A stretch of 64,000 bases of DNA from Antedon mediterranea (lineage: Eukaryota; Echinodermata; Crinoidea; Comatulida; Antedonidae): assembly GCF_964355755.1 (NCBI RefSeq), contig NC_092678.1:17644922-17708921 (forward strand), given 5' to 3'. The translations under genes were made by a program, and so were the position numbers. How positions within the stretch are numbered: the stretch's first letter is position 1; every line of letters begins with the position of its first letter. Below the pieces are notes generated by a model that worked only from the letters and a program-made list of their open reading frames with translations, did not search any database and had not been told where the DNA came from. Shown one piece after another: positions 1-64,000 of this stretch.

Positions 1-133
1 TTCAGCACTGTTAACATATTTATTTCATGTCATAGGATGGAATAATAATTGTCGAGGTTCATATGGTTAAGTTTGTGCATGTTGCGTTTGCGCGGATAAC
101 CCGAACTCGTCAAAGTGACGAGTTCAAATCTAG
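1..133 (+). mobile_element. Helitron-like element, 3' end
   Basis: The segment ends in GCGGATAACC, then an inverted pair AACTCGTC/GACGAGTT around a short loop, then CTAG at 130-133 followed by T. A stem-loop just before CTRR, with T after it, is the standard Helitron 3' terminus. The same ending recurs at 1288, 3096, 4773 and 6334. Only the terminal part is in the window. Confidence 0.6.
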
Positions 134-1288
134 TTTTTCTATGTTATTCTTCTTTCTTTCCCAAAATTTTGTGTCACGTGTATCTCAAATTCTGATCAAC
201 ATTACATCGTATAACTTTGTCAGAAGATTTACCTCTATGTGTAGAAGTGCAGGACAGCTCGTTTTTTTACTTTAGAGTCGCGCAGCGTAAGCTACGCGCG
301 ATTTTATGAATTTCGCGTATTTAACATAGACTAAAAAGCAAAAGTCATTTTGTAATGACACTTGGTGAACATTTAAGTCATATCAAGGGCAAACTTTCTA
401 TGGATTAAAAATGGCATGTTTGACATAAAGTTACGCGCGCACGCGCGTTTAAAATTTCAAATTGCGAAAAATTCATTTCTAATCAACTTTCTACGCGTTT
501 CAGGTCATTTTGAGCATTTCAAAAATTCCCACGCGTGCGCATATTTTTTACGCGCGCGTGCGCACGTAGCGCAAAAACATCTTTTTTTTGCTTGATTTTT
601 GTTTTTTCAGCCTTTTCTAGTACATTTACCAATTTTCAATCAATTTCGACTTAAAATCACGTCATACGAGCACGTAGAATTGAACAATTTGTGCGCGTTT
701 TTGATGAAAAAGTTCAAAAATTTGTGAAAATTATGCCTTTTTTTAAAAAGTCATAGATTCTAAACTCCGAGGTGAAAATATTTAAAATTTCAGATTCTGG
801 AAGTAGATGAGTTGTTTTTCTCGAATCATGCATTGATATGGCTAACCAGACATTGTGACGTCATCGTATGGCCACCCGAATATAAAATATAGGATTTTTT
901 TCTCTTTCGTCATAGCTCGTTAATTTAATAGAGCGCATCTCTACTTATCCTTATTCCATTTCACTCAATTTTTTTATATTGTCTAGATCAATCAATTACC
1001 TTTCGCATGATCCACCATTTTAAAAAATGTGATGACGTCATCATGTTCAAATGCGTCAATAACTTTGGTCACTTATTTTCACCTATTCTGCACTGTATGT
1101 AGTACGTATACAGTATATAGTGTTATACCGTATATACTTAGACGCGACGCAACATAGAGAGCGCACTAACATTTTTCAATGCCATAATCGTTTTATTTTT
1201 TTGCGTGCACTATTCTAACGTATGACGTGCACGTGGCTTTTGCACTGCGGATAACCTAACTCGTCCGTAGTGACGAGTTCAAATCTAG
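134..1288 (+). mobile_element. Helitron-like unit 2 of a head-to-tail array
   Basis: The unit starts near a TTATTCTTCTTTC motif and ends in the hairpin plus CTAG at 1285-1288. Its interior holds stretches rich in alternating ACGCGCGC and several TGACGTCA palindromes. I see no Rep/helicase coding sequence, so it is non-autonomous. The interior is closely similar to 1289-2530 and to the minus-strand copies at 24440-25340 and 31513-32560. Confidence 0.55.
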
Positions 1289-3096
1289 TATTATTCTTCT
1301 TTCTTTCTCCTCCATTTTTGTGTCTCGCGTATCTCACAAACTTGTAAACATAACATTTCATAACTTTGTCAACATATGGGCATTTACGTGAAGTTGTGCA
1401 CCTCCTATTTTGAATGACGTCAGAGTTGCGCAATGTGACTTACGTGCGATTTTATGATTTTTTATGATTGATCATAGGCTAAAAACCAAGCATAATTTTA
1501 TTTTGACACTTTCTGAAAATGTAAGTCATATCAAGGGCAAACTTTTTGTGGATTAAAAATGCCATGTTTTGCCAAGACGTTACGCGCGCACGCACATTTC
1601 TCCTCTATTTTTGTGTCTCGCTTATATCAAAAATGTGTAAACATAACATTTCATAACTTTGTCAACATATGGGCATTCACGTGAAGTTGTGCACCTACTA
1701 TTGTGAATGACGTCAGAAATGCGTAACGTGACTTACGCGTGATTTTATGAATTTCCCGTATTCAACATAGATTGAAAACCATATAACTATGTAAGTTGAA
1801 ACTTAGCAAAAGTTTAATTTATATCTTGCGCTAACTTTCTGTGCACTAAAAATGGCATTTTTTAAACGAAGTTACGCGCGCACGCGCATTTAAAATTTAA
1901 AATGCGCAAAATTAATTTCTAATCAACTTTCTACGCTGATCATGACATTTTGAGCATGTCAAAAATTCCCACGCGCGCGAACAATTTTACGCGCGTGGTC
2001 CGCACGTAGCGCTAAAAACATCTGTTTTTGCGTGAATTATGTCTTTCCAGCCTTTTATAGTAATTTTATCAAATTTTAAAACAATTTAGACTTAAAATTA
2101 CGTCATACGAGCACGTCGAATTATACAATTTGTGCGTGTTTTTAAAGAAAAAATTCAAAAATTCGTCAAAATTATGCCTTTTTTTAAACAATCATAGATT
2201 CTAAACTACGTGGAGAACTTTTTTTTACTTACATATTCTGGAAGGTGATGAGTTGTAGATATCGGATCATTAATCAATATGGCTAACCGGACATTGTGAC
2301 GTCATCGTATGGCCACGCGAATATAAAATATAGGATTTTTGTCTCTTTCGTCATAGCTCATCACATTTAATAGAGCGCATCTCCACTTATTCGTTGTCCA
2401 TTTTCACCCCGATTTTAATATATTCTAGGTCAATCAACTATCTTTTGCATGAATTAAATTTTTTTAAATTTTTTTAACGTCATCATGCCTAAAAATTTAA
2501 ATTACGTTGGTCATTAATTTCATCTTTACAGTAAATTTTAATCTGTTATAGCTCGTAAGAATAAAATGTGATAATCACGATTAAAACGTTTTCAGGAAGC
2601 TATTGTATTGTAGATACAAAATCATGTGAAAATTGTGCCAATTGAATGTTGTGACATCATCATATGGCCAGTTAAATAAAAAAAGTCGTATTTTCATCTT
2701 TTGCGTTATATTTCATTACATTTAAAAGAGCGCGCATTAATATTTCACGTATTCAAATTTCTTCTACACGTTAATATGTTGTTGCTGAGATAATTTCATT
2801 CTGAAATTTCTACTTTTGCATTTCATTTTGAAACCGTCAAGATGTTAAAAATTACAATAAAATACCGGTCCCGTAATTTCACCTATTTTACACTGTTTGT
2901 GATATGTATACAGATTGTACTGTGTATACTATATGACACAAAATAACAGAATTCAGAAATAACAACATATCATATTCTTCAGTTCAGGTCATAATGCCTT
3001 AATATTTTTCTGTGTGCAATATTCTAACGTATGACGTGCACGTGGCGTTTGTCGAGCGGATAACTAACTCGTCAAAGTGACGAGTTTCATGTCTAG
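1289..3096 (+). mobile_element. Helitron-like unit 3
   Basis: Same start motif and same terminal hairpin (AACTCGTC.../GACGAGTT) with CTAG at 3093-3096. It is longer than unit 2 because an internal block with TGACGTCA and ACGCGC stretches is partly repeated. No protein-coding content is recognisable. Confidence 0.55.
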
Positions 3097-3212
3097 TTGG
3101 TTATCCGCCTCAAGCGGATAACCTTTGTTATTGTAGTGTTACTTTTTTTTTTTATTGGTTATCCGCCTCAAGCGGATAACCTTTGTTATTGTAGTGTTAC
3201 TTTTTTTTTTTA
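3097..3212 (+). repeat. Tandem pair of 58-bp hairpin units
   Basis: Two near-identical 58-bp units (3099-3156 and 3157-3212). Each begins with a perfect 10-bp inverted repeat, GGTTATCCGC/GCGGATAACC, around CTCAA, then a short common sequence and a run of about ten T. GCGGATAACC is also part of each Helitron-like 3' end, so these hairpins are probably variant termini of the same family. Confidence 0.7.
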
Positions 3213-4773
3213 TTATTCTTCTTTCTTTCTCCGATTTTGTGTACGCGTTTTCTCTTGAACGTGTTAACATAACATTTTGTAACTTGGTCAACATATAGAC
3301 AATTAACTGAAGATGTACTGCGAAGCTTTTTGACAATGTCAGATCCGCGTAGCGTAAGTTACGCGCGATTTTCTGAAAATCTTAAATCGGTCATAACTTC
3401 GAAACCGATAAATATTTTTTAACGAAATTTTCAGCCACGTTTTCTTCACATCAATGGCTAACTTTTTCGCTCTTCAGCAAATTTTTGAACACTAGAAAGT
3501 CTGCGCGTAAACTGCGTTTGAAATTTTAAAATGCTCCTAATTTGTGCACGCTGTTTCTCTGTAACGCGTTAACATAACATTTTGTAACTTGTTCAACATA
3601 TAGACATTTTACTGAAGTTGTCCAGCCAAGCTTTTTGACGATGTCAGAGCCGCGTAGCGTAAGTTACGCGTGATTTTCTGAAAATCTTAAATTGGTTATA
3701 ACTTCGAAACAAATGAATATTTTTTAACGTCATTTTCAGCCACGTTTGCTTCACATCAATAGTTAACTTTTTTAACGCTATCGCAATTTGTAACATTAGA
3801 AAGTGCGCGCGTAAATGGCGTTTGAAATTTTAAAATGCTTCAAATCAATTTCTGATTAAATTAGAGCACGATTCAGGTCATTTTAAGCGTTTAAAAAATT
3901 GCCACTGGTGCGCACATTTTTACGCGCGCACGGCGCAGGGAACAGGTATGAGCATTTCTTTTACACGATTTGTGTTTTTAAATCTTCTGTTAACAATTTT
4001 ACGTTATTTTATTCACTTTTCAACTTGAAATGGCGTTCTACGAGCACGTTAAACATGACAGGTTGCGCACGAAAACGTCAACAAATTGTGAAAATGTTCC
4101 AAAATATGTCTACTTTTAAAAATGACACAGTTCATCAGAATGCAAGGTTACCCCCATTTTTTATTTTAATTTCTTGCAGTGTATGAATCATAGGTCTGAT
4201 TTATTATAGTGTTGAATGCTAAAACGTGTTTGATGGCTACATTATTTGCATATTAAATATAATTTTTGAAATATTTATCATCAAACAAACATAAACTTAT
4301 TTAAAGAGCAAAACAATAAACATAACATTTATCTTTTTTCTTTACATGTTAATATATAAAACTTGAAAGTATGTACTTTCATAAAATATCAGCGTTTAAA
4401 ATTTTTGAAGATTTCATCATAGTAAAATTTATGATTTAAGTTTGATATGTAATAATCAACTTGCATCGAGGGGGTTCACGACATACCGAATGAACGAGGA
4501 CTCTTTCTTCGGATTTTCGTCAGCAGGTGGTCATATGGCTCGATGTGTAATGCAACCGACTTTGGTATCAGAGGTACCGGGTTCGAGTCCCGTCACGGGA
4601 AAACAATTAATTAAAAGGGTTTAGTTGGTTATTACACTGAGAGGGCAGTTTTAATTTTGAATAGCCTACTTTTTTTGGAAAAGTCATAACTTGGAAGTAC
4701 TTGAATACGCAAGATACGCTTTGTTGCTGGCGGATAACCAAACTCGTCCTCAAGTGACGAGTTTAAGTTCTAG
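3213..4773 (+). mobile_element. Helitron-like unit A, 1561 bp
   Basis: First of two almost identical direct copies. It starts TTATTCTTC directly after an A and ends hairpin plus CTAG at 4770-4773, with the next copy beginning at the next base. Only a few substitutions separate A and B (for example near 4303 and 4411). Open frames at 3899-4186 and 4442-4624 repeat identically in copy B, show no recognisable domain, and are not called as genes. Confidence 0.65.
4527..4600 (+). other. tRNA-like (Pol III promoter-like) segment in unit A
   Basis: TGGCTCGATGTG resembles an A box and GGTTCGAGTCCC is a textbook B box. The intervening CCGACTTTGG...AGAGG is similar to the head of tRNA-derived SINEs. 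The T stem is only four pairs and no acceptor stem closes, so it is not a working tRNA. Confidence 0.5.
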
Positions 4774-6334
4774 TTATTCTTCTTTCTTTCTCCGATTTTG
4801 TGTACGCGTTTTCTCTTGAACGTGTTAACATAACATTTTGTAACTTGGTCAACATATAGACAATTAACTGAAGATGTACTGCGAAGCTTTTTGACAATGT
4901 CAGATCCGCGTAGCGTAAGTTACGCGCGATTTTCTGAAAATCTTAAATCGGTCATAACTTCGAAACCGATAAATATTTTTTAACGAAATTTTCAGCCACG
5001 TTTTCTTCACATCAATGGCTAACTTTTTCGCTCTTCAGCAAATTTTTGAACACTAGAAAGTCTGCGCGTAAACTGCGTTTGAAATTTTAAAATGCTCCTA
5101 ATTTGTGCACGCTGTTTCTCTGTAACGCGTTAACATAACATTTTGTAACTTGTTCAACATATAGACATTTTACTGAAGTTGTCCAGCCAAGCTTTTTGAC
5201 GATGTCAGAGCCGCGTAGCGTAAGTTACGCGTGATTTTCTGAAAATCTTAAATTGGTTATAACTTCGAAACAAATGAATATTTTTTAACGTCATTTTCAG
5301 CCACGTTTGCTTCACATCAATAGTTAACTTTTTTAACGCTATCGCAATTTGTAACATTAGAAAGTGCGCGCGTAAATGGCGTTTGAAATTTTAAAATGCT
5401 TCAAATCAATTTCTGATTAAATTAGAGCACGATTCAGGTCATTTTAAGCGTTTAAAAAATTGCCACTGGTGCGCACATTTTTACGCGCGCACGGCGCAGG
5501 GAACAGGTATGAGCATTTCTTTTACACGATTTGTGTTTTTAAATCTTCTGTTAACAATTTTACGTTATTTTATTCACTTTTCAACTTGAAATGGCGTTCT
5601 ACGAGCACGTTAAACATGACAGGTTGCGCACGAAAACGTCAACAAATTGTGAAAATGTTCCAAAATATGTCTACTTTTAAAAATGACACAGTTCATCAGA
5701 ATGCAAGGTTACCCCCATTTTTTATTTTAATTTCTTGCAGTGTATGAATCATAGGTCTGATTTATTATAGTGTTGAATGCTAAAACGTGTTTGATGGCTA
5801 CATTATTTGCATATTAAATATAATTTTTGAAATATTTATCATCAAACAAACATAAACTTATTCAAAGAGCAAAACAATAAACATAACATTTATCTTTTTT
5901 CTTTACATGTTAATATATAAAACTTGAAAGTATGTACTTTCATAAAATATCAGCGTTTAAAATTTTTGAATATTTCATCATAGTAAAATTTATGATTTAA
6001 GTTTGATATGTAATAATCAACTTGCATCGAGGGGGTTCACGACATACCGAATGAACGAGGACTCTTTCTTCGGATTTTCGTCAGCAGGTGGTCATATGGC
6101 TCGATGTGTAATGCAACCGACTTTGGTATCAGAGGTACCGGGTTCGAGTCCCGTCACGGGAAAACAATTAATTAAAAGGGTTTAGTTGGTTATTACACTG
6201 AGAGGGCAGTTTTAATTTTGAATAGCCTACTTTTTTTGGAAAAGTCATAACTTGGAAGTACTTGAATACGCAAGATACGCTTTGTTGCTGGCGGATAACC
6301 AAACTCGTCCTCAAGTGACGAGTTTAAGTTCTAG
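4774..6334 (+). mobile_element. Helitron-like unit B, 1561 bp
   Basis: Direct repeat of 3213-4773 with no bases between the copies. Ends in the same hairpin plus CTAG (6331-6334) followed by T. Near-identity implies a recent duplication, by rolling-circle tandem insertion or by later unequal exchange. Confidence 0.65.
6088..6161 (+). other. tRNA-like (Pol III promoter-like) segment in unit B
   Basis: Second copy of the A-box/B-box-like segment, exactly 1561 bp after the first and unchanged in the B box. Confidence 0.5.
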
Positions 6335-6371
6335 TTAGGTTATATGCATATCATGCATATAACCTAACTAG
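6331..6371. repeat. 41-bp near-perfect palindrome at the array end
   Basis: A 19-bp arm starting CTAGTTAGGTTATATGCAT, three loop bases, then the exact reverse complement. It overlaps the last CTAG of the Helitron-like array on one side and abuts a tRNA-like 3' end on the other. Confidence 0.8.
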
Positions 6372-6440
6372 CTCGTCCGGGAAATGAACCCGGGGCCTCT
6401 CGCACCCAAAGCGAGAATCATACCACTAGACTAGCAATAC
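6371..6440 (-). pseudogene. tRNA-Pro(TGG)-like remnant
   Basis: On the minus strand there is a good anticodon arm (TCTCGC, loop TTTGGGT, GCGAGA) with anticodon TGG, a perfect T arm (CCGGG TTCATTT CCCGG), and a D-arm segment GTCTAGTGGTATGA. The 3' acceptor strand GACGAGC is present, but the 5' strand position reads GTATTGC and does not pair. It is therefore a tRNA-Pro pseudogene or the tRNA-derived head of a SINE. Confidence 0.65.
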
Positions 6441-7194
6441 AGGTTAATACACCATTTTTTTCAGGAAATACGTATGCAATAAATGTCACACAGCCGCAAT
6501 TACGGCTCTTTCGGACATGTAATATCTGGTAACCACCGGTAAACAACGATAAATAGCCACAACTGTACACATATAAATGTAAAAGTAAATTTAATAATGA
6601 TCTTTGACCACCAATTCTTCCTTCTAAAATCCAAACCCCCCTAAAAAAACCCACAAAAAAAAACCCCTAAGCAATTCTCAAACAATGATACAGTATCCCT
6701 ATTCTCCCACAACTTATACACTTCCCCAAATTCCCAATCCTCCCAGACAAAATATCGACAATCTTCTTATTGTCAAATATAAATCCCAGAAACCCCCCTT
6801 CCAAATACAATAATATCACAAGATGAATAATACAATAATAAATGTCCACAATATCGTTCCTTCTTGCCTTTTCTCCTACGCTGACACAAAACAAATTCGA
6901 AAGATAAAAGTTAAAACGATTCCGCAGCTAAACAACTCCTCTGCTCCCGTTCTGCTTGTATTCCCAATTATACTTCTTCTCAACCTGCAACTATCTTCTG
7001 ACATATAAATAAATAAAATATAAAGTTAAAAATGTTTCTTGAGGTCCTTCTGCACTGCAATCCGCTCCCCGATCAATTATTTCTTTCTCCTTTTCCACGT
7101 AACATAATATCAGTATCACTAAAGTCAGTCTTCGATACTTTCAACAAAAGCTTTCTTTAAAAGCAATTAATTCTGCTATTTCCAACAGTTATTA
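6441..7194. other. No gene seen; pyrimidine-rich DNA
   Basis: The stretch is poor in G on the plus strand and has a run of A then CCCC near 6655-6667. Short minus-strand frames here have no recognisable domain. Confidence 0.4.
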
Positions 7195-7470
7195 TTCGAT
7201 TTATTAACTTCATGTATCTCACTTTATTTCATTTCTGCTCCAGCTCTAGATCACCATAATTATTTCCAACTCACAATTTATTAACTTCATGTATATCACC
7301 TTATTTCGTTTCTGCTTCAGCTCTATATCACCATAATTATTTCCAACTCACAATTTACTAACTTCATGTAGATCACCTTATTTCCTTTCCGCTTCAGCTC
7401 TATATCACCATACTTCTTTCCAACCCACCATTTATTAACTTCATATATACCACTTTACTTCCTTTCTGCT
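7195..7470. repeat. Minisatellite, about 78-bp unit, ~4 copies
   Basis: The phrase TTAACTTCATGTA recurs with spacing near 77-79 bp, each time followed by a CACCTTATTTC-like run and GCTCTATATCACCAT. Copies differ by scattered substitutions. Confidence 0.75.
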
Positions 7471-7802
7471 TCAACATAACATAACCCTCCTTCTCTGTCT
7501 CCTCTCAATTTTCATCTCCCTCTCAACCTTCCCTCAATTGCACACATACCACCACCTTATCCTTCTCAACCAATCAGCAACTCACACACCAACTCAACTC
7601 TTACACCTCTCCTCCAATCAGCAACCTCCACACACTCCTTCTCTGCACACAAACACTCTGCTCCACTGGCTTCAAACAATAGTTTCCTAAAACAAAAGAA
7701 AGGTTCAAATAATGAAAACAAAAGGAAAAGTAAGAATAACTTGCACAATAAATACAAAACTTATGTCACTTGTGACACCCAGTACAGGATATATAGGGCC
7801 TA
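7471..7802. other. CT-rich stretch, no gene
   Basis: Low-G sequence rich in CTC and TCC on the plus strand. The minus-strand open frame at 7566-7757 follows from this composition and matches nothing I know. Confidence 0.4.
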
Positions 7803-8310
7803 CACTGTTAAAAAAATTCTTATAAAAAAACTGTAAATTACTGGCAATCTGGACGCCAGTAATTTACCGTAATGTAGAATTACAGGTACTGTTGAAAATA
7901 AATTACTGTAAAACTACAGTAAATTACTGTTGGTCATAAAGTCGGTTGTCTACCGTAATGTAGAATCACAGGTACTGTTGAAAATAAATTACTGTAAAAC
8001 TACAAATTACTGTTAACTTGAAAGTCGGATGTCAACTATAACGTAAAATCACAGGTACCGTTTCTAATAAATTACTACAGTATAATTACTGTTAATCTGA
8101 AAGTCTGTTTGTCAACAATAACGTAAAATCACGGGTACCATACAACTACGTAAAATTACTGTCGATTTCAAAGGAAGTGGTCTACCATTAATGTAGAATA
8201 ATGTTGATAAATAACTGTAAAACTACATTCAAATTACTGTCGATTTCAATGGTCAATGGTAATGTAAAATCACAGGTACCGTTATTAATAAATTACTGTA
8301 AAAGATTCAG
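7803..8310 (+). mobile_element. CACTG-type transposon end with ~80-bp subterminal repeats
   Basis: The segment opens TA then CACTGTTAAAAAAATTC. About six diverged repeats spaced 75-85 bp follow, built on AAATTACTGTAAAACTAC and GTAATGTAGAATCACAGGTA. CACTG ends with TACTGTAAA-type subterminal repeats are typical of animal EnSpm/CACTA elements. No matching right end was found, so it is probably a truncated element. Confidence 0.5.
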
Positions 8311-8437
8311 TGAATTCCAACCAAACAAAATATTACAAAAATATAAATACCATACAAACAAAATAAATACATGCCAATAATCTTATTTCATGCCTTATAT
8401 TAAAATGACCATCAAATAAATGGAAGGTTTATTCCAG

Positions 8438-8644
8438 AGTACAGGACCTGGATGTGGTAGATGGACACTTAACAGTAAACCACAGTAAGAATGTTGTTGA
8501 TCCAATAACAGGAGTCCACACTCAAAACATAGAATCCTACTGGAATCGTGAAAAATTAAAGTTAAAAAGAATAGGTGTAAACGGGAATGGTTACCGGAAT
8601 ACCTTGACGAATTTATGTGGCGAGAAAGATATGGCATAATATAA
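8438..8644 (+). pseudogene. IS1595/ISXO2-like DDE transposase, C-terminal remnant
   Basis: The plus frame reads HLTVNHSKNVVDPITGVHTQ, then NIESYWNREKLKLKR. After a frame change near 8583 it reads EWLPEYLDEFMWRERYG and a stop at 8642-8644. The N-H-S...F/V-VDP..G.HT..IE.YW and YLDEFMWRER pattern is that of the catalytic domain end in ISXO2-like (IS1595/Merlin-related) transposases found in invertebrate genomes. The upstream catalytic domain is missing and the frame is broken, so it cannot be active. A CAG just before 8438 could be a splice acceptor. Confidence 0.75.
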
Positions 8645-10600
8645 ATTAAACAGATTAAGTAAGTTAAAATAGTATATGTTCCTTGTGCCTTATTAAATAA
8701 TGTTAAAGTCTTGTGCCTTATATTTGAATAAAGTTTGAAGAATGTATCTTTCGATCTAACGATTTTTTTCTTGTTGTTTGTAGAGGCTATTTGCAACTGT
8801 TGAGAAAAAACCAAACATGGATGTATTTATATAAATTAAAACATAAATTGGATATTTTATATAAATTAAAACATAAATTAAATAAGATTAAAATGTATAT
8901 GAATCTTTTTCTTGATATTTTCTTGTTATTTGTAGAGGCTACTTGATTTAACATGTTAGGGCCTATAGGCTACTGTATATAGTGTAAAATACGATATAAT
9001 TTACAGACACATAATAAAAGCTATAGGCTAACTACAGCAGCAGTTTTTTGTTTGTTTTTATCAAACACAGTGAAATACAAAACAATTGGCACAATGACAC
9101 GAACAATAGAAGCCTCAACAAGCCTGGCACACCCAACCCAACATATTGACTAACACCCCTATAAATAATAATGGAATAGTCCTATATTCAAATACATGCC
9201 GAAAACTCGGGTTGATCCCTAGTTTTTAATCTTTCTCAGTTTACTTTTAATAATGCTTTGTTTTTTTACGTTTTGTTTTATATTTGAAGATATCAAATTT
9301 GTCAGTGGTTTGTCATGACAAATTATACTTTTTAAATATTTTTTTTTATGGTTTTTATGTATATTTTTAAAAAAATATAATTATGTTTATTTACTCTTGT
9401 TGCACATCTCCCTCATTGAGACTGTGCCTCTGATAAAGAGATACAAAAAAATTCATAACATAATTAACTGTACGCCACATTAAATCTTAAAAAAAAAGTT
9501 TATATAAACTTTAGATTCTATCATCAGAACACTTCCCCTATTATGATCAAATCATCTTTCATGTAAACTTGGCCTATTTTTCAGAAATGAATATCCTTAT
9601 AGTAATACGATGAGTGGTAAGTTCAGAGCTTGGGATTTTTTTAGGAAACAATGAGTTTGAAAGAATCCCAATTTGATTGGTCAAAATTATCGCTACTTAT
9701 ACGTCCGCTATAGATGGCGCTTTTTTTCATACAGATAACTACATAAACAGAACACAATTATTAATGAATAATTAATAATATTAAAGAACCAATTCTTTTA
9801 ATTAATCCTTGTCTAAAAATTGTCCCCATGTATGGCAAGATATTCCTAATTTTATCGTATATCATCTTTAATTGTCTGTACACACGAACCATGTTATCTG
9901 TATATTTAAATGATTGTTCACACAATTTATTATATCTTATGTATTTTTATTGTTTTACTAAGTTTTATGATTGAAATGCAGTATAGATAACCAATTCGAT
10001 AGTGCTTAGCACTCAAGAAAGGAAATCCCCAGGTTGCTTTGTTGCGTTGTTTGACTGCATGAAAATTTAATAAAATAATTCTGTTCGATCCTTTTCCTTC
10101 ATCTATATAGATTGTGTTTTTGTAATTTATGTGTGCATGCTATACATGTTAGCTTCGTCTATGAATTTGTTACCGATTGGCTATTTCCTTTGATTGTTAA
10201 TGCGTTGGTGGTTGGTTACAATCAGGCCTGCATATTATTTTTCAAAATTATAACATTTTAAATTTTGTTGTAAATTGATGCTTTCAATAATGATTGTAGA
10301 TCATTTTCACTATTTCCAATGAGAATTTTATCGTCGGCCAAGAATGAGTCTTTTTATCAATAAAAAATATTAATCTCTTTCTCTTTGAAATCTTTTGTAA
10401 GTTCATTTATATATAATATTAACAGAATTAGAGAGAGAGAGAGAGAGAGACAGCCTTTGTGGGTTGAAAAAAATGGATAATTTTCAATATAAATCCAAAT
10501 TACTGAAAAAAAGACAATGCTGTGGGTATCAGTGTGGCTGTGGGTATCAGTGGCTTGATCTTAATAAAGATACAAAATAATATAAACAAAAAGCTAAATC
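8645..10600. other. No gene seen, AT-rich
   Basis: No open frame with a recognisable domain, no clear inverted termini. One (GA)n run lies at 10431-10450. Confidence 0.4.
10431..10450. repeat. (GA)n microsatellite
   Basis: Ten GA dinucleotides in a row. Confidence 0.95.
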
Positions 10601-10619
10601 TAAACGATACAATTTAAAC

Positions 10620-10700
10620 AACTAGACAAAATTAGCAGAGCTTTCGGGAAAAACTAGCCCTTCATCAGTGTGTAGAAATCAAGCGCTACCTGAGTGGACT
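10620..10700 (-). other. Hammerhead-like motif; possible Penelope-like element end
   Basis: The minus strand contains CTGATGA, then AGGG and CCC arms closing a loop, then GAAA, followed by AGC-TCT-GCT and A. This is the order of the hammerhead core (CUGAUGA, stem II, GAAA, stem III, U-A cleavage position). Penelope-like retroelements of marine animals are known to carry such motifs near their ends. The flanking stem I does not pair well here, so it is either degenerate or works only as a dimer. No reverse transcriptase of this class was found nearby. Confidence 0.4.
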
Positions 10701-11592
10701 GGAATAAAAGAAATAAAACAAAAGAGGCATAATGCTGGTGAAAAGAGTGAGATTAGAAAACAATAAAGATAGCTTGGTATATATAAACAATTTAGAAATT
10801 GAATTAAAAATCAACTCAAATGGTGGTTAATATTGAAATTATTAAATTTAGGTAGTCGATGGAATAATTTTACCGATCTGGGAATATGTTCCTAATGTTA
10901 AGTCAAAATATTTCGTGGTTTTAAGTAGTAATTCCAAGTGGTTTTCATGGTCTGCCCTGTCGTGAAAGAACATCTCAATTGACACATTTTAAAAAAGCTT
11001 TTTGGGCAATTTAGGGAATGATACACCTTGTGGTGCATTCGGATTTTCAATTACTTGCAATTATTGTTCATTCCGGATGATAACAAAAACACGTTTGGTT
11101 GATTATCTGAAAATTATGCAGTATGCAGTTGAGAGGTTATTTCATGACGGGGCAGAAATGTAGGCTAATAATAATTTGTTTTGCACAATGCATGGTTAAT
11201 ATTAAACATCTTTTTTTATGCGAGTCTTCCTTATTACTTTCATTTAAACGAAACACAATTAAGTCACCTATGTGCGCTCACTTTGCTTTTTCACTTTGCA
11301 ATGTTATCGATAACTTTAAACGAAGGGAGCCAACCGAAGCGCACCCGCATCATTTGGACGCAATCATAATGGGTTTTTGGACCGATGTCTTATTAACGTT
11401 CCCTTTTGTAATGAAAATTATGTATAAAGGGGTTTTTTTCGGACCGACATAAAAGTAATTCGAGATTCATGACATTTTTCGTTCTTTAATTTTTAAATGC
11501 CAAGGAGAACTAAAATTAGCAAAAGTATAGTCACGCGAGGGTTTATGAGTGCTATAGGATCAAGTACAGCACGTTAGTAAATCAGGAAAGGT
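10701..11592. other. No gene seen
   Basis: Frames at 11123-11452 have no recognised domain. The part before 11592 may be untranslated or 5' sequence of the LINE remnant that follows. Confidence 0.35.
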
Positions 11593-12818
11593 ATGGATGA
11601 TTTGTATAATGATATTGTTTGTGCTCTATCTAGTGCCTCCAAAATGTGTTTTAAAAATAAGAAAATAAAAAATGGGACCCACATTCCAGGGTGGAATGAA
11701 AATGTCGCAGAATGCCATAATGTGGCTAGAGAATCATTCCTTCTATGGGTTAATAATGGAAAGCCTAAATCTGGTTCATTATTTGAGGCGATGCGTTTTA
11801 AATGACAAGATCTCAATTTAAAATGAGTTTACGCTAGTGTAAATCAGAAGAAGAACAGCATAGGGCTGATTCTATGGTTAAGTCTTTATTAAAAAATGAT
11901 TATGCTGATTTGTGGAAAAGGTTTATAAGTCTAAATCATGTACTCCTGTTCTTACTTCTTCTTTCTTGGAAATTTAAGAAATACTTACAGAATCTTTGGA
12001 TAATGTTAATGGTGAATATGATAATTATAAGTAACCACTGGGCAGCTCATTTTGAGGAGCTGTTTAATTGTGTTCATAATGATAGTAATAAGGATTATGT
12101 TCACAGTATACTTGTTAATTGTAATGATGATTGTGGTTGTGAGGTAAATGTCCAACAGGTAGCGGGCATTATTAAAGATTTATCTAGTGATAAATTGTTC
12201 CGATTTTAAAATCTAAATCAGGTGATATTACGAGTAAAAGCAATTAGGCCTATAGCTTTAGCTAGTGTGGTATCTAAGGTACTAGAATTTGTATTAATTA
12301 AATTCTCCGGAGATAGCCTTAAGTCATCTGACCATCAGTTTGCGTTTAAATCGGGTCACTCCACAGATACATGTATATTAGTCTTAAAACAAGTTGTTGC
12401 ATTTTATACTCGGCAAAATAGCCCTGTATATGCTTGCTTTCTTGATGCCTCTAAGGCATATGACAGATTAAATAACTGGACTCTTTTTTAAAAATTGTTA
12501 AACAGAAAGATGCCAACCGCAATTGTAAAATTGTTATCGTGTTGGTACTCACAGCAACAGTTTTGTATTAAATGGGGAAGATCTATCTCCCGATGGTTCT
12601 ATGTAAGAAACGGAGTGCGACAGGGTGGAATCATGTATCCGTTACTGTATAATGTTTACATTTCCCAAGAACCAGTGGGAATATTAAAAGAAAGCCGATC
12701 ACGCTTACTAACATCTTTTAAACGGAGTTTTGGACGACGATATCAAATGCCTGTTGCCACTGAATTGGACTGTGACTTTCATATCTTGTTTTTACGTGAT
12801 ATTAGGATTTATTGCTAA
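11593..12818 (+). pseudogene. Non-LTR retrotransposon (LINE) reverse transcriptase remnant
   Basis: Broken frames in order give a pre-RT linker (IPGWNENVAECHNVARESFL, 11593-11805), a middle part (11874-12209), RT motifs RPIALASVVSKVLE and FLDASKAYDRLN (12222-12491), and NGVRQGGIMYPLLYNVY (12495-12818). These match reverse transcriptases of apurinic-endonuclease LINEs in the CR1/Jockey-like range; I cannot fix the clade. The YADD catalytic motif is not reached, because the homology stops near 12660. Several stops and frame changes make it inactive. The 44.4-45.5 kb LINE carries the complementary C-terminal half. Confidence 0.8.
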
Positions 12819-14480
12819 AAATCATATACAGTATAACCAAAGTTAAATATAAACTATGAAATATGAGTCTATGAAACATTTTAATTAACGCTTGAACTTT
12901 TTTTAAATTAATGTGATTGTAAATAGGGGCCTACCTGATTTGTATTAAAATGTTTCTATACTTATCAATTATTCCTTATATTCATCTGAATATAAAACAA
13001 AAGTCTACTTCCGAATTGGCAGGGTCGGAGTCACTATAATGTAATTAGCTACCCCATTTGGACGGAAAATAATAATAATAATAATAACGTTCAAATTACT
13101 AATATAATGTTCAGATACTTTAGTCTAATACCACCTCAGCCCGACCATGGGGTTGGTTAGAGCATTTTTTAGGAATATGGACATAGCTTAGATTGCTAGC
13201 AATTCCACTATTAACTCTTGATAATATCACAGATAAGTTTAAAGTTTTAAAAAACCGCTGATTATAGTTTCAAGCAATAAATAGATAGGACTGGACATGC
13301 CCTCTAGAGTAAAACTAGGTAAAACTATAGGAATCCATCCCAAAAACGTATTGGATTTGTTTCCGTTTAAAAAACTTTTCATTTACAATAATTTTTAGTT
13401 CATACATTAAATGCCAAGGAAAACTAAATTTAGCAATATTATTTGTTTAGGAGTGCAAATAAAAGTGAAAACTATAGACAAGATGTAAAGTAGTCTAATG
13501 TACCGTTTCTTCGATAATCTTAATTTTACCTATACCTATACCTTTATTCAGACATTCCGGATTTTTAATCCTCTCAAAAATAATGTTAGCTAAAAGTAAG
13601 AGTGCATTGCCTGGTCTATATTCCTGAAAAAAGTTTTGTCGTCTCTCGATTTTATGATGCTGTGTCCGATTCTATAAATACGTTTTATATTAACACTGGC
13701 AGTATTTATCTATATTAACGAACACATCCCTTTTTACTTTCCGTACGTTTGAACCTTCTGAACATAGTCTGGTTATACTGAGATTGTTTATCTAATTGAA
13801 TTCGTATCATATATTACGTAATATTAGGATATATTGCTAAGAATCAAGAAGTAAATAATTGTTCGGGTTGAGTGCTATAGGATAGAATTACAGTTATGAA
13901 AAATGTAACGAACAATACACTTTAGAAGTTGTTTAAATACCTATATTCGTGTCATTGATATTACACGATTGCGACATGAATTTTCATCAAAGTATCATAC
14001 ATTAAAAGTTATGCTGGTGATTGTAAATGAAAGCTCTTTTAAATGGCAACCATATACCATACGTTTCTTATAGACCTAATCCGTTAGAAAATTAAAATAC
14101 TTTTAAAACTTTTAATTTGCATCTCCTATTTAGGCATCAAAACTTATTGTGTGTTGTCCCTTAGATGGAAACCAGGCAATCTAGCACAAAAAATAATTTC
14201 GTAATTATATACTGTAGGCCTAGTGTATATATTAATATAAATCACTCGAATAATGACAATACAAGTTATTGCCTATTTCCTATCGAAGTTAAAAGTTCTT
14301 CTGTATGACTAAGATACAGTCACTAAAGGCAATATTGTATGTATGTTACAAGCCCGTACTTCATCATTCAACATAATTAATAATTTCGCCATGCAAACTT
14401 CGAAGTGTTTTTTTGTATACTTTACTAAGTACTTTCCATGTATTTTAAATAGTCAATTAAGCTAAGAATATAGAGCACCG
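12819..14480. other. No gene seen; (AAT)n at 13068-13087
   Basis: AT-rich intergenic or intronic sequence without recognisable coding segments. Confidence 0.4.
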
Positions 14481-16607
14481 TGTTTTTATAGGTTCAGCTT
14501 TTAAATCGGTAACGAGTCGGTGACAAACCGAACGGATCATCCAGGATTTCTGAAAAGTATGGCCAAGTGCGCTCCCTTTGCGAAGTATTATACGGAGGCG
14601 TGTCTATTTTTGTTTTCGTATCTAATGTTGGCTTTAAAAACATGTCCGCCCCGTCGGAATATTGTCGATATAAAGTGATGGAGGTTCAGACGTTCTGTGG
14701 TACATTTAAATTGTATTATTTGTATTCCCTCTTTAAACTTCATCTTAATTTCAATATAATGATATCAATTAAGTAATATTGTTTACTTAGAAGCGTGCCA
14801 GTTATTCAGCACTGAAGAAAACAAAATCAGAAAAATGTAAACACATGTTACCATGTTTTTTTAAAACATTAATAAAGCTAAGTGTGGTAATTAATGACAT
14901 GTAAAGCACATTTTAGCATGAGGAAGTGAAAATATGGAGGGAAAGAAAACATAAAGTGTAGACACAGATATCACCTCACAAGCAATCTATTGCTGACCCA
15001 GTGTGAAGCTAGAAATCAAGAGTTGTTCCAGCTCCCCAATTATTGTGGTCCCTTTATTTATAAAACTTGAAAAGCAGAAAAAAGAGGAGGAGGTGTATGT
15101 TTGTTTGTTGGCAGACTATAACGCTGGTTCAGATTTTAAGTTAAGTTTATCTTACTGACGGATAACGCTAATAATGTACGTACCACAACATTAGGTAACC
15201 GATACGTCACCATTATAACACGTGTGAATAAAGAACAAGTGCTATTCCACTGTACGGAAGGATAGCTACCCGATGCCTCTCATAATAATATTATTTTTCA
15301 TTCAATAACATATACTAATAATGATAATAATAATTTACTTTAAAACAAACGAAAGGTTGTAGTCAAGAAGCAGGAAACTGCATGTGCCTTTAGACATAAA
15401 CAGGTACCACCGTACGAGAATCGGGTGTCCAACGGACGAGTACCATGTGTGTATTTCGGAAACAAAGCTATTATAAAGTGTACAGATTTTACAGACTATG
15501 TCTACGACACATAATCTGTTGTATGACAAGAATTAATGAGTATGAGTCCGATAATTGTACAGAGCATCAAACAACTACATGTGGATTATTAAACATTTTG
15601 ACAAACATGGCGTTTCATACGTATGGTACGTGTACACACTGTATAGAAAACATCGAAACGCGACAACAGAAAAAAGACAATATTACAGAGACTTAGGACA
15701 AGTCTATACAGTATTAACATACAGTATTGAAATTGATGAAGCAAAAGCAGAAAATGCACCTTGATCTATGGTAGTTATATTTTTATAGGGTAAATACCTG
15801 CAAAAATTGAAAAAAAAAGACAAACATTTTAAACGGATTGATTTAAAACAATATTAATAATAATACTGTATAACAATACAATAAATAGATAACCACTACA
15901 TTTGTCTGCTATATTTCACAGTACAGTTATTTGTATTCAGCATTTCAGTGGGCAATTTAGACTTCGTTTGGCACTCGAAAAAATGTCAAATGAAAGGCAA
16001 GCTAATATTGCCATGAGGAGGTGCAAATCTGAGGGAAAGAAAATATAAAGTGTACAATTCCAAACAGATATCACCTCAACTTTATTTATAAAACTTGAAA
16101 ATCAGAAAAAAAGAGGAGAAGGTAGTGTATTATTTGTGGTTGTTGCCAGATGCCTAAACTCTAGAAAATGATAAATTAAGTTTATCTTACGGACGGATAA
16201 CGCTAATAATAACAATTATTAATTCATAGTTATGCTTTATAGCTTTTTGAGGTTTTTTTTCGTGCACTTAGAAGAACTTATTTAAAGTGCATTTTAAGTA
16301 TTGTTTTTCTTCTAGATTATTTCAGTCATCACAATAGTTAATGTTTGTTTTATTTGGAGGTTCAGACTTAAACACAAAGTACAAATGTATATAGTGCACT
16401 ATGCTGTGTGAAATAAAACTGAAACTGAATGTACATACCACCACATTAGGTAACCGATGCGCCCTCATTATGACGTTTTTTATAAGAGAAAGATACAAAC
16501 CGTGTGTTGCGCGTGCGAATAAAGAACAAGTGCAGCTATTCCAACGTACGGAGGGAAAGATAACCAATGCCTCTCATAACAACATTTTTTTTCATTTAAT
16601 AATATTT
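14480..16607. repeat. Segmental duplication block P, copy 1
   Basis: Begins with the GGTAACGAGTCGGTGACAAA segment and is colinear with 29090-31490, and in part with 32930-33790 and 43970-44352. It includes a copy of the conserved short frame from 15003 (reading IIVVPLFIKLEKQKK) that here ends in a premature TGA near 15159. An internal partial repeat of that frame lies near 16080-16200. Compared with copy 2 it lacks the SINE. Confidence 0.7.
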
Positions 16608-16627
16608 ACTAATAATGATAATAACAA

Positions 16628-16778
16628 CTAGATTTGAACTCGTCTATGGACGAGTTAGGTTATCCACAGCGCAAACGCCACGTGCACGTCATACTTTAGA
16701 ATATTGCGCACAGAAAAACGATTATGGCATTGAAAAATTGTTAGTGTGCTCTCTATTTTGTGTCACGTCTAACTAATA
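16628..16778 (-). mobile_element. Helitron-like element on the minus strand, 3' part
   Basis: On the minus strand it ends GGATAACCTAACTCGTC...GACGAGTTCAAATCTAG at 16628, followed by T. It matches the tandem array at 1-3096. The EnSpm-like element at 16779 splits it; it resumes at 24440. Confidence 0.6.
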
Positions 16779-17179
16779 CACAGCAAAATTTGAAATTCTA
16801 AGCAAGAAAAAAAAATCTTGTTTTAAGAAAAAATTCTTAAAATAAGTATTTTTTTTCTTGTCAAGATTTAAAATTACTTAAAACAAGAAATAATTTTCTA
16901 GAAAAGACACATTTTCTTAAATTAAGTTTTGCAATATTCTTGAAAATGCTTATTACAAGAAATATTTTACTTAAAATAAGAGGTCAATATCATTCTCTTC
17001 TTATTAAGAATATTTTTGCTTAAAACAAGATTTGAAAATACTTAATTTGAAAAGTATTTTACTTAAAATAAGAAATCTATATTATATTTATCCCTATCAA
17101 GAATAATTTTTCTTAAATCAAGATTGATGAATTATAAAAATTACTTAAAACAATCAATATTTTTCTAGGTAAGACAAAG

Positions 17180-18855
17180 TTTCTTAAATTAGGTTTCGCA
17201 ATAGTCTTGAAAATACTTGTTTTGAGAAATATTTTACTTAAAATAAGAAGTCAATTTCACACTACCCTTATCAAGATTATTTTTACTTGAATCAAGATTC
17301 GCAATATTCTTGAAAATGCTTATTACAAGAAATATTTTACTTAAAATAAGAAGTCAATATCATTCTCTTCTTATTAAGAATAGTTTTGCTTAAAACAAGA
17401 TTAGAAAATACTTAATTTGAAAAGTATTTTACTTAAAATAAGAAATCAATATTATATTTATCCCTATCAAGAATAATTTTTCTTAAATCAAGATTGATGA
17501 ATTCTAAAAATTACTTAAAACAATAAATATTTTTCTAGGTAAGACAAAGTTTCTTAAATTAGGTTTCACAATATTCTTAAAAATACTTATTTTGAGAAAT
17601 GTTTTACTTAAAATAAGAAGTCAATATCATACTATCTTATCAAGACTATTTTTGCTTAAATTGAGATTCGCAATATTTTTAAAAATACTTATTTTGAGAA
17701 ATGTTTTACTTAAAATAAGAAGTCAATATCATACTATCTTATCAAGACTATTTTTACTTGAATCAAGATTCGCAATATTCTAAAAAATACTTATTTCGAG
17801 AAATGTTTTACTTAAAAGAAGAAGTCAATATCATACTATCTTATCAAGACTATTTTTGCTTAAATTGAGATTCGCAATATTTTAAAAAATACTTATTTTG
17901 AAAAATGTTTTACTTAAAATAAGAAGTCAATATCATACTATCCTATCAAGACTATTTTTGCTTGAATTCAGATTCGCAATATTCTGATTTTGAGAAATGT
18001 TTTACTTAAAATAAGAAGTCAATATCATACTATCTTATCAAGACTATTTTTACTTGAATCAAGATTCGCAATATTCTTTAAAATACTTATTTTGAGAAAT
18101 GTTTTACTTAAAATAAGAAGTCAATATCATACTATATTATCAAGACTATTTTTGCTTAAATTGAGATTCGCAATATTTTTAAAAATACTTATTTTGAGAA
18201 ATGTTTTACTTAAAATAAGAAGTCAATATCATACTATCTTATCAAGACTATTTTTACTTGAATCAAGATTCGCAATATTCTTAAAAATACTTATTTCGAG
18301 AAATGTTTTACTTAAAATAAGAAGTTAATATCATACTACAGTATCTTATCAAGACTATTTTTGCTTAAATTGAGATTCGCAATATTTAAAAAAATACTTA
18401 TTTTGAAAAATGTTTTACTTAAAATAAGAAGTCAATATCATACTACAGTATCCTATCAAGACTATTTTTGCTTGAATTCAGATTCGCAATATTCTGATTT
18501 TGAGAAATGTTTTACTTAAAATAAGAAGTCAATATCATACTATCTTATCAAGACTATTTTTACTTGAATCAAGATTCGCAATATTTTTTTAAATACTTAT
18601 TTTGAGAAATGTTTTACTTAAAATAAGAAGTCAATATCATACTATCTTATCAAGACTATTTTTGCTTAAATTGAGATTCGCAATATTTTAAAAAATACTT
18701 ATTTTGAGAAATGTTTTACTTACTGTAAGATAAGAAGTCAATATCATACTATATCCTATCAAGACTATTTTTGCTTGAATTGAAGTCAATTCTATTTTAA
18801 TATTCTTAAAAATACTTATTTTGATAAATGTTTTACTTAAAATAGATTGTCAATA
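17180..18855. repeat. Subterminal ~102-bp tandem array (copy 1)
   Basis: Units contain GAAATGTTTTACTTAAAATA, GTCAATATCATACTATCTTA and GATTCGCAATATT. The period is a multiple of three, so false open frames run through several units (17592-17783, 17990-18328). Units near the terminus are older and more diverged. Confidence 0.85.
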
Positions 18856-19540
18856 TCCTTATATTCACACAACGGTAGAGCAGTTAGCACTTCAGTTTCA
18901 ACTGATGAAAGAATCTGGGTAATCAAACTGTTCGTGCTTTGAATAATCGATTGCACTGCAACCACCTAAAGAAAATAATATTGATTTAATATTTTTTATA
19001 TTCAAGTTTTAATATGTTTAAAAACTAAGTTGTGCTTTAGTTGGGGAGCTATGCAGCCTAACAAAAAAAATGTTATTTGTAACAATGAAATTGGTCACAA
19101 AAAAATGCAACATAAACTTAGAGTGTATAATGCCTAGGCCTAGGCCTAGTACCCAAGTCCTATAGTTACTATAGCTAATAGTCCTGTATATAACAGTACC
19201 AGCAAGGCCTAGGAAATAGACGTATTTCTCTAATAAAAAATAGTTTAAAATGCATAATTGTTGTAATTTTAAAGCAAAATGGCTTACCTGTGGAATCTTG
19301 TTTCTCTCCTTTAATTTTAGTAGAAAGAAATCAGCATTTTTTATACTATTATCTGCTTGTTCATCCTCTAGTTAGTAGGCCTTCTTGCTGAGCATCAACA
19401 AGATAATTAATATTAAACAATCATTAACAGTATAACAATACTAGAATTATCACTACTACTATCGTCAGTTGATAAATCATCCCCGTTATAATAGTTTTTT
19501 TCTTCATTAACTTCGTCAGTCTCCTAGTCTAGGCCTAGTT

Positions 19541-19790
19541 CTACTTCATCCTCAATTGGCATCCTCGTTTTCTCCAGGCATACTTATTACTGATGTTTCC
19601 ATCGTCAACTGCAGGAGGTTGCCGATTGTTATACTCGTCCTTAAAATGGCGTCTTATGACATGCTTGTAAAACGAATTGTAAATTTCAAAGCTTGCCGGG
19701 CAGACAGCGAACCACCAATTCCACATGTTACTCGAAAATTCGGAGTATTTCCATGAATTGAATTATAATGCCTTAGCAAATAGGGTAGCA
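19541..19790 (-). pseudogene. C2H2-like zinc-finger protein remnant of the EnSpm-like element
   Basis: On the minus strand one frame reads HGNTPNFRVTCGIGG and, after a frame change, the next reads CPASFEIYNSFYKHVIRRHF. Together they give a C...C-x-x-F...H-V-x-R-x-H finger preceded by the H-x-N-T-P-N-F-R linker that is common in the zinc-finger N-terminus of fish and echinoderm EnSpm-related proteins. The reading is broken, and copy 2 (about 40490-40680, plus strand) lacks part of the finger as well. Confidence 0.5.
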
Positions 19791-20181
19791 AATACTGTAC
19801 CTACTTCAGTTTACTGGCACCAACTTATCGCTTTTTTTCGGACTGCAACAAACATGTGTCATTATTATTGTCTGTCGTATTACTGTTAGTCCAGACGTTT
19901 TACAGATTTGCTTTAACCACCATGGAGGTTTATACCTCCATGCTTTAACGTTGAGCAGTATAATGACCTTATACATTCTGGGTAAAAGGCCAGCGATAAA
20001 TTTTTGGTTATAGTTGAAAAACAACACTGTGTGTGGTCGATGACCTAGCTCCCGGCGGGATCATGGCCAACGGTTTTTTAAAGTAATCATTCAAAATCTA
20101 GAGTTTGTAAGTAAAAGACACCTTTCATCGCAATTTATATATTAAATGCTTCAATAGGCCTAGTAAGATTAGTCTAATATA

Positions 20182-20248
20182 ATGTCGAAGGAAGACGCTT
20201 TGTTGAAGATCCGAGAAATAGATGAAGAAGTGGCCAACATTTTAACAG
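20182..20248 (+). CDS. Short exon-like frame inside the EnSpm-like element
   Basis: ATG opens a 22-codon frame (MSKEDALLKIREIDEEVANI...) ending at a possible donor G|GTTCG. It is acidic and helix-prone. It is unchanged over 67 bp in copy 2 (40019-40085, minus strand), and runs opposite to the zinc-finger remnant, suggesting a second divergent gene of the element. Possible later exons near 20820-20960 and 21975-22018 (a segment reading KDPESWSSRRS) are weak. I do not recognise the protein. Confidence 0.35.
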
Positions 20249-22599
20249 GTTCGTAGGCCTAATAATTATATTTTAATCTGCCAGCAGTCTAGGCCTAGCC
20301 TAGGCTCCTTCCTAGCTAGTAATACTGTAGGCCTGGAACTAGTAAGTCTAGGCTAGCCTACTATGCCTGTACTGACGGACAGGTGTATAGGTTTAGCTTA
20401 GCATTTTAGTTCAGACATTGACAGAGGGGACAAATATTGTCGGACCTATTTCAGCTAGGTATAAGGAAGGCCTAATAATAGATAATACAATTATAATGTA
20501 ACAGTTATTTTGTAATGTAGCCATGAAATATCTACGAAGGATTATACTGTATTATATACACATATTCCAATGAGAAATATAATGACATTTAAAAACACTT
20601 CTTTATATTTAATTAATTGTACACACTAAGTAATCCCCGAAGTGATCACATCGATATTGAAACTTTATGTTTTTAACTCTAAATTTAAAAAAAAACATAC
20701 TAAAAAAACAAACAAAAAACATACGTACTGCATAACTAAAATTGTTATATTAAATTTCTTTTTAAAAAACTGTGTTATTTACAATATCTTAAATTATTTG
20801 TTAGGTAATTGAAGAAGTTCGAAGGATACTAATTATTACTAGGCAAAGAGGAATGAAATACAAAAGAAAGCTTTTTAAAAAAGTGCTTAGCAAATTTTTC
20901 CAAAGAAGAGAATAATATAGTTTATTTTGGTATTTTAAAGAGAAACACCAGTCCTCCATCTGGTAAGTACAGTGTATGTTTTTGTACTTTTATCTATTCA
21001 TAAATAGTTTTATAATGGACCAATGGTAGTGAGGAAAATACGTGTACATATTGTGTACGTATTTTTAACAGCTTGGTTCGACGCAAGCTAGTGTCATGCA
21101 CTCCTCCCTTTGACAACTAAAATTAAATAAATGACTTATGAATATTAATTTTTGACATATTAATGCTCTCCTGGCCAGCCCACCCTTTCCCCTTCCTTTT
21201 ACATTGACCACCTACAAAACTGTAGGCTACATTATTAAAAATTTGAGCTACAGTATATCAAGTTTATGTCCATACATTATTCCACTCATTTAAATAAATT
21301 TATATAATATAATGTTTTCAATTTGTTATTTTTGGTTAGGTTCAACCCATATGTTGTCAAATCTGTCAAACATATTTGTTGGGAAAAACTCATCAAAAAA
21401 AGTCTGCCGACCTTGAAGGTATTTAGTGTTTTTTAAAATTTAAAATACAAGTAACATTATGTACATTAAAAAAAAGTATTTTTTTAAAATCAAATTTATC
21501 TTAGCTTAAAATTCGAGGTATATACTATGTTTACAATAATTTATTAAAATCAAACAATTAAACAAAATTTACATTTAATTGTATGATTGTTATTATAAAC
21601 ATTGATACGGAATAAAAACATCAATCAGGATTGAGCACCGTTTTGCGTATTGTCTTCTTAAATAGTAATATTAAAAATAAATTTAGACCCTAATAATTTA
21701 ACTAAAAATAATAGATACAGCCAGGCCTGTCTTTGGGATCGGTATAAACAGGGCAAAGTTTGTGATTAAAAAGTTCAAATGCATATTCCACCCACCCTTA
21801 TGTCTTATAATGTAAAATTATTCTTACCACCGTTCTAATATTGCGTCATGTTTTTGTGTTTACCGCCCCAGATATAGGACTCTAAAACCACACCGTACCC
21901 AATTAGTTGATGATGTTACACATATTTTAAATACAGTAATAACTAAAACTATATTAATCTCTTTTCATTTTTAGGAACATGAATAAAGATCCAGAATCCT
22001 GGTCTTCACGCCGATCAGGTAATATGCCGGTATTGCTTTTTGACACAGAAATGGCCTACATTAAAGTTTAGCAAACAATTCTAACTACAAAGAAAGCAAA
22101 ATTAGATGAGGCTCTAGTTACTCTCCTCTCCACTTTTTACCTTCTGGATTTCGATTATCCAAAATGAAAAGAAGTAGGCCTCACTATCCATTAACAGTTA
22201 GTGATTTGTGATGAAAACACACCTGTACACTTGACAAAGGCTGTTGAATCATCATTAGTATACATTAATAAATTTAAAGACACCTAATAGTTTAAAGCCC
22301 AGGTGCGGGAGAAGAATTTTACGAAATTTGTATTTTACCATTTTAATGTTTTTAAGTTTTCTTTTGATGGCATTTTATTATTAATAAAAACAAGTTTGTT
22401 TTAAAGAAGTTGTATATATTATTGTACCTAATGTCATGTAAATTGTAGTTCTTAATGAAAATAACAGTATTGTTAATATTATGTTTAATAACATTCTTGA
22501 ATTTATTTGTTTAAGTAAAATATTACTTAAAATGAGTATTCATTTATCGTTCTTAAAATAAATTTTTAATGATTTATATTTTATAGAATTCTTGTTTCA

Positions 22600-24170
22600 A
22601 GCAATTTTTTTCCCAATATAAGTAAGAATTTACGAATTTTAATTTGATAGAATTCTTGTTTCAAGCAATACTTTTCTTAAAATAAGTAAACATTTACTGG
22701 TTTTTATTTGATAGACTTCTTGTTTACTTATTTTAAAAAAAGTTTTGCTTGAAACAAGAATTCTACAAATAAAAATCGGATCTTACTTATTTTAAGAAAT
22801 ATATTGCTTGAAACAAGAAAACTAAAAATATAAATCGGAATATTCTTACTTATTTTAAGAAAAATATTGCTTAAAACAAGAATTCTAAAAAATACAAACC
22901 GGAATATTCTTACTTATTTTAAGAAAAATATTGCTTGAAACAAGAATTCTACAAATAAAAATCGGAATATTCTTACTTATTTTAAGAAATATATTGCTTG
23001 AAACAAGAATTCAAAAAATACAAATCGGAATATTCTTACTTATTTTAAGAAAAATATTGCTTGAAACAAGAATTCAAACAAATACAAATCGGAATATTCT
23101 TACTTATTTTAAGAAAAATATTGCTTGAAACAAGAATTCAAAAAATACAAATCGGATATTCTTACTTATTTTAAGAAATATATTGCTTGAAACAAGAATA
23201 TTAAAATTAAAAATCGGAATATTCTTACTTATTTTAAGAAAAATATTGCTTAAAACAAGAATTCTAAAAAATACAAATCGGAATATTCTTACTTATTTTA
23301 AGAAAAATATTGCTTGAAACAAGAATTCTACAAATAAAAATCGGAATATTCTTACTTATTTTAAGAAATATTTTGCTTGAAACAAGAATTCAAAAAATAC
23401 AAATCGGAATATTCTTACTTATTTTAAGAAAAATATTGCTTGAAACAAGAATTCAAAAAATACAAATCGGAATATTCTTACTTATTTTAAGAAAAATATT
23501 GCTTGAAACAAGAATTCAAAAAATAAAAATCGGAATATTCTTACTTATTTTAAGAAATATCTTGCTTGAAACAAGAATTCAAAAAAATACAAATCGGAAT
23601 ATTCTTACTTATTTTAAGAAATATATTGCTTGAAACAAGAATTCTATAAAATACAAATCGGAATATTCTTACTTATTTTAAGAAAAATATTGCTTGAAAC
23701 AAGAATTCAAAAAATACAAATCGGAATATTCTTACTTATTTTAAGAAATATATTGCTTGAAACAAGAATATTAAAATTAAAAATCGGAATATTCTTACTT
23801 ATTTTAAGAAAAATATTGCTTAAAACAAGAATTCTAAAAAATACAAATCGGAATATTCTTACTTATTTTAAGAAAAATATTGCTTGAAACAAGAATTCTA
23901 CAAATAAAAATCGGAATATTCTTACTTATTTTAAGAAATATTTTGCTTGAAACAAGAATTCAAAAAATACAAATCGGAATATTCTTACTTATTTTAAGAA
24001 ATATATTGCTTGAAACAAGAATTCTATAAAATACAAATCGGAATATTCTTACTTATTTTAAGAAAAATATTGCTTGAAACAAGAATTCAAAAAATACAAA
24101 TCGGATATTCTTACTTATTTTAAGAAAAATATTGCTTGAAACAAGAATTCTATTTTAAAAAATCGATAAA
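22600..24170. repeat. Subterminal 63-bp tandem array (copy 1)
   Basis: About 25 units with core TTCTTACTTATTTTAAGAAA, then ATTGCTTGAAACAAGAATTC. Each unit holds TTGCTTGAAACAAG and TTATTTTAAG inverted motifs. The 63-bp period keeps frames open (22931-23128, 23310-23633, 23630-23887), so these are not genes. Confidence 0.9.
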
Positions 24171-24439
24171 TTGTTACTTATTTTAAGGCAGATACTGCTT
24201 AAAACAAGAATGAAAAAAGCAATTAAATTCTTGGTAAGAATATTGTTCTTAAAGTATTATTTCTTGGTAAGAATAATTTTCTTGATAAGAATTTGTGTGA
24301 TTCTTGTTAAGAATTTTACGATTCTTGGTAAGCCAAAAAGTATTGAAATACGGACAAGTCAAAATTTACTTGTTTCAAGAAATATTTTGCTTGAAACAAG
24401 TTTTTTTTTTCTTAAAACAAGAATCAGAATTTTGCTGTG

Positions 24440-25340
24440 TAGAGTATACTTTATATATCTGTATACGTACTACATACAGTGCAGAATAGTTGAAAATACC
24501 TGGACCCGTTTTTTCATCCAATTTTTACCATGATGATGTCATCAAAATGAAACACATAGATAGCAATCTTGGAAGGAAATTATCTGAGCAACAACATATC
24601 GTGTTGAATAAATTTGGATACGTAGAATACGGAAGCGCGCCCTTTTAAATGTCATGAACTATGACGCAAAATATGAAATTACGACTTTTATAATTGAACT
24701 GGCCATATGATGACGTCACAACATCCGATTCGCATAATTTGTACATGATTTCCAGCTTCCAGAAAACGTTTTAATCATGTGTATCACTTTTTATTCTGAG
24801 GAGCTATAATACATTTAAATTTATTGGAATGATGAAAAAAAGTGATCAAAGTTATTCACGCTTTTGTACATGATGAAGTCATCACAATTTTAAAAATTGT
24901 AAATCATGCGAAAGATAATTGATTGACCTAGACAATATAAAAAAAATGGTGGGAAATGGAATATGGATAAGTGGAGATGCGTTCTATTAAATGTGAGGAG
25001 CTATGACAAAAGAGACAAAAATCCTATATTTTATATTCGAGTGGCCATACGATGATGTCACAATGTCTAGTTAGCCATATTGATACATGATCCGATATCA
25101 ACAACTCATCTACTTCCAGAATATGTTAAAAAATAAACTTCACCATGTAGTTTAGAAACTATGACTGTTTAAAAAAGGCATAAATATGACGATTTATTAT
25201 ACTTTTTCAGCAAAAACGAGCGCAAATTGTCCAATTCGACGTGCTCGTATGACGTGATTTTAAGTCGAAATTGTTTGAAAGCTGGTAAAATTACTAGAAA
25301 ATGCTGGAAAAACATAAATCACGCTAAAAAAATAACATTT
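24440..25340 (-). mobile_element. Helitron-like element on the minus strand, 5'-truncated remainder
   Basis: Continues 16628-16778 after the inserted transposon. It contains the TGACGTCA motifs near 24714 and closely matches 580-1100 of the array. It stops at the block-P type flank TAACATTTACTAATAATGAT instead of the family's usual start, so the 5' end is missing. Confidence 0.55.
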
Positions 25341-25473
25341 ACTAATAATGATAATAATAATTATACGAATAGGGCAAAGGGTAAAAAATAAAATAATATG
25401 ACAATAAGTGTGGTTATATTACAACGAAAATATACTATTTTCAAAAGTATGATAAACAAGAGAAAGCACTCAC

Positions 25474-25545
25474 AGTATTGTCAATGATTTCAAACCATCA
25501 AAAACGTTTTCTGGTAATGTAGTTATTTGGTTACTGGACAACGAT
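25474..25545 (-). CDS. LRR exon 8 (72 bp), intact
   Basis: Acceptor TTTTCAG before 25545 and donor GTGAGT after 25474. The 72 bp, phase 2-2, encode one leucine-rich repeat: SLSSNQITTLPENVFDGL then KSLTIL, matching LxLxxNxIxxLPxxxFxGLxxLxxL. It is the last LRR exon seen in the window. Its acceptor and donor types group it with the exons at 34048, 32691 and 25697. Confidence 0.8.
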
Positions 25546-25696
25546 CTGAAAACCGTGAAAATGCAATACATAAGTTTAGTTTTGGATGAATATTCTGTCT
25601 TTGCAAAGGATAAAAAATGAAATGATGTGACAATAAGTGTGGTTTTATAACAACAAAAATATACTATTTTCAAAAGTATTATAAACAAGTGAAACA

Positions 25697-25745
25697 TTCG
25701 AACACATTTGCTGGTAATGTTGTTATTTGGTTATTGGCCAACCAC
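25697..25745 (-). pseudogene. LRR exon 7, truncated
   Basis: A good acceptor (AATTTTCAG) and the first two thirds of a repeat (WLANNQITTLPANVF) are present. The remainder and the donor are missing: about 35 bp present in the neighbouring exon at 25474 is deleted, and reading on meets a stop. It lies within a roughly 220-bp tandem duplication of the exon at 25474 and its flanks. Confidence 0.75.
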
Positions 25746-26169
25746 CTGAAAATTGTGAAAAATGTAATAAATACTATATACAGTACCAAGGGATAGGATG
25801 ATAAAACATTATATATTTTATATATAATTTAGAAAAACAAACAAAACATAACAATACATATCTTATTGTGCCAGCAGAGGTCAAGTCCAATTAGGCGTGT
25901 CACTCCAGAAATGAAACCATTACAAGGTATATACAAGGACATACTAATACTTGTTTAATGTTACTTTAGCTCGTATTATCATTATTTGCATGTTTTAACT
26001 GTTTTTCATTAACTTCTTCTACAGGATATATAATTATGTTTTATCTGTATTTTACTGTAATCATGTTGTACTTTGCATATCATATGATGACATAGATCAA
26101 TATCTACGATACAATACAACCGTTAAATGACGATGATCCATGTGTTCTGCTATATTTTTACGTTTTGTT

Positions 26170-26289
26170 ATGGCCGCCGATGGTGCTACAGTAAACAATA
26201 AACAATGCCAAATAGAAAAACTCAAAAAGAGCAAAAAGAAAGATATTACATTTGAACGTATTACGCATGAAACAGACATATTTCATTGA
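26170..26289 (+). pseudogene. Recurrent short frame MAADGATV..., copy 1
   Basis: ATG in good initiation context (GTTATGGCC) opens 39 codons: MAADGATV then a lysine-rich tail. Three further copies are at 28815, 34543 and 43695, each with a different indel pattern after the first dozen residues. It looks like a duplicated first-exon or retro-derived relic. I do not recognise it. Confidence 0.3.
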
Positions 26290-26966
26290 AGTATTAATTC
26301 CTAAAATAAAATAATTGTTTTTATGAGGAAAAGAGTTAAACTGACGTTTTCATGAGAGGAAGATATATAATATTTGTTCCTCATGCAAAATAAGCTTATT
26401 ACAACACTATTACACTAAAGCATAAAGTTACACTTAACTGTGCTTTAAAATAAACATAATTTAAAGCATTACACAGTATAGGCCAATAGTTCACCCGATA
26501 ACAATTTCTGATTTGTCCAAATTTTTTTTTTTAAATCTGACAAATATAAACATGAAGAAATAAAAAAACATGTCGTTAATATACATCAGACTTAAGAATA
26601 ATGACATCAATTTTCGATAATCATAAGGACGAGTTCTCTCATTTGTGCCCATGGAATTGATATTTCCTAAGTTCACCTAACTACGGAGGAATAACGCATT
26701 TATATTTATATAATGACTACATTAATCATAATATTTAATGATGCTGTGTTATCGAATTTTCTATGTTACTGGAGAAATCGGGATACAGTACCGATAATCA
26801 GGTGTGTTAGACCAGAATACGTTACTCCGGCTTAAAATGGAGGTATTTGCTTTAACCACGTTCTGAAATGTGTCTGTAAGATTATGTTAGGCAAAAACAA
26901 CACCTTGTATGCCTTAGCAGCCTGGTCTAGAGACCTATGTATTGCCTTCGCTAAATCCTTTCTTAA
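26290..26966. repeat. Duplicated block (with 34700-35800), no clear gene
   Basis: Colinear with 34690-35800, including the segments near 26490-26700 and 26740-26960. The end of this block is the related, EnSpm-free sequence matching the target of EnSpm-like copy 2. Confidence 0.6.
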
Positions 26967-28037
26967 CACTTTGACTGCCAGAGGTTTTTCCAGTTAGAAA
27001 CTGCCACCGCCAGCGTTTTTAGCCCAATTCGATGTTTTTATTAAAGCTGATTGAAACCATGTATGTGATCTGATTTGTATGTAATTTAGACTAAAATAAT
27101 CATAAAGATTTTAACTTTACAATGGTACCAAGAACGATTTTTAAATCGCAATATGTAAATCGTAATAGTAAAATGAAAGTAACCCACTTTTTGAATTTTT
27201 CGTAGTTTCGCGCAAGAAAGTCGAGATATTCGCGATTTTGTGCAAGACATCACAATATGAAAATATCGCCCGGTGAGATCAACAAACAACGAAAAAGTTA
27301 CTTACACGGCACCGATAGGCCTATACTATAAAAACAAGTTATCACTATCGAAAAATGTATTACATTTTATAAATCATAAATCTTACATCAATGTTTCGCC
27401 AAAATCCACATAGTAAAGACACCAGGCCTAATTAACCAGGTCTAAAGTTGGTCCGAAACCGTTTTACGACTAGGGCTAGGCTAGCCTAGTACTAACTAGC
27501 CTAGGCCTAGGCCTAGCTAGGAGATAGTAAACTGATGATAATAACCATACCATTTCAAAACAAGTTTGTTGCGTGAAACTCGGTCACTTTCAGTAAAACA
27601 CTAAAACAATTAGGGTATACATACAATAATAAAATTAAAGACTTCATATTGAAAATGACTCCATTATTTTTTATTCATATTTATAACAAACAAACATGTC
27701 AATCCACAAAAACCTTTGTAATGCTTCAGCGGCATAGCTAGCGCGCGACCGATACACAATGCGCCAAGCCATCGCTCTACGCGCTAACTGTGATGCGCGG
27801 TGTTTGTTATTTCGACAGGTACCATTTTGACAGTCGTTCGTAACCAGATTAGTTACTTTCAAATTGTAAAATATTCACGGTCCAGACCGAATATAGTGTT
27901 CATATTTATAGTATATACCAATAATTAACCTATCTACCGGATTTCGTAAAAAAACGCGTAAAACGAAGATCTTCGTTTTTGGCAGTCAAGCGTTGTGTTT
28001 CCAAAAACGAAGATCTTCGTGTTTGGCAGTCAAAGTG
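26967..28037. mobile_element. piggyBac-like non-autonomous element (1071 bp)
   Basis: Ends are CACTTTGACTGCCA and its exact inverse TGGCAGTCAAAGTG, flanked by TTAA on both sides (26963-26966, 28038-28041). The related locus at 42960-42975 has the same flanks joined by a single TTAA, which is the empty site. TTAA plus a C-C/A-CTTTG-CTGCCA end is the piggyBac signature. Two palindromes around AAACGAAGATCTTCGTTT lie inside the right end. The internal frame at 27671-27862 on the minus strand is not recognisable as transposase. Confidence 0.85.
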
Positions 28038-28041
28038 TTAA

Positions 28042-29090
28042 ACTTGTTCCCACTTATACCTTCTGGAGGAATGTTATCCATCGATATAACCCTAATATAC
28101 TGCTGATTGGATTCGTCATTTTATAATTGTAACACAATGTGTCATAAGAACTGTTCGTTATACCATGGTAGTATGTGGTACAATTAATTAAAGAATTATA
28201 TGATTTGTAAATAGTTTACACAAAGTGCAACACAGTGTGACGTATTATCTGCTACAATATCTAATGATTAGGCCTACACATTTTTAATAATTATTTAAAT
28301 TCTCATTTAATAAACCACTTATAATAACAAATTACCGTATTAAACGTACAAATCAAAGTATACAAACAATAAGTATATACAGTACCAACGGAAATTACGA
28401 TACAAAAGTATCTATTTATTAATTTCGAAAAAAAAAAATAATAACAACAAATTATCTATATTGTGCCAACAGAGGCCAAAAAGACTTATGTCCAATTAGG
28501 CGTGTCACTCTGACAGTGAAACAATTACAAGGTATAATTGATATAATACTAATTTAATGTTACTTTATCTCGTATTATCATTTCATGTTTTAGCTGTTTT
28601 TCATTAACTGTCTTTGCATGATTATAACAATGTTTTATCTAGATTGACTGTAATCATGTTGTACTTTCCATATCATATGATTTCTCGTATTATCATTATT
28701 TGCATGTTTTAGCTGTTTTTCATATGATTTCTAGATGTATTTCAATATCTACGATACAATACAACCGTTAAATGACGATGATCCATGTATTCTGCTATAT
28801 TTTTATTTGTCATTATGGCCGCCGATGGTGCTACAGTAACTGAATTAAAGAGACAAAACAATGGCAAAATAGAAAAACTCAAAAAGAGCAAAAAGAAAGA
28901 TATTATATTTGAACGTATTACACATGAAACAGACATATTTCATAGAAGTATTAATTCCTAAAACAAAATAATTGTTTTTATGTTTAACTCTATGCCTCAT
29001 AGAGTTAAACTGACGTTTTCATGAGAGGAAGATATATACTATTTGTTCCACGTGCACAATAAGCTTATAAAACTATTGCAGATTATACGT
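28042..29090. repeat. Duplicated block (with 42976-43990)
   Basis: Closely matches 42976-43990, starting ACTTGTTCCCACTTATACC. It carries the MAADGATV frame but no LRR exon. Confidence 0.7.
28815..28961 (+). pseudogene. Recurrent short frame MAADGATV..., copy 2
   Basis: 48 codons, beginning MAADGATVTELKRQNNGK, rich in lysine, then stop. See copy 1 for the family. Confidence 0.3.
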
Positions 29091-29618
29091 GAATCGGTAA
29101 CGAGTCGGTGACAAACCGAACGGATCATCCAGGAGTTCTGAAACGTCTGGCCAAGTGCGCTCTCTTTGCGCAGTATTATACGGAGGCGTGTCTATTTTTA
29201 TTTTCGTATCTAATTTTGGCTTTAAAAACATGTCAGCCCAAAACAATCGCTACCACTGGATCCGCCCCGTCGGAATATTGTCGATATAAAATGATGGAGG
29301 TTCAGACGTTCTGTAGTACATTTAAATTGTATTATTTGTATTCCCTCTTTAAACTTCATCTTAATTTCAATATAATAATATCAATTAAGTAATATTGTTT
29401 ACTTAGAAGTATGCCAGTTATTCAGCACTTAAGAAAACAAAATCAGAAAAATGTAAACACATGTTACCAGGTTTTTTTAAAACATTAATACAGCTAAGTG
29501 TGTTAATTAATTAGATGTAAAGCACATTTTAGCATGAAGAAGTGAAAATATGGAGGGAAAGAAAACATAAAGTGTAGACACAGATATCACCTCACAAGCA
29601 ATCTATTGCTGACCCAGT

Positions 29619-29810
29619 GTGAAGCCAGTAGTCAAGAGTTGTTCCTGCTCCCCAATTATTGTGGTCCCTTTATTTATAAAACTTGAAAAGCAGAAAAAAG
29701 AGGAGGAGGTGTATGTTTGTTTGTTGGCAGACTATAACGCTGGTTCAGATTTTAAGTTAAGTTTATCTTACGGACGGATAACGCTAATAATGTACGTACC
29801 ACAACATTAG
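29619..29810 (+). CDS. Unrecognised short frame conserved between block-P copies
   Basis: An open frame without ATG (it opens after a stop at 29610) reads SPIIVVPLFIKLEKQKKEEE, then VYVCLLADYNAGSDFKLSLS and ends after ...MYVPQH. The copy at 33456-33653 differs by two in-frame three-base indels and several substitutions but stays open. The copy from 15003 has one stop. This is weak evidence of past coding constraint. No domain recognised; it may be a relic exon. Confidence 0.3.
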   Translation: MKPVVKSCSCSPIIVVPLFIKLEKQKKEEEVYVCLLADYNAGSDFKLSLSYGRITLIMYVPQH

Positions 29811-30328
29811 GTAATCGATGCGCCCCCATTATGACACGTGTGAATAAAGAACAAGTGCTATTCCACTGTACGGAAGGATAGCTACCCGATGCCTCTCATA
29901 ATAATATTATTTTTCATTCAATAACATATATTAATAACGATAATAATAATTTACTTTAAAACAAACGAAAGGTTGTAGTCAAGAGGCAGGAAACTGCAGG
30001 TGTTGTTTATTGCCTTTAGACATGAACAGGTACCACCGTACGAGAATCGGGTGTCCAACGGACGAGTACCATGTGTGTATATCGGGAACAAAGCTATTAT
30101 AAAGTGTACAGATTTTACAGACTATGTCTACGACACATAATCTGTTGTATGACAAGAATTAATGAATTATGAGTCTGATAACTGTACAGAGCATCAAACA
30201 ACTACATGTGGATTATTAAACATTTTGACAAACATGGCGTTTCATACGTATGGTACGTGTACACACTGTATATAAAACATCGAAACGCGACAACAGAAAA
30301 AAGACAATAACAGAGACTTGGGACAAGT

Positions 30329-30641
30329 GAGGGCGTGTGGCGCAGTGTGTTGGACGTTGGACTACCGATCGTCAGACCTAGGTTCGAATCCAACTCTCGC
30401 CGCATTGCTTGTATCCGTAGGCAAGATACTTTACTTACGTTGCCTCTCTCCACCCAGGTGTATAAATGGGTACCCAGTTAGATCTAGACACAACTGCGCT
30501 GGTTACCGGCTGCATTATGGGAGGATGTTTCCATACGTGTTCGATCCCAAAAAACACTGGGGTAATAATGCTTGTAAAGCGCCTTTGAGCATGATTACTC
30601 ATGAAAAGGGCGCTATATAAATCTGGTATTATTATTATTAT
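30329..30641 (+). mobile_element. tRNA-derived SINE
   Basis: A tRNA-like head with A box TGGCGCAGTGTG and B box GGTTCGAATCC is followed by a body with CACCCAGGTGTATAAATGGG and a tail GGGCGCTATATAAAT plus ATT repeats. The paralogous block at 15.69 kb lacks it (GGACAAGTCTATA), giving an AAGT-type target duplication. Body and tail are of a kind common in echinoderm and other invertebrate SINEs. Confidence 0.85.
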
Positions 30642-31512
30642 AAGTCTATAAAGTATTAACTTACAGTATTGAAAGTGATGAAGCAAAAGCAGAAAATGCA
30701 CCTTGATCTATGGTAGTTATAGCGTTACCATATAAGTACCTGCAAATATTGAAAAAAAAGACACACATTTCAAATTATTAATAATAATACTGTACAACAA
30801 TACAATAAATAGATAACCACTACATTTGTCTGCTATATTTCACAGTACAGTTATTTGTATTCAGCATTTCAGTGGGCGATTTAGACTTCGTTTGGCACTC
30901 GAAACAATGTCAAATGAAAGGCAGGCTAATTTTTGCCATTGTGTACAATTCCAAACAGATATCACCTCAACTTTATTTATAAAACTTGAAAATCAGAAAA
31001 AAAGGGGAGAAGGTAGTGTATTATTTGTGGTTGTTGCCAGATGCCTAAACTCTAGAAAATGATAAATTAAGTTTATCTTACGGACGGATAACGCTAATAA
31101 TAACAATTATTAATTCATAGTTATGCTTTATAGCTTTTTGAGGTTTTTTTTTGTGCACTTAGAAGAACTTATTTAAAGTGCATTTTAAGTATTGTTTTTC
31201 TTCTAGATTATTTCAGTCATCACAATAGTTAATATTTGTTTTATTTGGAGGTTCAGACTTAAACACAAAGTACAAATGTATATAGTGCACTATGCTGTGT
31301 GAATTAAAACTGAAACACAAAACCACCACATTAGGTAACCGATGCGCCCTCATTATGACGTTTTTTTATAAGAGAAAGATACAAACCATGTGTTGCGCGT
31401 GCGAATAAAGAACAAGTGCAGCTATTCCAATGTACGGAGGGAAAGATAACCAATGCCTCTCATAAAAACATTATTTTTCACTTAATAATATTTACTAATA
31501 ATGATAATAACA

Positions 31513-32560
31513 AGACGAGTTAGGTTATCCGCAGCGCAAATGCCACGTGCACGTCATACTTTAGAATATTGAGCACAGAAAAACGATTATGCCATTGAAA
31601 AAATGTTAGTGTGGTCTCTATTTTGTGTCACGTCTAAGTATATAGAGTATACACTATATATCTGTATACGTACTACTTACAGTGCAGAATAGGTGAAAAT
31701 ACCGGGACCCGCTTTTTCATCCAATGTTTACCATGATGATGTCATCAAAACGAAACACGTAGATAGCAATTTTGGAAGGAAATTATCCGAGCAACAACAT
31801 ATCAACGTGTTGAATAAATTTGGATACGTATAATACGGAAGTGCGCTCTTTTAAATGTCATGAACTATGACGCAAAATATGAAATTACGACTGTTATAAT
31901 TGAACTGGCCATATGATGACGTCACAACATTCGATTTGCATAATTTGTACATGAATTCCTATTGTACAATTCAACAGTTTCCAGAAAACGTTTTAATCAT
32001 GAGTATCACTTTTTATTCTGAGGAGCTATAATACATTTAAATTTATTGGAATGATGAAAAAAAGTGACCAAAGTCATTCACGCGTTTGAACATGATGAAG
32101 TCATCACAATTTTAAAAATGGTAAATCATGCGAAAGATAATTGATTGACCTAGACAATATAAACATATGGGGGAAAATGGAATATGGATAAGTGGAGATG
32201 CGCTCTATTAAATGTGATGAGCTATACAAAAGAGACACAAATCCTATATTTTATATTCGAGTGGCCATACGATGACGTCACAATGTCTAGTTAGCCATAT
32301 TGATACATGATCCGATATCAACAACTCATCTACTTCCAGAATATGTAAAAAAAAACTTCACCATGTAGTTTAGAAACTATGACTTTTGAAAAAAAGTCAT
32401 AATTTTGACGATTTTTTTACTTTTTCATAAAAAACGGGCGCAAATTGTCCAATTCGACGTGCTCGTATGACGTGATTTTAAGTCGAAATTATTTGAAAGC
32501 TTGGAAAATTACTAGAAAAGGCTGAAAAAACATAAATCACGCAAAAAAAATAACATTTAC
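31513..32560 (-). mobile_element. Helitron-like element on the minus strand, truncated
   Basis: Starts inside the terminal hairpin (GACGAGTTAGGTTATCCGC on the plus strand), so the CTAG end is missing. Otherwise colinear with 16628-16778 joined to 24440-25340. It therefore also shows a site near 31636 without the EnSpm-like insertion. Confidence 0.6.
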
Positions 32561-32690
32561 TAATAATGATAATAATAATTATACGAATAGGGCAAAGGTA
32601 AAAAATAAAATGATGTGACAATAAGTGTGGTTATCTTACAACGAAAATATACTATTTTCAAAAGTATGATAAACAAGAGCAAACACTCTC

Positions 32691-32762
32691 AGTTCTGTCA
32701 ATGATGTCAAAACATCAAACACATTTGCTGTTAATGTAGTTATTTGGTTATTGTACAAGTAC
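32691..32762 (-). pseudogene. LRR exon 6 with a lost donor
   Basis: Acceptor TTTTCAG is intact and the 72 bp encode a repeat (YLYNNQITTLTANVFDVL then TSLTEL). The donor position reads GAGAGTG where the related exons have GTGAGTG, so the invariant GT is gone. The LP pair of the consensus is LT here. Skipping this exon would not shift the frame. Confidence 0.75.
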
Positions 32763-33038
32763 CTGAAAACCGTGAAAAAATTCAATAAATAAGTATAGTA
32801 TATATACAGTACCAAAGAATAGTACGATAAAAATGATCTATTTTATTAATTTAGAAATACTTTCCATATCATGATTTCTGGATGTAGATGTGTTCTGCTA
32901 TATTTTTACGTTTGATATAATATGATAGAGGTTCCGACGTTCTGTGGTATATTTATTATTGTTTTATTTGTATGATCCCTGTAAACTTCATCTTAATTTC
33001 AAATATAATAATATCAATAAAGTAATATTGTTTACTTA

Positions 33039-33239
33039 AGCGTGATTCCCACTAGAACGCAACGCAACATAGCGACGTGTCGACGCAAACTGCTGTATTG
33101 CGTAATCACAAATGGGAACCGACGACGCTACAATGCTGCAAAGCCGCAGGTTTGATTTCACGCAGGCGAGGGAAAACACAATTATCGGAAGGGCATTTTC
33201 TTACGCTGCGTAGGTTGCGTTACGTTGCGTCGCTAGAAG
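33039..33239. mobile_element. Harbinger-like MITE (201 bp)
   Basis: Imperfect terminal inverted repeats built on CACTAGAACGCAACGCAAC and its inverse GTTGCGTTACGTTGCGTC, flanked by TTA on both sides (33036-33038, 33240-33242). The uninterrupted sequence is seen at 29397-29415 and 44210-44225. A 3-bp TTA duplication fits PIF/Harbinger; related copies lie at 63.36-63.67 kb. Confidence 0.65.
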
Positions 33240-33455
33240 TTAGAAGAGTGCCAGTTATTCAGCACTGAAGAAAACAAAATAAGAAAAAATGTAAACACAT
33301 GTTACCAGGTTTTTTTAAAACAATTATAAAGCTAAGTGTGTTAATTAATGAGATGTAAGCACATTTTAGCATGAGGAAGTGAAAATATGGAGGGAGAGAA
33401 AACATAAAGTGTAGACACAGATATCACCTCACAAGCAATCTATTGCTGACCCAGT

Positions 33456-33653
33456 GTGAAGGCCGAAATCAAGAGTTGTTCCTGCTCCCCAATTATTGTG
33501 GTCCCTTTATTTATAAAACTTGAAAAGCAGAAAAAAGAGGAGGAGGAGGTGTATGTTTGTTTGTTGCCAGATGCCTATAAAGCTGGTTCAGAGTTTAAGT
33601 TATGTTTATCTTACGGACGGATAACGCTAATAATGTACGTACCACAACATTAG
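33456..33653 (+). CDS. Unrecognised short frame conserved between block-P copies (second)
   Basis: Reads IIVVPLFIKLEKQKKEEEE then VYVCLLPDAYKAGSEFKL, ending MYVPQH. In-frame insertions relative to 29619-29810 (one extra E, and DA-Y-K for D-Y-N) keep the frame. No start codon ATG. Function unknown. Confidence 0.3.
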   Translation: MKAEIKSCSCSPIIVVPLFIKLEKQKKEEEEVYVCLLPDAYKAGSEFKLCLSYGRITLIMYVPQH

Positions 33654-34047
33654 GTAACCGATACGCCCCCATTATGATACGTGCGAATAAAGAAAAAGTG
33701 CTATTCCACTGTACGTAGGGATAGCTACCCGATGCCTCTCATAATAATATTATTTTTTATTCAATAACATTTAATAATAATGATAATAATAATTTACTTT
33801 AAAACAAACGAATACAAGTAGGCCTCATTACACACAATACAACTACAAACATGAGCTTGTGTTAAAAGAAAGGTTTAGGGATCAATCATAATCAAACAAA
33901 AACGGGCATATTATATTATTTTAGTTTTGGATGAATATTCTGTCTTTGCAAAGAGTAAAAAATGAAATGATGTGACAATAAGTGTGGTTATCTTACAACG
34001 AAAATATATTATTTTCAAAAGTATGATAAACAATAGAAAGCACTCAC

Positions 34048-34119
34048 AGCCCTGTCAATGATGTCAAACCATCAAACACGTTTTCTGATATTGTAGTTAT
34101 TTTGTTACTTTCCAACCAT
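34048..34119 (-). CDS. LRR exon 5 (72 bp), intact
   Basis: Acceptor AATTTTCAG and donor GTGAGT flank exactly 72 bp in phase 2-2. Encodes WLESNKITTISENVFDGL then TSLTGL, a complete leucine-rich repeat with the Asn ladder position and the F-x-GL turn. The usual LP is IS. Confidence 0.8.
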
Positions 34120-34542
34120 CTGAAAATTGTGAAAAAATGCATTAAATAAGTAGCCTATATAAATACAGTACCAAATGATAATACGAAAAAAAAAAATTAT
34201 TTTTTAAATTTGTATATACAAAAAAATATAACAACAAATATCTTATTGTGCAAACAGAGGCCAAAAAAAGCTTATGTCTATTAGGCGTGTCACTCCAGCA
34301 GTGAAAACATTACAGGGTAGGCCTATATACAAGGACATAAAAATGTTTGTTTAATGTTACTTTAGCTCGTATTATCATTAGTTGCATGTTTTAGCTGTTT
34401 TTCTTTAACTGCTTTTACATGATATAACTATGTTTTATCTAGATTTACTGTAAATATGTTGTAATTTCTTTAATATCTACGATACAATACAACCGTTAAA
34501 TGACGATGATCCATGTATTCTGCTATATTTTCATTTTTCATT

Positions 34543-34596
34543 ATGGCCGCCGATATTGCTACAGTAACTGAATTAAATAGTCTTGAGTTCGCATAA
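34543..34596 (+). pseudogene. Recurrent short frame MAADGATV..., copy 3 (early stop)
   Basis: Reads MAADIATVTELNSLEFA and stops after 17 codons, where copy 4 runs on. Confidence 0.3.
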
Positions 34597-35596
34597 ACAA
34601 TGTCAAAATAGAAAAAATCAAAAAGAGCAAAACGAAAGATATTACATTTGATCGTATTACACATGAAACAGACATATTCCGTAGAAGTATTAATTCCTAC
34701 AATAAAATAATTGTTTTTATGAGGCATAGCGTTAAACTGACGTTTTCATGAGAGGAAGATATAAAATATTTGTTCCTCGTGCACAATAAGCTTATTACAA
34801 CACTATTACACTAAAGCATAAAGTTACACTTAACTGTGCCTTAACACCGTTTAATAGTTCAACCGATACAACATTCTGATTTGTCCAAATTTCTTTTTAA
34901 AAAAATCTGACAAATATAAACATGAAGAAATAAAAAGCAATGTCATTAATATACATCAGGCTTAAGAATAATGACATCAATTTTCGATAATCATAAGGAC
35001 GAGTTCTCGAATGATTCTCTCATTTGTGCCGATGGAATTGATATTTCCTAAGTTTACCTAACTACGGAGGAATAGATGCCTCAAATAATAACGTTTTCAT
35101 GAGAGGAAGATATATAGCATTTGTTCCCCGTCAACACTATTTCAAATCCCATGAATCGAAACAATATGTCGAGTGTGCCTATTCCTTCTTGTTCTTATTC
35201 CTCTTGAGAGGAATATATATAACATTTGTTCCGCGTGCAAAATAAGCTTATAACACTATTGTAGATTATACGTGAATCGAAACAATTATGTCGAGTGTGC
35301 CGATTCCTTCTTGTTTTACTGTGGACAACCGCATAGAGAAACTTTAACATTAACGCCATGCGTCTGGATTGTCTGTGATTTTAAACGATTGTCAATGCTA
35401 TCTCGACATATGACAATTATTTCTATTTGGTAATACAGAATCTCAAATGTATCACATGTGGTTCTTGTATCATTAGGTTAAGAATAAACATTTAAAATAA
35501 TTATATAATTTCTCATTTAATAAAACATACCAGTTATACAACAAACTACGTACAGGAGCTCGAGCTTGTGTTAAATTAGTACATATTTTTTATCAT

Positions 35597-35763
35597 TTAT
35601 ATTAAGAATACATTAATCATAATGTTTAATGATGCTGTATTATCGAATTTTAATGTTACTGGAGAAATCGAGATAGAATACCGATAATCAGGTGTGTTAG
35701 ACCAGAATACGTTACTCCTGCTTAAAATGGAGGTCTTTGCTTTCACCACGTTCTGAAATGTGC
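35597..35763 (-). CDS. Possible exon TFQNVVKAK..., unassigned
   Basis: After an acceptor-like CTTACAG the minus strand is open for 54 codons (TFQNVVKAKTSILSRSN, later VFWSNTPDYRYSISIS), then stops. The duplicate near 26750-26876 keeps the acceptor and most residues but stops earlier. It could be an exon of the LRR gene or of a duplicated relic. No domain recognised and no donor found. Confidence 0.2.
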
Positions 35764-36084
35764 CTGTAAGATTATGTTAGGCAAAAACAATACCGTGTAT
35801 ACACAGCAAAATTCTGATTCTTGTTTTAAGAAAAAAAAAACTTGTTTCAAGCAAAATATTTCTTGAAACAAGTAAATTTTGACTTGTCCGTATTTCAATA
35901 CTTTTTGGCTTACCAAGAATCGTAAAATTCTTAACAAGAATCACACAAATTCTTATCAAGAAAATTATTCTTACCAAGAAATAATACTTTAAGAACAATA
36001 TTCTTACCAAGAATTTAATTGCTTTTTTCATTCTTGTTTTAAGCAGTATCTGCCTTAAAATAAGTAACAATTTATCGATTTTTT

Positions 36085-37700
36085 AAAATAGAATTCTTGT
36101 TTCAAGCAATATTTTTCTTAAAATAAGTAAGAATATTCCGATTTGTATTTTTTTGAATTCTTGTTTCAAGCAATATATTTCTTAAAATAAGTAAGAATAT
36201 TCCGATTTGTATTTTATAGAATTCTTGTTTCAAGCAAGATATTTCTTAAAATAAGTAAGAATATTCCGATTTGTATTTTATAGAATTCTTGTTTCAAGCA
36301 ATATATTTCTTAAAATAAGTAAGAATATTCCGATTTGTATTTTTTTGAATTCTTGTTTCAAGCAAGATATTTCTTAAAATAAGTAAGAATATTCCGATTT
36401 TTATTTTTTGAATTCTTGTTTCAAGCAATATTTTTCTTAAAATAAGTAAGAATATTCCGATTTGTATTTTTTGAATTCTTGTTTCAAGCAATATTTTTCT
36501 TAAAATAAGTAAGAATACTCCGATTTGTATTTTTTGAATTCTTGTTTCAAGCAATTTTTTTCTTAAAATAAGTAAGAATATTCCAATTTGTATTTTTTGA
36601 ATTCTTGTTTCAAGCAAAATATTTCTTAAAATAAGTAAGAATATTCCGATTTTTATTTGTAGAATTCTTGTTTCAAGCAATATTTTTCTTAAAATAAGTA
36701 AGAATATTCCGATTTGTATTTTTTAGAATTCTTGTTTTAAGCAATATTTTTCTTAAAATAAGTAAGAATATTCCGATTTTTAATTTTAATATTCTTGTTT
36801 CAAGCAATATATTTCTTAAAATAAGTAAGAATATTCCGATTTGTATTTTTTGAATTCTTGTTTCAAGCAATATTTTTCTTAAAATAAGTAAGAATATTCC
36901 GATTTGTATTTTTTGAATTCTTGTTTCAAGCAATATTTTTCTTAAAATAAGTAAGAATATTCCGATTTGTATTTTTTGAATTCTTGTTTCAAGCAATATA
37001 TTTCTTAAAATAAGTAAGAATATTCCGATTTATATTTTTAGTTTTCTTGTTTCAAGCAATATATTTCTTAAAATAAGTAAGAATATTCCGATTTTTATTT
37101 GTAGAATTCTTGTTTCAAGCAAAACTTTTCTTAAAATAAGTAAGAATATTCCGATTTGTATTTTTTGAATTCTTGTTTCAAGCAATATTTTTCTTAAAAT
37201 AAGTAAGAATATTCCGATTTGTATTTTTTGAATTCTTGTTTCAAGCAATATATTTCTTTAAATAAGTAAGAATATTCCGATTTTTATTTGTAGAATTCTT
37301 GTTTCAAGCAATATTTTTCTTAAAATAAGTAAGAATATTCCGGTTTGTATTTTTTAGAATTCTTGTTTTAAGCAATATTTTTCTTAAAATAAGTAAGAAT
37401 ATTCCGATTTATATTTTTAGTTTTCTTGTTTCAAGCAATATATTTCTTAAAATAAGTAAGAATATTCCGATTTTTATTTGTAGAATTCTTGTTTCAAGCA
37501 AAACTTTTTTTAAAATAAGTAAACAAGAAGTCTATCAAATAAAAACCAGTAAATGTTTACTTATTTTAAGAAAAGTATTGCTTGAAACAAGAATTCTATC
37601 AAATTAAAATTCGTAAATTCTTACTTATATTGGGAAAAAAATTGCTTGAAACAAGAATTCTATAAAATATAAATCATTAAAAATTTATTTTAAGAACGAT
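36085..37700. repeat. Subterminal 63-bp tandem array (copy 2)
   Basis: Reverse complement of the array at 22600-24170, again 63-bp units. It yields long spurious minus-strand frames (36294-36680, 36673-36996, 37030-37248). Confidence 0.9.
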
Positions 37701-40018
37701 AAATGAATACTCATTTTAAGTAATATTTTACTTAAACAAATAAATTCAAGAATGTTATAAAACATAATATTAACAATACTGTTATTTTCATTAAGAACTA
37801 CAATTTACATGACATTAGGTACAATAATATATACAACTTCTTTAAAACAAACTTGTTTTTATTAATAATAAAATGCCATCAAAAGAAAACTTAAAAACAT
37901 TAAAATGGTAAAATACAAATTTCGTAAAATTCTTCTCCCGCACCTGGGCTTTAAACTATTAGGTGTCTTTAAATTTATTAATGTATACTAATGATGATTC
38001 AACAGCCTTTGTCAAGTGTACAGGTGTGTTTTCATCACAAATCACTAACTGTTAAAGGATAGTGAGGCCTTTTTCTTTTCATTTTGGATAATCGAAATCC
38101 AGAAGGTAAAAAGTGGAGAGGAGAGTAACTAGAGCCTCATCTAATTTTGCTTTCTTTGTAGTTAGAATTGTTTGCTAAACTTTAATGTAGGCCATTTCTG
38201 TGTCCAAAAGCAATACCGGCATATTACCTGATCGGCGTGAAGACCAGGATTCTGGATCTTTATTCATGTTCCTAAAAATGAAAAGAGATTAATATAGTTT
38301 TAGTTATTACTGTATTTAAAATATGTGTAACATCATCAACTAATTGGGTACGGTGTGGTTTTAGAGTCCTATATCTGGGGCGGTAAACACAAAAACATGA
38401 CGCAATATTAGAACGGTGGTAAGAATAATTTTACATTATAAGACATAAGGGTGGGTGGAATATGCATTTGAACTTTTTAATCACAAACTTTGCCCTGTTT
38501 ATACCGATCCCAAAGACAGGCCTGGCTGTATCTATTATTTTTAGTTAAATTATTAGGGTCTAAATTTATTTTTAATATTACTATTTAGGAAGACAATACG
38601 CAAAACGGTGCTCAATCCTGATTGATGTTTTTATTCCGTATCAATGTTTATAATAACAATCATACAATTAAATGTAAATTTTGTTTAATTGTTTGATTTT
38701 AATAAATTATTGTAAACATAGTATATACCTCGAATTTTAAGCTAAGATAAATTTGATTTTAAAAAAACACTTTAAGATATTTTTTTTTAATGTACATAAT
38801 GTTACTTGTATTTTAAATTTTTAAAAACACTAAATACCTTCAAGGTCGGCAGACTTTTTTTGATGAGTTTTTCCCAACAAATATGTTTGACAGATTTGAC
38901 AACATATGGGTTATCTTTGAACCTAACCAAAAATAACAAATTGAAAACATTATATTATATAAATTTATTTAAATGAGTGGAATAATGTATGGACATAAAC
39001 TTGATATACTGTAGCTCAAATTTTTAATAATGTAGCCTACAGTTTTGTAGGTGGTCAATGTAAAAGGAAGGGGAAAGGGTGGGCTGGCCAGGAGAGCATT
39101 AATATGTCAAAAATTAATATTCATAAGTCATTTATTTAATTTTAGTTGTCAAAGGGAGGAGTGCATGACACTAGCTTGAGTCGAACCAAGCTGTTAAAAA
39201 TACGTACAAAATATGTACACGTATTTTCCTCACTACCATTGGTCCATTATAAAACTATTTATGAATAGATAAAATTACAAAAACATACACTGTACTTACC
39301 AGATGGAGGACTGGTGTTTCTCTTTAAAATACCAAAATAAACTATATTATTCTCTTCTTTGGAAAAATTTGCTAAGCACTTTTTTAAAAAGCTTTCTTTT
39401 GTATTTCATTCCTCTTTGCCTAGTAATAATTAGTATCCTTCGAACTTCTTCAATTACCTAACAAATAATTTAAGATATTGTAAATAACACAGTTTTTTAA
39501 AAAGAAATTTAATATAACAATTTTAGTTATGCAGTACGTATGTTTTTTGTTTGTTTTTGTAGTATGTTTTTTTTTAAATTTAGAGTTAAAAACATAAAGT
39601 TTCAATATCGATGTGATCACTTTGGGGATTACTTAGTGTGTACAATTAATTAAATATAAAGAAGTGTTTTTAAATGTCATTATATTTCTCATTGGAATAT
39701 GTGTATATAATACAGTACAGTATAATCCTTCGTAGATATTTCATGGCTACATTACAAAATAACTGTTACATTATAATTGTATTATCTATTATTAGGCCTT
39801 CCTTATACCTAGCTGAAATAGGTCCGACAATATTTGTCCCCTCTGTCAATGTCTGAACTAAAATGCTAAGCTAAACCTATACACCTGTCCGTCAGTACAG
39901 GCATAGTAGGCTAGCCTAGACCTACTAGTTCCAGGCCTACAGTATTACTAACTAGGAAGGAGCCTAGGCTAGGCCTAGACTGCTGGCAGATTAAAATTTA
40001 ATTATTAGGCCTACGAAC

Positions 40019-40085
40019 CTGTTAAAATGTTGGCCACTTCTTCATCTATTTCTCGGATCTTCAACAAAGCGTCTTCCTTCGACAT
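40019..40085 (-). CDS. Short exon-like frame inside the EnSpm-like element (copy 2)
   Basis: Identical in sequence over 67 bp to 20182-20248, reading MSKEDALLKIREIDEEV on the minus strand, with the same G|GTTCG donor-like end. Conservation of this piece against small changes around it is suggestive, but the element is young enough for that to be chance. Confidence 0.35.
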
Positions 40086-41379
40086 TATATTAGACTAATC
40101 TTACTAGGCCTATTGAAGCATTTAATATATAAATTGCGATGAAAGGTGTCTTTTACTTACAAACTCTAGATTTTGAATGATTACTTTAAAAAACCGTTGG
40201 CCATGATCCCGCCGGGAGCTAGGTCATCGACCACACACAGTGTTGTTTTTCAACTATTTTCAAAAATTTATCGCTGGCCTTTTACCCAGAATGTATAAGG
40301 TCATTATACTGCTCAACGTTAAAGCATGGAGGTATAAACCTCCATGGTGGTTAAAGCAAATCTATAAAACGTCTGGACCAACAGTAATACGACAGACAAT
40401 AATAATGACACATGTTTGTTGCAGTCCGAAAAAAAGCGATAAGTTGGTGCCAGTAAACTGAAGTAGGTACAGTATTTGCTACCCTATTTGCTAAGGCATT
40501 ATAATTCAATTCATGGAAATACTCCAAATTTTCGAGTAACATGTGGAATTGGTGGTTCGCTGCCCGGCAAGCTTTGGAATTTACAATCATAAGACGCCAT
40601 TTTAAAGACGAGTATAACAATCGGCAACCTCCTGCAGTTGACGATGGAAACATCAGTATATAAGTATGCCTGGAGAAAACGAGGATGCCAATTGAGGATG
40701 AAGTAGAACTAGGCCTAGACTAGGAGACTGACGAAGTTAATGAAGAAAAAAACTATTATAACAGGGATGATTTATCAACTGACGATAGTAGTAGTGATAA
40801 TTCTAGTATTGTTATACTGTTAATGATTGTTTAATATTAATTATCTTGTTGATGCTCAGCAAGAAGGCCTACTAACTAGAGGATGAACAAGCAGATAATA
40901 GTATAAAAAATGCTGATTTCTTTCTACTAAAATTAAAGGAGAGAAACAAGATTCCACAGGTAAGCCATTTTGCTTTAAAATTACAACAATTATGCATTTT
41001 AAACTATTTTTTATTAGAGAAATACGTCTATTTTCTAGGCCTTGCTGGTACTGTTATTATACAGGACTATTAGCTATAGTAACTATAGGACTTGGGTACT
41101 AGGCCATTTTTTTGTGACCAATTTCATTGTTACAAATAACATTTTTTTTGTTAGGCTGCATAGCTCCCCAACTAAAGCACAACTTAGTTTTTAAACATAT
41201 TAAAACTTGAATATAAAAAATATTAAATCAATATTATTTTCTTTAGGTTGCAGTGCAATCGATTATTCAAAGCACAAACAGTTTGATTACCCAGATTTTT
41301 TCATCAGTTGAAACTGAAGTGCTAACTGCTCTACCGTTGTGTGAATATAGGATATTGACAATCTATTTTAAGTAAAACA

Positions 41380-42120
41380 TTTCTCAAAATAAGTATTTTT
41401 AAGAATATTAAAATAGAATTGACTTCAATTCAAGCAAAAATAGTCTTGATAGGATATAGTATGATATTGACTTCTTATCTTAAGTAAACCATTTCTCAAA
41501 ATAAGTATTTTTTAAAATATTGCGAATCTCAATTTAAGCAAAAATAGTCTTGATAAGATAGTATGATATTGACTTCTTATTTTAAGTAAAACATTTCTCA
41601 AAATAAGTATTTTAAAGAATATTGCGAATCTTGATTCAAGTAAAAATAGTCTTGATAAGATAGTATGATATTGACTTCTTATTTTAAGTAAAACATTTCT
41701 CAAAATCAGAATATTGCGAATCTGAATTCAAGCAAAAATAGTCTTGATAGGATAGTATGATATTGACTTCTTATTTTAAGTAAAACATTTTTCAAAATAA
41801 GTATTTTTTTAAATATTGCGAATCTCAATTTAAGCAAAAATAGTCTTGATAAGATAGTATGATATTGACTTCTTATTTTAAGTAAAACATTTCTCGAAAT
41901 AAGTATTTTTAAGAATATTGCGAATCTTGATTCAAGTAAAAATAGTCTTGATAAGATAGTATGATATTGACTTCTTATTTTAAGTAAAACATTTCTCAAA
42001 ATAAGTATTTTTTAAAATATTGCGAATCTCAATTTAAGCAAAAATAGTCTTGATGAGATAGTATGATATTGACTTCTTATTTTAAGTAAAACATTTCTCA
42101 AAATAAGTATTTTTAAGAAT
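41380..42120. repeat. Subterminal ~102-bp tandem array (copy 2)
   Basis: Inverse of the array at 17180-18855 with fewer units. More diverged units continue to the terminus at 42913. Confidence 0.85.
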
Positions 42121-42915
42121 ATTGCGAAACCTAATTTAAGAAACTTTGTCTTACCTAGAAAAATATTTATTGTTTTAAGTAATTTTTAGAATTCATCAAT
42201 CTTGATTTAAGAAAAATTATTCTTGATAGGGATAAATATAATATTGATTTCTTATTTTAAGTAAAATACTTTTCAAATTAAGTATTTTCAAATCTTGTTT
42301 TAAGCAAAACTATTCTTAATAAGAAGAGAATGATATTGACTTCTTATTTTAAGTAAAATATTTATTGTAATAAGCATTTTCAAGAATATTGCGAATCTTG
42401 ATTCAAGTAAAAATAATCTTGATAAGAGTAGTGTGAAATTGACTTCTTATTTTAAGTAAAATATTTCTCAAAACAAGTATTTTCAAGACTATTGCGAAAC
42501 CTAATTTAAGAAACTTTGTCTTACCTAGAAAAATATTGATTGTTTTAAGTAATTTTTATAATTCATCAATCTTGATTTAAGAAAAATTATTCTTGATAAG
42601 GATAAATAAAATATAGATTTCTTATTTTAAGTAAAATACTTTTCAAATTAAGTATTTTCAAATCTTGTTTTAAGTAAAACTATTCTTAATAAGAAGAGAA
42701 TGATATTGACTTCTTATTTTAAGTAAAATATTCTTGTAATAAGCATTTTCAAGAATATTGCAAAACTTAATTTAAGAAAATGTGTCTTTTCTAGAAAATT
42801 GTTTCTTGTTTTAAGTAATTTTAAATCTTGACAAGAAAAAAAATACTTATTTTAAGAATTTTTTCTTAAAACAAGATTTTTTTTTCTTGCTTAGAATTTC
42901 AAATTTTGCTGTGTA

Positions 42916-43990
42916 CCTAATAGCGGCCTGGTGAGACCTATGTATTGCCTTCGCTAAATCCTTTCTTAAACTTGTTCCCACTTATACCTTCTAGAGGAAT
43001 GTTATCCATAGATATAACCCTAATATACTGCTGATTGGATTCGTCATTTTATAATTGTAACACAATGTGTCATAAGAACTGTTCGTTATACCATGGTAGT
43101 ATGTGGTGCAATTAATTAAAGAATTATGTGATTTGTAAATATTTTACACAAAGTGCAACACAGTGTGACGTATTGTCTGCTACAATATCTAATGATTACA
43201 CATTTTTAATAATTATGTAGTTTCTCATTTAATAAAACATACCAGTTATAATAACAAATTACCGTATTAAACGTACAAATCAAAGTATAAAAACAATAAG
43301 TATATACAGTACCAACGGAAATTACGATAAAAAAGTATCTATTTTATTAATTTCGAAATACAAAGAAAAAATAACAACAACATATCTATATTGTGAGGCC
43401 AAAAAGGCTTATGTCCAATTAGGCGTGTCAGTCTGACAATGAAACAATTACAAGGTATAATTGATATAATACTAATTGTATGTTACTTTATCTCGTATTA
43501 TCATTATTTGCATGTTTTAGCTGTTTTTCATTAACTGTCTTTGCATGATTATAACAATGTTTTATCTAGATTGACTGTAATCATGTTGTACTTTCCATAT
43601 CATATGATTTCTGGATGTAGATCAATATCTACAACACAATACAAACGTTAAATGACGATGATCCATGTATTCTGCTATATTTTTACTTTTCATTATGGCA
43701 GCCGACGGTGCTACAGTGACTGAATTAAATAGTCTTGTTCGTAAACAATGCCAAAATAAAAAAAACTCGAAGAGAGCAAAAAGAAAGATATTACGCTTGA
43801 ACGTATCACACATTAAACATACATATTCCGTAGAAGTATTAATTCATAAAATAAAATAATTGTTTTTGGAGGCATAGAGTTAAACTTACGTTTTCATGAG
43901 AGGAGGATAAGATAATATTGGTTCCTCGTGCAAAATAAGCTTATTACAACACTATTGCAGATTATAACGTGAATCGGCGGTGATTGTACA
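42916..43990. repeat. Duplicated block (with 26910-26966 plus 28042-29090)
   Basis: Continues the block interrupted by EnSpm-like copy 2. Holds the piggyBac-free site at about 42970 and the MAADGATV copy 4. Confidence 0.7.
43695..43859 (+). pseudogene. Recurrent short frame MAADGATV..., copy 4 (longest)
   Basis: 54 codons: MAADGATVTELNSLVRKQCQ, then a basic stretch (NSKRAKRK). Longest of the four copies. The N-terminus and a TCATTATGGC start context are conserved. Unknown family. Confidence 0.35.
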
Positions 43991-44352
43991 GAGGCGTGTC
44001 TATTTTTGTTTTCGTATCTATAATTTTGGCTTTCAAAAATGGCAGCCCAAAGCAATCGCTACCCCTGGATCCGACCCGTCAGACTATTTTGATATACAAT
44101 GATAGAGGTTCAGACGTTCTGTGGTACATTTAAATTGTATTATTTGTATTCCGTCTTTAAACTTCATCTTAATTTCAAATAGAATAACATCAATAAAGTA
44201 ATATTGTTTACTTAGAAGTGTGCCAGTTATTCTGCACTGAAGAAAACAAAATCAGAAAAAAAATTTAACACATGCGACCACGTTTTTTTAAACATTATTA
44301 AGGCTAAGTGTGTTAATTATTGAGATGTAAAGCACATAGGCTGATTTTAGCA
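43970..44352. repeat. Segmental duplication block P, partial copy 4
   Basis: Matches 29220-29540. A variant ATG frame MAAQSNRYPWIRPV starts near 44040, versus MSAQNNRYHWIRPV in copy 2. The block is cut at about 44354 by a LINE. Confidence 0.65.
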
Positions 44353-45525
44353 TGAGGAAGTGCAGACTAGGCGAGAGGTGTTCGGTTTGTTTACAAATCT
44401 ATACCCACTATTTCTGATTGGTCGCGAGCTTTCAATTGCCATAGTTGCTTTCTGGACGCACCAAAAGCGTTCGATCGAGTCAAATCTTATTTAAAGTTTT
44501 AGTTGAAAGAGGTGTGCCTATCTTTGTAGTTAGGATCTTACGACACTGGTATGATAATCAAGAATTTGTTGTTAGATGGGGACATTGTGTCCCTTTACCT
44601 TTTTTCTGTTATTAACGGTGTGCGCCAAGGGGGTGTAATGTCTCCACTGCTTTACAATGTAGCCTATTATATTGACGATCTTTATGTACAACTTAGAGAG
44701 TCCAATCATGGGTGTACTATTGGTGATAACAAAGTTAATTGTCTCAGTTACGCTGATGACATGCTTCTCATGGCTCCTTTTTCTATTGGAGTACTGAATC
44801 TCATTAATGTTTTTGAACTTTATGCTACGAATCGAGATATTGTGTACGGTACTATACAATCCAAGTGTATGTTTTTATGTGCTCGTGTACGTAAGTTACA
44901 AGGTTGACCTAGTGTTAAGCTAAACCACACTGACCTTGAATTTGTTGACTGTATAACATACTTGGGTCATATGATTTGTAACTCTCTGAATGTTGATAAT
45001 GATATTAAGAAACAGTATCGAGCTCTGTGTATCAAAGCTAATGCATTATACAGGACATTCTACAAATGTTCCGTTGAAGTTAAATGTCAGTTATTTAAAA
45101 TGTTTTGCGTTAATGTAGGCCAATACTATATGACTCTATGGAGAAAATTCCGTGAAGGTACTGTAAACTAATTTAGAGTTTTCTTTAATAACGGGTTGCG
45201 TAAGCTACTGAAAATTCTTAGTTATAGCATTATGTTTTTTAACGAATAACGTTCCCTCATTCTATAATTTGATGGAACGCTATACATTATAGTTTTAAGA
45301 GCATAATTCATGACAGTTGCAATAGCCTGATTCAAACCAACGTCATTCCACAATCCAACCTACATCAGCGTTGGTACAAATTGGTATTTTTTAGGATATT
45401 GTAAGTTGATTTGTGGAAGTTGCTTATTTAATTTCCTGGTTAAATTGTTTCTATTTTTGTTTTTTGTATGATTTGTATATGGATGTACTATCCGAAATAA
45501 AGAAAATGAATGAATGAATGAATAG
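44353..45525 (+). pseudogene. 5'-truncated LINE with reverse transcriptase C-terminal half
   Basis: A broken frame gives FLDAPKAFDRV, then GVRQGGVMSPLLYNV, LSYADDMLLMAP with the catalytic YADD, and after one more stop (near 44907) FVDCITYLGHMICNSLN (44962-45171). A 3' tail with AATAAAG and (GAAT)n repeats ends near 45525. It belongs to the same kind of LINE as 11593-12818, including the residues around GVRQGG. The interruptions make it inactive. Confidence 0.85.
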
Positions 45526-45688
45526 TGTACCGTCATTTTAAAAGTGATATTATTGGCCTAATACAACGTCATGGTATTTAGAAACAGTTAAACCTACCCT
45601 TAAATGCATAATTTCACAATTAACCAGATTTACTTACAATTGTAAAGCTTGTTGTTACAAGTAAGGAAAAATGAGAATAAACACTTAC

Positions 45689-45760
45689 AGTGTAACCAAT
45701 GACGTCAAACCAACAAATTCATTTCCAGACAATGTAGTAATGCCGTTAGAGCTTAAATCC
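45689..45760 (-). CDS. LRR exon 4 (72 bp), intact
   Basis: Acceptor TTTTGAAG and donor GTAAGT enclose 72 bp in phase 2-2 coding DLSSNGITTLSGNEFVGL then TSLVTL. Splice signals and sequence group it with the exons at 47310, 49343 and 52431 (AAG acceptor, GTAAGT donor), unlike the left-hand group. Confidence 0.85.
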
Positions 45761-46028
45761 CTTCAAAATAAAAACATGAATACTTGGTAAATAACAGTTC
45801 ACGAGTTGAGGTTTCCTTCTTTGGGGAAAAATTGTTACAGTTTGGTGTGTATGTCAGCGGACAAAATTGTGACCGTAAATTAATGTATCTGCATTGTACT
45901 GTTAGTGTGTATTACGTGTCAGTGAAAATTAAAGAGGGTCGATAATGGTGCAAACTATAAAATATTAAAACTAAAATAGAAAGTTTATCAATTGAGTACG
46001 TAGAACTAAAGATCCGAAGCCTAGTTGG

Positions 46029-46316
46029 TTGGAACTTGTTCCGCCAGAGATGGTTCCTGATCAAGTTCAAACTATCAAACACGTCACAGGAATTGTGGAC
46101 AAATGTGGAAAACGCGTCAAACTTCGAAGGAAAAAATTCAAACCTCCAATGCCATCTGTTATTTTTGGTAATGCGCACTCACTCAAAACAAGTGAAATGG
46201 CTGCAAATGTATTCGAATACAGGGACAGTTGCCTTATGGCGATCACTGAAACTTGGCTAATTGAATCTTTTCGGATCATGGATCAACAAATTGTTCTTGT
46301 CATCAGGAATTATTAA
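46029..46316 (+). pseudogene. LINE endonuclease N-terminal fragment, copy 1
   Basis: Frame includes PPMPSVIFGNAHSLK and EYRDSCLMAITETWL, the start of the apurinic endonuclease domain (N at the first active-site position, E-T-W-L motif). It stops soon after, with no complete domain. Duplicated with the surrounding LRR-exon block. Confidence 0.75.
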
Positions 46317-47309
46317 CAGTTGCTCTTCGTACGTCACTTTTACTTCCTAAGGGAATTCTAGCAGGTTCTAGTCATCATTATCTATATGCAGACTTCAAAG
46401 TAGCTTGCGCTAAAGTCGCTGAGGTAGATATAGGCACATAAGCTGCAAATCTCCAGATTCAATAAAGCTGTTACTATGTGATCTCCACAAAGGATCGCAT
46501 AAAGAGCTTTCAAAGGTAATTCCACACCTTCATCAATATGTAAACGTTGCTACTAGAAAAGGCACTATATACTTGATATGTGCTATGGAAATGTTAAAAA
46601 TGCTTATACAGCAAAGAGATGTCCAAGCATTGGGCGGTCAGATCACGAAATGATACAACATGATCCCAAGCTATAATTCACGAACGTAGGAATCCTCAAA
46701 ATGAATATGATACGCACATAGCTTAGTGCCTTTAATTATGATATTCATTAGGTCTACATTAGGCCTGGGTTAGCCCACTGTGCAACTGTAGTGCTGTTTT
46801 TTTTTTTGTTCTTTAGTTCGATTCTTACAGGATAGTATTGTTTTATTTATCTAATCTATAGAAGGTTCAAAATTTTGTTTAGGGATTAATGTTAGATGGT
46901 GTGAGACTAAACGAGTTGTAACAGTAATGAAATTGAAGATGAGTACCACTTTCTGTTAATGTGTTAATACAACTTAAATTTATCGTTTGATTTATTTTGC
47001 AAAATACACTAAATTAGGAAACAACAGATTTTCTGTTGCATCCGCTTTAATAATAATTTGTTCACGGTCAGACCACCACCATAACGCTTTGACAAAATAA
47101 ACATTTTAACCTTTCCACGTATTGATGATATAGTTTATAATTATTAAAATAGGCCTATATGGTAAGATATAACCACGTTACCCTAGCGTCATGGTATTTA
47201 GACTAAACCTACACTTAAACGTATAATAATCACAATTAACATGATTTACTTACAATTGTAAAGCTTTTAAATTTTTACCAGTAAGGAAAAAATGAAAATA
47301 AACACTTAC

Positions 47310-47381
47310 AGTGTAACCAATGACGTCAAACCAACAAATTCATTTCTAGACAATGTAGTAATGCCGTTACTGCCTAAATCC
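47310..47381 (-). CDS. LRR exon 3 (72 bp), intact
   Basis: AAG acceptor, GTAAGT donor, phase 2-2. Codes DLGSNGITTLSRNEFVGL then TSLVTL, differing from the exon at 45689 by only two residues, so this pair is a recent duplicate. Confidence 0.85.
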
Positions 47382-47650
47382 CTTCAAAATAAAAACATGA
47401 ATACTTGGTAAAATAACAGTTCACGAGTTGAGGTTTCCTTCTTCGGGGAAAAATTGTTACAGTTTGGTGTGTATGTCAGCGGACAAAATTGTGACCGTAA
47501 AATAATTTATTTGCATTGTACTGTTAGTGTGTATTACGTGTCAGTGAAAATTAAAGAGTGTCGATAATGGTGCAAACATTAAAATATTAAAATTAAAATA
47601 CAAAGTTTATCAATTGAGTACGTAGAACTAAAGATCCGAAGCCCAGTTGG

Positions 47651-47941
47651 TTGGAACTTGTTCCGCCAGAGATGGTTCCTGATCAAGTTCAAACTATCAA
47701 ACACGTCGCAGGAAGCGTGGACAAATGTAGAAAACGCGTCAAAAAACTTCAAAGGAACAATTTAAAACCTCCAATGCCATCTGTTATTTTTGGTAACGCG
47801 CACTCACTCAAAACAAGTGAAATGGCTGCAAATGTATTCGAATACAGGGACAGTTGCCTTATGGCGATCACTGAAACTTGGCTAATTGAATCTTTTCGGA
47901 TCATGGATCAACAAATTGTTCTTGTTATCTGGAATTATTAA
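47651..47941 (+). pseudogene. LINE endonuclease N-terminal fragment, copy 2
   Basis: Second copy of the same remnant (PPMPSVIFGNAHSLK, ITETWLIES) within the duplicated block; slightly different indels. Confidence 0.75.
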
Positions 47942-48095
47942 CAGTTGCTCTTCGTCCCTTTTACTTGCTAAGGGAATTCTAGCAGGTTCTAGTCATCATT
48001 ATCTATATGCAGACTTCAAAGTAGCTTGCGCTAAAGTCGCTGAGGTAGATATAGGCACATAAGCTGCAAATCTCCAGATTCAATAAAGCTGTTAC

Positions 48096-48496
48096 CAGGG
48101 AGATGGAGTAACATCATAGTATGTTCTTTTGATCAGTCTACTTTTCCGACAGGAAGTAAAATAGATAAGACTTAATCCCCGATAAACAGTTCCTCATCAA
48201 ATAAACAATTTTCCCTGACGTAATCAATGACACGCGCATGCGCAGAAAAGTCAAAGTTGCTTCGCTTCGCTTGAATAACTCTGGCCTACGTCACACATCG
48301 TCAAGGTGTTTCAGAAAGCCAGATGATACAATCGCGACACACAATGACAACTGACGACTTCTATACCGATGTACGTAGACTTTTCCGATTTAGATTTCGA
48401 TGATAGCGATTTAGAAGATGTTGATCTAAAATGAAAATGTGCCAATGTATTGCCCATGTGGGGAAAGTTCTGACGATCAAATGATCGCTTGTGAAG
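48096..48496 (+). mobile_element. 401-bp insertion flanked by an 8-bp direct repeat
   Basis: GCTGTTAC occurs at 48088-48095 and again at 48497-48504. The sister block at 46470 has it once, without the insert. The insert holds acidic coding-like DNA (YVDFSDLDFDDSDLEDVDL) and a PHD-finger-like half near its right end. An 8-bp duplication suits a hAT-type insertion and the left end begins CAGGGA, but the right end is not its inverse. Confidence 0.5.
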
Positions 48497-48507
48497 GCTG
48501 TTACTAT
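48445..48507 (+). pseudogene. PHD-finger-like half domain
   Basis: One frame reads MYCPCGESSDDQMIACEGCY. C-x-C, then about ten residues, then M-I-x-C-x-x-C is the first half of a PHD finger. The frame then runs into host sequence beyond the direct repeat, so the second half is missing. Probably a captured or relic exon. Confidence 0.5.
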
Positions 48508-49342
48508 GTAATCTCCACAAAGGATCCCATAAAGAGCTTTCAAAGGTAATTCCACACCTTCATAAATATGTAAACGTTGCTACTAGAGAAGGCACTATAT
48601 ACTTGATATGTGCTATGGAAATGTTAAAAATGCTTATACAGCAAAGAGATGTCCAAGCATTGGGCGGTCAGATCACGAAATGATACAACATGATCCCAAG
48701 CTATAATTCACGAACGTAGGAATCCTCAAAATGAATATGATACGCACATAGCTTAGTGCCTTTAATTATGATATTCATTAGGCCTACATTAGGCCTGGGT
48801 TAACACACTGTGCAATTGTAGTGCTGTTTTTTTTGTTCTTCAGTTCGATTCTTACAGGAAAGTATTGTTTTATTTATTTAATCTATAGAAGGTTCAAAAT
48901 TTTGTTTAGGGATTAATGTTAGATGGTGTGAGATAAAACGAGTTGTAACAGTAATGAAATTGAAGATGAGTACCACTTTCTGTTAATGTGTTAATACAAC
49001 TTAAATTTATCGTTTTATTTATTTTGCAAAATACACTAAATTAGGAAACAACAGATTTTCTGTTGCATCCGCTTTAATAATAATTTGTTCACGGTCATAC
49101 CACCACCATAACGCTTTGACAAAATAAACATTTTAACCTTTCCACGTATTGATGATATAGTTTATAATTATTGAAATAGGCCTATATGGTAAGATATAAC
49201 CACGATACCCTAGCATCATGGTATTTAGACTAAACCTACACTTAAACGTATAATAATCACAATTAACATGATTTACTTACAATTGTAGGCCAAAAGCTTT
49301 TAAATTTTTACCAGTAAGAAAAAAATGAGAATAAACACTTAC

Positions 49343-49414
49343 AGTGTAACCAATGACGTCAAACCACCAAATGTATTTTCATGCAATGTAGTAATGTCGT
49401 TACTGTTTAACTTC
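49343..49414 (-). CDS. LRR exon 2 (72 bp), intact
   Basis: AAG acceptor, GTAAGT donor, phase 2-2. Codes KLNSNDITTLHENTFGGL then TSLVTL. Confidence 0.85.
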
Positions 49415-49679
49415 CTTCAAAATAAAAACATGAACACTTGGTAAATAACAGTTCACGAGTTGAGGTTTTCTTCTTAGGGGAAAATAGTTACAGTTTGGTG
49501 TGTATGTCAGTGGATGAAATAGTGACCGTAAAATAATGTATCTGTATTGTACTGTTAGTGTATATTACATGTCAGTGAAGATTAAAGAGGGTCGATAACG
49601 GTACAAACGTTAATATGTTATTAAAATTAAAATACAAAGTTTATCGATAGAGTACGTAGAACTAAAGATCCGAAGCCTA

Positions 49680-49918
49680 GTTGGTCGGAACCTGTTCCGG
49701 CAGAAATGGTTCCTGATCAAGTTAAAACTAATGAACACGTCACAGGAAGAAGCGTTGAAAAATGTGAAAGACGCGTCAAACTTCGAAGGAAAAAATTCAA
49801 CTCTCCAATGCCATCTGTTATTTTTGGTAATGCTCACTCACTTAAAAACAAGTTTAGTGAATTGACTGCAAATGGCAGTATTCGAATACAGGGACAGTTG
49901 CCTTATGGCACTCGCTGA
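49680..49918 (+). pseudogene. LINE endonuclease N-terminal fragment, copy 3
   Basis: Reads SPMPSVIFGNAHSLKNKFSE, with the longer NKFSELTAN form likely to be ancestral, then shifts frame. Part of the third duplicated block. Confidence 0.7.
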
Positions 49919-50540
49919 AACTTGGCTAAATGAATCTGTTTCGGATCATGGATCAACACATTTTTCTTGTAATCTGGAATTATTAACAATTGCTCTTCGT
50001 TCCTTTTACTCGCCAAGGGAATTCTAGCAGGTTCTATAGTCATCATTATCTATAGGCCTATACACCCAAAAGAATACTTCAAAGTAACTTGTGCTAAAGT
50101 CGCTGAGATAGACACATAAGCTACAAATCTCCAGATTCAATAAAGCTTGGTGATTTCCACAAACGATCCCATAAAGAGCTTACAAAGGTTATTCCACACC
50201 TTTATCAATATGTAAACGTTGCTACGAGAGAAGGCACTATATACTTGATAATTATGTGCTATGGATATGTTAAAAATGCTTATACAGCCAAGAGATGTCC
50301 AGGCATTTGGCGGTCAGATCACGAATTGATACAACATGATCCAAAGCTATAATTCACGAACATAGGAAGCTTCAAAATGAATATGATACGCACATTATCT
50401 TAGTTTCTTTAATTATGATATTCATTAGACCTACATTGGCATGGGTTTACCCACTGTGAACTGTAGTGCTGCTTTTTTTTATTCTTCAGTTCGATTCTTC
50501 CTGTATAGTATTGTTTTATTTATTTATTCTATAGAAGGTT

Positions 50541-50800
50541 CATAACCATACGAACGTTAGATTATTGTAAAAACAAAATGTTCGATAAACTAAATCATTG
50601 GATTTTTGTCTAGATTTGGTAGTTTTTTTAGTTTTACGAATTAATTTTTCCTTTTGTTAAGTGGGATTGATCGGCTGAATGGGTAATAATTTGTATGATT
50701 TAGCTTTGTAATTTATTTGTTATAGGTATAGTCTCTGGTCTATGTAGCAAGGGCAAATATTCTACAATTCAGACTCCAATAAATGAAATTAAGCAAATTT
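50541..50800. mobile_element. Inserted fragment, LINE 3'-end-like
   Basis: Absent from sister blocks at 46865 and 48900. Ends CAATAAATGAAATTAAG. A related piece (GATTTAGCTTTGTAATTTAT) is at 51650-51790. Confidence 0.4.
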
Positions 50801-51214
50801 TGTATAGGAATTAATGTTAGATGGTGTGAGATAAAACGAGAAAATAGACTATGTCAAGTTTGTAACAGGAATGAAATTGAAGATGAGTACCACTTTCTGT
50901 TTTAATATGTTAATACAACTTAAATTTATCGTTTTCTTTTGCAAAATACACTAAATTAGGAAAAACATATTTTATGTTGCATCCGCTTTAATAATAAAAA
51001 TAAATAAAATATATTTTTATTGTCCACCACCACCATAACGCTTTGACAAGCAAACACTTAATCCTTTCCACGTATTAATGCTATAGTGTACTAATATTAC
51101 AATAATTATATTGTAAGACATCAGCACGTCACCCTGAACGTCATGGTACTTAGAAACAGTTAAACCTACCCTAAATGTATAATCACAATTAGCATGATTT
51201 ACTGACAATTGTAC

Positions 51215-51580
51215 ACAGCAACCTCAAATCAAATCAAATCAAGTCTATATTCGTTTCATATATAAAAACGTAGCAAGTAAGTACTTGTCAACTGGTTTAA
51301 CCAAAAAATTAACATTTATTTATTAAATAAAAAATTTACATTGTTTTCCTCGAAAGAAAAATATGGTAAAACATTCACAATTACATCATACATAGAAAAA
51401 ATTTACAATTTAAAAACATTAATAACATCCATATATATATATATTGCATGTGCGCTATTATCATCTAACAATCTTTGAGTTAAAATATGCGTTGAATTTG
51501 GTACAAAAGACAGTCGGTGTCTTGACGCATCAGCTCTAAGAGCCTTTACATTTTTATAAGTAATTTTTCTGTATTGTATT
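51215..51580 (-). mobile_element. LINE-like 3' tail, minus strand
   Basis: Starts with repeated AAATC units on the plus strand (TTGATTTGATTTGAG inverse), as in LINE 3' ends with short tail repeats, and replaces the expected LRR exon of this block. An (AT)n run lies at about 51432-51445. Coding sequence not recognised. Confidence 0.4.
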
Positions 51581-52430
51581 ACGTGTATTACTAGATGGTC
51601 GATAACAATAAGAACGTTAAATTATTATTTAAAAAACTATGTAAAGTTTATTGACAGATTGTAGATCATCGTTTTTAACTAGAATTGGTAGTTTTTTTAA
51701 TTTTTACTAATTCATTTTTCCTTTGGTTAAGATGTTAATAATTTATATGATTTAGCTTTGTAATTTATTTGTTATAGGTAAAGTCTCTGCACCTTGTTCA
51801 AATGTAATCTGATGTTTGCCTAACAATAATTTTAGAATTACAGAAAATCAATGATGTAATGATTTATTTGCTGTCTAGCACGTGAAATTATTCTTCCTTC
51901 TCTGTGCCTAAGGCAGAATGTGAAGGAAAACATCAGTATACATTTCCCAAAAAGTGACATAAAAGTATAAAGAATACTCGATAAAAATACTTTAAAAATA
52001 ATCTCATATAGCGCCGCTACATACTCGCACATTATTTGTTTAATAATTTAAGCAGATTCTGAAAGATATGAAGCGTTTTTTTCTATGTCAAAATACTACG
52101 TATGTAAGGATCAACGACTGTAACAATAACATCGATGGATTTAAGAACAACCCTAAATACCTGTAATATAATAAATTACAAACAGTAATACAAATTAAAA
52201 CTTAAAATCATCAGCTAACATACCCTTTTATCCGCTTTAATAATAAAGAATAAATCAAAGAAGTTGCTTTTGTTCACAGTCATACCACCATAACGCTTCA
52301 CTTTGAATGTACCGTAATTTTACAAGTAATATTTAACAGTTAAACCTACCGTTAAATGTATAATTTCAGAAATAACATGATTTATTTGAATTTTTATAAG
52401 TAAGAAAACAAAATGAGAATAAACACTTAC

Positions 52431-52502
52431 AGTATAACCAATGATGTCAAACCACCAAATGCATTTTCATACAATGTAGTAATGCCGTTACTGCTTAAAT
52501 CC
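52431..52502 (-). CDS. LRR exon 1 (72 bp), intact
   Basis: AAG acceptor, GTAAGT donor, phase 2-2. Codes DLSSNGITTLYENAFGGL then TSLVIL. The first base completes the TT|G leucine codon begun by the LRR cap exon at 53769, so the joint is in frame. Confidence 0.85.
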
Positions 52503-53768
52503 CTTCAAAATAAAAACAGTTGGTAAATAACAGTTCACGAGTTGAGGTTTTCTTCTTTGGGAAAAATATTTACAGTTTATGTCAGTAGATGAAATAGTGA
52601 CCCTAAAATAATGTATCTGAAATGTACTATTGTTGTGTATTACTGTACGTGTTAGTGAAAATTAAAGAGAGTCGATAACGTTACAACAAACGTTAAAATA
52701 TTATTCAAATTATAAATACAAAATATATCGATTTAGTACATACTGTAGTACGTCAGGAATAGGTTGTTCGTTTATATAATTACTGATATAAAGACGGAGA
52801 GATAACATTTTAATACATCTTAAAGGCAATTGAAAAATAATCAATCCTTTACTATAAGCCGAAACGTAGCAAGAGTATGTAACTTATTTGTTATAGAGAG
52901 AAAAATAGTGCATGTTTAGACACAAACCAGCACAGCTGATGTAATCTGAGGGTAGCCTACAATAATTAAAGTACACGTATAACTAAACGATAAAGAAAGA
53001 AATGTATACATAAATCAATGTCAAATAACTAGCTCGATGATATCAAACGGCGCCTCTACACACTCACACATTGATTCAATCCAAAGAGTTTACACTGACA
53101 AGAAAAGTCAGCATTTTTTTAAAGTTATGAATAATCAACTACCAAAATAATATTAAAATTGTTTAAAATACCGTTCGTTATCTAATTTACGGACGTAGGA
53201 AGTCTAAAAATCAATATATATGTACATATTTGTTATTTAGTGCCTTTGATTCTAACATCCGTTACTCTATTGTGTTAACCCACTGTGTAATAATAGTGTC
53301 TGTTTCTGTGGTTAATTGCGCGGTGCAATGCTGTTTTTTCAATTGAGGATTTTTCAATTCTGTTCTCGCACGATTGTATTATTCTATTTTATGAAAAGAT
53401 GAGGGGCATTTTGGAAACACATTTTTTATACAATTCGAATGAGTGTACGATGTATTTAAACCAATTTACAGAACGTACGTACCGAAAAAAAAACACCATG
53501 GACTGAAATCGTTATTTTGTGAGGATGGTGCTAATTGGAATGATTCGTCTACGATAGTCCAGTACTTTTACAATTAACTAATATTAATTTTCCGTTGTAT
53601 CATTTTCATTTCTATAATTTGTAATAAAAATAATATAATCATAATAACATTTTTTTTTTTAATATAAGCTTTAGAATTACCGTAACTGCGATCAACGTTT
53701 CAATGTTACTACGCTTGTCTTATGTAAGCTTACAGTTTGCACAAAACAGGTTCTTTGATGATACTTAC
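52503..53768. other. Intron 3, no gene seen
   Basis: AT-rich sequence between the LRR cap exon and the first LRR exon. Confidence 0.5.
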
Positions 53769-53904
53769 AAGAATGTTATTGGTTGATGATTATTGTAGTT
53801 CCTGACGGATTCTGCTGTTGCATTAATATATTTCCGACAGCTTAAGTAGTTAAATATGCAATCGCATCCAGTTGGACATATCTGTTTTAGGAATAATAAT
53901 TGTT
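53769..53904 (-). CDS. LRR N-terminal cap exon (136 bp)
   Basis: A strong acceptor (ten T then ACAG) ends at 53905, and donor GTAAGT follows 53769. The exon enters in phase 1 and leaves in phase 2. It reads QLLFLKQICPTGCDCIF, later YLSCRKYINATAES. C-P-x-x-C-x-C with a fourth Cys seven residues on is the LRRNT signature. NAT is a possible N-glycosylation site. A second CAG at 53884 is possible but would break the phase with the CUB exon. It caps the hydrophobic edge of the LRR solenoid. Confidence 0.85.
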
Positions 53905-55080
53905 CTGTAAAAAAAAAATGTTTGTAAAATTAGGTACTAGTTTCGAATTTACCTAAATGGACAGTAAAACAATAGCTATAAAAATGTAATAACTATGTTT
54001 GTCATTTAACTATTAATTGTATAGGACTTGGCTCTTGAGTAGGACTAGACGTTGTGAAAAGGTAGATGTATCTTAAGTTTAGGTCATTCTTCAAAGATAT
54101 CATAATCTAATATCATTTTGATACATTACTGTTGTACATGTGCAATTTTGGATTTGTGGATTTGACGCACACTGGATAAATATTGATGTTTTTTTCTTCA
54201 AATGTCTCTCAATTTTGTGTCCAATTACGTCTGCCGGTGGAATTTGTATAGTCTCTAACAATGCACCATCACCGAGTTGGCCGCATTGGCCGCCTTCTCC
54301 TGAGTAGGGGTCAAAGAGCCAGTGTTGTGGTGGAATAATGTTTTATAATTCAGGTGATTCATTATTGTCTCGTTTCTAACAATATCGGAATTTTTACCGG
54401 GATGAAGTCTCTTTTGCAAAAAGAAGCTTTGTGTTATGTTTGTTTAGAAACCTCTTACTATTACGTTTGTGAATTTTTTCCAATTGATCAATTGTTTTTG
54501 CAGAGGTTTTTTAAAGATTTTAGGTTGTCCAGGGAGCGTTTGTTTGCCTAATTCTCTGCAATCTAAGGTTGTGTCTAATTATCAATCAAGTAAAGAGCTT
54601 AAACTAGATTATGATTAATTACTGTAATTGAATATTTAATTAATGGCAGTAACATAGCCTAGATTATAGAGTATAGACAGCGATTCAGATTAATATTTGT
54701 TATAAAATCAAACAACAAACGTAAAAGACTTTAGTATATAATAGCTATCTTCCTTGTATTAGCTACAGTGTTTTATTTTAGAATTTTTGCAAGTAGTGTT
54801 TCTCTGTTTTAAAAGTATCTTCTATCAAATCGCCTAAAAAAGCCTAATCAGGTTAATACATTACACTTTTTCAGTAACTTAGGGGTTATTAGTTTACAAT
54901 ACGTCGCGAAACGCGTTACACTTAGCGACTGACGCGTTTATTTTTTTTTTAATATTTATAATACAATTATGTATTATTAATTTTTAAAAAACATTAAAAC
55001 CTAAATAACCTACTGAATACAAAATATATTCATTGTATCCTAATTTCAACATTTTTTTTTTATCTTATGTGGGTTCATCC
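53905..55080. other. Intron 2 proximal part, no gene seen
   Basis: The frame at 54354-54551 has no recognised domain. No further CUB-like exon found. Confidence 0.4.
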
Positions 55081-55572
55081 CACTTTTATTTCCATACAAC
55101 TGTTCTCTTTACATATATTTTTCATATACACTATACATATCATTATATTTACAATGTTTGTTTAATCATCTGTTTACATATATCTTTTTAAACATATTAT
55201 CTGTAACACATTTTCATTAACAAGCTTATTTTTTTCTTACATAGGTCTAGTTGTTTTTGATTTTTTCATCTACCACATTTTCATTTAACAATGCAAATTC
55301 TCTGTTATACTCATTACTTACTAAATGTTTACTGTTAACATAATATTGTTCTCATCCTTTAACATTAATATTAATATTTTGTTCTTTAATGTTTACAAAA
55401 CTTTTATTTCCAGCAGATTATCCTTTTTTTTTGCATCTATAACTTCTTAAATTTTATTTTATTTTAACCACATTGATTACATAGTTTCCTCTTTTTATAC
55501 ATATTATCTATAACACATTTTCATTAACAGAGCTTATTTTTTCTTACATAGTTATTTTTGTTTGTTTTCATC
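55081..55572. repeat. T-rich ~300-bp tandem repeat in the intron
   Basis: The segment around ACACATTTTCATTAACA recurs at about 55200 and 55510, and related sequence resumes after the inserted element at 59330-59600. Confidence 0.6.
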
Positions 55573-55574
55573 TA

Positions 55575-58500
55575 GTGGAGTCTGTTAGGGATATTTTGGT
55601 TCACTTTTTTCCAAAAGCATCAAATTTGGTATACAGGTTGCCCACCCTATACAAATTAAATTTTTGATGGGCGCCAAGCAAAATGACCCCTTGGGTCACC
55701 TAATTTGCATAATTTTAAATGGCGGACACTTTCGCTTAAACAGTCTATATCTCTGAAACTACTGGTCATAGAGAGTTGATTTTTAGCTCAAAATGTTCAA
55801 AACATAAACATTCCTATTTACTCTAATGAAGTATTTTTGAAAAAAAATGACCGGAAGTACCAGTTTTAACCTTTGACCCATATTTTAAGGCATTGCCATA
55901 TCTCAGTAAATAGTTGTCACAGACAGTTTATTTAAGTGTCAAATTGTTCAGAATATATATGTTACTATTTAGTTTAATGAAACATTTTATCCAAAAATGA
56001 CCGGAAGTACTCAGTTTTGCCTTTGACCGTTACGGTGTAATTACCAACCTTGTTACGGTTAATATATTTTGATATCCATAAAACTACTTGTCATAGAGAG
56101 TTAATGTTTGTGTCAAAATGTTCAGAACATAAACATTTCTATTTACTATAATAAAGTTTTTTCTAAAAATTGCCATATCACATTATTGGGTTGGCGTGGA
56201 AAGTTCATTTTGGTGTCAGATTGTTCAGAATATATGTTACTATTATGTTTAATAGAAGATTTTTCCAAAAAATGTCAGGAAGTACAGTTGACCTGTTACA
56301 TACATAAAATTATAAATTTGTTCAAGTTAACTGTATATTTATATTATTTTGCAATCCACTTTTGAGCACTTGTCAAAGATGGCTACTTTGCATGTGCAAT
56401 TGAACGAAGTATACTGAATGAAGTTGAATATAGTCCTATTTGTAGTGAGTCTAGAGTAACGCAAATGAGAGAAAATTGTATAGACAAAAAACACCCAATC
56501 TCATTCTCATCTAATCGAGTACTTAAATGAAGTCTTCTACACATTTAGCAATAATGTTTACTGATGAAATCTATTCAAGTTTTGTTTTGGAAAGTTAGTG
56601 TTTCCATCACTTGTGTTTGTTTGGTTGTTACATTCAGGGTAATTGTCCTATATTGCATTTCTTCGCTGAGTATCTTTCTTTAATTAAGTATAGTTAAGTT
56701 TGTTCATGACCAAATTAACGGCAAAACACCACATCAAACAATGGAATACTTTTATTTAATTACACATAATGCTAGTACCAGATTTAGTAATAGATATAAT
56801 TTTGCAATTCCGAAAGCTCGCACAGATGCTGGTAAATTTAGAATTTCTTTTAATGGAGCTCAACTTTGGAATAATTTACCCTTAGTTATAAAATGTACCT
56901 CTTCTAGATTTAAATTCATAAATGAAGTTAAATGTTTACTTTTACAAAAATATTAATGTTAGCCCTTGTTTACGTTATTTCTTTCATATAGTTGCTGTTT
57001 CTTTCTTATTGAATTATTGTTGATAGATGAAAATGTATGCATTATGACTAATTTATTTTTTGTGAAAGGAGTCAAACCTTGATTAGCGAAAGCTATTTTT
57101 TGGCTCCTTTTCACACACACATACATTTTATTGTATTGTACTATTTATGTATGATGATGTGAATAAAGTTGATATAAGTATAAGTTTAAAGGGCCTTCAA
57201 ACTGGGGTATAACCTACTAATTAAAAGGATGGACATTTTCGGGATGCACAATATAAAAACTAGACTACTGTTGCCATATCACGAACCACAACTGAAAAAT
57301 ATATTTTTTCCACCAGACCTAAAGTAATCCTTGGTCCGCCAAACTTGGCAGAATTCTCGAATTTTACTTTTTAAAAATTTGGCCATCATCTGGACACGAT
57401 TTGGGTATTACAGTTTTGTTACTTATGACATTACGCCTTAGTATCATCTTTTTCATTATTGCCTTTTTACTTGATTTTTGGTTGATTAGTAAATGTTAAA
57501 TTGTTGTTATATTGGAATTGGTAACAATTCTTGGCTTGTGTAACATAATGTATTGATGAGCTGTTTTAACCTCATGAACAGATTTACTTTTATTACTTTC
57601 ATTTCTTTTATGTACATTTTCAAAGTATTGAATGTGTCCTTTCTCAATCGAGTATTTGGAAAATAATGGCTTATTCAAACTTCTTTAGCAATCCTTGAAC
57701 AGTCTGGTTGGTTCAGTCACCATAAGCACATGTATGGTAATTGTAATATTTTCAGTGTTCTCGTAAAGACGAAATGCCCCATCATGTTCTGAGCTTGAGT
57801 ATGATATTGTTTCTTAGAAATGAGGCTAAACCTTTTTGTTGATTTTTGCACAACATTTCCATTCATAAAATTTCCATTGTTCACATAGTCAAGGACATGC
57901 AATACAGAGTTCATTTTAAGTTTGAAAAAAGGGCAATATATGAAAAAGAGGATACTAGAGCGTAACATGTCATTAGTAACAAAACTGTTCCTATTCATCC
58001 AATCTCTTCTAGATGATTACTGTATATGGTCGATTTCTTTTTCTTTTTTTTTATTTGAAAATCTTTGAGAACCACCAAGCTGGACTTAGGTCTGGAGGAC
58101 AGAAATCTTCGGTGTCTTTTCCCCATTCAGTAGTTGTTCGTGTTATGGCAACAAAGAGAAATGTAGCAACATGAAATTGTTATGCAACAGCAAACACAAG
58201 TGACGGAAACACTAACTTTCCAAAACAAAACTTTTACTGGATTTCATCAGTAGGCCTACACATTATTGCTAAATATGTGGAAGACTTCATTTAAGTACTC
58301 GATTAGATGAGATTGGGTATTTTTTGTATATACAATTTTCTCATTTCTCATTTACATTACTCTAGACTCACTACAAATAGGACAATCTATTCAACTTTGT
58401 TCAGTATACTTTGTTCAATTGCACAATGCAAGCAGCCATCTTCGACATGTGCTCAAAAGTGGGTTGCAAAATAATATCATAAATATACAGTTAACTATAC

Positions 58501-59322
58501 AATTAACTGAACAAATTTATAAATTTTATGTATTTAACAAGTCAATAACTATACTTCCTGACATTTTTTTGAAAAGTCTTCTATTAAGCAGAATAGAAAC
58601 ATATATATTCTGAACAATCTGACACCAAAATGAACTTTCCACTCCAACCCAATAATTTGATATGGCAATTTTCCTGAAAAAGCAGGTCAAAGGTCAAATA
58701 TGGTATTTCTGAACATTATTTGAGAAAAAACGTTATTATAGTCAATAGAAATGTTTATGTTCTGAACATTTTGACACCAAAATTAACTCTCTATGACAAG
58801 TAGTTTTATGGATATCAAAATATATTAACCGTAACAAGGTTGGTAATTACACCGTAACGGTCAAAGGCAAAACTGAGTACTTCCGGTCAATTTTGGATAA
58901 AATGTTTCATTAAATTAAATAGTAACATATATATTCTAAACAATTTGACACTTAAATAAACTGTCTGTGACAACTATTTACTGAGATATGGTAATGCCTT
59001 AAAATATGGGTCAAAGGTTAAAACTGGTACTTCCGGTAATTTTTTTCAAAAAAAACTTCATTAGAGTAAATAGGAATGTTTATGTTCTGAACATTTTGGG
59101 CTAAAAATCAACTCTCTATGACCAGTATTTTTAGAGATATAGACTGTTTAAGCGAAAATGTCCGCCATTTTAAGTTATGCAAATTAGGTGACCCAAAAGG
59201 TCATTTTGCTTGGCGTCCATCAAAAATTGAATTTGTATAGGGTGGGCAACCTGTATACCAAATTTGGTGCTTTTGGAAGAAACTGAACCAAACACCCTTA
59301 TTTCAGCCCTAACAGACTCCAC
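55575..59322. mobile_element. 3.75-kb element with ~1-kb inverted arms
   Basis: Ends GTGGAGTCTGTTAGGG and CCCTAACAGACTCCAC are inverted, with TA on either side (55573-55574, 59323-59324). The arms (55575-56625 and about 58190-59322) stay complementary throughout with scattered differences. The spacer holds a LINE fragment and a minus-strand frame at 57717-57998 that I do not recognise. The transposon class is unclear: a TA duplication is compatible with several groups. Confidence 0.7.
56690..57185 (+). pseudogene. LINE C-terminal fragment
   Basis: Frame 56741-56956 includes GKFRISFNGAQLWNNLPL and a C-terminal K-F-I-N-E-V-K region, the ending typical of LINE ORF2 proteins (G-x-x-LWN-x-LP). 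A 3' tail with GAATAAAG follows. Inserted in the spacer of the inverted-arm element. Confidence 0.7.
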
Positions 59323-59324
59323 TA

Positions 59325-60523
59325 ATCAACATATTTATTTCATACAATTATAATATGTTTATGTTTAATAAATCCATCCCATTGGTTTGTCCCATTTTAT
59401 TTTTCTTTGGATTTATCTATGCAAACATATTTTCATTTAAACAATGCATATTCTCTGTTATACTAATTACTTACTAACTTTTTACTGTTAACATTATATT
59501 TTCCTCATCCTTTAACATTGATTTTTTTTTTATCTTTAAATGTTTACAACATTTATTTCCAACAGATTATCCTTTTTTTTTTGCATCTACAGTATAACCC
59601 ATCAAAGTTTCATTTAACTTTTATTTTTCGTATGTGGGTTCATTCAATTTTTTTTTTTACTTATTATTTATTCTATTATTTTTTTATACATACATTATCA
59701 TTTAACAACATTTATGTTTAATGATCCATTAAAAAAAATTATACATTTTTTTTTCTTTTTAACCATTTTATCATTTCAAAATTCCACATGCAGTAAGAAT
59801 GTGCAAATTACATATATATATACCTATAATATGAAAGCTTTGATGAAAACACTTCACCACTTAAACCTAAAACCTTCTTATCCTTCATCATTTTTTTATC
59901 ATCAATCTATAAAAAGCTTTTCACATTTTGTCTTTTTGTTTTCAAATCATCAAGGTATACATATTTACAAAACATACAATATAGAAGTAAAAAAAAAAAA
60001 ACATAATAGATTCATCATTCATGGTATCTCATCCTAATTTCAAAATTAATATTAAACGCACCCATTTTTTTGAATTAGCATACTCAGGAATGTATTGTCC
60101 CACAAAAGCATGAAAAAAATAAAGATTTTTTATTATTCTTCATTTATCAGACTTATAATAGGCTTTTTTTTTAGTTTTAATAAAGTTAAGCAATTCCATA
60201 GAAAAGACCGAAATTATAATGTTTCTACTTATAAAAAGACAAAATAAACAGATTAGGCTAATTTCAACACAACCTCATTGAACTGGCAGCGCAGCTAATT
60301 TGATTATTTCCTTTTTCAAGTAAATATATTTCTTAAAATCCAATTGGTCAATGTGAATAACTCTTATGTGACATTAAAATAGCATATTCAACAAAAAATT
60401 CCAAAAAATATATTTTTTCAAGGGATAAAAAATCTTCAATTCTCATTTTACTCATATTTCAGGTTATAGCCTAAAATGTGAATAATTTCTTGCACCAATT
60501 AAATTTAAAAATAACTCACTTAC
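59325..60523. other. T-rich intron, no gene
   Basis: Long T and A runs and remnants of the ~300-bp tandem repeat. Frames at 59518-60037 are composition artefacts. Confidence 0.5.
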
Positions 60524-60865
60524 CCGGTGGAACAATTACTGCTGTAACTGTTGCATTAAATCCTCTCTTTGTTACAATATCATCAGTAGCTAAAGCAATC
60601 CGCATTGTGTTGTTGTTGGAAACTAGAGAATCAAATGTTAAACCTGTAAACCTAACTTTATTTTCATTTCCTGCAAATGCTATATCCAAATAATCCCATC
60701 CGTCCTCCAGTTGAAAGTCGTTGAACTCAAGATAAATGAACAACTCTGGAGAGGTTGTAACCATCCATTCACACTTTAAATTGTTGTCGTAGTTCTTCGG
60801 ATAATTAGGAGACCAAAATGCATATGATGAGTTCTCAGATTCAAGATGAATATCCTGGTTACATT
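60524..60865 (-). CDS. CUB domain exon (342 bp)
   Basis: Acceptor TTTCTCTTGCAG precedes 60865 and donor GTAAGT follows 60524; phase 1-1. Reads ECNQDIHLESENSSYAFWSP, NYPKNYDNNLKCEW, LEDGWDYLDIAF, later NNNTMRIALATDD. The F-x-SPNYP-x-x-Y and C-x-W motifs, the acidic LED/DYLD calcium-site region and the RxxLxTDD strand are CUB hallmarks. Only the first disulphide pair of cysteines is present; the second pair common in CUB is missing. N-glycosylation sites NSS, NNT and NAT are visible. CUB modules bind protein or glycan ligands outside the cell. Confidence 0.9.
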
Positions 60866-61049
60866 CTGCAAGAGAAATAAGATAATAATAATACACGGAA
60901 TGTAGGCCTATTGTTACTATTGTATTGATAGAAATATAGCGTGATTAATAATTTAGGTAATCACAATATTTGATATTTTCAAAATAACCTTAAAGGTAAT
61001 ATATCCGGCTAATCCTGTATATCTAATTGTTAATGATGGTTTTAATATG

Positions 61050-61200
61050 ATAGGCCTAATAATGATAAGGATAATGATAATGATAATGAAAATAATAATA
61101 GTTCATTCTTATAGCGCATTATAAGCAAGCTCTCAATGCGCTGCACATTATTACCCCGGGAATTGTTTTGGATAATACACGTATGAAAACATACTCCCAT
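61050..61200 (-). mobile_element. 5'-truncated SINE, same family as 30329
   Basis: On the minus strand it matches the SINE body (GGGAGTATGTTTTCATACG), GGGGTAATAATG and the GCGCTATA tail followed by ATT/ATG repeats at 61060-61100. Confidence 0.7.
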
Positions 61201-61679
61201 ATTACTAGTTATTTTTACCTATCCATGTGATTTTATATATAGTTTTAACAACAATTATTGTCATTTAATCAGGCCGTGCTACAGTATAAAATAGGGTACA
61301 CAAAATACATGAAATTACATTAGATTACAAATGTACAAATAGTAATTAATCAGTAATTGCCCCGGTCCAGTTATCCCATTTAGGCCTATAAAAGTGTGAA
61401 TTTTATCAATTATTACCTATTGATGAAAAATATTTGATTTGTGTGTATACTTCGTAAATAAAGTCCGTTTACTACCAGGTGTCCAGTTTTAACTGTACAA
61501 GGAAAGTTAGCACCTACTCTTAACCTAAATCTGCACATGCGCCAAAGCTTGGTGTTCACAAACATGTGTGTACCAGGTAAATACGATTTACCAATAACAT
61601 AGCCTTCTTAACTTAATGTAAAATTAAATAAACAACAATCGTCTGACTGACTTCATGTTATTGTTTAAACTCATAGTCA

Positions 61680-62060
61680 GATAATTTTTAGTATGTTATA
61701 TAGAAAGAGAATCACGATTGATAAAGAGAGATAAACACATTTGAGTAAAATTATGATTTCCAATGAATTCTTAAATGTTGACAATTAGTTGGGCAATTGT
61801 TTTTTATAACTTTGTTTTACAGAATTGTAGTTTTCTGTAGAAAAGGAATCACGGTTTCTCCAGATAGAAATGATTTTGTAAAATTGCGGGGAATTACAAA
61901 TTCCAATCCACACATTATAAGTTTTTTAAAAATCTGTCGGGAAATTGTTACTATGTTCTACAGTATTGACCATTTTTCTGTAGAAAGAGAATCACGGTTG
62001 GTAATTGCTCAAGATAGAAACGATTGTGTAAAAGTGTGGGGAATTACGACTTTCAATCAA
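61680..62060. repeat. ~145-bp tandem repeat in intron 1
   Basis: GTAGAAA-GAATCACG recurs near 61702, 61836 and 61980, and GATAGAAA-GA-T-TGTAAAA with GGGGAATTAC twice. Diverged copies. The frame across them (61797-62084) is not called. Confidence 0.6.
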
Positions 62061-62122
62061 TTCTCAGATATGTTTTTGATTTAAAAAGTTAAACAAGTTG
62101 AAGTACTTGAAAGCATACTTAC

Positions 62123-62183
62123 GAACAGAACAGCTTGAAAACGGTACAACAACCAACAACATGATAACGCTAAAGATAAACAT
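62123..62183 (-). CDS. Signal peptide exon with start codon
   Basis: ATG at 62181-62183 in AACAAGATG context opens MFIFSVIMLLVVVPFSSCSV, a short hydrophobic leader with a plausible cleavage after FSSC/S. Donor C|GTAAGT leaves phase 1, matching the CUB exon, so the joined codon is CAA. Earlier in-frame codons lack ATG. The 5' untranslated region and promoter are not defined. Confidence 0.8.
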
Positions 62184-63016
62184 CTTGTTTAAGTAATTCT
62201 GTACTGATTTGTTGACGATTTTACGCAATTCCGTAAGTTCACTCACTCATATTCGCGAATTAAACTTACCTCCGTGATTCTTTTCAACTTATAACACTTG
62301 TTTTCGTTGGTCTTATGTTATATTATGATATTGCTTTTAGACAATTTTAAAAATTGATCAGATAAATCGTATAACCAGGCCTATACTAAATAAATTAAGA
62401 GTTTGTTACAGATGTTGCAATCATTATGTTATTCTATTATTTAAACTTTGGTAGAAGCGTTTTTATGTACTTTTTTTTACAGACAAGAGATGACAATGTA
62501 TGTGTGTCGATATAGAGTTCTTGTTATCTGGTGACGTAGGCCTACACGGCATTGTATATACAGTTTCAGTTGTATTGACAGGATTGTTATCCCAAAGTAA
62601 TTAAAAGAAAGTAAAATAATATTTGAGTAACAATAATGTGGCATAATTCAGAGGCGAATTCAATGGGATGTGGGGACCAGCCGGCCCGGTGCGTCTTATA
62701 AACGTGTGCCGCTGATACAAAAGCGTGTGTTAAATAAAGTTTACTTTTTCGTCTTATCACTAAACTCCTGATAAAAATCACTTCCGATCTTGTTATATGT
62801 TTGTAAACGTTTAATTGAATAATCAGAACCGTTGATTAATTATTTATTTGTTTATCAACCGTTGAGAGAAGATTGATTGATTGTATACGGGTACATCTGT
62901 TAAAGTCTTCATTTGGCCATCAGTTGTATACATAATGCATATATATACATATATATATTTCATCGTATTATTTATGTTTCAAAGAAGTAATAATTATTAA
63001 ATCTTCTTATCTGATT
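62184..63016. other. Upstream flank of the CUB-LRR gene
   Basis: Holds the 5' untranslated region and presumably the promoter; no clear TATA placement. An (AT)-rich run lies at 62939-62960. Confidence 0.4.
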
Positions 63017-63029
63017 TTTTATTTATTTA

Positions 63030-63150
63030 ATGAGGGGAGTTGTGATTTTGACCTTAGAAAAAATCCTGACAAGACGGTAATTGAACCTAGGACCATTGGA
63101 GTGGTAGTCAAGCATCATAACCACCAAGCCACAACTCCACTCCAGATAAA
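63030..63150 (-). mobile_element. Short tRNA-derived SINE
   Basis: Minus strand carries TGGCTTGGTGG as A box, GGTTCAATTAC as B box, and an A-rich tail (AAATAAATAAAAAATC). Confidence 0.6.
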
Positions 63151-63356
63151 AATATCTATGTTAAACCAAAAGTAGTATCTGTTTGTTGTTTTCATTATGT
63201 TCATGCCAAACACACACATAGTTATTCATTTTAGTGGAGTTGATGAATGAAATTATTTCAATACTAACAATTCACTCCTTTGCTAACCTACTGCAAGACA
63301 AATTGTTGATAAATAAATCATGATAACAACCTCATTGTTCTTCTCTCCTCTTATTA

Positions 63357-63503
63357 TATAAAGTTTGGTTCCCAATTGGACGCAACGTAAGAACGTAGAC
63401 GCAACGCAAGCGAGTTGACCAGTGACAAGCGACAGTTCGAATAATCCATCGCTTGTGATTGGTCAAATCCCTTTCGTCGTGTGTCTAGTGAGAACCAAGT
63501 TTA
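63357..63503. mobile_element. MITE-like palindromic element, copy 1
   Basis: TTTGGTTCCCA...GACGCAACG at one side and GTCTAGTGAGAACCAA at the other form inverted ends. The inside has GAGTTGACCA and its approximate inverse TGGTCAAATC. Related to 33039-33239. Confidence 0.55.
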
Positions 63504-63513
63504 AAAGATAGCG

Positions 63514-63671
63514 TAAAGCTTGGTTCGAACTTGGACAACGTAAGGACGTAACGCAACGCGATTTGACCAATCTCAAGCGATAGATTATTCCAACAGCCGC
63601 GTGTGATTGGTCAACTCGCTTGCGTTGCGTCTACCTCCTTGCGCTGCGTCCTAGTGGGAACCGAGGTTTAA
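63514..63671. mobile_element. MITE-like palindromic element, copy 2
   Basis: CTTGGTTCGAACTTGGACAA and GCGTCCTAGTGGGAACCGAG form inverted ends. Lies next to copy 1 in the same arrangement. Confidence 0.55.
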
Positions 63672-64000
63672 GGCTGTGTTTTCCCCGCAGCGTAACACAA
63701 TTGATCGGTCAACCAAACAGATGATTAAAACAAAAATAAAGTGCGCATTCACAACGCAACAATGTATCTTTTATGTAAACAAAAAATACAAAAAAATAAT
63801 TATATCCTAATTATCTTATCCTATTTTTGCTATTTTGATATTTCAATGTAAATGTCTTTGTACATATTATTAACTGTAGTTTAGCGCATCTCGCTGACCT
63901 GGTTTCATGTTTTTAATATCAAAGCGTCAACAATTGCAGGGAAGATTAAGGACCATTAGGTAAACCCGATTGTTTACATTTTATTTTCTGAATCATGTTA
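63672..64000. other. No feature seen
   Basis: AT-rich flank to the window edge. Confidence 0.4.

What the first reader, a model, noticed from the sequence alone, without database searches (positions are those of the whole stretch)
25474..62183. A CUB-plus-LRR ectodomain gene assembled from ten short exons over 37 kb
Signal peptide, CUB, LRRNT and LRR exons all lie on the minus strand, in domain order, and every joint is phase-compatible (1-1, 1-1, 2-2). The LRRNT exon only fits the CUB exon if the strong polypyrimidine acceptor at 53905 is used, which supports the model. I know of no well-described family with CUB directly before an LRRNT cap and single-repeat LRR exons; LRR GPCRs are the nearest layout.
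Basis: partly seen in the sequence, partly recalled or inferred. Interest (0 to 1): 0.75.

Follow-up and report, generated by a model that had tools for sequence, protein, structure and literature searches.

The report
Feather-star CUB plus leucine-rich-repeat receptor gene
This stretch of what looks like a feather-star genome carries the outer half of what is probably a cell-surface receptor gene, related to hormone receptors such as the relaxin receptor, whose binding repeats are each encoded by one small gene segment and seem to be changing unusually fast.

Summary
Ten intact, phase-compatible exons lie on the minus strand at 62183-25474 (signal peptide, CUB, LRRNT, seven single-repeat LRR exons). 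An eleventh (15797-15723) was missed, and two LRR exons are broken (32762-32691 lost its donor GT; 25745-25687 is truncated). Pfam: CUB 4.9e-15, LRR_8 1.9e-78. No LDLa, hinge or seven-helix region was found in the window.

Best identification: ectodomain of a GRL101-like LRR-GPCR (type C2 LGR) of an Antedon-like crinoid. The two 75-nt exons encode a 25-residue repeat found in 10 of 185 retrieved proteins, all Antedon mediterranea receptors of the GRL101-like group, always just before the last repeat and hinge. None of 66 related GPCRs matched this CUB; here it is a symmetric 1-1 exon between signal peptide and LRRNT.

LRR exons sit in tandem duplications. In 5 of 12 copy pairs the exon differs more than its flanks (uncorrected P<0.05); among A2-A4 all changes are non-synonymous, but a broken exon shows the excess too. 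The layout resembles brown-algal ROCO LRR exon arrays. The seven-helix exons and transcription are unseen.

The parts
62123..62183 (-). exon 1: start codon and signal peptide, ends in phase 1
   Evidence: Open frame with hydrophobic stretch MFIFSVIMLLVVVPFSSCSV (by eye) and GTAAGT donor
60524..60865 (-). exon 2: CUB domain, symmetric phase 1-1, 342 nt
   Evidence: Pfam PF00431 4.9e-15; solved CUBs of cubilin, enteropeptidase and neuropilin match
53769..53904 (-). exon 3: LRRNT cap, phase 1 to 2
   Evidence: CPTGCDC...C motif (by eye; no Pfam LRRNT hit); NYNNHQPITFLDLSSN resembles NYNQHCPIKSLNLSSN of Antedon P0123; polypyrimidine acceptor
52431..52502 (-). LRR exon A1, 72 nt, phase 2-2
49343..49414 (-). 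LRR exon A2, 72 nt, phase 2-2
   Evidence: tandem copy of A3 and A4 with introns
47310..47381 (-). LRR exon A3, 72 nt, phase 2-2
45689..45760 (-). LRR exon A4, 72 nt, phase 2-2
34048..34119 (-). LRR exon B1, 72 nt, phase 2-2
32691..32762 (-). LRR exon B2, open frame but donor reads GA instead of GT; probably skipped
30665..30739 (-). LRR exon C1, 75 nt, phase 2-2, 25-residue repeat shared with Antedon GRL101-like receptors
25687..25745 (-). LRR exon B3, truncated, no donor; dead
25474..25545 (-). LRR exon B4, 72 nt, phase 2-2
15723..15797 (-).

Best explanation
This is the 5' part, nearly all of the ectodomain, of a GRL101-like leucine-rich-repeat GPCR (type C2 LGR) of an Antedon-like feather star. 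A CUB domain has been spliced in as a symmetric 1-1 exon between the signal peptide and the LRRNT cap.

How it most likely works: the secreted end folds as CUB, then N-cap, then a solenoid of about eight or more LRRs. The last LRR, hinge and seven helices lie to the left of the window (inferred). The LRR concave face binds an unknown ligand and the CUB adds a second contact surface (both inferred).

Every intact LRR exon is 72 or 75 nt and phase 2-2, so duplicating, deleting or skipping one exon lengthens or shortens the solenoid by exactly one repeat without breaking frame (shown from sequence). The exon-plus-intron units have been duplicated, and the exon copies differ more than their flanks in 5 of 12 pairs (shown, uncorrected). 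In the A group this is almost wholly by amino-acid changes at non-structural positions, consistent with selection for new binding surfaces. In the B and C groups synonymous sites are raised too, which fits exchange of sequence between LRR exons better than selection alone (inferred).
For: Exon model and open joined frame; Pfam CUB and LRR. The 25-residue C repeat is up to 83% identical to Antedon proteins over 22-23 residues. It is found in 10 of 185 retrieved proteins, all Antedon receptors of the GRL101-like group (nine so named, P0134 named 'uncharacterized'), as the penultimate repeat before the hinge; 0 of 3 Anneissia members have it. LRRNT end plus first LRR aligns with P0123 (20 of 34 columns). 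A clade of 11 Antedon plus 3 Anneissia receptors is supported 99/96, with the LDLa-bearing Antedon P0133 next to it (34 of 66 proteins used). Exon versus flank divergence: A2/A3 12/72 vs 84/1541, P=8e-4; B2/B4 13/72 vs 58/1063, P=3e-4; C1/C2 10/75 vs 32/923, P=7e-4. A2/A3 12 N: 0 S, A2/A4 12:0, A3/A4 4:0, A1 with each of the others 7:1. In the A group no structural position of 8 varies (position classes recalled).
Against: No hinge or seven-helix coding found in the window, although 15.7 kb lie 3' of the last LRR exon. No match to this CUB in any of 66 related GPCRs, and no homologue of the CUB-LRRNT part in one protein search. The LRRNT exon alone gives no match to P0123, and its best matches are unrelated LRR proteins. 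In its Antedon relatives the C repeat occurs once; here it occurs twice with B4 between. Two of ten LRR exons are broken. Seven of 12 exon pairs show no significant exon excess, and A2/A4 (P=0.034) would not survive correction for 12 tests. Broken exon B3 shows an excess against B1 as well (14/57 vs 97/1013), which selection on protein does not explain. No RNA data. Species assignment is by similarity only.
Confidence: 0.7

Rival explanations
1. A CUB-LRR protein without seven helices: a secreted or single-pass decoy made from LGR-type exons, ending in an exon to the left of the window.
For: No hinge or seven-helix match anywhere in the window, including 15.7 kb after the last LRR exon.
Against: The C repeat is tied to a hinge and seven helices in 10 of 10 retrieved proteins that carry it; those proteins were mostly found with a seven-helix query, so this count is biased. 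Introns in this gene are long, so the hinge may simply lie outside the window.
Confidence: 0.12
2. A decaying locus: a transposon-rich exon graveyard derived from a receptor gene that is no longer expressed.
For: Two LRR exons are broken. The introns hold large transposon-like inverted repeats and satellites. In none of 12 pairs is the exon significantly more conserved than its flanks.
Against: Eleven exons keep open frame, phase and splice sites. In the A group structural sites are unchanged (0 of 8) while 8 of the other 16 vary; decay would hit both. In B and C, 1 and 2 structural sites vary.
Confidence: 0.12
3. The CUB exon and the LRR exons belong to two different neighbouring genes.
For: A 6.6 kb intron with a transposon-like element lies between them; CUB before LRRNT is unseen in the 66 relatives.
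Against: Same strand, domain order, good donor and acceptor, matching phase 1; the signal peptide exon also ends in phase 1. I did not search the intron for another start exon.
Confidence: 0.06

Closest known systems
Crinoid GRL101-like LRR-GPCRs (Antedon mediterranea P0083, P0121-P0128, P0130, P0134; Anneissia japonica P0129, P0131, P0132)
   Same: 24-residue LRRs; the 25-residue penultimate repeat (10 of these 11 Antedon proteins, 0 of 3 Anneissia); in P0123 a signal peptide followed directly by an LRRNT that resembles this one at its end
   Different: CUB present here and not matched in any of them; hinge and seven helices not seen here
GRL101 proper (type C2 LGR; Lymnaea, and P0133 of Antedon)
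   Same: LRR-GPCR lineage next to the crinoid clade
   Different: GRL101 has many LDLa modules; none found here
CUB-bearing type C LGRs of Nematostella (Nvec-LGR4) and Trichoplax (Tadh-LGR-5), PMC9545775
   Same: CUB in the N-terminal part of an LGR ectodomain
   Different: they also carry LDL modules, and fibronectin type II domains are reported (passages); sequences not compared here
Brown-algal ROCO receptors (PMC11378527)
   Same: one LRR per 72-nt phase 2 exon, tandem exon arrays, diversifying selection reported on concave positions (passages)
   Different: LRR-ROC-COR GTPases of an unrelated lineage; alternative splicing reported there, untested here
Gonadotropin receptor genes (LHR, FSHR)
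   Same: single-LRR exons in phase 2 (as cited in PMC11378527, passages)
   Different: no CUB, and stable repeat number (recalled)

Membership tests
crinoid GRL101-like LRR-GPCR | GRL101-like hinge and seven-helix domain | tested here: inconclusive
   Not in the window by tblastn and profile, but the gene probably runs off the left end
crinoid GRL101-like LRR-GPCR | 25-residue penultimate LRR with SS insertion (Antedon clade) | tested here: met
   Exons C1 and C2; pattern in 10 of 185 proteins, all Antedon receptors
crinoid GRL101-like LRR-GPCR | LRRNT cap of the P0123 type after the signal peptide | tested here: inconclusive
   20 of 34 aligned columns identical across the LRRNT end and first LRR, but most of this is LRR; the LRRNT exon alone gives no match to P0123 in the same call, and here a CUB lies between
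GRL101 proper | LDLa modules | tested here: not met
   No PF00057 in the joined exons; P0133 with its LDLa modules has no match in the window at E<=0.01
CUB domain | Pfam PF00431 above gathering score | tested here: met
   56.2 bits vs 21.4; the exon encodes two cysteines, so only one of the usual two disulfides can form (pairing recalled)
LRR exon array as in brown-algal ROCO genes | 72-nt phase 2 single-LRR exons in tandem | tested here: met
   two of the ten are 75 nt and one is truncated
LRR exon array as in brown-algal ROCO genes | alternative splicing of LRR exons | not testable with these tools
   no RNA data
LRR exon array as in brown-algal ROCO genes | diversifying change at concave-face positions | tested here: inconclusive
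   Exon excess in 5 of 12 pairs; N only in A2-A4; concave positions varying 4 of 6 in A, 5 of 6 in B, 3 of 6 in C (classes recalled); B3, a broken exon, also shows excess

The most novel reading that the evidence does not exclude
Feather stars run a fast-evolving repertoire of LRR-GPCRs in which single-repeat exons are gained, lost and exchanged between copies, and possibly mixed by alternative splicing, with interchangeable N-terminal modules (none, CUB, LDLa plus lectin). This would be an animal GPCR counterpart of the brown-algal LRR exon arrays, used to recognise variable chemical or microbial ligands.
Probability: 0.15. Interest if true: 0.8.

Novelty: new variant of a known kind. Interest (0 to 1): 0.5.

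Why it matters
Relaxin-type and GRL101-type LGRs are usually treated as conserved hormone receptors; PMC8286064 (passages read) reports one GRL101 orthologue per ambulacrarian species studied, crinoids included. The database holds at least 14 crinoid gene models of the GRL101-like group besides the LDLa-bearing one (three of them have near-identical seven-helix parts). This locus suggests that the group is growing, swapping N-terminal modules and changing its binding repeats quickly. If so, it offers a tractable animal case of ectodomain evolution by single-repeat exon duplication, and candidate chemosensory or immune receptors in crinoids.

Tried and rejected
The first LRR scans asked for an unbroken LxxLxLxxN motif and missed the exons, because the introns cut each repeat. 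A scan registered on the exon found them.

Homologue search with the CUB-LRRNT region inside a long query gave nothing; this says only that none of 500 word-sharing candidates of about 400-1270 residues scored. The relatives have the same length limits. Ten other ORFs of the window gave no Pfam family above cut-off; the rest of the window was not scanned with Pfam. Searching the window's own genome did not complete. Seven-helix remnants in the window: rejected, best profile hits E 0.64-0.87 against a reversed control at 0.49. The LRR profile was built from one unit only, because the script's pattern matched a single repeat; its hits agree with the exon model but add little independent weight, and the reversed control has one hit at 0.041.

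Self-overlap alignments (100% rows) were left out of the exon counts. The fixed 400-base flank comparison was replaced because homology ends inside some flanks.

Literature: 'CUB' with GRL101 was seen as a listing only; in the one paper of it whose CUB hits I looked at as such (PMC11863921) the CUB passages shown were journal codes. Searches are the searches in which I saw no report of this CUB-LRRNT crinoid receptor; most of their papers were seen as listings.
Full report
WHAT IS THERE. The window is 69% A+T (base counts). The order is signal peptide 62183-62123, CUB 60865-60524, LRRNT 53904-53769, then LRR exons A1 52502-52431, A2 49414-49343, A3 47381-47310, A4 45760-45689, B1 34119-34048, C1 30739-30665, B4 25545-25474, and, beyond the reported range, C2 15797-15723. 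Phases are 1-1, 1-1 and then 2-2 throughout, intact LRR exons are 72 or 75 nt, donors are GT and acceptors AG. Exon B2 (32762-32691) keeps an open frame but its donor reads GA; exon B3 (25745-25687) has lost its end. The joined frame of eleven exons (374 residues, the last from a partial codon) has CUB (4.9e-15, residues 31-126) and LRR_8 (1.9e-78, seven stretches) in Pfam. The LRRNT is assigned by its cysteine motif and place, not by a Pfam hit.

CHANCE. A pattern written from the LRR exons hits nine places, all on the minus strand: the eight intact LRR exons and B2. It hits none in the reversed sequence and four in total in 60 order-3 Markov resamples of 64 kb. The pattern was made from the exons, so the control speaks to chance occurrence, not to discovery.

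RELATIVES. A first protein search gave mostly general LRR proteins (best 120 of 349 listed), but one, P0083, is a GRL101-like GPCR of the feather star Antedon mediterranea. A second search used a composite query and scored only its LRR-hinge-seven-helix part. It returned 66 proteins; the best 15 are 12 Antedon (P0083, P0121-P0128, P0130, P0133, P0134) and 3 Anneissia receptors. Two further Antedon proteins, P0138 and P0140, are more distant and fall outside this group in the tree. The window's C exons encode a 25-residue repeat with an SS insertion. It is absent from Antedon P0121 and P0133 and from the three Anneissia proteins. The 185 proteins were found with queries that contained such repeats, so the sample is not neutral. 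The end of the LRRNT with the first LRR aligns with Antedon P0123 (NYNNHQPITFLDLSSN against NYNQHCPIKSLNLSSN, 20 of 34 columns). This is weak support: other LRR proteins match the LRR part as well, and the LRRNT exon alone does not match P0123 in that call. In P0123 the signal peptide leads directly into the LRRNT (by eye).

A tree of 34 of the 66 seven-helix domains (picked by me from those with organism names; some named ones were left out) puts 11 Antedon and 3 Anneissia receptors in one clade (99/96), each species a clade of its own (100/100 and 100/99). The LDLa-bearing Antedon P0133 joins them at 100/99 (midpoint root, some long branches). The crinoid receptors thus look like a lineage-specific offshoot of GRL101 that lost the LDLa modules and grew separately in the two feather stars. 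The N-terminal parts differ: P0123 and P0131 have LRRNT alone, P0133 LDLa modules with a lectin-like start (the latter by eye), P0134 an unassigned stretch, and the window a CUB. These are gene models and several look incomplete at the start. A phmmer scan with the window's CUB-LRRNT found nothing in the 66 at E<=10.

CUB. The exon is symmetric, 1-1, between two phase-1 junctions, the arrangement expected for insertion of a module by exon shuffling (general knowledge). Leaving it out keeps the frame. It matches solved CUBs of cubilin, enteropeptidase and neuropilin by sequence. It encodes two cysteines, so one of the two usual disulfides is missing (recalled rule).

NO SEVEN HELICES IN THE WINDOW. 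tblastn with P0083 and with all 66 GPCRs, and a profile of 15 crinoid hinge-seven-helix regions, found no such match in the window. The gene runs off the left end, or ends otherwise. This is the largest gap in the argument.

HOW THE ARRAY GROWS. The window's exons come in duplicated units. A2-A4 are spaced 1.6-2.0 kb apart, with aligned stretches of 0.9-1.7 kb that are 86-94% identical. A block with two B exons and one C exon is duplicated as a whole (25.6-26.7k with 33.9-35.1k, 24.4-25.6k with 31.6-32.8k, 14.5-16.8k with 29.1-31.6k; 80-93% identical). In each copy of that block one B exon is broken, B2 in one and B3 in the other.

EXONS AGAINST INTRONS. Twelve pairs could be compared (self-overlaps dropped). 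Exon divergence exceeds the flanks at uncorrected P<0.05 in 5 of 12: A2/A3 12/72 vs 84/1541 (8e-4); A2/A4 12/72 vs 106/1206 (0.034; 0.052 against the nearest 300 bases); B1/B3 14/57 vs 97/1013 (0.0012); B2/B4 13/72 vs 58/1063 (3e-4); C1/C2 10/75 vs 32/923 (7e-4). Four of these pass a correction for 12 tests. The other seven (A1 with A2, A3, A4; A3/A4; B1/B2; B1/B4; B3/B4) show no significant difference. In the ten pairs without B3, the share of exon-sized flank windows that reach the exon's count is 2.1% (A2/A3), 0.7% (A2/A4), 0% (B1/B4, only 29 windows), 0% (B2/B4) and 0% (C1/C2), and 38-88% for the other five. The pairs are not independent. In A2-A4 all changes are non-synonymous (12:0, 12:0, 4:0), and A1 differs from each by 7 non-synonymous and 1 synonymous. 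In the A group none of the eight structural positions varies while eight of the other sixteen do; in B one and in C two structural positions vary (position classes from recalled LRR numbering). In B2/B4 and C1/C2 the synonymous rate also exceeds the intron rate (0.166 vs 0.057; 0.115 vs 0.035), on very few sites, and broken B3 shows an excess too. Selection for new surfaces explains A; exchange of sequence between LRR exons, or intron homogenisation, is needed for B and C. I read the locus as a fast-changing LRR array with both at work, and mark this as inference.

KNOWN PARALLELS. In brown-algal ROCO genes each LRR is a 72-bp phase 2 exon, with exon shuffling, reported positive selection on concave sites and alternative splicing; the same passages note phase 2 LRR exons in gonadotropin receptors (PMC11378527, passages). 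CUB domains in LGRs are reported for Nematostella and Trichoplax (PMC9545775, passages). One GRL101 orthologue per ambulacrarian species is stated in PMC8286064 (passages); the crinoid receptors add to that. A crown-of-thorns starfish GRL101 with sensory-tentacle expression is in PMC6267866 (passages), the only hint to a sensory role that I saw. Type C1/C2 naming follows PMC11863921 (passages).

VERDICT. A real receptor-type ectodomain gene with an unusual module and an active exon array; a new variant of a known kind. The organism is inferred as an antedonid feather star from similarity alone.

Noticed in passing
16777-24441 and 35800-42915: Two inverted copies (94.6% over the 7.1 kb match) of a transposon-like element with short terminal inverted repeats (ACACAGCAAAATT) and large satellites inside, units of 63 and 102 bases among others.
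   Followed up: partly
55567-59329: Element with 1.1 kb inverted arms (85% identical) and matching ends (AGTGGAGTCTGTTAGGG) in the CUB-LRRNT intron; the two inner ORFs tested match no Pfam family.
   Followed up: partly
3208-6337: Direct tandem duplication of 1.57 kb, 99.7% identical, either very recent or an assembly duplication.
   Followed up: no
47917-48009 and 49971-50033: Plus-strand fragments matching the C-terminal part of the Antedon P0134 gene model, which looks by eye like a non-LTR retroelement fused into that model.
   Followed up: no
window 25622-25473, against P0126 residues 71-120: An Antedon gene model seems to contain translated intron sequence similar to the intron before exon B4 (44% over 50 columns), which would mean the window's species is close to Antedon mediterranea.
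   Followed up: no
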